Shown piece by piece: positions 1-64,000 of a DNA stretch of 64,000 bases. The translations under genes and the position numbers were made by a program. The DNA comes from Batrachochytrium dendrobatidis JAM81. Lineage: Eukaryota > Chytridiomycota > Chytridiomycetes > Rhizophydiales. The notes beneath the pieces were generated by a model, which searched no databases, had not been told where the DNA came from, and saw only the letters and a list, made by a program, of their open reading frames with translations. Each line of letters opens with the position of its first letter. The first letter of the stretch is position 1. Location: contig NW_006281114.1 in NCBI RefSeq assembly GCF_000203795.2, positions 248,001 to 312,000 of the forward strand, given 5' to 3'.

Positions 1-651
1 AGCAACTTCGAGGTTCAACTGAATACGATGCTTGCTATTGCAGAACCGCCTGTTCATATCAACTGTCATTCAGGAAGCGATAGCTTCACTTTGAAAGAGT
101 CCATCGATTACTTTACCAAATCCATTTCAATCCAGCAGCGTGTCCTTCAAGGCAAGGAAATTCCGCTCTCTCATGAAACCCATCGAGGTAGATCTCTATA
201 CTCTCCTTGGATTACTTTGGAAATAGCCCAGCAGGTTCCTCAGATTCTATTCACTCTTGATGTCAGTCATTGGCATGTGGTGTGTGAGCGCATACTTGAT
301 CCGCAAGATATCGACCTGGTATTAAGGCGGACCGCTCATATTCATGCAAGGGTGGGAACAGCCCAACAGCCGCAGATTTCTGATCCTCGCGATCCGCAAT
401 TCAAGCATGTTGTTGAAGCTCATGAACTGTTATGGCGTACCGCTATTGCTTATCAAAAGGATATTCCATCACTAGCTCATCGGATTGCTCCTACACTGAC
501 CCCTGAATATGGGCCTATGGAGGATGGTGGTTACATGCCTTGCATTGCTGTGCACATCTCTCACCCATCTGGTGACATCAAAAAATCTTGTGCTCGTGAA
601 TTGGATGAGTTGATTATTGATGAAGGACATCGACTGCAGGGTACTCTGTAA
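1..651 (+). CDS. Sugar-phosphate isomerase/epimerase-like TIM-barrel protein, 3' part
   Basis: The reading frame is open from base 1, so the ATG at 28 is probably internal and the gene begins left of the window. The visible 216 residues contain HINCHSGSDSF, HETHRGRSLYSPW, LDVSHW and HIHARVG. These look like the spaced Glu/Asp/His metal ligands of the xylose-isomerase-like TIM-barrel superfamily, which includes sugar epimerases and endonuclease IV. The substrate cannot be told from the fragment. The stop TAA is at 649-651. The gene faces the 3' end of the CENP-C gene tail to tail with about 230 bp between them. Family assignment is fairly secure; the reaction is not known. Confidence 0.6.
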   Translation, partial: SNFEVQLNTMLAIAEPPVHINCHSGSDSFTLKESIDYFTKSISIQQRVLQGKEIPLSHETHRGRSLYSPWITLEIAQQVPQILFTLDVSHWHVVCERILDPQDIDLVLRRTAHIHARVGTAQQPQISDPRDPQFKHVVEAHELLWRTAIAYQKDIPSLAHRIAPTLTPEYGPMEDGGYMPCIAVHISHPSGDIKKSCARELDELIIDEGHRLQGTL

Positions 652-848
652 TGTCGCTTGTAGCCTTGCATCTTTGACTTTTCAATTTAGAAAAAGTACC
701 GATTCAGCCCTTCTAAATCTCGTACTGAAATAAATTGAAATGCACCGACAATTATGCGATGCCCGCAAACTAGAGTTTAAAACAGTATTGTCCAGTGAAT
801 TTGGCACTCATTCCATGAAACTGTTTATTATGTATTGAACTCTTGGTG

Positions 849-872
849 CTTTACGTGAATACGCGGTAAATG
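849..872. repeat. Solo end of the dispersed inverted-repeat element
   Basis: The segment CTTTACGTGAATACGCGGTAAA is the reverse complement of the element terminus seen at about a dozen places in the window. No second terminus is visible nearby, so this is an isolated end or a chance remnant. It lies a few bases beyond the CENP-C stop codon, in the 3' region of that gene. Confidence 0.4.
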
Positions 873-878
873 ATAGAA

Positions 879-3800
879 TCATGTCGACGATTGTAAAACT
901 TCTTTGCCGTGACAAAAGAACAATCGAGCTTCTCTATTTGCAATGTTTTCAATCTCGTACAAATTGCCTGTTGCATCAATGAGAACACAAAGTAGATAAA
1001 TAATCAAGAAAATTAAACCACACAACACTGGTAAATTAAACATGACAAATCAATCAAAACTACCTCGAGGAACAAAAAACTGTGAGCCATGTGAAATCAC
1101 AAACGAAGTCTCGTTAACCCTAACTTGAACCTGACCAGATAGCAAAAGAAAAATCTAATTCACAGCATAGTTTCAAGCAAATAGTGAGTCAAGATCGAGT
1201 GCACACTTTTCAAACCCCCACATGATACTTATTCCGCAATATAACTTGAGCTTACCATGGCGGAATCGCCGGAACCCCTGATGGGCTTCTTGGCTCCGCG
1301 CGGCAAAGCCAAAACTCCGGATGCCAAAAAATCGCCTTCGCTGAACACCTTTTGAAATCGATAGTCTCCTGCACCGACAGTACGGGGAACGATCATGCCA
1401 GGCGTAACTACAATATTATGCAACTCTTCTTGACCTGTACGATAGTTAAAAACACTCACTTCGGATGGAACGGCCTCGGTCTCTTCTTTTTTAATTTTTT
1501 CTGCTCTACTGCGTCGATGCGCAATAGTTTCATCATCTGATGGGATTCGAATAACCTCCTTGACAGACGTAGGAACACCCCCAAATCCTAAGTAATCATT
1601 AAAGTTGGTCAAAAATAAACTACCATTGAAAAACAATACCATACAACCTACCAGAAACACGACGGCCGTATATGACACGCTCATTTTTCCAGTATGCAAC
1701 CGGCTGAACCTTGGTACGCCGACTTCGTCGTGCACCATCCGTTTCAATCTCAACCTCTTCTCCTTCCTGTTTTATTGATGCAGAAACTACAGCAATGGAT
1801 TTTTTAATAGGTACAGATCTTTGCTTAACCACTAATTGACCTTGATTGGTTCGATGATCGAGTGAGTCTAGCTCTTGATGAACGGCTATATGTTTTTGTT
1901 TCGGGACAATACCCCGTGACTTTGGTGGTCGTCCTCTTGGATTTCGTGGAGGTAAACTCACTTCCAAATCCCTTGCTGTATCCGGTAATGGCTGTTCACG
2001 CATGTCAGATTCATTTACGTCAACCTGGCCATCTTCACCACTATCTTCGGCATGCTCAGGCTGAACAACAGAGCTGTTTCGTTGATTTTCTTCTTCTTCT
2101 TCTGGATCCAGTTCGCGAATAATCAGTCGCTGTGCACCTTTTTTGCGACCATTTCCCTGCGTTGGTGGTCGACGCTGCACATCAATTGGACTATGCGATG
2201 CTTGCGCATACTCGACTTGATCATATTCACGATCGCTAGGTTTCAACGAGTGTGATGAATGCGCTTGCTTGGTACTATGTTGCTTTTGAACCTTGGATAG
2301 TGATCCGGAAACGACGGGATTATCACGCACAATAGCAGAATCATGAAAATTCTCTGCTTCATTCTCGCCATCGCTTTCAGGATATGTATCAGGAATATTA
2401 TCGTCATAATATACATTGCTATTGGATTCGGTGTAGGTTGGCTTGTCATGTGCATTTTCAGACCAATTCTTTAATGGAGATTCACATGGTAGATCTTCAT
2501 CCTTTACTGACGAAAACTCGGCTACTTTGGTACTAGTACGAGCAGACGAGATAGTTTGTCGTCCTTTTTGCTGTGGACGTATCAAGTGTTGAACAGTTTG
2601 ACCTTGTCGAATATGTGCAGGAGATGCATACATAATTTCTCTACGACGCTCTACATGAGCATGAGGTTTTTTGTACTCGTCATGATAGTCGGGAGAAAAC
2701 TGCTGTTGTGGTTGCGCACTACGTTGTCGCTTCATTGGACGAGGGTTATCATGCATATCAGACTCATCCATCATGACTGCACGTCTCTGCACAAAAGGTT
2801 GTTGAAACTGATTTACATTTGTGTATTGGTGAGCTGACATACCGATTCTTCTTGAGCCAGTTTGTGGATTAATTTCTGCTCGTGGATCATCGGTATAGTA
2901 TATATTATCTTCGTCTTGCTCATTGTAATATTCTGCAGCAGGCGGAATATGACGACGAGCTGGTGGTCGAATAGCGCGAGAGTTTGCAACCAAATCTGCT
3001 TGATTATGCGTCAAGTATGGATCTAGCATATCTTGCTCATCCAAATATCCTCGTGTATCATTATTGGTCTGTCTACTTGTGTTTACTCTTACCATTCTCC
3101 CAGCTGCTGTTTCAGTCATAGCATGTGACAGACGCCCACGTGTCCGATACTCCATACTTTGATCATACTCGTCGTGATCATACTTGATAGGCTTACTGAC
3201 CAATGTAGGACCACCTTGCCTAAAGTGCTGTTGTGGTCTACGACTTGACATTGCTTTGGCTGAGCCTATAGACATGCTGGGTTTTACAAGCTGCTGTGGT
3301 GTAATGGATTTACGTGAAGTTGATACTAGTTGTCGACCATTTTGATACCTATATTCACGTCCATCCATTGACTGTCTGGGAGCACTGCGAGTTACATTTT
3401 GAGGATACATCGACTCTGAGTATACTACGCCTTGAGGAGTACGAGCAATTTTTGGTCGAGATACAAATTGAACCGGAGTGTGTGATATAGAACCTTGTTG
3501 TTGTGGTTGATCAGCCATCACAACATGCTTGACGGGTAGTGGTTTCTGAATAGACGTATCATATTGAGCCACTCCCTCATCATCCAATGGTCCATTTAAA
3601 GTAGTATCAAAAGAATCTACAGATTGCAGGAATCGGCCTGTCCGCTTATTAGCAGATGCACTGTGCTGGTTGACAGTCGGTGTAATGGGCGATTCCATTA
3701 CAAGTCGCTGATGCTGTCTTGATTCGCTGACTGAAACTTGTAAATGTTCTTGATGAATGTTTCTGTTTTTATCTGATGTAGGAGATTGGGGTTCCGCAAA

Positions 3801-4629
3801 AGATTCATCAAAAAAGCGACTGTCCTCTTCCAACTCCTGACTCTCGGGTTCTTATAAATGAATCAAACAAAACTGTGGTTATTCTACTTGGCCAAAATAA
3901 ACATGCCAATCACATCAAGGATTCGAAATGGCATTAAAAACAAAACCAAATCCGTCATATATCAAGACTGGGAATACCTTGGAGATCTTGGTTATATTGT
4001 CCGAGATGTTGATTGCCTGTGACGGTATAGATATTAAACCAGAATTAGTGTTGATAGATGCACGATAGTGTAAAATTGTATCCCAATGAATAGTTTTCCA
4101 TCAAAACGAGCCATAACAATACACAAGCTTTGCAGACCATTTTCAGCCAATGTCCGGATTGAAGAATAATGCACCGAATAGACTCGAGCTGTCCAGATTT
4201 GCAAGCATAATACGACAGCAATAACAAACAGCCAATACCTTGATTGTCCTTGACATTGGAAGGCGGTCTAGATGCAACATTGATGTTGTCTTCATCATCA
4301 CTTTGGAAAAAGTCGTCGACGTTATCCAGACCATCAGCGTCCTTGCGGACTTGCTTTGTTTGAGCCCATCCGGTTTTTCTAAAACATGGGACAGACATTG
4401 TAGACAATATTAGTTTATGTAGAATAGCCAAACTTGACAGGAACTGGAAGTCGGACACACTCACCTTCCTTTGACACCCAGTTCAAAGTGTTGGTTTGGC
4501 CGTCCTGTTGCAGCCAAAGGCTAATGACATCAAGCTGGTTAATTCATACTATTGGAATAAAAAGTAGAATAACATCAAACTCACCAGTCTCTGAGCACTG
4601 TTACTAGCAACAGCAGTGGATGCCATCAT
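879..4629 (-). CDS. MIF2: CENP-C / Mif2 inner-kinetochore protein
   Basis: Centromere protein that binds CENP-A nucleosomes and recruits the kinetochore. Eight exons keep frame: 4585-4629, 4465-4520, 4239-4378, 3978-4016, 1652-3850, 1256-1587, 1064-1154 and 879-967, giving 996 residues. The N terminus carries the Mif2_N signature (GRKTGWAQTKQ, then GLDNVDDFFQSDDED). The long middle is polar and low in complexity. An AT-hook (RGRPPKSRG) lies near residues 732-740 and the CENP-C motif (RRSRRTK..PVAYWKNERVIY) near 801-821. The C terminus is the cupin dimerisation domain (GQVQVRVNETSFVI, FFVPRG, YEIENIANREARLFF), encoded across three exons. The first of two adjacent ATGs (4629, 4626) is taken as the start. 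A solo element end lies 9 bp upstream of it. All three diagnostic parts are present in the right order, so identity is near certain. Confidence 0.93.
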
Positions 4630-4637
4630 AACTTGGG

Positions 4638-4665
4638 TTGCAGTCGTATTCACGTAAAACGAAAC
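4638..4665. repeat. Solo terminus of the dispersed element in the MIF2 5' region
   Basis: TTGCAGTCGTATTCACGTAA followed by AACGAAAC is one of the best matches to the element terminus. It begins 9 bp upstream of the MIF2 start codon and lies in the 155-bp gap between MIF2 and the end of LRGUK. No partner terminus is seen, so it may be a remnant of an excised or deleted copy. Confidence 0.5.
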
Positions 4666-4780
4666 ACTATTTTGCAGTGATTTCAACTCGTCAAGATTTG
4701 CTGTTTGAAAATTGACAATTTCAAATATTTTTAAACTTTTGAATTCATTCTAAAATTATCATTTTTAGAATAAATCTTCT

Positions 4781-7175
4781 TTATTCTTGCTCTTCTGCTT
4801 CAAAATCCTTCCAATACATTCCTAAACAATATTCTTTCAATTCCTTATACGCTCGTTCTAAATCATCATTCATCACTGTAAAGTCAAATAGTGTCGCATC
4901 ATGATCTGCTAGTGTATGTTTGGCTTTGGCTAACCATCCTTTGACTTCGTTTGGATCGCGTTCCTCTGGTGTTTCAAAATTGTTACTTGCATCAAGATCT
5001 GTTGTCTTGTTGGCCATTGATGGTGTGTCTAGTCTGGCTTGCAATCTCTCTTGAAGCACTTCCATACTCGGTGTCGTTACATAAATGAATCTGGGTTTTA
5101 GTTTGGATTTACGAAGTGCCAACAATCCCTAGAATTTGATTCAATCCATTATGTTGGTTAAAAATTAAAGTACTGTATTCATATAAACTATACTCGATCA
5201 GTCATATACTAATACTCACCTCCAATTCAAGATCCATGATGCATATTTTGCCTTCTTTCGTGACCTTGTCTACCGCATCCATACTCGTGCCATACATGTT
5301 ACCAAAAAGAACTACAATTTGAATAAACTCTCCTTTTTCGTTGAGTTTCTCCATCTCGCTTCTACTAACGAAATGATAATGCACTCCATTTTCTTCGCCT
5401 GGTCGTGGTCGACGTGTCGTGTGCGAGACAGTAAGTCCATAGATGTGTGGAAACTCTTTTAAAAGTCGACTGGTAAGTGTTCTAAATCATCTTGAATGAT
5501 TAGCAACCCAAATATATTGAACTTTTCAATATAAATCTGCATGTGGTACCTTTTCCCTGCTCCATTTGGCCCACATAGCACTAATGGTCGTAATCTTCTT
5601 GCGCGCATAAGATCTTCTCCTCTGATTCGAGCATAGCTCCAAGCCTGCTTTTTCTCCATATGTGCATGCTGAACAGCTACAATTACATTTTGTGGAGGAT
5701 CATACGTGTTCACTGCAGCCACCTTCTCTTCTGGGGACACAGGCAATGAGTCTAGTATGGTTAGTTTTTGTAATAAAAACACTGTTTTCAGTCGATAAGA
5801 TGGTGGATAATGCGTGGTGGTGTGCATTGGCACAACACGGTCTTTTGGATACCAGATCGCTGCAGGTAAATTCGTGAATGGGTTATTGCGCAATCGAACT
5901 TCATGCAAGCGGGGTAATGTGACCAAAATATAAACTTGATCAATATCTGCAATAAAGTTGCTTTCAATATCTAACGACCGTAGACTGGGATGATCTTTGA
6001 GTTCTTCTACCGATACTATTGCATTTTTACTGAGTTGTACTTGCTCAAGTTTAAGCAATGTTTCTATACCCTTTAATGTTGTAATTCGATTGTTTCTCTG
6101 TTGATTGCATCATTTTTAAAATATAATATTGCAATGAGTAATATAAAAGTATAATTTTTTCAACAAAACCAAGCATTTCAATTTAACCCTACTAGATCCA
6201 GCATTCGTAATGGAAGATGAACCAGTCCATCAATGCATGTAATACCATTGTTTGCCATACATAAATGCCGTAAATTCTTGCAATCGGACAGTCCTGTAAT
6301 ATCGCAAATCAGATTACTGTCTAGATTTAGATACGTTAAAAATCGATGCTGTGATAAATCCCGAATGGTTGTGATTTGATTTCTTGATAAATCCACCTGC
6401 TGCAAATTATGAGGCGGTGGATCAAATGCCAACACATCTGTGAGGCGATTGCTTGATAAATCTATCTGGACCAAGTATTGCATGCTTCCAAGAGCAGTAA
6501 TGTCTATCAATAAAGCAACATATTGTATTGGAAATGGTTTAGACCAGCTGTAAACTGTGTTTTGATATTAAATAGGCAGTTCGACTTTAATCGGATTTAT
6601 AATTACCCGTAATATTGTTTCCCTGAAGCTCAAGATTTTGAATGTACGGATATTCCCGAAGTGCTGAAATGTTGTTTAGTCCAGCATACTATGGTGTCAG
6701 GGTTAGCATATTTTGTACAGTACTCAAATTTATACTTTCAACTTATTCACTTGATATTTGATAAACTTGCCGGGATAGAGAGTTTTTGGTACACCAACTT
6801 GTGTCCAATAGGTGCTAGACCCATATGCGAAAGACCTTTTTTAAGCATATCAACAGGCAGTGAAAGCATTTCAATCCGCCGATAATACTCATCAACAAGC
6901 TCATGTGCCTCGCGCTGTTCTTTTGCCTCTGAAGATTCGTTGACTTCTTCAGCTGCCACTGCCGTAGCAATATTTAATTTTGAAGATGCAATGGCATTGA
7001 GAGCCAGCGTGTTGTCAACACTCTTACTTTTGTCCTTGGATAATTTGTGAGTTGAGCTTGATAAGAGGGTTTCTTTGGAACGACTTTTTCCTAATAAAGT
7101 GGCAGTCAAATGGCTATCTGGTCGAGTATTCTGTTCCGTTGCCAATGGTTGTAATGCTACTCCCGTATCCCCCAT
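4781..7175 (-). CDS. LRGUK: Leucine-rich repeat and guanylate kinase domain protein (LRGUK homologue)
   Basis: Exons read as about 6770-7175, 6607-6690, 6178-6508, 5550-6098, 5220-5469 and 4781-5128. After a polar N terminus come at least six leucine-rich repeats (for example NLQQVDLSRNQITTI, FLTYLNLDSNLICDI, NLRHLCMANNGITCI). A complete guanylate kinase domain follows: P-loop CGPNGAGKSRLLKEF, where the Ser-Arg codons are made by splicing, then GLTVSHTTRRPRPGEENGVHYHFVS, GNMYGTS, CIMDLELEG and FIYVTTPS. LRGUK is known in animals as a sperm-flagellum assembly protein; whether this copy has kinase activity is unknown. I chose ATG 7175 (MGDTGVALQP) because the open frame further upstream runs into a repeat element. 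The combination of domains is diagnostic. Confidence 0.88.
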
Positions 7176-7231
7176 ATCTGTCCTTTTGAACGCGTTGATA
7201 GACCTGAGATCAAGTAAACGAGTCGACGAAT

Positions 7232-7580
7232 TCAATTCTTCAATAAACACAAACTATAGGTTTGAATCTGTCCTTTCTCCACTTTTGGTAAACCATGCAT
7301 TGTACAATCACTAAATCATCCATTACAATCTAGATGTTGGGTTCGAGTGCTGTCAATACAGCTCTACCAACATATCTTGTACTTTTAGTTTCATACGTTT
7401 GCACTCTAGTTAATAAACCATGATTGCACGTTTCAGGAATGCAACTATACATGTCAATCACCCAATGTTTATTTTGTAGGAGAGTTGGAGATTGAAAGAA
7501 TAGAACGCAATGTGAACATTCGTTTAGTTTCTATTTAGCGGTTCATTTCACGCGAATAAGACTGTAGACGACAGGCAAGA
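7232..7580 (-). repeat. Truncated copy of the dispersed inverted-repeat element
   Basis: The stretch aligns by eye with the inner part and right half of the element at 43309-43687 (shared CATTGTACAATCA-like core, CATTACAATC(T/C)AGAT, GGAATGCAAC) and ends in a terminus-like CATTTCACGCGAATAAGACTGTAGAC. The left terminus is missing. It fills most of the 470 bp between LRGUK and the ceramide glucosyltransferase gene and may supply LRGUK 5' UTR or promoter sequence. No gene is seen in it. Confidence 0.6.
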
Positions 7581-7645
7581 TCTATTACTCAGCACATACC
7601 GTTCCATTGAGTAGGTGCTAAAGAAATAAATCATTGTTTATTGGC

Positions 7646-9300
7646 TTATATTATTGCTAGTGTAGGTGCTATAAACCCTGCTGCTGATGAAGGTGATTTA
7701 GATACAGCTGTCACATTTCGTCTTGTAGGGGACAACAACGCTGCAACCTTATCAACAGTATCACTACGTCGAGGTGCTGATCCAATCAAAGTTCCCGTCA
7801 TAGATCCTGCTAAACTCATGGATTGTGTGCAATACCGAGGTCGAGTATCTATTGGTGGCGGATCTGCCGCACTGGACTGATTTAATGTGTTGAATGAGAT
7901 ACTCGATTTTGACGAGGAAGATAGACCCAGAGACGATACTGTAGCTGGGCCAGTTGAGGAACTAAACTTGCTCTTTTTATGTAGTGAAGGCCCGCTTATG
8001 CTAGGCAGTGTACCAATAGGCCGCTTGGGTCCGTGTCCATGTTTTAATGGCTCAACTGTTCCATCTGTATGCAAGTAAAACCTACTGCCTCGCCATTCAA
8101 CTGTGCTACCTGACATGGCCCATATGTACACTGGAATTGCAGAAAGTTCACGCACCAACCATGCAAAAGCAAACATACGGAAATCTGTCCATCCACCACC
8201 ACGCTGGTTCCTAGGATGTACCACCCATGCTACAAATGTATCAGATACAAACCAAGCCACAAAATTAAAAATAAAAAAAGGCCAAAAAGAAATTCCCAAT
8301 ACACGTTGGAAAGCCCATCCAGCAGTCAGCCCTGCCATCAAAGACTCTGTAAATGGCTCATACATTGTCGCAGCTGCTACTGCATACTTGCGTATCCGTG
8401 TCCATCTTGCACGTCGACTAAAGTAATCTTTCAAGGTGGATGATCCAAGTGATTGGTATGCCAAATCAGGTGCAACTTTATGGCAGTATCCCTTGTTCAT
8501 CAATGCCATGCCAATCATGTTGTCTTCTGACATATACTGACCAAAGTTTGCCAGCCCGCCGTAGTCTTCTAGATCTGAACGACGAAATAAATTTGACTTT
8601 CCAATAACACACGAGGCTACGTTGAGACGATTAATGGTAGAAAACATGCGTGCATGTGTGCAGTTTAAAAACACTGCATCCATAAGCGATCCAAAGGATG
8701 ATGAGCGAACGCCGCAAGGAAGATGTAGAATCAAGCCAACACCAGGCTGGCATAACAAGTCTACCGATCTACTAAGAGCACCGTGATCCATTTGGACATT
8801 TGAATCCAAAATCCACACAATATCGCTTTTTGCTAGATTATATCCTCGGATTAAATTATTGACTTTTGGATTAACACCAACGTTTTCGTCGCCTGATTTC
8901 AATAATGCACGTTTAAATAATCAATATGAATAAGCATCGTGCTGAACCGTTGTTGTATGTTTCAGCAATGTGATGCATTTAAATCAAGATAGAATATCCT
9001 ACCAATGATCAGTTGGCACGAAATTTGGTGATGCTTAGCGGCCAGCTTCCGCACGATAGGAATACATGGATCACTTTCAGAAGCAACACAGAATATAATT
9101 TCAAAATTGGGGTAGTCTTGCAAAAAAGACGATTCTAGATTTTGCTCGAGATTGCAGTCTATGCCCTTTAATGGTCGCAAAATAGTGACTGGCTTGGCCA
9201 ATTTTTTTGCAAGACAAGGCGAACATGACGGCTTTTCCTTATGATATAAATTCCATCTGCAAGATTTGGTCGAGACATGTCCATAAAGGAAAAACAAATT
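7646..9300 (-). CDS. UGCG: Ceramide glucosyltransferase (GT21), 5' end unresolved
   Basis: Transfers glucose from UDP-glucose to ceramide at the Golgi/ER membrane to make glucosylceramide (EC 2.4.1.80). The family signatures are present in order: ILRPLKGIDCNLEQNLESSF, the D1 region CVASESDP, then after an intron at about 8900-8990 VNPKVNNLIRGY, D2 in WILDSNV, D3 in SEDNMIG, and the RRARW form of the (Q/R)XXRW motif. Hydrophobic segments follow (FWPFFIFNFVAWFVSDTFVAW and another). The C terminus is an added Ser-rich cytosolic-looking tail of about 120 residues. The usual first transmembrane exon is not clear: upstream of LAKPVTIL the frame reads through FISIFLLEL without an ATG, and a repeat element starts at 9381. 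Function is secure; the start is not. Confidence 0.85.
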
Positions 9301-9380
9301 GCCATTCGCAGGATCCAGTTCAAGTAAAAATATTGAAATAAATAAAACAGATGATTAGTCAGCTGAAAATATATAACATA

Positions 9381-10003
9381 TTGCAGCCTATCCACGTAAA
9401 ATGAAGCGCTAAATAAGGGTATCAAAGCACATAATAAGCCGCCAGTCTCGTGAGATGATTGGTGTCAAATTTACTGGATAATACTGTGTCCTCGGAACTC
9501 CTTGACAAAGTTCACTGGTCTTTGTCCCCGATGCTTATTTTTGTAAAAGCTGGACAAACGTCCACATAACAGTCTCAGTACATCCCTGACAACCGTTCAA
9601 TTTCCGATGCTTCTACAAAACAAACATTGGATGATTGGGATGAAAACGACAGTTACGTTTCTGAACCATACAATCTGTGCTCTTGAACTAGAGCGCGAAC
9701 GTATCTGATATTTTAGAATACAACCGAGGAGTTTGATGACATCAAAATAGTTGAATCTGGCTTCAAACCTGGAAATTGTATAACGCATGGTCATGCCAAA
9801 AGAGGAGAAAGGAGTAGTCTGTTCAAGACTAGTTTAATTATGAGCATCATATGACGAATGCTGTGTTTCAAAGAATTGAGAATGCTCAAGTCTATGTGTA
9901 ATAGAAAAATAGCATTTAACCACTGCTTATTCCAAAACAAAATGCAGACAGCCATTGAAGATAATACAAAAAAGGGATCCATTCTACGTAAACAAGGCTG
10001 TAA
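9381..10003. repeat. Full-length dispersed element, long version (about 620 bp)
   Basis: Begins TTGCAGCCTATCCACGTAAA followed by ATGAAGC and ends in a segment whose reverse complement is TTTACAGCCTTGTTTACGTA, so both termini match the family. Inside are blocks shared with other copies: CTTGAACTAGAGCGCGAACG (also near 51453 and, decayed, 25999), TTCAAGACTAGTTTAATTATG, and CCACTGCTTATTCCAAA. It encodes no protein I can support. It lies immediately 5' of the ceramide glucosyltransferase gene. Confidence 0.65.
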
Positions 10004-12380
10004 ACGAGTACAACTGAAGTAGGAAAAGCACATGAAGCAAGAATGACGAGACAGCAAGGGCGGGGATAGAAATATAGGAATGGTTTTTGAGTGCAGATGG
10101 CATACTCCAATAACAGCAGTGTTATCTACAGCAAATTAAAGTTGTGTAGAGGATTGAAATAAAGCCAGACAGCATGCACTAAAAGCTGGATGTATTGCGG
10201 CCGACAGACAACATGAGTTGGATGTACAATGGTCACCAATATCCAAAACCTCAAGCAACCAGTCGCCACAGCCTATAATATTATCCGTATCCGTTCAAGT
10301 CTCAATAGTGACAGAAACTTCAAAGTTGTGATTGCCTTGATTTAGAATATACATGAAATAGGATGCAGCTGTATGCAATCTAATGCAAGTGTACCAAGAA
10401 TCCACATTGGTACAGCAGAATAGCAAGACGTCATCAATGATTGTAGAAATGTATGTTGCAGTGACCCGGTTGCTCATGTAAACTATTCCCAGCAAATCAG
10501 TCGACTATTCCATGGTAGAACACATATAGCCAGTAGACGGTACTGCCATGAACAAATCCAACACAGAAGCTTCAAGTAGTTGTACATACGTGATAATAGG
10601 ACCCGATGTCAAAAAAAACACCATAGCAAACCAAGAGAGCATGCAGAATCCAAGACAAATATAGTAGAGATACTGGAAAATGGAAGTCACTACCATTTCT
10701 ATAATATCAACAGTGTCCATTTGCCAGTGAGCTGTAGTAATTATCCGGAGAACAAACGAAGTAGGAAACAAGGTAAAACACGTAATCAACTATTATTGGC
10801 AGTTTGACGATTGCTCTTGGCTTGAATCTGGTCATTGCTGAACTGACTTTTGTTTCCATACATTTATTTGGTGTAACCAATTCTTGTATAAACTGTCGAG
10901 CATACTTTGCATTTGGTTTGTATCAATAAAACTGCTGATCACAACACATGGCACTTTTATATTCATTCTACTAAATCAGTAATCGTCAATGTTCCCGCTT
11001 GCTCAATCCAAAAAGTAACGAGTGCGGCTAATCTTGGTATTTGAGCAGGTTTAAATTGTATTAAATACTCTTGATATGTCTTAGTCTATATATCTGAATA
11101 GAGAGTACAGCTAAAATAGGCTTTAAAGTGTTCATTTTGCAGCACCATTCACGAGAATGAAATACTTGTATTGATCTCTGGTTTTGCTTTGAAATAAACA
11201 GTGGTTAAACACTCGTTATTTTTCCTACTACAAACTGACACCTGATTCTTCAATAAACACAGCATCCATCATATGATACAAACTATACTTTTGAACATGC
11301 TCTCTCCCTTCTTTTTCATAATTATACATTGCACGATCATCAAGTTTAAAACCGAATTCATCCATTGTAGTTTTGATATTCGGATCAACTTTCTGATCCT
11401 CAAACTCATTCTTGTTGAAACCTAGTCCCAAATGCATTCGCGTTCTAGTTCAAGAAACCAAAGATGGCAGTCAGGAATGCAGCTGTTGTTTTCATTCAAT
11501 CACTAGGATACCAGTCAACTAAAGAGTTTATGGCAAATGTTGTTCAGTAAATTGCCACCAGCCATTCCGTAAGACTGGCTGTTTATTATAGACACCCTTG
11601 TTTAGTGTTTCACTTTGCGTGAATATAGCGGCGATACAACCCATAATGGCTTTGCATTCCATATGCTTTATCAACGCCGGCTAATACTACTCACTATTAA
11701 CACGCTATTTAGCCAAAGAACATTGAGCGTGGTTGAACAGCATTGGGAACTAACATTTAACAATTGTGTGGCATCAAACGTCATATTTGTCATGTGTGCT
11801 CGTAGCCAACTTTGTTTCTTGAATAGCCGCCAAGCAGAAATTTTAAAACCACACATTGTTTTTGCTGGAGTAATCCAATCATCTGCCATAATCTGCATAT
11901 GTATGAATACTACTCAAGATCAATCTGTAAAAAGACTGCTTTTTGTGGTGGTTATTTTAATTATGGTCTGTTTTTTAAATCCTTCACTTGCATAACCTAT
12001 ACTATAGTTTAGATCTGATTCATTTTCAAATGAAATGGCACAACAGCTATTGTCTGACATTTCTTGAATATACTATTCATGATTCACCATCAGAATCAAT
12101 AATTATGCATGTTGATACTTTTCTTTTGATTCCTATGGCTGCAATGGGGGTTTGCTAGTTTATACAGTTTTTTAGACCTTTTACCAGCTAAACTTCAAAA
12201 GTGGAGCTTGATTGAATTTGAAAAACTATAATTGTTTAAATCGCGAGCCAGACTTGCATTGTCTGTTTCCCAATATAATAGCAGCACTCGATAGTAAACC
12301 AAGCAATTCTTAACCAATAACGGTATAACCAAATACATCAAGATACGGACTTCAATCAGTGGCAAATACAGCGAAAGCAA
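10004..12380 (-). other. Gene-poor block with scattered hydrophobic minus-strand frames; possible decayed or multi-exon membrane-protein gene
   Basis: Several short minus-strand frames are strongly hydrophobic. One near 12195-12380 contains YLVIPLLVKNCLVYYRVLLL. One opens with an ATG at 12060 (MSDNSCCAISFENESDLNYS). One near 11718-11898 contains DDWITPAKTMCGFKISAW. One opens with an ATG at 10859 (METKVSSAMTRFKPRAIVKL). One near 10505-10700 contains TSIFQYLYYICLGFCMLSWF. One near 9916-10110 contains PRPCCLVILASCAFPTSVVL. They could be exons of one multipass protein, with the element at 11137-11637 in an intron, or remains of a dead gene. I could not join them into a convincing frame and recognise no family. 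This is a low-confidence flag, not a gene call. Confidence 0.25.
11137..11637. repeat. Full-length dispersed element (about 500 bp)
   Basis: Starts TTGCAGCACCATTCACGAGA and ends at CACTTTGCGTGAATATAGCG, whose reverse complement matches the family terminus. Inner blocks shared with other copies include CTTGTATTGATCT (also 21837-22004), TTTGAAATAAACAGTGGTTAA, ACATTGCACGATCATCAA, and GACTGGCTGTTTATTATA followed by a CACCCTT block (also 38388-38872 and 47252-47559). There is no coding capacity. Confidence 0.7.
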
Positions 12381-12435
12381 CTCTTGTCAACTTTTTCAAA
12401 GTTTGTAATTACATTTATTTTAAACCAAGCCAGCC

Positions 12436-15400
12436 ATGCCTGTCAACTGGTTAGGGTCACGGTCCAATCTTGATTTGACTCGCGAAGAGCCAGTTACTCC
12501 ATGCTCACCAGGATTTGAAGAAATAGACTCAACCTGCAATACATCATCAACCAACCGTCGTATCTTTGTCAATATACCTGTCGACGAACATTTTAAAGAT
12601 AGAAAGACCAGTCGCCCCTACCTTGTCTACAAAACCAACAAAGTCCGCACAAGCAAATACACAATAGTCACTTTCTTGCCCAAAAATATCTTTGAGCAAT
12701 TTCGAGGTATTGCCAATTTCTACTTTCTTTCGCTGGTCATTCTCCAAGTATTCAACGACTTCAAGGAGGTGGACGTGTCAGTCACAGCTGCTCCAATTTT
12801 AATTATTGTTGCCATCACTGCATTCAAGGTAACTATTTATCTATGACTAGAAATATTTAAAATGACAAAGTTGATTTATTTGATACTGCCAAATGGGATG
12901 GAATCGTGTGGATACAAGATTTGCTTATACTGTAATAGTATCTGTGATTGAACCACTGGTTACGATTTTAACACCTGAAATGCACATGCAACATATACTT
13001 AGGATGCAATCGAAGATTGGAAACGACATGAATCAGACAACAGCATCAACAAATCATTCACATATGTCATGGGTAACTGGAACAATTCAAATTTTCAAGC
13101 TCCGTCAGAGAGTATTGTTCACAAAATCTCCAGTTTTTTTAAATGGATCCAACGATCCATGACTAAAGGAGTTTTATTCATCATAGTTTTGATTACAGGG
13201 TTTACAAAAATCCTAAAACAAGCCAGGTTGTCAAGGACTGGAACGTCAAAGAGCCCTGTCTATCCTAATCAGATTTATGCACACGACTATATAAGCCAAG
13301 ATCATTTAAATTTGGTTGCTGCATCGTTAGATACATTGAAGAATCCTGGACCACCAAAATTGGATAGTAAGCCACACTTGACAGAGCCGTGGAATTTAAA
13401 CAGATGGGAAAATGTCAAAGGTGCATCTTGATTGATCTGCAGTAATCTGCAATATTTGCGTTATGTAGCATACCGTACTTGAGTTAACTGCTTGCTAATA
13501 TCATTGAATTTGTAAAAAAAGTCGGAGATTTTGTTTTTCTTAGAAACAATGATAATATTCCAGCAGACATGATAATTGTTTCATCCAGTGAGCCAGACTC
13601 TGCATGTTACGTGGAAACAAAGAATCTTGATGGCGAAACCAATCTCAAAATTAAACGAGGAGTTCAAGCACTTCAAAATATTCGTACGCCTGAAGACTGT
13701 CGGTCAATTCGTTGTCATATTGATTCTGAACCACCCAATGCGAATTTGTATACCTATACAGGAACCATGGTGTTGCGCACTGGAACAAGGACACGCGATT
13801 CTCGAGCAAACCGAAGTGCTATTCCCATGTCTACAAACAATGTCTTACTTCGTGGATGTGTTGTTCGTAATACGCATTGGGTTATTGGTATTGTCGTGTA
13901 TACTGGTGAAGATACCAAGATTATGCTCAATTCTGGTGCAACTCCATCCAAACGTAGCAAAATCGATCGCCAAATCAATCCACAGGTAAAGTCAATCAAT
14001 CATTGCTTGTTGAGGTAGCTCATCTGTCAATGACAGTATAAAACTAACAGTAGCAAACTTGCATTATTTCACGCATAGATTCTGCTTAATTTTGCAATTC
14101 TTACTGGCATGTGTTTGATTTGCGGTTTGGTGTCTGGTTTCTATTCCAGTTCGTTTGCATTTGAGGTTTCTCCATTTGAAGGAACTTTATTGGAGAATAT
14201 CGAGCCCCCTCTAAGGCTTGGCATTCTTTCTTTTTTTCGATGCATGATCATTTTTCAAAATATCATTCCTATCGCGCTATACATTAGTTTGGATGTGACC
14301 AAAACATTCCAGTCTTTTATGATTCATCTAGATGAGGATATGTACGACGAGGAAAGTGGAAAATACGTCCTTCCTCAATCTTGGAATTTATGTGATGACT
14401 TGGGTAAGCACTTTAAAACTGGTTATTTTGTTGATGATTCGTTTAATATTTTTAAAATTGTGCACAGTTAGTAATTAACACTTGATTTCAGGACAAATCG
14501 AGTACATTTTTTCTGATAAAACGGGCACACTTACAAGCAACACGATGGAGTTTCGTAAAGCATCCATCAACGGAATAACATATGGAGTTATGGGTGCTGA
14601 AGCACATTCGTCATCTAATCCAGGTCAAACTCCAACTGAAACTCAAGAAAGTCGTTTTGCTGAAGAAGCCCAGGCAATGCGCAATGGTCTTTCTAAACTT
14701 TTCGACACAAAATACGTATCTTCAAAACTAGCATTTATTGATTCCCGTATTCCAAAACACTTGCAAGATGGCACTCTACAAGCACGCAAGATTCGCGAGT
14801 TTTTTACTCTTCTTGCCATCTGTCACACGGTTCTGATTGAAAAGCCTGACAAGTCCAATCCAAGCCGTATTGTCTACAATGCTCAGTCTCCAGATGAAGC
14901 TGCTTTGGTGAGTGCTGCAAAAGACACGGGATTTGCATGTCTTCGAAGAGTGGATAACGAGGTGGAGATTGATGTGCTCGGTATTTCTAGAAAGTATACC
15001 ATTTTGAACATAATTGAGTTTAATTCGGACCGTAAACGAATGAGCGTGCTAGTGCGTCGGCCTGAAGGAGAAATCATTTTGATGTGCAAGGGGGCAGATA
15101 GTATGATATATGAACGACTGTCTCATAATAATGACCCAGCGATTTTAGAGGCTACTGCAAACCATCTTGCTTCTTATGCAAACGATGGTGAGTGTTTGAA
15201 ATGATTGATTTACCGTGTTGTCTTGTTAATGATCAATCGGTAAACTTAAAGCTTAATTATTGTATCTGTTTTTGTCGATTGTTTTACTATATAGGGTTGA
15301 GAACATTGTGTTTGGCATACCGACTAGTTCCTGAAGAAGAGTATCAAGAATGGGCAGCAAAATATGCTGTTGCACAAGCCAAGGTGGACAATCGAGAGGC

Positions 15401-18110
15401 AGAGTGTGATGCTGTGGCAGAATTGATTGAACACGATCTGACCTTAATGGGAGCTACGGCAATTGAAGACAAGCTCCAAGAAGGCGTGCCCGAATGCATC
15501 GCTACTCTTTCAAAGGCCGGAATCAAAATTTGGGTTCTTACTGTAAGCTATCAATCTGGCTTTATTTAAACTGTATTCATGCAATCTACATACTAACTGT
15601 GGATTCCTATAAAATGTGTAGGGAGATAAAATGGAGACTGCAGTCAATATAGGATTCTCGTGCAATCTATTAAAACGATCCATGACTCTGATTGTCATCA
15701 AATCCAAGTCTATAGAGGATAGCATTTTGCAAATCAAAGAAGCACTTACGCGGTTCTGGAACCCTTCTGGTTCTCCAATGGATGGTCGTGAATATGGTCT
15801 GATTATTGATGGAGAAAGTTTAAAGTTTGCATTGGATCCAGTATGCAGGCCAATTCTTTTAGAGTTGGGATGTAGATGCTGTGCGGTGGTGTGCTGTCGA
15901 GTTTCACCGCTGCAAAAGGCTATGGTTGTCCAGTTGGTTCGCAAGGGATTGGTGAGCATAATTCATTTAAATTCTGCTTGTCCAACTATAGTCTGGCATA
16001 ACTAATTATGATTTTACAGAGTGCCATGTGTCTTGCAATTGGTGATGGTGCCAATGATGTGTCGATGATTCAAGAGGCAGATATCGGAGTTGGTATTAGC
16101 GGAAAAGAAGGACTGCAAGCAGTCATGGCAAGTGACTATGCCATTTCTCAATTTAGATTTTTATCGAGACTACTATTAGTGCATGGACGATGGGCATATC
16201 TTCGATCCTCAAAGCTTGTTCTTAATTATTTTTATAAAAACACAACGTGGCTATTTATTCTTTTTTGGCATCAATTCTTTTGCACGTAAGTAGTTAAAAC
16301 TGCTACTTTCTTCATAATCTTATTGAAACTCGTTGATTGCTAATAATTTTTAATATGAATATTAAATTACACTTTACTTTGGATATAAAGTTTCAGTGCT
16401 GGGTTGATTACCGATTTCACCTACAGCATGTTTTTCAACACTGTCTTTACATTTTTACCGACTATACTTATTGGATGCTTTGATCAGGACGTTAATGATT
16501 ATGTTGCTTTGCAAGTTCCAGAAATCTATGTTCAGGGTATTTACCAGACTCTTTACAACATGCGGCAATATTGGTCGTATGTTTTGGATGCAATGTATCA
16601 ATCGATCGTGTGCTATTTTTTTGCATTTCTGGTATTTGAAGATAAAACGCTCCACCCAGGCGGTCTTGACTCTGGACTGGAATCTATGGGAACAACAGTA
16701 GCATTTTCATCTATTCTACTTGTCAATATTTATGCCATTGTAGATTGGTCAAGCTGGACCTATATTACTATTGTTGCGCTACTTCTTACAATTGGCTTGT
16801 GGATTATGTATGTATTGATTTACGCTTCTCAAGTTACAAGTCAGCAGTATGGAATCATATCGGTTTTATTCCATACACCAGCATTTTATCTATGTGTGGT
16901 CTTGTCCATTGTTGTAGGTCTTTTTCCTCGCGTCATGATGAAATTTGTCCAACAGTACTTTGCGCCAACGGATGTTGATATTGTGCGAGAAATCCAGCAA
17001 TATCAATGGAAAAAAGGCATGGTGTTATCTTTGGACACTGAAGAGTCTAGCAAAGATTCATTGCATGATAGTACAACTGAATCGCTTGTAGTTTCTGCCG
17101 ATCCTACTCACAAGCTGGTTAAACGTAACCGCTCGGAGATGCAACTTCAGACTGCAAAAACAGATATAGCTTCAGTAAATATAACACGAGCAAAATCTGA
17201 CGATCAGCTTCAAACAACAGCAAAGGATGAACCACAGCTGCCCCCGAAACAAACTATTGATGCAATTGTAGACTCGACTGGATATGTCATACCAACCGAG
17301 TCGGGAGTGAATGCATCGACGGATGGGTTCGGATATTTGGACGTAAAACGAAAAACCACTCCACATGGATTATTGGATGGATCAATTGAAACACGATCAA
17401 GACGAACATCATTATCAAGTGTGATTAAAACAAGTGTGAATCGAGCAAGCCAATTTGTACGACGCATTGCTCATCCCATACCATCTCCTGGTGTGCAGCT
17501 CAGTCGGTCAGCAAGAGCTTCAAGCCTTGTGTATATGGGTGACAATGGCGGTCAAGTAGCAAATACTGGATTTGCGTTCTCACATGATACCGGGATGTCT
17601 GAAGTCATCACTCCTACATCAAGGTAGATTCATGATTATTTCATGAGATATTGGTATTATAACATTTTAATTTTGGAATTTGGAATCATAAATAGAACTA
17701 CATTTGATGTATCGCGAAGAACAACAAAAAGAATTCCAGGTAAAGGCCGAGCACCTTCCAACACAGGCACACTCCGTAATCTGTCTACCAGACTTCACAA
17801 TGTGCTTCATATTGGGTCCAGATCCCCAATGACATCAGTTGATATAGCAGAAGCACAAAAGCAACAGCAGACTTCATCTCAACAACAAAGTCAACAAGAA
17901 AGCGTGGATCAGATTGTTGAAGATCCACGAGAAGAATCTGAAGGGCTTGCTTTGAGTGCACGATCTGTACAGTATAGTCGACCCAGCTCATTGCTGCCAT
18001 CCATCATCACAAATTTGGAAGAAAATGACTTGCACGAGCCAGTAACCAAGACTGCAGATCCGTTGTTAGAAGAACAAGATATACAAAATTCGGATCAAAA
18101 CTCTGGTTAA
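12436..18110 (+). CDS. P4-type ATPase, phospholipid flippase (Dnf1/ATP10-like)
   Basis: Flips phospholipids from the outer to the inner leaflet of plasma or Golgi/endosomal membranes. Motifs in order: N-terminal TM1-2 region ([20 protein letters not shown]), the spliced [12 protein letters not shown] junction, an extended A-domain loop, actuator DGET in [15 protein letters not shown]4 PIALYISLD (the P4 PISL position), phosphorylation site [15 protein letters not shown], nucleotide-binding SPDEAALV and CKGAD, and hinge [16 protein letters not shown]. There are about nine introns (for example about 12828-13001, 13990-14079, 15188-15295 and 17624-17696). After the last transmembrane segment comes a long Ser/Thr- and Gln-rich C-terminal tail of roughly 400 residues, probably regulatory. 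P4 membership is certain; the subclass is inferred from the long A-domain insert. Confidence 0.92.
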
Positions 18111-18354
18111 CTACAAATAAACTTATAATTTACGTTTTCAGGCTTGAAAGTGTTGAAATGCGTTTTAACGAATTGTACACGAAAATACTCGACTTTAAAC
18201 CAACTATAACATCATCAAGATTCATCGGATAGTACTGCCTTGGGTCTACCACAAACCATTCAGTCTTGATCTTTTTTGTACAAGATTACTGACTGCATCC
18301 ACTCTTCGCTTTTACTGCTCCGTAAATTCCCAGTCAAAACCTACTGCACTCACC

Positions 18355-21300
18355 ATGACATCCTCAGCAGCTCCTATTCGCCAGCCTGACTGGCATATTC
18401 CTGCTGGAACTACTGTTCCTCGGCTATACATCAACAACTCTTTGACTCGCAAAAAGGTACGGAATTCTACATTTATATTCAGCTGCCGTCGTTTGTGAAT
18501 TGGAATTGACGATGATTCAGCAGCAGTTGAATGGTTTCGGAAATTCAGTTACTGATATGGTTGGGCGTAACATGGATCTATACTTGTATAGGAGTTATTT
18601 GTTCCTGAAAAAGGACGTCGAGTCACTTGGTATTCTTGCGGGCCAACCGTTTATGACAAATCCCATGTTGGTCATGCCAGGTGAGCTGGTTTGATGCTGG
18701 CAAACTGCTCTGGATTTCAACCACTCATGCTTGCGTTGACTGATATTCGACTAACATGATCCGTATGATTCAATGTAGAACATTTTTTTCGTTTGATATT
18801 GTTCGTCGAATTATGAGCGAATATTTTGGATACGATCTGCAGTATGTCATGAACATCACCGACATTGATGACAAGGTCAGGCTATATTTAAAAATTGTAT
18901 CGAGTATCGTCAGCTTTTGTTGGATCTTGAATTCAGATAAACAATCGTCTATTTTCTATCCATTTTAACCATTCTACATCCATCATAGATTATTGTATCT
19001 GCCCGTCAAAAGCATCTTTTTGCCAAATACAAGGAAGCAAACCCTGTTCTTAATGAAAGTGTTATTGTCAAGGCTGAATTGGGATGGCATTATTTTGTCA
19101 ACCAACGTTTTGAAAAATACATGAAAGATGCCGCCAACAACTGGGCCGAGTTTGTTTCTGAATTCGAAGCAGGAAAACTTGTTGGCGCAGCCGATGATGT
19201 CAAGTTTGGACTGTATTACAAAACTGCTGTATGTTTACATGTGCATTTATGATTACTTTTTTAAATGGATAGCATATACTTAATCTAGGTGTTTTTTGAC
19301 AGATTTCCTCGCGAGATGCTCTTGCCAAAGCCAAAAGCGGCAATATGTGTATTAACGACTTTTACCTTGCTTTGCAAGACCCACTGTCACTTTTTATTGA
19401 CAGCCAAGTACGAAACATTTATTTGAACATTGCGTAACACGTTTTATTTAATATTAACAAATATTTAAACGTTGCAGGAGGGTGCCAAGACTACCGATCA
19501 GCAGATTTTCAGAGACTATGCTGCTTACTGGGAAGCAGACTTTTTCCATGATATGGACAGTTTGAATGTATGTTTTGGATGCAGCCTGTATCTTGATAAA
19601 TTGAATGCTTATGATTATATTGTGCCATACCATCAATTTAGATTCGCCGTCCGGATGTTCTTACTCGCGTTAGCGAATACATTCCAGAGATTATTGCTTT
19701 TGTTCAAAAAATCATGTCCAATGGCTATGCTTATGAGTTTGATGGATCTGTTTATTTTGATACTGTTTGTTTCGATAGATCTGACAAGCATTCATATGCC
19801 AAGATTGAACCTTGGTCTGCTGGCAATGTAAAACTGGTTCAAGAGGGTGAAGGCGATCTGACCGCCGATACTAGCGGTAAACGCAATATTTCCGACTTTG
19901 CTTTGTGGAAGTCTTCCAAGCCTGGTGAGCCTTCATGGTCGTCTCCATGGGGAGAGGTAAGTCGTGAGATCTGAATACTTGACAAGCTATACATAATTTA
20001 ATCATTTTTTAAAACCATGCACTTAGGGTCGTCCTGGATGGCACATTGAATGTTCTGCAATGGCTGGATGTGTTCTAGGTGAAAAAATAGACATTCATTC
20101 GGGCGGTATTGATCTGACTTTTCCCCATCACGACAACGAGTTGGCTCAATCCGAGGTATTTAAACTCCACACTATATTGTTTGATGTATTGTTTCTGAAA
20201 TTATTGTGATCTGGTGTATTATATTAGGGTCATTTTGGATGCACTCAGTGGGTCAACTACTTTATGCACACTGGACATCTTCACATTGAGGGTCAAAAAA
20301 TGTCAAAAAGTCTCAAGAATTTCATTTCCATCAAAGTTGGTTTTATTTGACTTTAACTGCATGCATTGAAATAACTCGTATTTAATCGCAACACTGTCTA
20401 CGTTGAAACAACTAGGAAGCATTGGAGCAAAGCACTGCCCAACAGATTCGCATCATGTATTTGCTTCATCACTGGGACTCGACTCTTGACTGGAGTGCAG
20501 GCTCGTTGTCCGAAGCGCGCACAATCGAGGTTTCAATTAACGTGAGTATTTGATTGGCTTATGAATTAGGTGCTAGGTTATACTAATATGTATCATCTTG
20601 AATGTGATGTGTTTTGAAACAATCAGAACTTTCTAGCATTAGTCAAGGCACTTGCACAGGAAGAAAAATTCAAAGAAAGAGTTATTTCCGAAACACATAA
20701 TTATGGTTCTGCGGAGAAGGAGTTGATGGATGTGTAAGTTGGATTTGTTTAATTACCGTTTTGAGTGATGTGTTAATGGTACGATTTTTAATGCATATTT
20801 GATTTTATTGGGTTTAATCTGAATAGACTGTTTCAAAAACAAGAGGCGATTTATGCGGCTCTTGCTGATTCCTTTAATACTCCTCTTGCCATGACAGAAC
20901 TTCGTCAGTTGATTTCGGTTTCTAATCAGTATTATCAGACCAAGAATAAGGTCAAGGCAACTCCCAACATAACAATTTTGGCCAAAATTGGTGTTTATGT
21001 GACCAAGCTTTTGCGTACTTTTGGTGTGTATCCTGACATCAATCCCGAATTTGGAGCTCCGGTTACTGAAGGTGCTCAGAATGTAGGTGCTTTTATACAA
21101 TATTTAGTAGTTTTAAGTTGGCGCCTACTAACTTGACTCATCTTTCCAACAAGTCTGAGGAAGCACTGATGCCATATCTTCGTGTGTTGTCATCGTTCCG
21201 TGATGCCGTTCGTGAACTTGCACAAGCCAAGGCTGGTGAGTGGTGTTTATCATGCACGTACACTGAGATAAACTACAATTTCAATTCTTACTCTTGTATT

Positions 21301-21829
21301 TACTATCACTAGATCCTGTTGAATTTCTAAAGCTCTCGGATCGTTTGCGTGATATGGATCTGTTTGAACTTGGTGTTATTTTAGATGACAAGGAAGGCAC
21401 GTTGTTATATTGTTTTTTAGTGATGCTTGGTATCTGATGAATGTACATGCTTCAACTCTGACTATCTATATCACGTTTTTTGTAAATTTAGATGGAAAGG
21501 CACTGGTGAAAATTGTCGATCGCAAAACATTGATGAGTCAACGCAAAGCGATACAGGACAAGGAGCTAGAACGACAACGTGACAAGGAAGAGAGACTGAA
21601 GATTCAAGCTCAAAAGAAAGCCGAGCGATTGGAAAAGGGACGAATGCCACCATCTCAGATGTTCAAGACTGCCGAGTTTAGTGCGTGGGATGAGCAAGGC
21701 ATGCCTACATTGGACAAGGAAGGGGTGGAGATCACCAAGTCAAGGAGAAAGAGGCTTGATAAAGATTATGCCATTCAAACTAAACTTCACGCCGAGTTTC
21801 TTGCTGGTGCAGACAGTGAAAAGGCTTAG
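18355..21829 (+). CDS. CARS1: Cysteinyl-tRNA synthetase, cytosolic
   Basis: Charges tRNA-Cys with cysteine. More than ten short exons join into a class I synthetase. Seen in order: [19 protein letters not shown] (HIGH motif as HVGH, zinc-ligand Cys in SCGP), [21 protein letters not shown] and [15 protein letters not shown] (remaining zinc ligands), and [11 protein letters not shown] (KMSKS). The helical anticodon-binding region follows, then a lysine-rich C-terminal extension typical of eukaryotic cytosolic enzymes ([18 protein letters not shown]). No mitochondrial presequence is evident at the ATG chosen ([13 protein letters not shown]). The stop lies just before a truncated repeat element, so the transcript may end within it. 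Confidence 0.93.
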
Positions 21830-21836
21830 TTGATGA

Positions 21837-22004
21837 GTTACAGCATCATTCACGTAACATGGAACACTTGTATTGATCTTTTAGTGATTTTGCTTTGGAA
21901 TAAACAATGGTTGAGCATTTGCTATTTTGCATAATAGACTGACACTCGATTCTTTAATCAACACATCATACAATGAGATATTAGTCATGTAAACGTGAAT
22001 GTAT
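21837..22004. repeat. Truncated dispersed element
   Basis: Opens with a clear left terminus (GTTACAGCATCATTCACGTA then ACATGGAAC) followed by CACTTGTATTGATCTTTTAG and TGGAATAAACAATGGTTGAG, shared with 11137-11637 and 43309-43687. It then breaks off after CACTCGATTCTTTAATCAA. It begins 8 bp after the cysteinyl-tRNA synthetase stop codon and sits about 200 bp upstream of the BIO3-BIO1 start. Confidence 0.6.
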
Positions 22005-22204
22005 GGGATTGGATTTCAAACAACTGAATTGAAATCAATTCATACTCTGAATCATCAATCAGTTTCAGTGAAATGCATGACAATTCAAAATAGTTTGAAT
22101 ATGCCAAATGATCTTGAAGCAACGCACGAAATTGACATTTTTGATTATTTGAGGCGAATAAAATTATAATTGGATCGTCTGTTTGCCATTGCATTAACAT
22201 TGCA

Positions 22205-24763
22205 ATGTCCTTTATTCGAAGCTCACTGCCCATTGTATCGGTGTTTTCTGCAAACACCAATGTGGGTAAAACCATTGCTTCGACTGTTTTATGTCGAGGT
22301 GCTAATGCTGTATTAGGTCGTCACCAGCAATCCCAAATGATGGCAGAAACTGGATTGAATTCTTCAGTTTTGTATCTTAAACCGGTTCAAACTGGATACC
22401 CAATAGACTCTGACTCTAGGAAAGATCATATTGTTTATTGAATTGCGATCCATTGTGTCGAGTTGAATGCATTATTAATTCGGTTAATGTGGTGTATATA
22501 GACATGTGCAGACATTCTGTCCTGGTATTCGATCAGAAACTCTTATTACTTATACTGAGCCTGCTAGTCCTCACTTGACGGCTATTCAAGAAAATCGCAT
22601 CATTTCGGACGACAATCTACGTCAACGCATCATGGCTGCGATTGAGGCGTTTAGTGAATCTCTTGGTGGTCAAACTGGGTTTTCTTTGATAGAAACTGCT
22701 GGAGGTAAGTGTTGGATCGTCAATGGATTTATTTTAATGCAATTATAAAACATTGTATTTTATTAGGAGTTCATAGTCCAACCATATCAGGATCACTTCA
22801 AGCAGATTTGTATCGCACGTTTAGATTTCCGGTTATCCTTGTAGGCGATTCTCAACTGGGCGGCATCTCAACTACCCTTACATCGTATGAATCACTTTTG
22901 ATGAGAGGATTTGATGTGCCATGTGTTGTGATGTTTGATAATCCAAAATACAGCAATCACACTATTGTTCGATCCAATCTTGAAAAGAATACAACTCTAT
23001 TTACCATACCAGCTCCTCCCCCTCTTTCAATCCATGATACTGCATTTGGTAGTTCAGCCGATGTATCCAACATGAAAGCATACTACGGGTCTGTCAATGA
23101 TCAAGCGACAGACATTGCAAAGTATGTGTTGGATACGCATGCTACACAAATTAAACGTGTCAACGATCTATCCCATAAAAGTATATCCAAACTTTGGTGG
23201 CCATTTACGCAGCACGGAACCACTTCAACTGCAATGGTGATTGACTCGGCTTTGGGTGATGACTTTACTGTGTTTGATCCAACACTACAACGATCGCGAC
23301 AGTTGTTTGATTCTTGTGGAAGTTGGTGGACTCAAGGTGTTGGCCATGGTAACGTTCATTTGGCAAAAGCAGCAGCTTATGCAGCAGGACGATACGGACA
23401 CGTTATTTTTCCCGAAAACGTGCATGAGCCTGCTTTACATCTAGCCGATCGTCTGCTGGAAACCGCTGGTAAAGGATGGGCATCTAGAGTATTTTACACC
23501 GATAATGGATCCACAGCAACTGAAGTGGCATTGAAAATGGCGTTTAAGAAAACCACTACGCAGCACAACTTGATTAAACCTAAATTGGATGTGGTTGGAC
23601 TGAATGGGTCGTATCATGGGGATACAATTGGTGCCATGAGTGCTTCTGATCCCAACGTGTACAACGAACAAGCAGACTGGTATATAGGACGCGGTGTTTG
23701 GTTTGAACCACCTACGGTTGTGCTGAAGCATGGAAAATACATTGTGCGATTACCCGAGAGTGTTACTATACTGGCCAAACAATATGGATGGACTGAGGAT
23801 CTGATCAGAGTGTCACTGGAAAATCGCGACCAAATATTCGATATTCAACGTGATGAATCCAAACTTGCACAACTATATCAAGCATGGATTGAAACAACGT
23901 TGGGTGAAGCCGAAAAAAATGGACATGTGCTTGGCGCTTTAATCATTGAACCAGTATTGATGGGTGCAGGCGGTATGATGTGGGTAGATCCGCTTTTCCA
24001 TCGCCAACTGGTGAATAGTGTTCGAAATAGGAACTCGTGTGCGCCAATGCCTGTGATTTATGATGAGGTGTTTGTTGGTATGCATCGATTGGGCTTTGCT
24101 AGTGCTGGCGTGTCGCTTCTACATGTTGAGCCAGATATTGCGTGTTACGCAAAGTGTCTTACAGGAATTGTTCCCATGGCTGTGACACTGGCTCGAGAAA
24201 CAGTGTTTGATGCATTTAAAGGAGAAAGCAAGATACAAGCCTTATTGCATGGCCATTCTTTTACTGCTCATCCAGTTGGGTGTCAAGTGGCTGTCCGTAG
24301 CATCGAATTATTGGAAAGCCTCAAAGAGAAAAGGGTAAACTGTACTGATTCTGCTGCTTCGCGATCGGAACATCAACAGTATGTGACGTGTGTATGGGAT
24401 GGAGATCTTTTGGACAAGATTGCTGCACTTTCTATTGTGGATGGTATTGTTCCTCTTGGAACGGTATTGGCCATTGAGCTTGCAACAACTGAAAAAGGTA
24501 AATTATGGAATCTATACTATACATTGTGGACTCGTTGACGAATACCAACTAACCAAATGAGTGGATATTGGTAATCGCGATTAGGTTATGCATCTCAGGC
24601 ATCTATAGACATTATCCGTGCACTCAGGACAGAGCAAGGAGGCAACATCTTTGCACGTCCATTAGGAAACGTCATCTATTTTATGGCAACACAAGAAACT
24701 CCAACTGACCGTATTCAACAGGTTTTGAACAAGGTTTATAATCAGCTTGTTCAGTTGAAGTAA
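22205..24763 (+). CDS. BIO3-BIO1: Bifunctional dethiobiotin synthetase / DAPA aminotransferase (BIO3-BIO1 fusion)
   Basis: Covers two successive steps of biotin synthesis: 7-keto-8-aminopelargonate to DAPA (PLP aminotransferase) and DAPA to dethiobiotin (ATP-dependent). The N-terminal half is BioD-like: P-loop variant FSANTNVGKTIAS, LKPVQTGYP, IETAGGVHSP and ILVGDSQLGGISTTL. The C-terminal half is a class III aminotransferase: KLWWPFTQHG, SCGSWWTQGVGHGN, FYTDNGSTATEVALKMAF, GSYHGDTIGAMS, IYDEVFVGMHRLG, the PLP lysine in YAKCLTGIVPMAVTLA, and HGHSFTAHPVGC. Three introns are seen near 22430-22500, 22706-22767 and 24498-24584. The same domain order is known in other fungi and in plants. BIO2 lies 1.5 kb downstream. 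Confidence 0.93.
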
Positions 24764-24915
24764 ACCTTGCTACAGGGACTTGAATCAATTGCTCAAGACA
24801 CTAAACCTCTCTCAATGCAACTGCAGACTTTATCTACCATCCGATCAACACCCTTCACAGAAAACTACAAGTAAATAAAAATGCTGGTGCTTACAAAAAA
24901 GGAGTTTATTCCAGT

Positions 24916-25592
24916 TTATTCGTTCTCCTATAAAACAGATTGTGGGTTAATTATGGAGTTTAATTGTCAAGTGACAGAGATCTATCATTACAAGTACTTA
25001 CAACAGTGCGCAGTCTAGCGCCAGCGTTGGTAAGCTTAATATCAAGCTGTTGAGCACGCTCAACAATGAGAGCACGCTTTCTGCAAGAAACACCGTGGGC
25101 GACCTCGGCAGCAAAGACACGGTTGTGCATGAGAAGAAGCTCAAGATCCTGAACATTGTTGATGAGGAACTTTTTGAAGCCGTTGGGCATAACGTGACGA
25201 GTCTTGGCATTAGATCCGTAACCAATCTTGGGCATGGCAATTTGGCCCTTGAAACGGCGACGAACTCTGTTGTCAATACCTTTGGGCTTTCTCCAGGAGG
25301 CCTGTATTTACAAGAGTGGTATGTAAGAACAAAAAATCTAAATAAAGCAATCCAGTCATGGGCAACAGTGCATCCGAGTATTGAACAGTTTGGTGATGAA
25401 TCAACTTCAAGAATTGACAAATCCAGTAAACTTGGTCTGTACAAGGTGAATGTTGATGCACTGGGAACATGAGAATAAACGCAACCTGTTGGCAAGACTT
25501 ACATCAATCTTCTTGTACCTGTCAGACTGATGACGAGAGAACTTCTTGGTTCGCTTCTTAACAATCTTGGTTTGGTTCAGAGAGACCGGCAT
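24916..25592 (-). CDS. RPL32: 60S ribosomal protein eL32
   Basis: Component of the large ribosomal subunit. Three exons: 25503-25592 ([20 protein letters not shown], ending at a GTAAGT donor), a middle exon at about 25008-25302 starting [20 protein letters not shown] and carrying [37 protein letters not shown] and [10 protein letters not shown], and a tiny last exon at about 24916-24927 encoding ENE and the stop. The conserved eL32 sequence is unmistakable. It lies between the two biotin genes on the opposite strand, with divergent spacing of about 675 bp to BIO2 and tail-to-tail spacing of about 150 bp to BIO3-BIO1. Confidence 0.95.
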
Positions 25593-25994
25593 TCTATAAA
25601 ACAGAGATTAGCATTCAAGCGTATGAATTGAGACTTCAAGTGTTTGATCAAGTATCCTCTGAGTTTCAATCAAGCATCAATGCACAATCAATACAGGATA
25701 TCCTGTCTGTGTTGATGGATGGCACATGTGGATGGCATCAGATTGGAATGCATGGCTGATGGACTTACGTGAGTGGATTCGTGGTGAAGGCAAAGTTGAC
25801 AGCAAATCATATTTGATTGAATATACTCACGTGATCCATATTCTTGATCACGTGAATATGACTAGTCAAGTGTAGATTTCGAGTATTCAAGCCATGATAA
25901 TTCACTAAATGTATTAAAGTATTGATTTCTAAACTCATTAAAGCCTAGTTACTCTCCTGATGAGTATCATGTATAGTTTTATTCCTGATATGCT

Positions 25995-26262
25995 AAACTA
26001 GAACTAGAACGCGAACATATCAAGTTTACAGGTTTGAGAATAGTCGAATCCAATATCCAACTTCAAAGTTGTGACAGTGCACTATATGACTATTTGAAAA
26101 AGAAGAATTTGAATTCAAAACTAGTTTGATTTTATAAGATTAACTATTGAATTGAGAATGAAATTTCTGACATGAAAATGCGGTGAATTTAGTCAATGTT
26201 TTAAAGACAAAATCATTGAAATAAATTCAGAAAAGTTTTCACTTTACGGCCGTAAATCTACA
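25995..26262. repeat. Decayed copy of the dispersed element upstream of BIO2
   Basis: AACTAGAACTAGAACGCGAA and the following CCAACTTCAAAGTTGTGA, CAAAACTAGTTTGATTTTAT and GAATTGAGAATG resemble the inner part of the elements at 9381-10003 and 51286-51765. The right end TTTTCACTTTACGGCCGTAA looks like a terminus with a short internal deletion and stops 5 bp before the BIO2 start codon. The rest of the 25593-26268 gap, probably the divergent promoter for eL32 and BIO2, shows nothing else I can name. Confidence 0.45.
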
Positions 26263-26267
26263 ACAGA

Positions 26268-28218
26268 ATGACCCGTGCACTGTCTTACTGTCTTCGTCCT
26301 CTAACTGGACGATCTATCATTGCTACTAGGAATTGGTCTGTAGCTTCTCAGACGATCATTTGTCGTGGACTGAAAACCTCCAATCGGGTAGATCTTGCTC
26401 AATCTGTTGACCATTCACCACTGGATACGCTCAAGAGCTCATCTACCAACAACGATAGCAAATGGATCAGAAATGACTGGACAAAACAAGAGATTCAAGC
26501 CATCTATGACACTCCACTGATTGAGCTGCTCTATCAAGCAGTAAGTCATCAACTTGATAGTACAATTCTTTTGTCTGTATCTTGCAGGGTTTATCAAGAC
26601 AATATCAAGACTTAAGCCTCAATCTTATTGCTGTGGTTTGGACTAGACCATGACATTTGCGTTTAGATTGAATGCGGTTTAATGTCATGAGTGATGATCG
26701 TATTCAATGCATTTGTATCTGTTATTGGTTTCAGTCTCCTTTGACTCGTATTGATGCTCTGTTATATTGATAATCTGAATGTGGTAATTAGGCAACAGTC
26801 CACAGACAACACTTTAACCCTCGAGAAGTCCAGCAATGCACTCTGTTGAGTATCAAGACGGGTGGATGCACCGAGGACTGTGCTTACTGGTAAGTATTGG
26901 ATTTACACCTTGTAACGATCTGGTCATGCTTTCAACTTTGCTTATTCGTATTGAATCGTTTTATAGTCCGCAATCATCCAAGCACAAGACCACCGTCAAA
27001 GCATCCAAATTGCTCCCACACGATGAAGTGCTCGAGGCGGCTCGCAAGGCCAAAGATGCTGGAAGCACTCGTTTCTGTATGGTGAGTTTGTCTTGTTCAT
27101 TCAAGTTTGGGGTTCCCTCAAGACCCTAATTCAAACTAATTCGAATTACTTAGGGGGCTGCATGGAGAGATGTTCAAGGACGCAAAACCAACTTTTCTCA
27201 GATTACTGAATATGTCCGTCAAATTCGGTGAGTTGCGATCTCACTGATAATCCTAACCCACTAGATCTTCAAATTAACATCATTCAATGTGCGTAGGGGA
27301 ATGGGAATGGAAGTTTGTTGCAGTCTTGGTATGCTAAATAAGGAGCAGGCTATTGCTCTTAAAGAAGCTGGTCTGACCGCATACAACCACAATCTTGATA
27401 CCAGTCGTGAATTTTATCCCAATGTGAGTAGACGAATATTCGACTTGTTGATCATACATTTAGTCAATCCGACTGGTTTGCTGACATACATTCTGATTTG
27501 ATCTTCAAGATTATTACTACACGCTCTTACGATGAACGTTTAAACACAATCTCCAATGTCCGTGATGCTGGTATATCTGTATGCTCTGGCGGTATTATTG
27601 GATTGGGTGAGGTAGTCAATGATCGTGTTGGCATGCTGCACACTCTCTCGACTCTTCCTAAACACCCCGAAAGTGTGCCCATCAACGCTTTACTTGCTGT
27701 TCCAGGAACTCCCCTCGAGAATCAAAAGGTATACTCATGTGTTGCATGGTAAACGAGTGCGATCTTGAACTGATTTCATATCTGACATTGTGTTAGCCCG
27801 TGTCTGTTTGGGAAATGGTGCGTATGATTTCTACTGCACGTATTATCATGCCCAAAGCCATGGTTCGTTTATCTGCTGGACGTGTCAACTTTTCTCAGTC
27901 TGAACAGGTAATACTTTCCATCAATCTGTTTGGAATAAGCTTTCATCAAGTATATTAATACAATATTATTGAACATCATTGTATGCTTTATTCAAGGCAT
28001 TGTGCTTCATTGCAGGAGCCAACTCGATCTTTACAGGAGATAAGCTATTGACCACACCCAACAACAAAGCATCGCAAGACAAGGAAATGATTGAAGCATT
28101 GGGTATATTACCCAAACCTGCCACTATTCAAGGACCAGCTGAAGATGCGTTTCTTCCAGAGATGAATGCCACGCAAGAATCCACCAAACCTACTGGAGAT
28201 CTTGTTCTTGAGAATTAA
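26268..28218 (+). CDS. BIO2: Biotin synthase (radical SAM)
   Basis: Inserts sulfur into dethiobiotin, the last step of biotin synthesis; in fungi it acts in mitochondria. The N terminus ([20 protein letters not shown]) is basic, Ser/Thr-rich and presequence-like. The radical SAM cysteine motif is CTEDCAYC, split from PQSS by an intron. Other conserved pieces: [72 protein letters not shown] and [20 protein letters not shown]. There are about seven introns. The C-terminal tail is short and polar. Together with the fused upstream gene it accounts for the last three steps of the pathway. Confidence 0.94.
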
Positions 28219-28291
28219 TCTGACAGAATGCTTGAGATTGAATCTTTTTATCGAATAAATGACAGATATGAAACCATGCGTTTGACTGTAA

Positions 28292-29935
28292 ATGGAGATT
28301 CAAAGACGAGTGCAATCTCAACTTTTCCAACTATTTATTCTGGTTTTAATGAATCTTCCACTGCTGTTCGACACAGTGGTGCTGCATGCTCACGAAGCTA
28401 AAAAACTTTATATAAGTGGAGACTTGCACAGTGCTTGTCTGCGTACGGGTGAAGCCTTGAGGGGTGCAACAGCTCTGCTTGAGATTCTGTCCAATCCGTC
28501 CATCTTGCCAGTTGAGTTTGCTGTCCGATACCTTCTTCAATGCACTATAACTGCCTTGATCTGTAACTTGGATTTCATACACTGCGTTCTAACACCTACT
28601 GCTAGTCTACTCAGACACTTCATAATGCTGCTGCTGTGACAGCATCGGCTGTCGCTTATGCTGCTACTCCACAACATACATCTTCACAGCAACCTTTGGT
28701 TTCCACTCCTACAGCATATCCATCACATCTTTTATCCACTTCATTGTACCATCAACCTGCATCAACCGATGTTTACAGTACTAACCCTGCTCTTCCACCC
28801 AACGAGCCCGTGTCCGAATACATGGCTGTAGACTTGGCTGATCCTGTACAGGTATAAGCTGGGTTCAAATTTTTATAAAGTCATTCACGTTGGCATTACT
28901 ATAATGGATCGATTCTTACCAGCTGCATCAACACATTGGATGACTTGTAGAAAACCCAACAGACGGATACGTTTGAAGATGACGATACTCAAGAGCAATA
29001 TACTCCTAGTACCATGCTTTCAAATCCTGTGATCATGCAAGCACTCGATGATGTTTTTTTTGATTTTCTAGCCAATGTGTGCTCAAATCTTGATGCTCAT
29101 GATCGTTTCGGAGTCAAGATGTATGTGTCGATCTGGCATCAATCGTCCTGTTTTAAAATGGATAGCGTGATTATTGATGCTCACATTACATTGGTAATCC
29201 TTTGAGTATGATATTTTAGACACCACACGCTTACTGCATTGAAAGTAAGCCGGCTTGCAGAAACAGGCGGATTTGCCCGATTTAAAGTTCGAATCAAATC
29301 ATTTACTCAGGCATTCATGGACGAAGTAGAACGATTTTCAAAACAGCTTCCTCAACTGGCCAACGTTCATCGTCATATTGTTCAATCGTACCTTTTGCAG
29401 CAACGGTATCTATGTCGATTTTCAGAAGAATCTAAAAAGTTTAAATCCAATGGCTTTTTGGTCTGGGTTGTTGGAGCTAGAAAAACAATCCATAATGAAG
29501 AAGTACAATGGGAATTTCGTGACTTTGTACCAGATATTGTTGGCCCAGAACCGGTAGAATCTATACGAATCGGGGAGCATTTCACCTATAAACCAAGAGT
29601 ATACGACCCTCAATCACGAGGTACGTCTTTATAACTAGTTCACATTGTACATTAAATTTTAAATTATTCTGGTTGTTAGATACATCGGCAGTGTTTCACA
29701 GCCCATGGCTTCCGTACTGGCTACAATGGCGAGGCAACATACTCTATGGTATTCCAGATATCAATTCACAAGCATGCGAAATTACCGTTAATGCATCCTT
29801 TAAATCCATCAGTGGCAGTAAGTACTAGCCGTGTATAGAATGACCAAGTATTTAAAAGGTTTAACTTTTTCAAATGGTCGTATAGATGACATTACACTTG
29901 AGCGAACATTTGAACTACGGATCATTAAAGAATAG
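28292..29935 (+). CDS. Unknown fungal protein with helical N terminus and Ig/cadherin-like C-terminal domain
   Basis: I do not recognise the family with certainty. The N-terminal exon (ATG 28292) is helical (LHAHEAKKLYISGDLHSACL, then TGEALRGATALLEILSNP). A Ser/Thr/Pro/Gln-rich linker follows (about 28612-28855), then a helical segment (KVSRLAETGGFARFKVRIKS to CRFSEESKKFKSNGF). The C-terminal part looks beta-rich: WEFRDFVPDIVGPEPVESIR, YKPRVYDPQSR, SPWLPYWLQWRGNILYGIPD and ITLERTFELRIIKE. The pattern 'proline-x-leucine, short loop, G.P' resembles putative Ig/cadherin-like repeats. Four or five introns; the last junction (GGCA/AT GAC) keeps frame. There is no signal peptide at the chosen start, so an intracellular role is likely. 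Confidence 0.6.
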
Positions 29936-30112
29936 CTGCACTATTCAGATATAAACTGTACTTGTTGACCAATATGTATTTGAAAATTGATGACTTTGAT
30001 TAGTGAGTTGGTGATAGGAAATGTACATATCAGTCTAGTATTTATAGATTTTTAAATAAGTTTTAACCATTTATACTGACTAAGATCAACCGCGGTATAC
30101 AATCCGAGCGAG

Positions 30113-30120
30113 TATAAATA
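30113..30120 (+). promoter_or_regulatory. Possible TATA box of the 4CL-like gene
   Basis: TATAAATA lies 113 bp upstream of the ATG at 30233, in a gap that otherwise shows nothing recognisable. Position and sequence fit a TATA element, but AT-rich DNA gives many such matches. Confidence 0.3.
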
Positions 30121-30232
30121 TTCAAGTTTAAAGACTCGAGAATCAGAAATCTAAACTTTACAAAACTCGTTACAGTCGGCCAACCCTAACATCAGATCAG
30201 CTATTGTAATAAGTTCTTATCAGTCCAACACT

Positions 30233-32241
30233 ATGATCTATACATCGCCATATCCTGATCTCTACATTCCTGAACAGGATGTTCCCTCCTTTATCTTTGG
30301 ATCAAAAGGGTTTCAGAGCAATCCAAACAAACCTGCTCTAATTGATGGTCCTACTGGAAAAGTCATTACCTTTCGAGATCTTGAAAAAAGCTCTGCTAGC
30401 TTTGCTGCTGGATTGCACCATCAACTTGGTTTCAAAAAGAGAGATGTTGTTGCTCTGTACACTCCAAATGACATCAACTACTCGACAGTCATGTATGGCA
30501 CTCTGATGGCAGGTAATGTCTACGATCAACTAGTATGACTGCAAGTCGATACTTCATACGGGATATATGGATAACAATTGGAGTTGATTCAACAACTACA
30601 TTGAATGAACTATAGATTACTGCCATATGAAGCTTGTCTGGCTCTCAACTAATCCTGTTACTGGATTGTTTTAGGTGGATCTGTCAGTGGCATAAACCCA
30701 GCCTATACAGTGGATGAACTCGCTTATCAACTCCACGATTCAGGTGCATCCGTCCTTATTGTTGGACACGAACAGATTGCCAATGCCAAAGCTGCTGCAA
30801 AAGTAGTTGGATTGCCATTGAACCGGATCTTTGTTTTTGCTAGCAAGTCCATCAATGGCATTCATTCCTTTACATCACTTCTTTCCAGTAAACTTGGTCC
30901 TGTTGTCAAATTCACAAAGAACGAACTGGCCAATGAAGCTGCATATTTATGCTACTCATCTGGAACTACTGGCCGCAGCAAGGTATTCTTTCATGCTATT
31001 GTATTTTAGTGTTTCCAGTCATTTACTAAACATTGATGTGCATGTTCATCACTATTCAGGGTGTTATTACTACTCACAGAAACATGGTTGCCAATGTTCT
31101 ACAAACAAATGTATTTGAAGTCAATGATCGACTGCCTGATGAAATATGGATGGGAGTTCTTCCGTTTTTCCACATCTATGGTCTTAATATCTCTTTGCAT
31201 CAGGCAGCATTTGGTGTAAGCTGCAATGATTTTAAAGACGATTGTGAAATTATCCGAGTGCGGTTGTTTAAGCTTTTATTTGATTTGTTAGGGAAATACT
31301 ATGGTTGTTGTTCCCAAATTTGATTTTGTTCAATTTTTGGAGTTTATTCAACGATACCAAATTACTGTGCTGCATGTCGTGCCTCCTATCGTGCTTGCCA
31401 TGGCAAAACATCCGATTGTGGACAAGTTTGATCTGTCGTCCGTTCGACGAGCCACGTCAGGAGCTGCACCACTGGGTAGCGAACTGGCTCAGGCTTTTTC
31501 CAAGCGTCTTAAGATTCCTGCAGTACAAGGCTATGGACTCACCGAAACGACTCCCGTTACTCATATGTGTCCTTCAAGTCGGATTGTAGATGGATCAATT
31601 GGATTTCTTGTGCCCAACATGCAAGCCCGTTTAATTGATCCAGATACTGGAAAAGGTTGTACTAACTGGATTCGTTCATCATAATCAACGCGATTTGAGC
31701 ATCTAACCTTGTTTTTAAAACAGATGCAATGACGAATCAACCAGGAGAACTGTGGCTTCGCGGTCCTAATGTGATGAAGGGATACATCAACAACCCATCA
31801 GCAACTAAAGACAGCATTGATCAGGAAGGATACTTTCACACGGGAGATGTTGCTGTTGTTGGCCCAACTGGCCACTTTTTCATTGTAGATCGACTCAAGG
31901 AACTCATCAAGTACAAGGGATTTCAGGTTCCACCAGCAGAGCTGGAAGCCAAACTCATTACACATCCAAGCATCGCGGATGCAGCCGTGATTTCGCTTGC
32001 AGATAAAGAAGCTGGTGAACTTCCTCTTGCATACGTAGTTTTACAGCCAGGAAAAAAACTGACGGAGAAGGAAGTGCAAGAGTTTATTGCAGGACAGGTT
32101 GCCTACTATAAACAACTGCGTGGTGGAGTGGTATTTGTTGATGCAATTCCCAAGGCAGCGAGTGGCAAGATTCTGCGACGGATCCTTCGTGCAATGGACA
32201 AGGAGAGAGTTTCCAAGAAAATTCCAGATCCTAAATTATAA
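30233..32241 (+). CDS. 4-coumarate--CoA ligase-like acyl-CoA synthetase
   Basis: ANL-superfamily enzyme that adenylates a carboxylic acid and transfers it to CoA. Motifs: ATP-binding [16 protein letters not shown] (split by an intron after SK), [65 protein letters not shown], and the catalytic lysine in [11 protein letters not shown]. Four introns (near 30512-30675, 30984-31060, 31214-31293 and 31656-31724). It ends in Pro-Lys-Leu, a weak PTS1-like tripeptide, so peroxisomal location is possible. Fungi do not make lignin monolignols; the substrate is more likely a fatty or aromatic acid. Substrate unknown. Confidence 0.88.
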
Positions 32242-32362
32242 GGCTAGATTGAGTTGGTTGGTATGAATCCGTTCAAGAGTGAAAGTAAGCCACGTGATAT
32301 TCATTCAATTCAAATGAAACCAATGCGAGCCTTTATTTTAATCCATTCAAGGATAGAGCTTT

Positions 32363-35300
32363 ATGAGTATTGTCTTTTACAAGTTCAAATCAGCAAAAGA
32401 CTTTGACACCTGCACCTTTGATGGTGCAGGAATCTCTGTCTTTGATTTGAAGAGGGAGATTATGTTTGCAAAGAAGCTGGGAAAAGGCCAAGACTTTGAT
32501 CTGGCTCTGCATAATGCTCAGACAAAAGAAGGTTTGTCATTGACTTTAATCTTGGAGTGGATGCCATTGCTTTGACCTGTTTGCGAGGATAGTGTTATGA
32601 CAATAAACCAGCTGTCAATTCATAATTGACCGAATCGGGCTTGATGGCCAAATCCGTTGCTTTCACTGCTCATGGCATATGAATACCTTTGCTCCACTAT
32701 GGCCTGAGCTGTGTCAGTGATACTAGGAATCTACTAGTTGTTTATCGTGGTGCTATAGTTGTATAATATTGTTTGATTAAATGAAACTATCCTTGATACC
32801 ACTTGCAGTTGTCTTCCCATCAATTTGCTGTCTGATATAAACACTAGGTGGAATCATTCTTACTTTTTTCTGTCCTTTTACCTTTATGTTTACGGGCAAT
32901 CGGTTGATCACCCAATTGTGTAATATGAAATGAAATGGATTGTCTTGAACTGGAATATACAGAATACACAAACGACACGACCATTATCAGCCGCAACTCG
33001 TCTGTTTTGGTGAGTCGTAATCCACCGAGCAGACCAGGAAAAGGTACAGCACAACGATATCTAAGTGCGGCTGCTGCTCCCATACCTACTACTACATCAG
33101 CACAATCATTTGGTGGAGGTCGTGGTAAACACATGCATCATTCAAATGCTCCTGGTGGACATATGGCTGTACGACCCATGTCTTTAAATAACGTTGCAAG
33201 GTATATATTTTTAAAGCTGCTTGTAGATGCTCATGATGATCTTTTGGCATCATTGTTCAACTGTCTTGGTGTTTAATCCATAAATTAATTGTATACGTGG
33301 CTCTAAATCTACTTTTTGGTTTCAACCTGTTTGTGTATTTATTTGAAAAAATGAATAATGGTAATGCTGGCACTGTATTTTGTAAATTTGTTATTTTTAA
33401 ACCAAGACCTCCTGGGTCGGATGAAGCTACAATTGGAGCTGATGGTGCAGCTACACCTGACCGGATTTCACTCATGTTTAAACAAGAGGCTGATCAATGG
33501 AAAGAAACCCAAGATCGAATGGCTGTGTACGTACTGATCTAGTCTTGAACAAAACTATTTGATAATCACTATTGATGAATATACTTTTGACCAATCGTGG
33601 TTTGGTGATGACTTGTAAAGCATACTCGATATTTTGCACTACGCGATCGTCTAATACTGTGCTTATAATACATTGTGAAATATGTCTGTGATGGTATGCT
33701 GTATATTTAGCCAACGGCCAATATTTCGGCCTACTATGGGTCGAGGAAGAGGCTTTATACCCCCTCCTGGAGAACAACGCCCTCCTCCAGCTGGTTATAT
33801 TTGCTACCGATGTGGCCAGCGTGGTAAGAATCTACCGAGTTTAATCTCGTCTACTTGTTTTTACATTTGCCGCCTTTCAACTGCACCATTTCATACTTGG
33901 CATGCTAATGTATACCTCTGTTTTAGAGCATTATATCAACATGTGCCCGACAATTGGTGATAAAGATTTTGATAACCGACCGAAATTGAAGCGTACAACA
34001 GGCATTCCAAAAATGTTTCTCAAAACGATTGAAATTAAAGACCCAAGCTCGGGCATTATGGTCACCCAAACTGGCGAGTTTGTTGTGGCTCAACCCAACG
34101 AGTAAGCATAACAAAAACATAATTTGAGCTGAATAATCTGTCAATGATCCTACTTGTCAGCCGGGGTTTAACCATTGATTCATTCATGTATGCGTGTATT
34201 GCCATGTATTCTAGTGAGGCGTGGATACGACAGAATGCACAGCGTCGTACACATGTTGGTGCAGGAGATGTTTATGAAATGGCTCCAGTACTTCCCGGAT
34301 TCGAGTGTTTGATTTGTCAAAAACTATTGCGCGATGCCGTGAGCACCACATGTTGTAACAGCAACTTTTGTGACGAATGTAAGTCATGTTTGTAAACTGA
34401 CTCGACCGGCTTTGATATTCATTTTTTTATAAATTCATTCATGATTGGTTTAGGTATTCGTCTTGAACTACTTGAGCCACAAGATCCTTTGATGAAATTC
34501 AAGTGTCCAGTATGCGGTTCAGATCAAGTTCCCGATCAGTTGTTGACTAACAAGACACTGCGTCAACAAGTACAGTCTCACTTGCATGAATTTGCTACCA
34601 TGTCAAATGGAGTAGCTGGAGAAACTGGTGACAGTGTCGCGACGGGCGATGCTGGATCTCACACACCTGCTCAAAGTACTGACATGTCTTTAGGCGTATC
34701 TGATGCTAAATCCGCTGAAAACACTGGCACAGTCAAGACAAAAGAAGGTGCGCGACACATATCTGCCACAAGTGATGGCAACACAACCTCCCGACCAATT
34801 GAATCAGCAAACAACAATGTTTCTGTAGATCGAGATGAACAACGCAACAAAAACTACAAAGACAATCGCAGCGGATCAACTCACCAAATGAATCAATTCA
34901 ATAATCGAAACAATCATGGAAACGGGGGTAGATCCGCTCATGGAAATCAAGGATCGGGCAATCGTAATGTAGCATCGCGTATGAATTCACAACCCATGAT
35001 CCATCCCATGGCAATGATGGCTCAGTTTGGACAGCATCCGTTTATGCCATTATCCGGTATGCCTCCCATGGCACTTCAACAGCAAGCAATGATGCAGGGA
35101 ATGGTGCCAAATGGATTTACTGGAATGCCGTTTCGTCCACCTTCATTTCCCTTTCCACCCAATGTAACTGGGTTTCCTTCTATGATGATGATGCCTTCTT
35201 CAGGAGCGCCGTTTTCACAGCAAATGAATGGTAGTCGTCAACATGACTATGATCAGGATTCACGTCAAGAAAGTGATAAAACTCGATCCCGTGGACGTGA

Positions 35301-35523
35301 TGATGATGACCGAGGTGATTTGAACCGAAGTAAACGGCAACGAGCAGATGAGAGCGAAAACTCGGATCGTAATCATTATGAACGAAATACAAAATCTGAC
35401 TCAAGACGGGACGGAGGACATAGCAGAGACCGACGATCTGATCGAGGGTTGTCAGACGAACGCAGTCATGGTAAAAATGAAGACTCTAGTAAAAGATTTG
35501 ATCGAGGTAAAAAAACCAAGTGA
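32363..35523 (+). CDS. MPE1: Mpe1/RBBP6-type pre-mRNA cleavage and polyadenylation factor subunit
   Basis: In yeast Mpe1 is a subunit of the cleavage and polyadenylation factor. The N terminus is a DWNN ubiquitin-like domain (MSIVFYKFKSAKDFDTCTFD, GAGISVFDLKREI, FDLALHNAQ), completed after a 429-bp intron (32532-32960) by EYTNDTTIISRNSSVLVSR. Next come a CCHC zinc knuckle (PPAGYICYRCGQRG, then HYINMCPTIGD), the conserved TTGIPKMFLKTI, and a RING/U-box (FECLICQKLLRDAVSTTCCN, FKCPVCGSDQVPDQLLTNKT). The C-terminal 300 residues are Asn-rich, then Met/Pro-rich, then Arg/Asp/Ser-rich (RSRGRDDDDRGD). Exons after the DWNN domain are short and boundaries approximate. Confidence 0.92.
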
Positions 35524-35684
35524 CAGCCCCATTAAATAAACTTGTACCGTTCCAACTTATTTGTTTAAAATATAATTTGTCTCTAAACAAATCGATAACG
35601 AGCCTGCCCACCAATACTGCAACACAATCCGAAACCAGTCAATATTCATAATCAATAACAGCACATGCATGGTTTTGGCTATGT

Positions 35685-37184
35685 TTATTTATTCAGTCCA
35701 AGAACTTTTGAGAACTTGGCAAATTCAATTTTAACAAGTCGGTTTGCAATCACATCTACAAAATCTTTGGCAAATTTTTCATAACCCTATACATAGAATA
35801 CGTTGGTTTAATTCAATTGAATATGTCACATAAATACTGATAAAATACTATTCAATCACCTTTGCGTTAAAGTGCATCTTGTCTTCATCATAATACCGAT
35901 CTACGCGGTATTCAAAATTCATGACATCTATGTTGGGTCCAGCAAATACATGTTCCTTGTCACTATTTACCACAAGTATGTTTTTAGCAAACCTCATTCC
36001 GCGCAATTCAATAGATGAAAACCAATGTATAAGCATCATACCCTCTTGTAGTGTACTCTAAAATCATTGTATTAAGACGCATATTCTGTTCAAGAACTGC
36101 GTCAGATACGTTAGAATCACCCGTGTTGGCGACTGGGCAGACGTAGACATCTTTACCCATATCTTGCAAAGCTTTGCAAATAGAGTGTATGTTTCCAATA
36201 GTTTGCTCTGGTGATATTTCCACACCAGTAGTCATGGCAGATCTGCAAAGCATATTATAAGCAAGATGCGTACCGATTTATCAAACCAAAGCAAAAACAA
36301 TAAACCATTTTAGCATACCTTGAATCATTGAAACCTACTAAAAGAATAACCACCTGTGCTCGAGCATACTTTGGCTTTTCAAACAGCCTCTCAAAATGAG
36401 TGGGGTGTTGTTGAGATGCAGTCTACAGTATGATGTAAAAAATGCCATTGACAGTTTAAATTCAACACATTACAATTGCCAAGTCAAAAATCTGGTAATA
36501 TTGAGCTGGACCAATGAGTGTACCTGTTCGCTTGACGGAAGCCTGAGCTTTCAAGTAAATGGTAATTCCGAATGAATAGCGTTAGAGTGAATACGGTTGG
36601 TATGTTTAAAATAATGCTGCACATTTAGAATCAGTCAATCTCACCATTGGAACGAGGTTGATCCTTTGACACCACAGTTGAATATAGACCAAGTTTGCTT
36701 AATTCTACTTTCCTTTGCAAGCTCTCTTGCCAAGAATCGAGCCAAGCCTAATTTCCTCGAAATAAGGTCAATTTAGAGTAACTGAATAAAGCGAATTACT
36801 TTAAATTCAATGCCACGAGAGTTTACCTGGAATACTGCCCAGATTTGGATTATCGCCAACACCAGCAGCAAAGTCATCGCCAATAATAATCAAGGTGTTG
36901 TCAAAGTTACCACCGCGATGCACCATGGCAGAAGATCCATAAGCAACCCATACAGCCAGCAGTGAATATAAAAATGCTTTAAACATGCGAATGCATGCAT
37001 GAGCAGCCTCAATAAAATCTATAAAACGAGTGCCAGATATTGAAAAGGCTCGAGAAGGTTCTTTTGATGTTGCATCTGATGGTACGGATGAATGGGTCGG
37101 GTTTGAAACAGCTGAATCAAAAGGCTTTGACTGTTTGGCTGCATTTGCACGCAGTCTTGTACCGTTATCCATGTCAGAGGCCAT
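35685..37184 (-). CDS. SGNH/GDSL-fold membrane protein lacking the catalytic serine
   Basis: The N terminus is polar (MASDMDNGTRLRANAAKQ...), followed by a transmembrane segment (MFKAFLYSLLAVWVAYG). The SGNH blocks then appear in order across about six exons: block I IIIGDDFAAGVGD, block II FNCGVKGSTSFQW, block III VVILVGFNDS, and block V DKMHFNAKGYEKF. The oxyanion Gly and Asn and the Asp-His pair are present, but the nucleophile Ser of GDS is Asp (codons GGC GAT GAC), read directly from 36870-36890. The fold is therefore likely but ordinary esterase activity is doubtful. The gene is divergent from MBF1 with 212 bp between start codons. Confidence 0.78.
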
Positions 37185-37396
37185 TCGTTAAATCTTAGAC
37201 TAGACATGGCAACGATTGAATGGATTTGCAGAATGTTGGCACAACGCTCCTCAGGACAAACCATGATAATCACGTGTAAATCACGAGACATAGTTTTCAC
37301 TTTTGTGGGTAGTGGCGCATAGGTTTGTGCTGTTGATCTGCTCGACTTTACAGACAATTGAATCGACTTTACAAGCAATTAAATCGAGTATACACC
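37185..37396. promoter_or_regulatory. Short divergent promoter between SGNH-fold gene and MBF1
   Basis: The two start codons are 212 bp apart and point away from each other, so both promoters must lie here or overlap the genes. Near-repeats ACAATTGAATCGACTTTACA and GCAATTAAATCGAGTATACA lie directly upstream of the MBF1 ATG. No TATA box stands out. Confidence 0.4.
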
Positions 37397-38209
37397 ATGA
37401 GTAATATGGGATGGGATGATGTGACTATTATCAGGAAGCGTCCTGAGACTGGTAAAAGTCTACGTAGCGCAGAGTCTCTTACAGCTGCACAACGCTCGGG
37501 CGGGGCCATCTCATCTGAAAAAAAGACTGGTATCAATCAGAATCATAAAAGTGTCGAGGCTGGAAAGGCTGCTAAAATAGACCGGGAAACTGAGGTATAT
37601 TCCTTTTAATATAATGGATAATTCCTATATGTAAAGTTGTAGTGGTCGACTGTTTTCTTGGTGTTCTAGCATTGGTTAGGTTGAATGATGCTGTATAGTA
37701 TTGGTACTTTCTAGGACGTATGGAATGCATTGATCCGGTTGGGTTCATTTACGCTTCTTGCATACTGTTTGAATGACCCAAGCATGGCTTTGGTCCATTG
37801 CTTGTTTTCCAACCATGCCTCCTGTCATCCTGGTCATTGTCAATTTGTTTGAAATGATGTGATCTAATGCATTGCTACAATTCCTTGTCATTCGATCACA
37901 ATAAACTCACATGTGATCACTGCTATCCTAACAACCTTGACTAAATCCAATCCACAGAACTTTCAGGTGGAGCGAGTTGGACTCACGCTGTCCAAGGCGA
38001 TCCAGTCTGGTCGACAAGCCAAGGGGTTAACACAAAAGGACTTTGCCACCAAAATCAATGAAAAACCATCTGTAGTCAATGACTATGAGTCTGGCAAAGC
38101 ACCTAACCCTAACCAACAAATTCTGGCCAAGATGGAGCGGGTACTATGTATTAAGCTTCGAGGCAAGAATATTGGGTCTCCACTAGTAGCTCCTGGATCA
38201 AAAAAATAA
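37397..38209 (+). CDS. MBF1: Multiprotein-bridging factor 1
   Basis: Transcriptional coactivator bridging TBP and bZIP factors, also linked to ribosome-collision frame maintenance. The N-terminal MBF1 domain begins [21 protein letters not shown] single intron of about 365 bp follows DRETE and rejoins at [19 protein letters not shown]. The C terminus is a Cro/C1-type helix-turn-helix ([48 protein letters not shown]). Length and order are standard for the family. Confidence 0.94.
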
Positions 38210-38387
38210 ACTTGAATTCTTGAAACGAGTCTTGTGTAGATGAAACTGAACAGTATTCACATGACATATAATGAGGTTGTTCATGTGAATGAAACTCCGT
38301 AATTGATCCCTTGAACCCTACGATGCATGAAAATGGCTGTAAACCGGTGTATAAATTGCTAGATGGGAACAATCTAAAAGGCTTGTA

Positions 38388-38872
38388 TTACACCGTGTTC
38401 ACGTAAAATGAAACAGTTGTATTATCCTGCAGTCATTGCCTCGAAATAAGCAATAGTCGGATATTTGTTGCGCTTTCCTACTAGAAATCGGCTTGAATAG
38501 ACACCCAGTTCTTCCAAATGCAACGACTGTTATACAATATAATCAAACTAGTTTTGAACAGAGATTATCCTCTTTGGTATAGCCATATATTGTACGATCG
38601 ACAAGTTTAACATCAGATACTGGCTTGACTGGTGCCAAACAAGCTCTGTAAACTCGTTTTAAAATATCCGATACATGATAGTTTAAGAAACCAAAGATTG
38701 CAGGTCTTGGGAATGCAATTATAAATGTCAATCATCAAAAGACTAATGAATTTAATGAGTTCATATGGCACAATATTGCCTAATAAATGTGGTGTGAATG
38801 ATTATTTCGTGAGATTGTTTATTATGCACTGACACCCTTATTTATATTCCACTTACGTAAATAGGATTGCGA
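38388..38872. repeat. Full-length dispersed element (about 485 bp)
   Basis: Left terminus ATTACACCGTGTTCACGTAA followed by AATGAAAC; right terminus CCACTTACGTAAATAGGATT. Inner blocks shared with other copies: CCTCGAAATAAGCAATAGTC, CATATATTGTACGATCGACA, AAATGTGGTGTGAAT and TGTTTATTATGCACTGACAC. It lies about 140 bp upstream of the Ser-rich gene at 39010. The short stretch between MBF1 and the element shows nothing further. Confidence 0.7.
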
Positions 38873-39009
38873 AAGCAATCATTACTTTGGCTCGTACTTT
38901 TAGTAAACCAAATTCTTATTTTGACTGATTGCGCTTATAAACTCGATTTGGCACCCTTTTTCACTTCAACTTACGCAGGGTAGAATCCATTAGTGAAAGC
39001 TTAAACTCA

Positions 39010-40074
39010 ATGTCAAACGTCTTGTCCTGGATATCCTCTCTTGCTCAGGCTGCTACGTCTGGAAATAGCAACGCTGTTTCTCCTGTTTCTCCATCAAAGG
39101 CTTCTTCAGATAATGGACTAGTGATGGCTGGGGCTGCTTCTTCGCAATCCTTTTCAACTCCTGGTCCTTCAACTTCCGCCACCACTGATGGTTCCATGAA
39201 CAAGTCGCGACCAGTCGCAACTGATGCATCCTCAAGCATGCATGGCTACAGCCATCTCTACCCTCCTGCTCATACTTCTGTTTCGAATATTACCAAGACT
39301 GCGTCTGGGAATAGTAAATCTTCCCTAGACTCTCTTGAAATAGCACCAACTTCATCTCATGACCAACATTGTCCTGACCAGTCGGATGGCTCTCCCATCG
39401 ATTCAGCTTGCACTCCTAAGCTTGCACCTCCACGCTCTCCGATATATGGCCATGTGGAGGGAAACGAAGACTTGTATAGCGACTGGCTAGTGCTAGATAG
39501 TCAATGGTGTGATGTTTGCTCCTCCTTGTCCGATACTTCTGACGAAGATGATGGTACCAGCAGTATCATGACGTTGGAATCCGTTCATGTTCCTCCTCCG
39601 TCCGACACCTCCTCGGTTCACAACTACAACAAGACTCACCGTCGTACACATAGTCATCGTAAAAACACAAGTAATAGCAGCATTCACCAGCAGCACTCCC
39701 GCCCTCCGTTAGGGACACTGTTACCAGGAGGTCCAAACAGCTTGAATAACAGCAGAACGGACCTCCGTTCTCCTTCCACCCCTAAACTTCCCCAGTTGCC
39801 TACTATTTCAACCTCTGCTGTCATGGCTCGCCAACTGGTTTCCAACAAGTCCGTTTCTGAAGTCGGAACAGAACGTATGACTAGACAACTTAACAGGCGG
39901 GCAAAGCGGATGTCTACTACCGCATCCGCTACTGCAACTTCTCCAACAGTTGCATTGTCCGGTTCACTCTCGATTGGATCCGGATCCCTTCATCCAGTCT
40001 TGGCAGAACTGCGTGAAAATGAACTAAAAGCAGCCAAGTCGCGTCGCATGATGCGTCGCGAAGTACTACGGTGA
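39010..40074 (+). CDS. Serine/threonine-rich protein of unknown function, intronless
   Basis: One uninterrupted frame of 354 residues from ATG 39010. Ser, Thr and Pro dominate. Features: an N terminus MSNVLSWISSLAQAATSGNS that could form a short amphipathic helix, an island of higher complexity (LYSDWLVLDSQWCDVCSSLS followed by DTSDEDDGTS), a His-rich patch (THRRTHSHRKNTSNSSIHQQ), and a basic helical C terminus (ERMTRQLNRRAKRMS and LAELRENELKAAKSRRMMRR). No known domain recognised. The long sense frame, codon regularity and good start context support a real gene. The acidic WLVLDS..CDVC island might bind a partner (inference). Confidence 0.65.
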   Translation: MSNVLSWISSLAQAATSGNSNAVSPVSPSKASSDNGLVMAGAASSQSFSTPGPSTSATTDGSMNKSRPVATDASSSMHGYSHLYPPAHTSVSNITKTASGNSKSSLDSLEIAPTSSHDQHCPDQSDGSPIDSACTPKLAPPRSPIYGHVEGNEDLYSDWLVLDSQWCDVCSSLSDTSDEDDGTSSIMTLESVHVPPPSDTSSVHNYNKTHRRTHSHRKNTSNSSIHQQHSRPPLGTLLPGGPNSLNNSRTDLRSPSTPKLPQLPTISTSAVMARQLVSNKSVSEVGTERMTRQLNRRAKRMSTTASATATSPTVALSGSLSIGSGSLHPVLAELRENELKAAKSRRMMRREVLR

Positions 40075-40378
40075 ATTGTATCCAAGTCTGGGATATCTTG
40101 ATTCTAAAGAGATGCAGGCTATCCGTCCCAAATGCTTACTTTGTTGAACATCTATTTCTTTAGATTGCTCAACTCGGGCTTACTTGACCCATACCACTTT
40201 CAACCCAACTTCTCCAATCCCTCACATAACCCTACAAACCACACCAAAAAATTAATAGTTTAAATAAAAAATTGTAAGTTGGAAATCAAATGCATTTTAG
40301 ATGTCCAGAATTGATGTCACAATGCTTGATTTAAATAGCATAGTTTGATAGAATCCAGTAATCAGCACGGTGGATATT
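40075..40378. other. Tail-to-tail intergenic gap with no recognisable feature
   Basis: About 300 bp between the Ser-rich gene and the 3' end of the NAD(P)HX epimerase gene. AT-rich, with poly(A)-signal-like AATAAA near 40264 on the plus strand. No repeat element, RNA gene or coding frame is seen. Confidence 0.5.
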
Positions 40379-41543
40379 TCAAAAATCCGATATATTTACG
40401 ATTTGATCAGAGCTTGGATACACGGGAATATCAAGCTGGTATTTCAATGCCAAAGCAAGTGGAACAAACCTACCGCCCAAATAATGATGCTTGAATTTGA
40501 CATCTCGAACACCAATCTTGGGAGCAGTAAGAGATACTAGCATTTCTGGTACAAATCCTTGATGGGTTACATTTCCTTAAAGTTGCCAAACGTGGTCTGA
40601 TTAGCACTGAAAAGATTGAACAACTATCTTGCAGTCACAGTATCTACTAAAGATGGATCGTCATTCTCCATATTAGATTTAGTATAATGAAACATACCTT
40701 GCTCTACATTCCATCCAGATGGAATGTCAATCGAGACAATCGGAATCTTGGTCGACTTCAAGGCACTGATGACTGAATCAAACGGAGCTCGAATCTCGCC
40801 TGAAAAACTAAAGCCTATATAGACCAGCTCAGATTGGGGTTGCAATACCAGTAAATACAAGCTATAAGTAGATTGATAAACTCAATATTTACAAATCCGG
40901 CGGCTATATACCAAATATCCCATCAACAATCAAGTTGTGTTTGAATGGAGGCTCTATCGTATTCACAAATGGAATATCAAACGATCGACATTGTTCAACC
41001 AAACTCTGATACAGTGGTTTTTGTGGACGTTTGGGATAGTATATTTCTGGACTGTATCCAAACAAACATAGATGTCTTGCAGCAACAAGAGCATCACCGC
41101 CGTTATTTCCTGATGGACAGTATAAACAAGTCGTAAATTAAACACTGACAGCACCAGACTAGTGCTGGATGCAATAGATTATCCAAAAAGCACTGTACTT
41201 GCCTGGGCCAACACACACTAATATGTTTTTGTGGGTAGATGAAGCATATTCACGAGAAATGGCTTGTGCAACACTTAAACCAGCAAGCTCCATCAACTGT
41301 GTTTTGCAAAACCCATCGAGTCAGTTGTTGTAAGGTACCAAAAAATGGCATCTTGCAGATATCATACACTCCAACTACCTGGTCGATGGAGTATCCAATG
41401 GCTGGACCCATAAGCTCCACATCAATCTGCTGAGCGAGTTTTTGAGACAAAAACTAAATCAAGTAGTGTTTAATCAGTGTGTAGCAATGTGTTATTTGAA
41501 CAACTCATGGCCGAATGCATTAGGAATGCCCAACTACCTTCAT
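40379..41543 (-). CDS. NAXE: NAD(P)H-hydrate epimerase (YjeF_N / AIBP family)
   Basis: Epimerises damaged NAD(P)HX so that a partner dehydratase can repair it. The first exon is only ATG AAG (41543-41538), spliced to give [18 protein letters not shown]. Then: [40 protein letters not shown] (nucleotide-binding signature across an intron), [56 protein letters not shown], and the C-terminal [21 protein letters not shown]. About five introns. No clear presequence is seen on this start, so it may be the cytosolic form. Start codon is 110 bp from the divergent LARP gene. Confidence 0.88.
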
Positions 41544-41652
41544 AATATATAGATTTGGAGCAACTTGATTTCAAGAAATCTCGAAAATATTTTTTTACTT
41601 TAAAAAATTACTATACAAGTTACATTTACTATACAAGTTGCATTTGCCATAC

Positions 41653-43305
41653 ATGACAGCAGAATTGGCCAAAGTTAAAATATTTTTGCAGCTAGTGTAC
41701 TATTTTTGCAATGCCAGCTATCATAGCACCATTTCTTCTCTTCCAAAATCGTTTGTCGACTCGCCACTTTTGGCGCAAGGATGTAAGTATACTTTATGAT
41801 AAATCAATTCAATCCTAAAACACATTTGCATAGTACTACTTGATTGGTTTTTGTAATAACTGTTTCCAACTCATCAATTGTGTTTGACAAACTGTTCATG
41901 CGAATAGGGATTCCATTAAGAGATTTGGCAACTTTCAAAAAAATGAAAGGCTTGATAACCCAGCCAGCAGATATTGCTGAATCGATCATATATTCCTCAT
42001 CAGAATTGTTTGAACTCTCAGTAGATGGTGTTTATCTGCGCCGTAAAACTGAATTTGTCGCAAGCAAAGTGTTTAAAGAAATGTTTAATATTTCACTGCT
42101 AGCTGGATATGCTATGGAGGCCGTTGGATTTGATCAGCTTGTCACCGTTGTAGAAGTTGAGGCTTATTTCAGTCGTTTTGGCGAGATTCAAAATGTTTCC
42201 AAGCATATTGGCATATCTACATGGGATGAAAGATACAATGTAAGTGCTAGATGACAACCAACGTGGCTATTGTGTACATCTTAGTTGATCCATATTTCTT
42301 GAAATAGCTGTCATTTTTCATCGAGTTCAAAGAACTAGATAGTATGATCAAGTCACTGGCTGCCACGCATATGTATGAGGACTCATCTATCCAAGTACGA
42401 GCACATCGGTATGATTCAATCGTTTTGCTAAGTGATTTGACTATTTATTTTAAACATTCAACTTTACATGTTGTTTAAACAGAAAACCGGATGTATCTGC
42501 AGCAATGGTCGTAATTTCTCAAGCCGGATCTACATATCCAAAAGGAAAAATCGTAGAGTTTAAACTTGTTTCTGACGTGATTGAATCTGTGGAGCAGTAT
42601 TCTATTCAAGTAAGCATATCATTTTTCATGGCTCTAGTCCAACTGATGTTTACATACTACTATATAAATATTTACAAATTTTTGTCATTTAAACAGGAAC
42701 AATTTGAAAAATATGCCACTGTCGCCATGATAGACTACGTCAAAGGAAATGCGACTGGATACATTGAGTTCAAGCAGTCTGTTGCGCTTGAAGCCATTTC
42801 AGTTATTTTTAATAATGGCGGGTTGCACATTCAAGGTGAACCCATACAGTTACGTGCGCTTGTGGAAGATGAAGAGCAAATGTACTGGATGGTAAAAGCT
42901 GAGAAGCAAATGATTCAAGGACCAAACCGGATATCTGTTTTAGATCTTGCACATGCAGCCAAATTTTCCAAGCAGGCAATACAACAACAAAAAATCACTA
43001 TTAGGCGCAAAGGAAAAGCCAAAAAAATCAAAGGCAGAACAAAGACAGGCACTAATAGATTGACAAAGTATCATAGCCGAGAGATCAAAGACTGTGATTC
43101 TAAATTGACAGATACAGCCAAAAGTACCAACATACATATTGACGAGACTGTCCTTTCTGCACTCGGCGTAAAACATGGCAAGAATGGTGTTGGTAAAACT
43201 ACTAAAACTTTAAAGTTTAACAAAAAGTTTCATAACCTCAAACGTCATGGCACATCTGACTCGAATGCAATGCAAAACCTGCTTGAAGGATTTGATCGCA
43301 TTTAA
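41653..43305 (+). CDS. LARP7: La-related protein with C-terminal xRRM (LARP7/Pof8-like)
   Basis: RNA-binding protein of the La family. An intron at 41783-41909 joins LLAQG to WIPLRDLATFKKMKGL, giving a La motif (YYFCNAS..., WIPLRDLATFKKM, IIYSSSELFELSVDGVYLRR). An RRM1-like region follows (VTVVEVEAYFSRFGEIQNVS, LSFFIEFKELDSM). After two more introns comes an xRRM: EQFEKYATVAMIDYVKGNAT then GYIEFKQS, with the aromatic-adjacent RNP3-type Asp, and a basic Lys-rich tail. The La motif lacks several canonical residues of the Gln-x-x-Tyr-Tyr-Phe-Ser-Asp type, as in divergent LARP7 members. La itself is the main alternative; RNA target unknown, but 7SK-like or telomerase RNA is plausible. Confidence 0.75.
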
Positions 43306-43308
43306 GAT

Positions 43309-43687
43309 CGCTGCCGTACTCGCATAACATGGAACACTTGTATTTATCTTGCATTGGCTTCCACTATTTTGTTTCGGAATAAACAATGATTAAATCTGCG
43401 CTTTTCTATTGAAGATTGACACTCGATTCTTTGAAACCAGCGTTTGTCATATGATGCACGATCAAATCACCACTATTGGCATAGCCATACATTGTGCAAT
43501 CATCAAACCCATTCATTACAATCCAGATATTAGGTTTGACTACTCTCAATAGTGCTTTATACAAACTCATTTGCTGTATTTTAAAAACTCGGATACAATT
43601 TAATTCAAGAAAACAGAGATTGCACTTTTGGAAATGCAACGGCTGTTTCCATGCCAGTCTTGCATTTTACGTGAATACAGCTGTAAG
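43309..43687. repeat. Full-length dispersed element (about 380 bp)
   Basis: Starts CGCTGCCGTACTCGCATAAC then ATGGAAC and ends TTTTACGTGAATACAGCTGT, with both termini matching the family. Inner blocks CTTGTATTTATCT, TTTCGGAATAAACAATGATT, CACTCGATTCTTTGAAACC, ACATTGTGCAATCATCAAAC and CAGAGATTGCACTTTTGG recur in other copies. It begins 3 bp after the LARP stop codon and ends about 150 bp before WSS1. Confidence 0.75.
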
Positions 43688-43835
43688 TAATACACTTGTA
43701 TGGGAAAACACTAAAGTTTAATGTCTTGTGCAGCAGGTAATTATCGTCAAGTCAGAATCCAGTATTGATCGTCTATTTGAGTCATTATCAAATTGAATTC
43801 GCTTCTTTCCATTCTAAACAAAATTTTAGAATCGA

Positions 43836-45133
43836 ATGGAATTGCGTCCGCTTAAAAGACGACAGAATGTAAATACGGCTCAAAAACTGTTAGAACGCAT
43901 ATATTCAGATGTAAGTGCATTCATTACATTAGACTATTGATATAATATACTTTGGGTCTCTTATATTCAACCCACTGAATAACAATAGGTTCAGCCTATC
44001 ATGAAACTGCACAACTTTCGAGTTGGCTCACTTCAAGAGTTTTATCCAACAAACCCAAACCTACTTGGTCTGAATGTCAATCATGGTCAAGTCATTCGAA
44101 TCAGGCTTAGGCATGCATTTGACGACAATCAATTTCTCGAATTTCATGATTTAATCGGAACCATGCTGCATGAACTCGCACATAATGGTCGAGTATTTGC
44201 CACGAGCCTTTATGTTACTCTAGTGTACTGATACCCTTTGATTCTGTGTTTATAGTTTATGGTCCACACGATGCAAAGTTTTACAAATTTCTGGATAGAC
44301 TATTTGACAATTATGAAAGATCCCAAGATGCTGGATTTCGTTCAAATGGTAACCGACTGGGCGGCCGTCACGTAACAGAAGATCAATTTAAAAAGGAATC
44401 TATTGCGGCTGCTGAGAAACGACGAAAGCTGAATGAAATTATGATTCCAGTTGGTGGTCGGAAGCTTGGCACTAGATCCGAGCTGGACAATATCATGACA
44501 CCAGCACAGCTTGCTGCTATGGCTGCCGAACGTCGCGCACAAGATTCAAAATGGTGTGGAATTGGATCTGATGAATGTGACCATAGTCAAAAAGATATGG
44601 AGCATGATCATTTTTGTCCAATTGGTGACGCAGCTGACCCAATTCTAACTCAATTCAAAGAAAATGATCCACTTTTGGAGATGTCTAATATTGCTGGATC
44701 TATGAAACGTTCATCGCAAGCGTCTTTTTCTAGCAACACATGTATACCAGCTTGTCAATCACAATCACCACCTGCCTCAATGTTGACAAGTGCGGATAAT
44801 CAAGTTGTAATAGCCTCTAGCTCTGTTCCAGCATTCGCCAATGAGTCAGTCATGGCAAGTAGCTCGTCTTTAACTCGCGCACAAAGCATTGATCAAACAG
44901 AACATCCAACCGTATCGAAAATTAAAACAGACTTGACTGCCGAGTCATTATCGATGAACTCGTATGATGGAAGCTCATATTCCCAGCCAATTATCATTGA
45001 AGATATTGTCGAAGCTTCTTGGCAGACAGATGTAGTAGATTCATCAAAAACATGGATCTGTTTGACATGTACACTCATCAACAAATCACCTGTATTGCAA
45101 TGTGAATGTTGTCTTGCAATCCGATCTAAATAA
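43836..45133 (+). CDS. WSS1: Wss1-type DNA-protein crosslink protease
   Basis: SUMO-dependent metalloprotease that removes proteins crosslinked to DNA. First exon MELRPLKRRQNVNTAQKLLE, intron, then VQPIMKLHNFRVGSLQEFYP. The active site HELAHN is followed across an intron by VYGPHDAKFYKF, completing HExxH...H. WLM-domain pieces GLNVNHGQVIRIRLR and NRLGG follow. The C-terminal half is Ser-rich and holds a SUMO-interacting-like stretch (QPIIIEDIVEAS) and a RanBP2-type zinc finger (TWICLTCTLINKSPVLQCEC). Family, catalytic residues and accessory motifs agree. Confidence 0.93.
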
Positions 45134-45186
45134 TCATCATTTTAAAATTCGATACTTTTCATGGCAAAAGTGGATTGGAATAGATA

Positions 45187-45523
45187 TGTACAGCCATATT
45201 TACGTAAAATGAAACAAACAAGGATGCCAAAATGTATAATAAATTACCAGTCTCATGATAATCTACACCGCATTTAGTGGGAAAGCGTCAACTGTTTGGC
45301 AAACAGCAATGTTGCGAGGTTAAAACTTCATACTGTTCATTTTTAAACTGCTGAAAATTGCTTTAACAATACATTTGTATTGTGTACGATTCCAAAAACT
45401 AAAAATGCCTACTCTCGATTCAACTTGTAGTAGAAACCACGATCAATACTCGACTATTATTTATTCCAAGCAGTCATTACAAGATAGATGCAAGTAATCC
45501 ATTTCATGTAAATACGAAGTAAC
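45187..45523. repeat. Full-length dispersed element (about 335 bp)
   Basis: Left terminus GTACAGCCATATTTACGTAA then AATGAAAC; right end ATTTCATGTAAATACGAAGT. Shared blocks: TACCAGTCTCATGATAATC, CACCGCATTTAGTGGGAAAG and TATTTATTCCAAGCAGTCAT. It fills the tail-to-tail gap between WSS1 and FHIT. Confidence 0.7.
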
Positions 45524-45548
45524 AATTTTTTATTTCAAGCGAATACAA

Positions 45549-46515
45549 TCATTTGGATGATGTGCCCCAAATATCATCATATTGCTTGAACATGGATCGA
45601 AGTGAACCAGATTCAACTGCCATATCATCCAAAGTCCGTGGAGGACGATCTTCAGCATCCGGTCCACTGAATGGTTTCATGCGGTGTTCAATATTGGCCA
45701 CGGTTGAACTATCACCAGCATTGCGAGCTGTTTCCAACGCAAGTTCAAGCTCTTTTCGCTGAATCTCGGGATAAATATCATCGTTATTCATCCAATCGCC
45801 GTGGTGACGTGGAATGATATGAATATGCACATGAGCCACAGATTGCCCAGCAGCTGGACCATCCTATTATAAAAACAATGTTACAGTTTTAAATTAAAAG
45901 GGCTCATGTCAGCTATTCAGTTTGTATTGAAATAACTAGTCTATTTCATTGTCCAAATAAAGAATAGCAACCTTGCTTTAGACATGCATGGATTGATGAA
46001 TCTCAAGTCATCAAGCAGATTTAATGATGTAAAACATGATTGCCATGATATGTTGTACCTGCATGGATATAGTAAGCGAGTCGGCCTTGTGCAACTTTTC
46101 AATCACTTTGGAAATCTGGTGGACCGAAGAGAACATGTCGCTGACCTCTTCAGATGTAAGATCATTGAATCTAACAACTAATCTGCGAGAAATGACCAGG
46201 ACATCTAGTGTGATTCAGAATTGATAAGATGCGATTAGACAAGTTGGTAGACTTGATGTGTAAAAGTAGATCATCTCAAGATCGTATATAGGGCAAAAAA
46301 ACAGCCAGCATTCACAAGTACATACGGCCTCTAATGCATCACCAAGTGGTACAACCATAGCATTAGTTTCCTATAACATCTAAAAGTGCTGTTGGGAATA
46401 GGGTATGCTCTACTCACGGAACAAGGGGCTTGAGATTCACTAGACCATAAGAGAGCTTGGAAGTAAAGAATATCTCAGAGGATCGAATGGGCCAAGGACC
46501 AAACTTAATTGTCAT
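45549..46515 (-). CDS. FHIT: FHIT-type diadenosine polyphosphate hydrolase (HIT family)
   Basis: Hydrolyses Ap3A-type dinucleotides. From the ATG at 46515: MTIKFGPWPIRSSEIFFTSK then LSYGLVNLKPLVP, an exon with VLVISRRLVVRFNDLTSEEV and QISKVIEKLHKADSLTISMQ, then DGPAAGQSVAHVHIHIIPRH with the catalytic histidine triad HVHIH. The tail GDWMNNDDIYPEIQRKELE and a polar C terminus follow. The junction between LVP and the VLVIS exon (46215-46430) was not resolved; a small exon may be missing. Family assignment is secure. Confidence 0.88.
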
Positions 46516-46752
46516 TGATGCTACTCTAGCTGCAAGATAAAAAAGGAAAGGTTGAATTTCAACTTGTTTAAACCCAAACTCTAGTCAAGAATTCATCATG
46601 ATTTATACGTAATCCCACCACTATATCAAAATATTGTAAACTAGTGCAATAAGCCTCTAAAAATTGGACCTGAATGTATTATATCTAATAATCAAGCAGT
46701 TCCAGTGCAGTGCTTTAATGAGGTCAGATGTATGAAGTAAAAGGTCAAGTTG

Positions 46753-47778
46753 CTAGTTTGAAGGAGATGCCATCTTGAATGAAAAATTGATTGCGATTGC
46801 AAGGAACACTACGGTAATCATGACAAGCGATCCAACCATGTCTTCGAAACTGACTCCCTTTTCTATAAACATCCATTTACATTTCAGGTTTAGTATTCCG
46901 CATTAGTTTCAAATATAACAACTGGGCCGGTTATGGCAGTTATGATACCAATTTACTGAGCATAGATGTGCTGCATATTATAATTTACATACCTTTCTTT
47001 TGCAAACGATCGGCACGAATATTAAATTGAATTAATGAATAAAACATAAATCCAACAGATATAATAGCAAATATCATGCCAGCAATTTGGCCGAGTTTGT
47101 TGGAAAAATTGAGCAGTCCAATCGCCACAGCTCCAAGAATCAAACAGACTATAGTTTTGCATACAGATACAAGTTGAAAACAATTAGCCTCGCATACTAG
47201 TAAGCATTACAAGGGATAAGTGTATGATTGGTGTGTTGTAATATTACAGCCGTATTCGCGTAAAATGGAAATAAGGGAGTCGATGCATAATAAACAGCCA
47301 GTATCATGATAATTCACACCACATTTACTGGGAAAGTATCAATTGGACTCTTTAGCCCACTGGAGTTTTTCCTGATGATTGTCATGAAAGCAACGGTATG
47401 CATATGCAATGGTTGTTTGAAAGGAGGATTGAGAATGTATTGAAGTAGTCAATTCCTGGTAGAAAAGCGTAATGAATAGTTAACCATTGCCTACTCCAAA
47501 GCAGTTATTACAAAATAAATGCACAAATGGGTTTGATTTCATGTGAATACGATTGTAAATACATCATGACCATCAGCTTTATACATCATTGCTCATAACA
47601 AATGTTCAAATAGATCTACTGATGTAGCAATGGAACCAAGAAATAACGTACGCTGCAACCAAGACAGAAATGTGCGCTCATTGGCAAAAAAAACTTTTGG
47701 ATTAGGAGGAATGCCGTCTGCAGGCTGTTGTCTGGCTGCTCCTTGAATGTTCCATCTACTTACAAAAAAGTCTAGCAT
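46753..47778 (-). CDS. VTC1: Vtc1-like subunit of the vacuolar polyphosphate polymerase/transporter complex
   Basis: Small DUF202 membrane protein; in yeast Vtc1 is the membrane scaffold of the complex that makes polyphosphate. Exons 47652-47778, 46993-47148 and 46753-46862 give 130 residues in frame, close to yeast Vtc1 in length. PKVFFANERTFLSWLQ is spliced (GTACGT donor, TATAG acceptor) to LCLILGAVAIGLLNFSNKLG. Two more hydrophobic segments follow (GMIFAIISVGFMFYSLIQF, then VGSLVMITVVFLAIAINFSF), making three in all. There is no SPX or catalytic domain, as expected for Vtc1. The N terminus (MLDFFVSRWNIQGAARQQ) is taken from the only suitable ATG; it could extend upstream. Intron 1 (47149-47651, 503 bp) contains a whole repeat element, and a near-identical inverted copy lies upstream. 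Confidence 0.85.
47252..47559 (+). repeat. Dispersed element, left arm of inverted pair, inside VTC1 intron 1
   Basis: 308 bp that match 48007-48314 in reverse complement with only about four mismatches by eye. Left end GTATTCGCGTAAAATGGAAA preceded by TTACAGCC; right end TTTGATTTCATGTGAATACG followed by ATTGTAA, so the two ends of this one copy are themselves inverted repeats. It lies wholly within VTC1 intron 1. No coding capacity. Confidence 0.9.
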
Positions 47779-48006
47779 GCTGATGAAACTATACAAATGA
47801 TCAGTTAAAAGTAGCCAGGTTCCAACAAAGTTGTTTGTTTTTGGGTGAAACTCGACTGGGAACAAAACGTGCGATTAAAGCCAATTTCATTGGTTGGCTA
47901 AAACGTAATCATCGCTGTGCATGAGCACTTTTAGGGTCATCAAGTCCGACATTTTATATTCAGGGACCATATCTGTCACGCAGTTATCTTGGAATCCAGC
48001 ATTCGT

Positions 48007-48314
48007 TTTACAATCCTATTCACATGAAATCAAACCCATTTGTGCATTTATTTTGTAATCACTGCTTTGGAGTAGGCAATGGTTAACTATTCATTACGCT
48101 TTTCTACCAGGAATTGACTGCCTCAATACATTCTCAATCCTCCTTTCAAACAACCATTGCATATGCATACCGTTGCTTTCATGACAATCATCAGGAAAAA
48201 CTCCAGTGGGCTAAAGAGTCCAATTGATACTTTCCCAGTAAATGTGGTGTGAATTATCATGATACTGGCTGTTTATTATGCATCGACTCCCTTATTTCCA
48301 TTTTACGCGAATAC
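48007..48314 (-). repeat. Dispersed element, right arm of inverted pair, upstream of VTC1
   Basis: 308 bp, reverse complement of 47252-47559 at about 99% identity by eye; a few differences fall near TATTGA(A/G)G(T/C)AGTC and CAGT(T/G)ATTAC. It sits between the VTC1 5' end and the 3' end of the PPR-like gene. The 447 bp between the arms hold VTC1 exon 1 and its presumed promoter. Confidence 0.9.
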
Positions 48315-48400
48315 AGTTAAGATGAGTAGATGATCATGACTTGTAAATTATACAGACCAATGTCATGAGTCTCGCAACTAGCTCTTTTTAGCTACGAGAC

Positions 48401-50905
48401 TTACTCGAATCTATTCTTTTTGGTGAATTGTGCAGCGTTAGTACTATTATTGATAGAATTCCGATTGAGTGTACTTTTACTGAAGCTATGCGATCGTGAC
48501 AAAGATACATTGTTTGCAGTGCTACTATCAACATCTTCTCTCCGTTGAACCTTGTATCCCATTTCACTGCGTCTAAAACTGCCTTTGACGTGTTCCGCTG
48601 GCATATCCAGCTTCAAGTCATCCAGGGGAAGATGCCTCTTGTACAGTTCTGGAGAAATAAGTTTACGAATGTTTGTGTCTGGTTTGACTTTAAGCGTCTT
48701 GGTGAGCCCTAATCCCATATCAATGTGTCGCATGATGAGTTGTGCCTTTACATTTTGTGCTGAAGTACCAAGTTTTCCATTCGTATACTCTTCCAATGCA
48801 ATTTTGGAAAACAGTAATCCTCTGCGTAGAAAAACAACATCGTCTGAATCGGAGTTAGATGTAGAAGCCTTTTGATTAAGCTGAAAACCGTCATCGCCCG
48901 TATATTCATTGTCAGAATCTGACGTGGCTGTTTTGTCAGTCTTTTTTAATCTGGCCTCCACTTTTCGTTCTAATCGAGAAATCGTATTATCGACCAATAT
49001 CTCTCGATTTTTAATCACAATCTGACCAGCCTCTGACCATGATTTGCAAGTAATAGTCGTACCAAGATGGTTGAGCAGTTCACGAAAACCAAACAGTGGC
49101 TGTTGTAAGTGAGATGATGCCTCACTAGAACTGGGTTGGGATCGAGCATCCATGTTTGTATCTTCTATTGATGATTTAGCAGTTCTGATTTTAATTCCTT
49201 CTTCATAAAGTGTTCGAGACCGATCAAGCCATTTTTCTTTGTCCTCCTCGCGAGACATGACAGCCAAAGAGGTTGCTCGTAATCCAATCTGATATTTATA
49301 CTTGGATGGTTTTTCGGTTGCCATACTCCAGACCTGATCAAACTGTTTAGCAGTCAAGAGCATTGTGGTAATAGCATGCATGGCCACATCATCTGCATCC
49401 ATATGCAACTCTTCAGTAAAGATCTTGTACCAGTGCTGACCAAGTGCTGGATATCGCAAACGTGATGCAAGGTGCATCAAGAGAGTGAATGTTTGCTGAG
49501 TAAGCTCAATGTGGCTGCTTGGTACTCGTCCTTGAGATTTACCACTAGGTTTAGAAAACCGGGACTCTACAATGTTATGTCGACGGTTGTAAGGCTCTAG
49601 ATGAGATTTAGGAAATCCAAAATGAAGATTCACGACATCCAATGCACTTTCAGCATGCGAAGCGTCATCTGATCGAATACATAAAAGAAGATACTTTGCT
49701 ATCAATGGGCCATCAAATTTGACAGGGACAATATCAGGATGATCATCAGGAGTGAGTTTTGCCGTTTCTGCAGCGTGCTGAACAGCTTTATTCCAAATAG
49801 CAATGCCATTCGCGTATCCTACAGATTTACCAATCTCTGCACATATGCCAATCATAACAGTATATGTCTTTACATCTGGCACAACAATGATTTTTGGGGA
49901 TGGAAGTTCTTCAAAGGGATTGCTAAGCATGCCAGATGCTACAGCTGCTTGGCTACGCTTAAGGGCTTTAGCCGATACAGCAGCAGCAGCAGCAAATCCA
50001 ACAAGTCGATTTGTAAGTGTAGCCTTGTTAGAGTAGCGAATATGCGAGTATATCATTTCTGCCATTTCCCATCCACCAACAGAGCCACATGCAGCACAAA
50101 CGCTCAGCATGGCATTGGTTTGGATGAGATTTGGAACGAGCTGCCTCCAAACATCCAGCGCAGTGTCAAACAATTTCTTTTTGGAATGAATGTTGAATTT
50201 AGGCAACATCTTGGCCATGCAATAGATTGCATTCAAAATACTGGTATATGATTGTGGAGCCAATGTTCGGTTTTTTGCGTTCAACTAAAGATCAAGTCCA
50301 GTTGCCGATTGTTATTTTCAGAAAGACAAAAACGTGCATTAGCTAGTATTTTTATCATAAAATACAAATAAAAGCTCAAGCATGAGAATACAAAAAATAA
50401 TGTTGGGTTTGAAAATATAATATATAAATGCATCACGAATCTATCCACTTACATCTTTAAAGATTCGAATAACCATGGCATAGTGACGTTTTTTGATCAA
50501 GGCATTGAAAAAAGCTGCATGAACATCATCGTTTCCTGCACCAGTATGTCGACGTAAAAGCATATATGCCTCATCAACCTTGTCTTTGTTTACAAGCTGA
50601 GCAAGTTTTTCTGTCAAAAGAAATGGGTCAGAAAACCAGAGTACTCGTTCATTTGAATTCGATCCATGATTAGCAGAAGTCTTGGCAGTCTCGAGGTTTT
50701 TTACAGAGCTTTTGGGCTCTTGAGATACAAGCAAGCTAGATGTTTGAGTTGATTGTTGATCATGTTTAGATTGACGAGTATTTTCGCTAGGTAGTTGGCG
50801 TAGAGGTTTGTAATGACCCTTTATGTCTGCCTTTCCTAATAGAGACTGCAGTCTGTCATAGTTTGTGTATGCCCGTTTACATGCAACAAAGGTAGACCTA
50901 AACAT
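48401..50905 (-). CDS. Pentatricopeptide-repeat-like protein, probably mitochondrial
   Basis: Two exons: about 50455-50905 and 48401-50287, joined at IRIFKD/LNAKNRTLAPQSYTS. The chosen start gives MFRSTFVACKRAYTNYDRLQ, a basic, acid-free N terminus consistent with mitochondrial import. Degenerate PPR-like helical pairs are visible: LVNKDKVDEAYMLLRRHTGA, VHAAFFNALIKKRHYAMVIR, NAMLSVCAACGSVGGWEMAE, VKTYTVMIGICAEIGKSVGY and TFTLLMHLASRLRYPALGQH. A predicted helical, charged C-terminal third follows (IVDNTISRLERKVEARLKK) and ends in a Ser/Asn-rich tail. Likely a mitochondrial RNA-metabolism factor; the particular RNA or complex is unknown. About 780 residues. Confidence 0.65.
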
Positions 50906-51285
50906 GCTGATACAACAATCCAAGTAATGTCTGGCTAATGCAAACGATCAAAAAACTTTAACCCAATAAATTTAAAGTTGGAGTAAACATCGAATTAAAA
51001 AAGATTTGCAGTGGTTGAGTAGCCGAATGAGTATTTTTGAAGATTGAGCAATTCTCGACTAGTTCAACCAACGGAACCCACTCGTCTTGTATCATGACAG
51101 ACTGTTTACCTATTCATCAATAGTTGTCAGGATGACATGAAAGCATCAATGCTATGGCTGAATGAATTCTTTGGCACTCATGATTGTTTCAATAGAAATA
51201 AAACAGTATGCAATCAGTGTAGCAATACTATTATCTGGTTTCATGGCAAGACAAGTTGATATCCATTTGAAAATGTCTTCATATA

Positions 51286-51765
51286 TAATGGACCGCTAAA
51301 TAAGGATGTCAGTGTATAATAAACTGCCAGTCTCATATCATGATTTCCAGTTTACTGGTCAACATTTGCCATAAACTCTTTAGTTGGCTGGTATTCCAGT
51401 AATTTTAATGGAAACAACAGTTGCATTCCTGAAATATGCAGTTATCGTTTCTTGAACTAGAGCGCGAATGTATCCGAGACTAGGTTACAACAAATGAGTT
51501 GTATTGACAGCATCAGAACAGTCGGATCCAAATATAGTCCCAAACTTGGCGATTGTATATGCATGGCTATGCAAAAAAAACAATCTCTGTTCAAAGCTGC
51601 AGTTTGATTGTGTCATATGATGGACGCTGTATTTATTGAAGAACAGACAATGTCTATTCAAGCCAATTTCTAATAGGAAAGCGCAAGATTTAGCCATTGT
51701 TTATTGCAAAGCAATGGCTGCAAGATAATACAAGTACTCCATCCTGCATGAATACAGCTGTAAAT
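51286..51765. repeat. Dispersed element with decayed left end (about 480 bp)
   Basis: Right terminus ATCCTGCATGAATACAGCTG followed by TAAATC matches the family; the left side (CCGCTAAATAAGGATGTCAG) matches the elements at 9381 and 38388 just inside their ends but the outermost terminus is gone. Shared blocks: CTTGAACTAGAGCGCGAATG, AACAATCTCTGTTCAAAGC, CCATTGTTTATTGCAAAGCA. It sits in the gap between the PPR-like gene and the cyclin; the 350 bp to its left hold nothing recognisable. Confidence 0.6.
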
Positions 51766-52372
51766 CAATCTAAATAGTAGAAAAAATAGAATGTGACTTT
51801 ACTGATGTTGCTACAGGGATTGAAGTAGGCCCAGTTTTGAAATTAACCCAGTTGACAATGGGCTTGCGGTTCGGCAAGGATCACGGAACGTGACTCAGTG
51901 CGCGTCATGTTCGGAATAATAACTATGACTAATATACAACTTGACAAGCAGCGAGTTGCAGAGGATGTTTTGGTGTAGTACAGATTAGTTCTGCTATTTG
52001 TAATTATGACTTGTCTGAGTGGTTACAGTTATACCTCCGCCAACTCACAAGCATATCCGTATACAGGCGACCAAGCCGATAAGCTAGAACCGCCCCCTTG
52101 ATATATTCTTGATACACTAACAGAATGACGCGACACTGACACAGTCTGTGCTGAATGACATTGAGTTGTCTAACTCACTTGCATGACATCAGGCTTTTAG
52201 TGACATTGCTTTACAGATAAATTTTGGCAGCTTGGATTGCTACATAGATTTTGTTATTCTTTAACCCTTTGTTTGAATTCAAAATCCAAGCTATCAAATA
52301 GACTTTGATATAGCTGAGTGCATATTAGGTGAATTGATTTTCTCCCAACTTTCAAATACCATTGTCTGCCTC
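51766..52372. other. Upstream region of the cyclin gene, no gene recognised
   Basis: About 600 bp with no supported coding frame. A stretch near 52010-52090 (TGTCTGAGTGGTTACAG) recalls a tRNA A box but has no matching B box or cloverleaf. It probably holds the promoter and 5' UTR of the Pcl-type cyclin. Confidence 0.4.
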
Positions 52373-53874
52373 ATGACTACCACATCGGTTCTTACTCGCT
52401 CCATTTCAAATCCTACTTCACCATCGGGTGTAGCTTACTCACCACTATCCATCAATTCAATGGTGCATCCGCATAATATCCATAGCCCATCGTTTGATCA
52501 CCCCGATTATGATCCTATAAGGAATTGCTGGAAAGTATACAGGCGAGCCTATTTAAACAGGAAAAGAGATGGTAGCACATCTGCATGTCAAGAGGTCGAA
52601 ATTTCCAGCCACAACCAACATCCGTACCTTTATTCTCCTTATCTTAGCAGCACTAGAGCCATTTCAGTAGTTGGACTTAAAGAGAACAGCAAACAGCATT
52701 GTCTAAATGCACCACCAATAGCAGTAGCTTCACCAAGCGTGACTAGAACTCACCATGCAAAGGAATATTGTCAACGCACACAATCATACACGGCAGAACC
52801 ATCTTCAAATACAAGAAATGGCTCTACGTTAAATGATGTAATACCAAGTGTTTCTAGCCTATCCAAATCACAGGAGCACTGTGTTCCTGTTGTGCCAAAA
52901 CCAAAACCTGCTGTTCAGATCATATGTACTCCACCTGTGACCCACTCTAATACCACTACAGGCAGATTATCATTGACTGCAGCACACGATCAGCTTGCAC
53001 TGCTTGAATACTTTATTGGTGAGTTACTTTGCTATACACTCGAGTTTGAGACTTTTAAAAGAATGTCAAACAGCGCATCCCTTTACTGACTCTACTTTTT
53101 GCTAACATGATTGCTTTCTGATCTGCTTCTTGCTCACTTGATTTGACTTGGGTCGATATCGAAACTCCAAATTCGTGTCATTGTGATGCACTGTTGTGTC
53201 ATATTGACTGGGCTGCTTGTCTATTCCACCCTGGATGCTGACGCCTACTCGATACTGTATAAACTATTACTAAATTGATAGATCTCGCAGTGCAGATGAT
53301 TTGCACTTTGAATACAGTTGATATGGCAGTTCAACCCACTGCTCCAACTCGGTTGTTTGTGATTGAAGTTCTACGACGATGTCCTGCAAGCTTTTCAACC
53401 ACTGCAATTGCTTTGCTGTATCTGCATCGTCTGATTCATGAACTGCAACTGCCATGTGTACTATCCAACCACTGCAATGAAAGCCGTAACTCCAAGGGAT
53501 CAAACGTGGCTGTTCTTGACAACTCTAACACAAAATACACTAATGTATCTGAGACATCCATAACAGTACTTTCAGCAGAAGTTGAGCCAGCAAATAGCAA
53601 ACACGCAAATATTCCGCGGAAATCAAGATGCGGCCGAAGGGCATTTGTAGCTGCACTCCTTACAGCACATAAATACCTCGAAGATTTTTCGCTTGGAACA
53701 AAGGAATGGGCAAGCAGATTGTCCCTGAAAGCAAAAGACCTTCATGCCTCAGAAACCACGCTATTGAATCATATTCACCACAACTTGGTCATACAAGTAG
53801 GAGAGTACGACGTTTGGGTAAAAACCATTGTAGCTAGTAGCAAATCTAGTTCAAATTCATCAGCATCATGCTGA
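52373..53874 (+). CDS. Pcl/Pho80-type cyclin
   Basis: Cyclin of the family that activates Pho85-like CDKs. The first exon begins MTTTSVLTRSISNPTSPSGV and is Ser/Thr/Pro-rich and disordered, with YDPIRNCWKVYRRAYLNRKR. An intron from 53021 to about 53280 joins YFI to DLAVQMICTLNTVDM. The cyclin box follows: PTRLFVIEVLRRCPASFSTT, AIALLYLHRLIHELQLP, a polar insertion of about 60 residues, then RRAFVAALLTAHKYLEDFSL, GTKEWASRLSLKAKDLHASE and TLLNHIHHNLVIQVGEYDVW. The conserved Arg-Ala-Phe-hydrophobic and Lys-x-x-x-Asp pattern fits Pcl1/2/9-like cyclins. The start is the first ATG; the frame upstream has only a TTG. Confidence 0.82.
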
Positions 53875-54119
53875 GTTCATCTCGTATGTTCATACACGTA
53901 TTAGATGACCTTGCAGTACTTTTACTGCTTTAATTGCCATTTATATTGATTCATTTTCATTTTTTGTCTGGTTTATATCTACTGATGGGCTACTTTTATC
54001 AATTATAACCTGTCGATTATTTTTTACAAATAAAAATATTCAACATAGCCCATAGCACATGCATAATCATGAATCCATTGTTGAGTTGTTTATTGGTGGT
54101 TGTACAACTGCATTGGTGT

Positions 54120-55873
54120 TCAACGACCAGTATAGACTGGTGTTCGTTTCTCTCTGAATGCTGCAAGACCTATGTAATCAACACGATCCACCGCATCCAA
54201 ATCAGTCATCATATGTAACATCCAATCACATCAAATATATCCATCCAATCACATCAAATTGTCAATCGACATTACCTTCCAATCGGTCCTGCGTCGGAAT
54301 CACTTGGGCGTAGCAAGTTTGTTCAAATGCCAGACCTGATGCAAGATCCAGTTGTGATCCATGATGAACTGCCAACTTGGCCATACGCATTGCAACTGGT
54401 CCATTAGGAATCATTGTACGCGCAACCTCGAGTGCTTTAGAGTATGCTGATTCATTCACTGTATAGTTGACAATACCTGGACCATCCATGCATCTATTCA
54501 TTAGTATCTATCAATATGCATCAATATCTATCAATATGCACCATTGTGCATTTGTTGAACCCATATACCATGCCAAAATGTTTTCAATCACAAACACTAC
54601 AATAACAATCCAACCATTTGTAATCCATCTACATCACTTACCATAATCAAACGCTTCACTCGATGTCAAGACTCGACTCGTAAAAATAAGCTCTTTGGCA
54701 CGAGAAACTCCAATCAAACGACAAAGTCGCTGAGTACCACCAGCACTATGACATGCAGTCAATATTCCAACATTCAGCTCCAATTACAACTCAAACATTG
54801 ATACTGCTTTGATAATCATAACTTGGACAGTTTGATTTGACAAGTGTATTAATCTATCGTTGAAAATAACGTTACCAATATGCTACTTACCCAGGAATAA
54901 TTGCCAGTTTCGTTTCTGGAAGCCCAACCTTGGCTTTTTGTCCACCGACACGCAGATCGGTGCATAGAGCCAGTTCAAGACCACCTCCTAATGCAAATCC
55001 ATCAACCACTGCAATCGTTGGCATTGGTAACGACTAATGTATTGATGCATGACCAACACCACACAATACACCTGTTAGATTGGCCATTACATTCTTCATA
55101 TTTGTAATAAACTCAACATCACCAACCTCTAGTTCAGAAAAGGCTGCACGAAGTGAGTTTACAAATGCTGCCACTTCAGACGGTTGCATCTGAGCTCGCT
55201 CCTACAATAGATTGCACATTGTCATGCAGTGAATACGCTGACAATCAAATGGTTTGGTTGTAACATGACATGCTGATGATGCAGTGATACGAGTTGGATG
55301 GATTGACAGTTCATCTTATTGATTATGCGTTGCATAACACTTTGACTCTACCTTTAGATCGGCTCCTGCACAAAACACTCCATCCACTGCACTCTTGACA
55401 ATCACCACACGAGCCTGACTAGATTGATAATCCAGCACATTGCAAATCATCAATTAGTCGAATAGTGTCAGAATCAATACAGCCGTTTAGTCCATGTTCA
55501 GTCACATACTCGTTAAAACGTAGATCATTGATGGATTGACGAAACTGTGACAAGAGAGTGCGACCTAAAGCATTCTTGGCTGCAGGACGATCCAATGTCA
55601 GGACAAAGATGCCTAGTAAACATGTATGCGTAGATGCATACGTAGATGCATGCGTAGTTGCAACCATTGCATTATAACAGATTAGAGTCATGGCATGACA
55701 CTATACATCAACATATTGACTTTTTGGTTGCATTTACCTTTGTCGTTGCCGTGCAAAGCTTCTACATTGCATTCTCGGGCAGTTGACAACAAGCGAGAAA
55801 AGCCAAGCGATTGTCCTGTTGGTAGAAACGAGTGTTTGCATGATCGCAGTCTGATGGCAGTCAAAAGTTTCAT
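54120..55873 (-). CDS. AUH: Methylglutaconyl-CoA hydratase-like enoyl-CoA hydratase (mitochondrial)
   Basis: Leucine-catabolism-type crotonase. First exon [20 protein letters not shown] with SRLLSTARE is a mitochondrial presequence. Then [41 protein letters not shown] (oxyanion-hole Gly), [18 protein letters not shown], and [20 protein letters not shown] with [11 protein letters not shown]; both catalytic Glu positions are present. [40 protein letters not shown] and a C-terminal [10 protein letters not shown] follow. About six introns, several with local microrepeats. MIRNV at 55909 is an alternative upstream start. The crotonase fold and catalysis are certain; choice of AUH over other mitochondrial hydratases rests on overall similarity. 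Confidence 0.83.
55624..55658. repeat. Palindromic microrepeat in AUH intron 1
   Basis: GTATGCGTAGATGCATACGT then AGATGCATGCGTAG: alternating purine-pyrimidine direct and inverted repeats of a GCGTAGATGCAT unit. Lies in an intron; probably a local slippage expansion. Confidence 0.5.
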
Positions 55874-55991
55874 GCTGTTTGCAGTGTATTCATGTACGTT
55901 GCGAATCATATTATCAGATTGGAATGAATATCAACTGTCAAAATCACTTGAATTCAACTGTTTTTTGGGTGTAAAAATCACTCGTTCATCA

Positions 55992-56303
55992 CATTGTATT
56001 CACGCAAAATAAAACACTAAAACTGGAAATTACTAATACAAATGGCAGATGAAACTACCGATTATAATATATGCACTGTGCAGTCTGATCAATGATTAAT
56101 TGGAATGACCGGATCACATCTGTTGGATGGAACAATCGTACAAATAAACAGAAATAAAATAGATGATTCATGTATGAGCAAAAAGATATAGTTTAATCAG
56201 TAGAACGATGTGCAGCAGTTTGTTCTCGAATGCAACGAGTATTCAATCATGATTTATTCCAAGCAGTGCCATTGCAAGATAAATACAAATCAGATACAGC
56301 GTC
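55992..56303. repeat. Diverged dispersed element upstream of INTS11
   Basis: Left end CATTGTATTCACGCAAAATA then AAAC resembles the family terminus; inside, ATGATTTATTCCAAGCAGTG and TTGCAAGATAAATACAAATC match the right side of other copies. The right terminus (CAGATACAGCGTCAG) is weak. It lies in the divergent gap between AUH and INTS11, ending 170 bp before INTS11. Confidence 0.5.
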
Positions 56304-56472
56304 AGATATCGCTTTTTCCAAAATTGCAGTAAACACCAAATCCAGCGACGGACAGTTATTTAGATAACTTGCCAGTGCAGCTTCAGCTACTAGCATTCAG
56401 GGTTGTCAATTCATACACTTTTTGATATCGTCTATACCTTTATTCAACTTTGATCAATCAAACACTAGCATT

Positions 56473-58476
56473 ATGTCGAGTAAACAGCCATTCATCAGAG
56501 TGATTCCACTTGGAGCCGGTCAGGATGTTGGTCGTTCATGCGTGCTTGTCACTATGGGCTCAAAAAACATCATGTTTGATTGTGGTATGCACATGGGTTA
56601 CTCTGACCATCGCCGTTTCCCAGATTTCACCTATATATCTAAATCTGGTGATTATACCAGCATGATTGACTGTGTCATCATTTCACACTTTCATCTGGAT
56701 CATTGTGGAGCTCTGCCATACTTTACAGAGATATGTGGTTATGATGGACCTATTTATATGACTGGCCCGACAAAGGCAATTGCTCCCATTCTTTTGGAAG
56801 ATATGCGCAAGGTGGTTGTCGAGCGTAAGGGGGAAACCGACTTTTTCACATCTGTCGACATCAAAAACTGTATGCAAAAAGTGATTGCTGTCAATCTAAT
56901 GGAAACAGTTCAAGTGGATGCCCAGCTTGAGATTCGACCTTATTATGCGGGCCATGTGCTTGGAGCAGCCATGTTTTATGTGCGTGTAACGGATGGATAT
57001 GGAGTGACTCAGTCTGTGGTATATACAGGCGATTACAATATGACACCCGATCGGCATTTGGGTGCTGCTCAGATTGATGGCTGCGAACCTGATCTGATTA
57101 TTACAGAAACAACATACGCAACAACCATCAGGGATTCTAAACGAGCTCGTGAACGAGATTTTTTAAAAAAAGTGCATGATTGTGTGAGTGGTGGGGGCAA
57201 GGTCTTGGTTCCGGTGTTTGCACTAGGTCGTGCTCAAGAGCTTCTTATACTTATTGAATCGTATTGGCGGCGTATGGATGATTTATGTGACAAGGTTCCC
57301 GTATATTTTTCAACCGGACTCACTGAGCGTGCCAACGAATACTACAAGCTTTTTATTTCTTGGACAAATGAAAATGTCAAGTCGGCGCTGGTGGAACGAA
57401 ACATGTTTGATTTTGCTCATATTCGTTCATGGAGCCATTCCTTTGCCGATGAGCCAGGGGCAATGGTACTGTTTGCTACTCCTGGAATGTTACATGCGGG
57501 AACTTCTTTGGAAGTATTTAAAAAGTGGTGCCACGATCCAAAAAATATGATCATCATGCCTGGATACTGTGTAGCTGGAACGGTTGGCGCCAAAGTGCTT
57601 GCAGGTGAAAAAGTCATTAATGTGGATCGCTTTACAAAGCTAAATGTGAATCTCCAAATCAGCAACTTGTCGTTTTCTGCCCATGCAGATGCAAAGGGAA
57701 TTTTACAACTTATTCGTGCATCTAAAGCCAAAAATGTCATGCTTGTTCATGGCGAAAAGAAAAAAATGGCTCAGTTGAAGATTCGCATTGAGCGAGAACT
57801 TGGCATACCTTGTTTTGACCCAGCAAATGGTGCAGCAATCTGTATTCCCACCAAACTTGAAATTCCAGCGCTTGTTTCTAAACTACTGGTTTCAAAATCA
57901 TATGCGAGACAACGTCCATGCTTTACAGACATATTTTCTAAAAGTGAATCTTCCACCTCGCTCAATATACAGAATGTGGTCCCGATTTGCGATATCCCTT
58001 TAGATGCGACTCTTATCATTGAACCTTGTCGAACTACCGAAAAGCGTGTTTGGGGACAAAACGGGACTGTGGTTATGACAGATCAGCTACTTCCCGCCAC
58101 AATTCGGTTAGTCGAGGGTCAGTTTGACCCAAAGTCGAATCCAATGTCTCGTGTAACTGATCCGACTTCGTTGTCAGTGGCCTACCGTTTCAACCCAATG
58201 ATGTTTCTTGGTACAGGATCTGCTGATACGTCAGACGTATATAAACGAGCGCTCAAGCAAGTCTATGACTGTCTATGCAAATTCTTTGTTGGTGCACAAG
58301 ACATTACGGTTTCATTAGAAGAAAAAGGACAACTAGTGATTGTTGGAAAGGCGGTTCGTATTTCGCCCTGTAGTAATTCGCAGCCAATCCTATATGTATC
58401 GTGGGAAAAGGATCATCAGTTGATGGCCATCAAAACACTTGCAATTGTCAATCAATCTCTTCAAAATATAACATAG
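56473..58476 (+). CDS. INTS11: Integrator complex subunit 11 (metallo-beta-lactamase/beta-CASP RNA endonuclease)
   Basis: Catalytic endonuclease of the Integrator complex, which cleaves snRNA precursors and terminates paused RNA polymerase II. One uninterrupted frame of 667 residues. Catalytic motifs: HFHLDH in [43 protein letters not shown], the beta-CASP region [51 protein letters not shown] and [10 protein letters not shown]. Sequence follows INTS11 rather than CPSF73: [19 protein letters not shown] and [10 protein letters not shown] are INTS11-like. The C-terminal 190 residues are more variable. An in-frame TTG upstream is ignored in favour of ATG 56473. It is intronless, unlike nearly all its neighbours, and ends 8 bp from CTU2. 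Confidence 0.92.
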
Positions 58477-58484
58477 ATTTTCAT

Positions 58485-60513
58485 TTAGTAACTGACAGAA
58501 TTGTCATCCTCGATCAAAAAATCGCTGATTTGGTTTCTCAATTCATTTTGAGAGAGTCGCCGAAAAGAGTTATGTGCAATATATGCTGGTAGAGGAACAT
58601 CATGCTGATTTGGGCTTGGAGATTGAGTTGTTTTTTGCTTGGGAAAATCGTGGGCAATATTCCGACAGGCATAGCAGAGCAGTGGATATACATTCACTTG
58701 CTCATTTTTATTCACGTTTTGAGCACAGCAAGCTGTTGTAGTTTTATCATCTGAGCAGCATTCAAAACTTGGCTTAGTTTCACAGATTGGCTTGCAAGGA
58801 TAACCAGGTGTCTCTGCCGACGAATCAATAGAAGCAAAATTATCGGTGCTATCAACAGGACTATAGATACACGCCAAGTTTGAATGTAGTCAGTATAAGT
58901 AGATCTGGGTCATTACATTAAGTCAAAGTATAAAAAGCAAATATAGCCAAATTTATGCGGATATCTTTAATCCAGCTGGTCATACCCTTCACATAGCGGA
59001 CACTGTTTCTTTGAAAGATGATTGGTCTGAATCTTGAAAGCAGTTCTGGCTACTGTGCTCACGGTTGCGGGAAACTCCTTCTCCAATCCAACAATGAAAT
59101 CTAGACATGGTAAATACCGTTAGCATTGTAGATTGATTCGCACAACAGCTTGTATACAATCACCTTGACTGAGACGACTGATGCTGGCTTTAGGTGCCAT
59201 AAAAGTAGTAAGGGACGAATGTGCTACCGTTTCTAACTTGGACAGTCGGTTAAAGATTCCAATTTCCTTTGAAAGAATGTCACGCATTGGCCGTAGAATA
59301 TGCACATCTGTTGATCAGAATGGCAATATGTTAGTGTCAAGTAAGATAAATATTGAAAAAGTCTTCAAATGAGTATCAAATTGTACCTTGATACCACTCA
59401 GAATCCATGATGTCGGCGGGGAGAGAGAGTCCGCGTCCCTTGCAGGTATTTGAGATGACATTAATAGCCACACTAGTGGCAGTATCTCCAAGTAATATAC
59501 CTGCACAACCTTGGGCTTTTGCTTCGCGTACCAACGTATGCAAAGTCAAGTAATGCAGCAAGTCTTCCTTTGATGTCATGCTAGAAAGCGTGCCAAACAT
59601 TTGTTGAACAAGTAGTCTACTGTCTACTTTCTTTGCATTCTTTTCAAGCTCAATATTGAATGAGCTTGAAGCTATAGTATACATCAATGTTTAGAATCTG
59701 CAGTAGTTGAATCCACAGTGAAAAACTCGGTATTTGCCCCATCATTACCTGAAATAGTATCATCTACGCCGATATGAGTTTTTAATAATGCAGGAGCATG
59801 CTCTTCAAAAACAGCTTCTAGCGAAACAATAAACAGCTCGCGCTGGTAAGAATTTACTATTGCAGTGATTTTTGAAGCATCCGATGCATGGCTGTCTAGA
59901 ATAGATGACTGATCCACATAACACACACAAAACTCTGGAAACTTGCGTTTCTTTCGGCTATTTTCTGGGTCTACTCTGCAGTAATCATTCATAGTTTGTA
60001 GCAAGGCTCTATTGAGTACATTTAAAAATTGTCGAAAATGGGTAAGTGTCACATTGGTAGACTCCAAGGCAGTGCATTTCTCCCAACAGACCTCGATGAT
60101 GGGCCGCCAGAAAATGCAACCATGAGTTTAGATCCTTCAGGAATGCTAGATTTTGATAGATTTCCTCGAAAGCGATGCCCAACAGAATCCAAAAAGCAAG
60201 ACCTTGAATTAAAAATACAGCTCAGTATACATTGACAATATAGCAGTCCGGTTTATTGCAGCGATTGTTTATCAATGAACACGGTACATGGATCATTCAT
60301 AGCTCCAAACCGACTCATGCTACAAACAGTCTTGCACTTACCGACAAAACTCGGCTCGCTTGACTATTATAGATGGAGTTTCAACTTTACACTTGTTGCA
60401 CATTCCTGGCTTGAGTGCACGGCCTGACAGTTTGGTTTTTGGTGTCTCTATTTAAAGCATCAGCAAATGGAATTTGTATAATAGCCAACTATAAATCCAC
60501 ACCTACCATCCAT
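58485..60513 (-). CDS. CTU2: Cytoplasmic tRNA 2-thiolation protein 2 (Ctu2/Ncs2)
   Basis: Partner of Ctu1/Ncs6 in thiolating wobble uridine of tRNA Lys, Glu and Gln. The first exon is only ATGGATG (60513-60507), spliced to ETPKTKLSGRALKPGMCNKC, which starts the N-terminal zinc-binding region (CNKC, later FCR). The PP-loop remnant MVAFSGGPSSR is joined to ALLQTMNDYCR across an intron. Further: ILLGDTATSVAINVISNTCK, GRGLSLPADI, VHILRPMRDILSKEIGIFNR, FPATVSTVARTAFKIQ, and the C-terminal cysteine pairs CPLC and LLCYACR. About seven introns. The acidic C terminus ends 8 bp from the INTS11 stop. Confidence 0.88.
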
Positions 60514-60821
60514 ACTCTCAACCAAATCGATGAATTGTTGGGAAAAAAAGGAAACTTTGAGTCGACCTTGAAATCTGTTTTAATCCGACTGTTTTGGATA
60601 TGGAATTACACTAGTCGACAGATTATGAAATCTACAAATATCCTGCAGAGTTTTTGATGAAACTTGGAATATGTTGGTCTAGTGTCTGCAGTGTATAGAT
60701 TTATATTAGAAAATGGACAACGTTTTGGATTCTGAAGTTGCACCAAATTTAATCAAATCGTTGTGCTGCCAACCCATTCATTGGTACTCAAAGTTCCATC
60801 GCCTAGACGACTGTTTATATT

Positions 60822-61172
60822 ATGGCAGAGACTCTACAGTCAGAGAAACGCAAGTTGCGGGCATGTCTTCTTTGCTCTCTTCTCAAAACACAACAGAGGT
60901 TCAAGATGGAAGGATGTGACAATTGTGAAGAAGTCCTTTTGTTCAAGAACAACACAGAGCGAATGCTGGAGTGCACATCTGCCAACTACGACGGAGTTAT
61001 TGCGCAAATGAAGCCAGAGGTGTCGTGGGTTGCTCGCTGGCAGCGAGTAGATAAGTTTAGCAAAGGACTTTATGCCATTCGAGTAGGCGGGCAGTTACCG
61101 TATGAGGTCGAAGAAGAACTTATTGACAAGGGAATCAAGTATAGGCCTCGTGATGGCTCTGTCAAAGATTAA
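60822..61172 (+). CDS. SPT4: Transcription elongation factor Spt4
   Basis: Small zinc protein that pairs with Spt5 (DSIF) on elongating RNA polymerase II. 116 residues in one exon from ATG 60822. Four zinc-ligand cysteines in RACLLCSLLKTQQRFKMEGC and DNCEE; then ECTSANYDGVIAQMKPEVSW, VARWQRVDKFSKGLYAIRV and GIKYRPRDGS, all diagnostic. Length matches yeast and human Spt4. The preceding 310 bp, between the divergent CTU2 and SPT4 starts, holds their promoters and nothing else visible. Confidence 0.96.
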   Translation: MAETLQSEKRKLRACLLCSLLKTQQRFKMEGCDNCEEVLLFKNNTERMLECTSANYDGVIAQMKPEVSWVARWQRVDKFSKGLYAIRVGGQLPYEVEEELIDKGIKYRPRDGSVKD

Positions 61173-61835
61173 TACCAGATGGCATGCATATGGTGTGTAA
61201 GATGGCCAGAACTGCAGATAAATGGCATCAATTCTGTATAATATTGACCGAGCTGCTGCCAAGTATAGTTGATCTGCAAGATTTTGAATCCATTTTAATA
61301 TCGATCGAGAATGTCGGCCATTTGATACTAGATATATCGGGAATGAAGCTTGCATTTATACTGAATTTGCCATTGATCATGGTGTAATGTGGTCTAGGTT
61401 ATTCTGGTGTTGGACTGACATGTTTGTGCACATCAAACTGCGTTTAGTAGCTTGGTCATATCTAGATTATGATTTATAAAAAAGTTGCACTCTGCCACTT
61501 TCTGACCAAGCTTATTGACAATCCAATTTACTTTGACAGATCTTGCGAATAATTTACTATCGGATATTCTAGCCAGAGTTTAATCTGAATTGTGTGCAAA
61601 AATAATACTAAACACTGACATTCACTGTGTGAATGAATACACCGAGTGGCTATTGTTTTACTAAAAAGAAAGTGCAGTTATTCCAAGTTAAATATGCACG
61701 GATGATGTTAATCCTTCCAAAACTGCAAGTAGATTCTAGTTGAATTTATCTAAAATTGCGGTTCGTGTCGGAGATTAGATTGATTCCAGTAGATTCTTAA
61801 AAGTCAATTCCATTCTCATTATCTAACCAACAAAA
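61173..61835. other. Intergenic region before the TPR gene
   Basis: About 660 bp without a supported gene. A weak element-like stretch near 61615-61650 (CATTCACTGTGTGAATGAAT, then ACACCGAGTGGC) may be a remnant terminus, itself a small palindrome. The rest is AT-rich; the promoter of the TPR gene should lie in it. Confidence 0.4.
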
Positions 61836-64000
61836 ATGAATGTTCAACTAGCTGCTGAGCTTGATGCATTTGACGACTATGTTAACAATTTTAGTAAGTG
61901 AGCAGCTTATAATTTGTAGATATCTTGGTTGCATTAGGCAGCGTTTTTTAGCCAACGTCAGTTGTATTCTAACAATCTGCATCTAGCATCACAGATGAAC
62001 GAAATCCTTAATGGAAAACTTTCAGCTGATATGACTGACGTTTCGTCTGACCCAATCGGTCATTCAAACAAGCCTGATGTAGATTCTGAGCCATGTGCAA
62101 CCAAATCGACTTTGAATATACCAGATGATGCTATGCAGCCAATAGTATGGGATAAGAATAGTAGCAATACGCCTGGTCCTGACATATCTAATGATATTGC
62201 ATTGGCATGCGAAACCTCCAATCCTGTTCAAGATGCTGTACACAAAGTCAACAAGAGTATTGACCAGATTAACCTCGGTAATACCAAAAATAGCTTGAAT
62301 ATCACAAGTAAACCATCCAACACGATTGACTACTCCAAATGGGAGAATATTGATGTTGACACTGATGTGACATGCAACACTTCCCTAAACCAGACTGATG
62401 ACAAAACATCATTTAAAAAGCTTGAATCAAACAAGGACGCAAAGAATCATACGCAAAAAACCGCACCACTTTCCAATCTAGTTTCTGCTTCTAAATCTGC
62501 AACCTCTGACTGCTCAAATCAGTCGGTGCTTCCACGACACATTCAAGTTGTGCATGATGCGGTAAATCGCTCTCGACAGATGGGAAATGCAGCGTTTAAA
62601 AAAGGCGATTATGAACAAGCCATCTCTCACTACTCTGTCGCAATTGAAACAAGTCTGTCGCCTTCCAAAGATTTACTTGACACCCAAACTGACTCTCAAG
62701 TTGCTTCAAATGATCCTTTTTCCTTTCTCGACAGAATCTTGAAACCTGTACCTATTTTGGTCAATACCAGTTTATACACTAATCGCGCTTTCGCATTTCT
62801 GAAATTGTGCAAATGGGCAGAAGCAGAAGCTGATTGTTGTCTTGCCTTGAATGTGGATCCAACAAACACTAAAGGACTTTGGCGACGCATAGAGGCTCGT
62901 TGGCGACTTGGACAATCCGAATTGGCAATAAAAGATGCGCATACACTTCGTCAAATCATTTTGGACGGTAGCCATACTCGAACCGATATTTCCGAAAAAG
63001 ATATCGATGGTATTTTGAATCGAATTCAAAGTAGCAGCAAGTCGAATAACTCATCCTCAATTAAAGTGAAATGCAATAATGAGTTTGCACGACTTTCAAC
63101 ACAACTTTCAGCGTATGCTACATGCTTAAATTCTAATTTACCAATTGATGAAAAGGTAAAAGCTAATCAGATTATCGAGATTCAAGCACAGTTTGCCACA
63201 GTTATGGCCATGATTGAGGAGCATAATGAGATCAGATTTCAAGATGGATTTTGCGACTGGATTGGACAGTTTATTATTTACGATTCCACACATTGCAACG
63301 AATTTGCAACCTTGCTTATTCCTCTGCTGATCAAGTCATGCTACGACTGTACACAAAATATCGTCCTAGTAGGAGGTCATATGCGATACATCTCGTCCAT
63401 ACTTTATAATACAAAAGACCCAAAACTGCCTTGGATGGTGATGGAACTTTTATATATGCTTGCAGCAGATACAACCGTGTCGGGACAACAGTTTAGTCAG
63501 GCTGGTGATCATGCTAAAGAATTAGGCGCTTTACTGCTGCGCTCCCTTGATCCAAAGCAACCTGAATATATTTGTGGATACGGACTATCCATTGCACACA
63601 GTATTCTTTCACTGCCCACTTGTAAATGTGTTGCTATTTTGAAAACTTGGGATATTCAAAATTCATTGTTGGTGTCTCGGCTCTGTACGTTTTCATTTTT
63701 GTCAGCAACAGCAAACAGCACTATTAAAGAAAGATCGGATATAGATTCCATACTGCTGGCACAAAAATGCTTGTTTCAAGTCACTTTACTGCCTAATGCT
63801 CGTGTTGCACTAGATGAACACATGCATACAATGATGGATCAACTCTCTAGTATGCTACATGTCTTGATTGAATCTACTCCACTTTTAGAAAGTTGTATTA
63901 GAAACATTGAAACATTGCTTGCTATTCTTCACAATCTTGTCACCATGCAAAAAAAAGTAGAGTATGATCTTGCCAGATTCCAATTGCTCATGTTTGATTT
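61836..64000 (+). CDS. TPR co-chaperone-like protein (SPAG1/RPAP3-like), 3' end beyond window
   Basis: Exon 1 (61836-61897) encodes MNVQLAAELDAFDDYVNNF; an intron ends near 61985 and the frame is then open to the window edge. The N-terminal 190 residues are acidic and disordered but contain IDYSKWENIDVDTD, like the short Asp-Tyr-x-x-Trp motif before the TPRs of SPAG1 and RPAP3. TPR units follow: ARQ-type start RQMGNAAFKKGDYEQAISHY, LYTNRAFAFLKLCKWAEAEA, DCCLALNVDPTNTKGLWRRI and RWRLGQSELAIKDA. After them comes a long all-helical region (FATLLIPLLIKSCYDCTQNI, MVMELLYMLAADTTVSGQQF), perhaps armadillo-like, as in UNC-45-type proteins. An Hsp90 co-chaperone role is inferred; the subfamily is undecided. 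Confidence 0.6.

Follow-up and report, generated by a model that had tools for sequence, protein, structure and literature searches.

Plant Stowaway elements are miniature inverted-repeat transposable elements (MITEs) derived from Tc1/mariner transposons. The repeat family described here, found in the chytrid Batrachochytrium dendrobatidis JAM81, resembles the Stowaway-type MITEs in that its members are short, have inverted ends, lie in the gaps between genes, number in the thousands and are likely to have a TA-type target. Its elements are longer than most Stowaway elements, and it differs further in having an interior that is still transposase-derived, in the age of its copies and in the confinement of near-identity, within our sample, to neighbouring copies. 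The family also resembles the IS630-Tc1-mariner superfamily (PF13358, NF033545), as a DDE_3 relic is found inside its inverted ends and these ends are compatible with insertion at TA; unlike that superfamily, it yielded only broken, partial transposases here.

Repeats reported as unclassified are very abundant in this species. In the accessible text describing a new assembly of JEL423, 9,409 unclassified repeats occupy 4.45 Mb, or 18.15%, and the commonest DNA transposons named are Mutator, Cacta and Maverick, not Tc1/mariner (PMC11797018). According to the corresponding part of a second report, strains apart from CLFT044 carry on average 12,958 copies of unclassified repeats, totalling 4.23 Mb (PMC12204190), whilst the available portion of a third describes B. 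dendrobatidis as having fewer functional class II families than its sister species, and as being without a repeat-induced point mutation signature (PMC9926174). The present family is like the 'unclassified' repeats (PMC11797018, PMC12204190) in being very abundant, constituting about 7% of the DNA examined, and it probably belongs to that fraction. A literature search lying largely outside subscription journals, preprints and supplements found no description of this TTACAG...CTGTAA family. It may be a new family of a known kind, namely Tc1/mariner-derived short elements, and may possibly have been described already.

The window analysed is a single stretch of 64,000 nt, in which the original prediction recognised 12 stretches and two solo ends that share terminal motifs. 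The outer motif TTACARYCGTATTC is matched 10 times in the window when two mismatches are allowed, compared with 1.80 expected, and the inner motif ACGTAAAATGRAA 16 times on the same terms, compared with 5.58; neither figure was reached in any of 100 shuffles, which bears out the sharing of both motifs. A trained 31-base end matrix identified 15 ends scoring at least 14 in the window, and none in one shuffled window. Searching with a profile of 522 positions, built from 34 short elements, gave 18 fragments, corresponding to about 14 copies and 4404 of the 64,000 bp (6.9%), whereas the reversed window gave none. All 14 of the predicted positions were matched by the profile, the end matrix or both, although that at 21837 is half an element and that at 55992 an end plus a weak inner piece. 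Only 49 of the 4404 element bases overlap open reading frames (ORFs) of at least 100 aa, even though such ORFs make up 48% of the window; hence the predicted position in gene gaps holds. An Rfam search of the window found no match at the gathering threshold.

Full-span copies are found at 9380..10003 (plus strand, 624 bp, profile E 1.2e-103, with both ends detected by the matrix), 11138..11634 (minus strand, E 9.2e-100), 38387..38870 (minus strand, E 3.7e-94) and 51267..51763 (plus strand, E 1.5e-113), the last of which runs from B end to A end and is used as the reference. Another copy with both ends lies at 43308..43686 on the minus strand (E 9e-72). Short forms on the plus strand lie at 45188..45523, detected as two profile fragments (model positions 2-100 and 376-515), and at 47244..47558, which is 315 bp long and matches the profile at model positions 1-190 and 381-521. 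The latter was rightly predicted as an element at 47252-47559, but its outer ends are really at 47244 and 47558, and it is a short form without model positions 191-380. Its near-identical inverted neighbour, recognised by the profile and by pair alignment, is at 48007..48322 on the minus strand; the two are 98.7% identical over 308 bp (48007-48314 in the neighbour), whereas the last 8 bases at one end have diverged. Partial copies occur at 749..863 (minus strand, one end, E 1.3e-13), 7221..7567 (minus strand, model 2-406, E 1.9e-39, with an end matrix match at 7567) and 25916..26248 (plus strand, model 97-507, E 1.8e-21). The half element at 21838..21975 (minus strand, model 361-521, E 1.2e-20) retains the A end only, and a solo A end lies at 4638..4719 (minus strand, E 2.8e-5, end matrix 41.8). 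The ruined copy at 55988..56289 on the plus strand consists of one end, scoring 23.5 with the matrix at 55988, and an inner piece at 56216-56289 (E 1.3e-6).

The inverted ends are about 31 bases long, TTACAGCCGTATTCACGTAAAATGGAACACT. In an alignment of 114 ends, chosen by a 20-base core, conservation is sharp from TTACAG inwards; counted from TTACAGCC, it reaches some 31 bases into the element. When the 20-base terminal core was searched against the genome (23.49 Mb in 33 contigs, window included), 1959 matches were found at up to three mismatches, 960 on one strand and 999 on the other, compared with 2 for the pattern read backwards. The further genomic copies with conserved termini that the original prediction called for are therefore present. 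Scaling from the window, where the core is matched six times for about 14 copies, gives roughly 4500 copies genome-wide, an estimate that is crude because it depends on only six core matches. In 85 loci, the outermost 900 bases at either side (153 kb in total) are 7.4% element, close to the 6.9% of the window; these flanks lie near other copies, include a few overlapping loci and are not a random sample. Long fragments have a median identity of 78% to the model consensus (108 profile matches), and the copies are old.

The DDE_3 domain (PF13358) has 24 matches in the genome, and three stretches containing them (L091-L093) were examined. In L091 the match is enclosed by two family ends, one at 933 and one at 1672; the latter, on the right, is without its outer 8 bases. 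P0001, an open fragment from this locus, scores 35 bits against DDE_3 (cut-off 28.6), matching the second half of the domain only, and matches the IS630 transposase model (NCBIfam NF033545) with an E of 2.7e-8, below the model's full-length cut-off; P0002, from L093, scores 36.5 bits against DDE_3. When P0001 and the L093 fragment were compared by tblastn with 93 loci and the window, 38 rows from 24 sources were obtained, whilst reversed sequences gave none. The sources are 23 of the 93 loci plus the window; L091-L093 had been preselected by their DDE_3 match and two rows are the queries' own loci, so the homology extends to 20 loci beyond these three as well as to the window. Many rows are weak (1e-5 to 0.03), and several fall inside short elements, such as that at 43358-43501 on the minus strand (E 0.004), within the copy at 43308..43686. 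The presence of relic homology within short elements shows that what was previously called a non-coding interior is left over from a transposase gene. Hence the prediction that none of the stretches codes for protein is true of the present copies, but their interior descends from a sequence that did.

The transposase sought as a source of the family's termini was found in broken form only. Genome-wide there are at least 148 relic matches, 127 of them with an internal stop, among the best 150 of 207 candidates; once the locus that supplied the query is set aside, none of the 20 further stop-free matches in this set spans the query in one open frame. The family therefore looks immobile today, although there could be an intact gene that is interrupted by introns or has diverged too far from the query. 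P0001 retains the second and third acidic residues, 39 residues apart, and departs from the superfamily in this spacing and in having D as the third; other relics read NPVEN or NLAEN. In DDE_3 relatives the third acidic residue is usually E. The region following the first D was read from L093 only, the first D itself not lying in an open frame. A PDB search with P0001 returned a single irrelevant match (E 0.96). A wide protein search, which took proteins of 0.55-1.75 times the query length and would miss full-length transposases, returned one relative among two candidates, a hypothetical protein of B. dendrobatidis (81% over 55% of the query); with a single relative, no family tree supports the placing. 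The DDE_3/IS630 relic within the ends, together with short-copy interiors that translate to the same protein, points to a shortened, non-autonomous IS630-Tc1-mariner derivative. The superfamily, left open in the original prediction, can accordingly be named from these relics as probably IS630-Tc1-mariner.

We consider, with a probability of about 0.83, that these repeats are shortened, non-autonomous copies of an IS630-Tc1-mariner transposon, forming a family that is old and very abundant and in which neighbouring members are copied mainly by gene conversion. The inverted ends enclose a part-deleted, broken transposase gene whose reading direction is from the B end (the 51267 side of the reference copy) to the A end, and short forms recur genome-wide at much the same length. 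The transposase of a longer relative would have excised elements at these ends and inserted them at TA within TTAA, and the deleted forms would have multiplied long ago by such transposition. Present-day copying, judging from tract boundaries, would be mainly gene conversion, with a section of one element replacing the corresponding section of its neighbour.

Three elements were searched genome-wide, and among the matches listed their near-identical copies lie only close by: one set comprises three copies within 27 kb (C1), another two copies 1.9 kb apart (C27) and the third two copies 21 kb apart (C1), with the next-ranked matches at 76%, 68% and 77% identity. In 82 merged segments totalling 320 kb, 21 rows have at least 88% identity over at least 100 bp. 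Nine, from a C6/C26 duplicated block that takes in non-element DNA, were dropped, as was one remote row of 111 bp (C1-C15, 90%). The remaining 11 near-identical element pairs, of 308-582 bp, are all on the same contig and no more than 26.1 kb apart; as 61 of 4690 comparable pairs are within 30 kb, the chance of 11 out of 11 is 1.8e-21, assuming an independence that holds in part only. Seven of these pairs are inverted and four direct. At distances of up to 1.3 kb, six are inverted and one direct, compared with 13 and 13 for comparable neighbours (fragments of at least 200 bp, the window pair being left out), a weak excess (p about 0.07) that is no more than suggestive. Outside this count are L095-L102, which were chosen because they were listed as pairs: those of L099 and L100 are inverted, at 99.5% and 99.4% identity, as is L096/L097, at 99.3%. 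L101/L102 (C26) share a 99.6% identical element 88 kb apart, against the distance rule, but the identity carries on into the flanks, throughout the 570 bp examined. The flanks of L095/L098 are likewise identical over the left side, and both cases are read as larger duplications.

Local hopping is known for DNA transposons, and recent local transposition, rather than gene conversion, might have produced the near-identical neighbours; we think this less likely, though it has evidence in its favour. In L067/L068/L094 and in the L099 pair the copies match from one end to the other while the sequences flanking them are unrelated, and in two of the 11 pairs, L067/L068 and L039/L041, identity runs to the ends, which is the outcome expected of local transposition; in the latter pair it continues for nine more bases on one side. 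However, in five of the 11 (L016, L061, L051, L045/L049 and L086) the identical tract ends inside both elements, and the parts beyond it are recognisable but diverged family sequence. Movement of whole elements alone does not give tracts ending inside both members, whereas copying from a neighbour does; hence these pairs point to gene conversion between neighbours. Also counting against hopping are L069/L070, which differ at many positions within a short island of about 18 bases and neither of which has a good right end, and the failure to find an intact transposase among the best 150 of 207 relic candidates. Of the other pairs, L062/L063 has a tract ending inside the element in one member only, the window pair 47244/48007 diverges in the 8 terminal bases at one end, and L021 is cut off by the locus end. 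Local transposition is possible for the end-to-end pairs, and it and conversion may both act.

The 68 end-to-end copies range from 199 to 923 bp, with 51 between 300 and 600 bp. This range of lengths, and the identity of about 78% to the model, would also be expected if there were no MITE, and the copies were instead independent ruins of full-length transposons, each shortened separately. Such an origin is improbable, as separate deletions would not give many copies the same short structure along their entire length. Of 77 elements, a number that counts the reference at 51267-51763, 71 can be aligned to that reference; similarly, when the best 40 of 517 candidates were scored against the 451-bp L069 element, 30 of its 38 other top relatives matched it along 399 bases or more, with identities of 71-78%. 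The L091 element, which is longer and bears the transposase sequence, has its first 213-325 bases in common with L069 and L015; combined with the shared short forms, this is the trace expected if deleted forms were amplified. The family thus shows the characteristics of MITEs, being short, with inverted ends, without intact coding capacity, high in copy number and amplified as a short form. The MITE-like reading first proposed on size, inverted ends, abundance and position is supported, with the refinements that the interior is transposase-derived and that the copies are old and part-ruined; given this decay, the term 'MITE' is most apt for those forms found repeatedly with one and the same short length.

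Three C1 copies, 98-99% identical, have exactly TTACAG...CTGTAA in common and are flanked by unrelated sequence. With such flanks the ends read T-TA-CAG...CTG-TA-A, and a TA duplication inside TTAA would be the natural reading, one with which the ends are compatible. It is unproved because no empty site was found: joining the flanks of up to 74 elements and comparing them with all loci gave two junction-spanning rows, both locus self-matches, and comparing 68 excised loci with the profile gave none. TTA could instead belong to the element. As to the common target-site duplication that was to be looked for, the ends fit TA, but no duplication of 2-10 bases stands out at 11 offsets in 68 end pairs, the only excess at the outer edge being a weak one of 2 bases (12 versus 7.0). 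TA is present at both expected places in 31 of the 68 end pairs, as either decay or a wrong boundary would give. It is very improbable that the family is a MITE of another superfamily, such as a TTAA-duplicating piggyBac-type or one with a long duplication, in which the L091 DDE_3 relic is a chance insertion: the outer bases TTA...TAA do resemble a TTAA target, and TA is without proof, but transposase homology recurs inside many separate elements, the end pairs offer nothing beyond the weak 2-base excess, and if TTAA were duplicated it should border the element at either end, whereas the ends read TTAC...GTAA, with flanks that are unrelated in near-identical copies.

An IS630-Tc1-mariner derivation would explain where about 7% of the DNA examined came from, and probably also a sizeable share of the unclassified repeats of B. 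dendrobatidis. If the neighbour pattern is gene conversion, the similarity of copies would be useless for dating transposition in this genome, and inverted pairs would be candidates for small inversions. A more speculative proposal, which we put forward tentatively, is that immobile MITEs persist as a network of short-range recombination substrates, in which inverted neighbours are continually homogenised by gene conversion, probably also inverting the DNA between them. Were this true, the similarity between copies would show which of them recombine, not when they jumped.

Two near-identical copies of the element (L039, C27:759557-760138, and L041, C27:761426-762005; 99.7% identity) were found to have nine bases in common immediately past their right ends, and nothing in common past their left ends. 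Neither exact transposition nor gene conversion limited to the element provides a simple account of these shared flanking bases. On the same contig, the copy L096 (C27:1116020-1116620) matches its inverted neighbour, L097, over 429 bp, beyond which it passes into oppositely oriented B-end sequence, a structure like that of a recombination joint between inverted elements.

Parts of the family's elements are also contained within a larger repeated block, found at C6:672106-678538 and C26:138908-141383 (loci L012, L022, L023 and L026); this is composed of pieces of 0.6-1.9 kb, present on the two contigs in both orientations, with a mutual identity of 97-99%.

In the genome-wide search with the open transposase-relic fragment P0001, in which 150 of the 207 candidates were scored, the open frame given for one match (C9:296381-296536) is 5790 aa in length; this may be an extremely long gene, or else an artefact of the reading beside the relic. 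Many of the best matches among those scored lie within approximately 30 kb of contig ends, examples being C15:1696797, C8:553474, C9:552416, C2:10587, C21:9744, C7:637699, C26:1558751 and C12:6494. These contig-end relics have around 80% identity to P0001, most having one TGA within the match, and appear to belong to a subtelomeric repeat unit.
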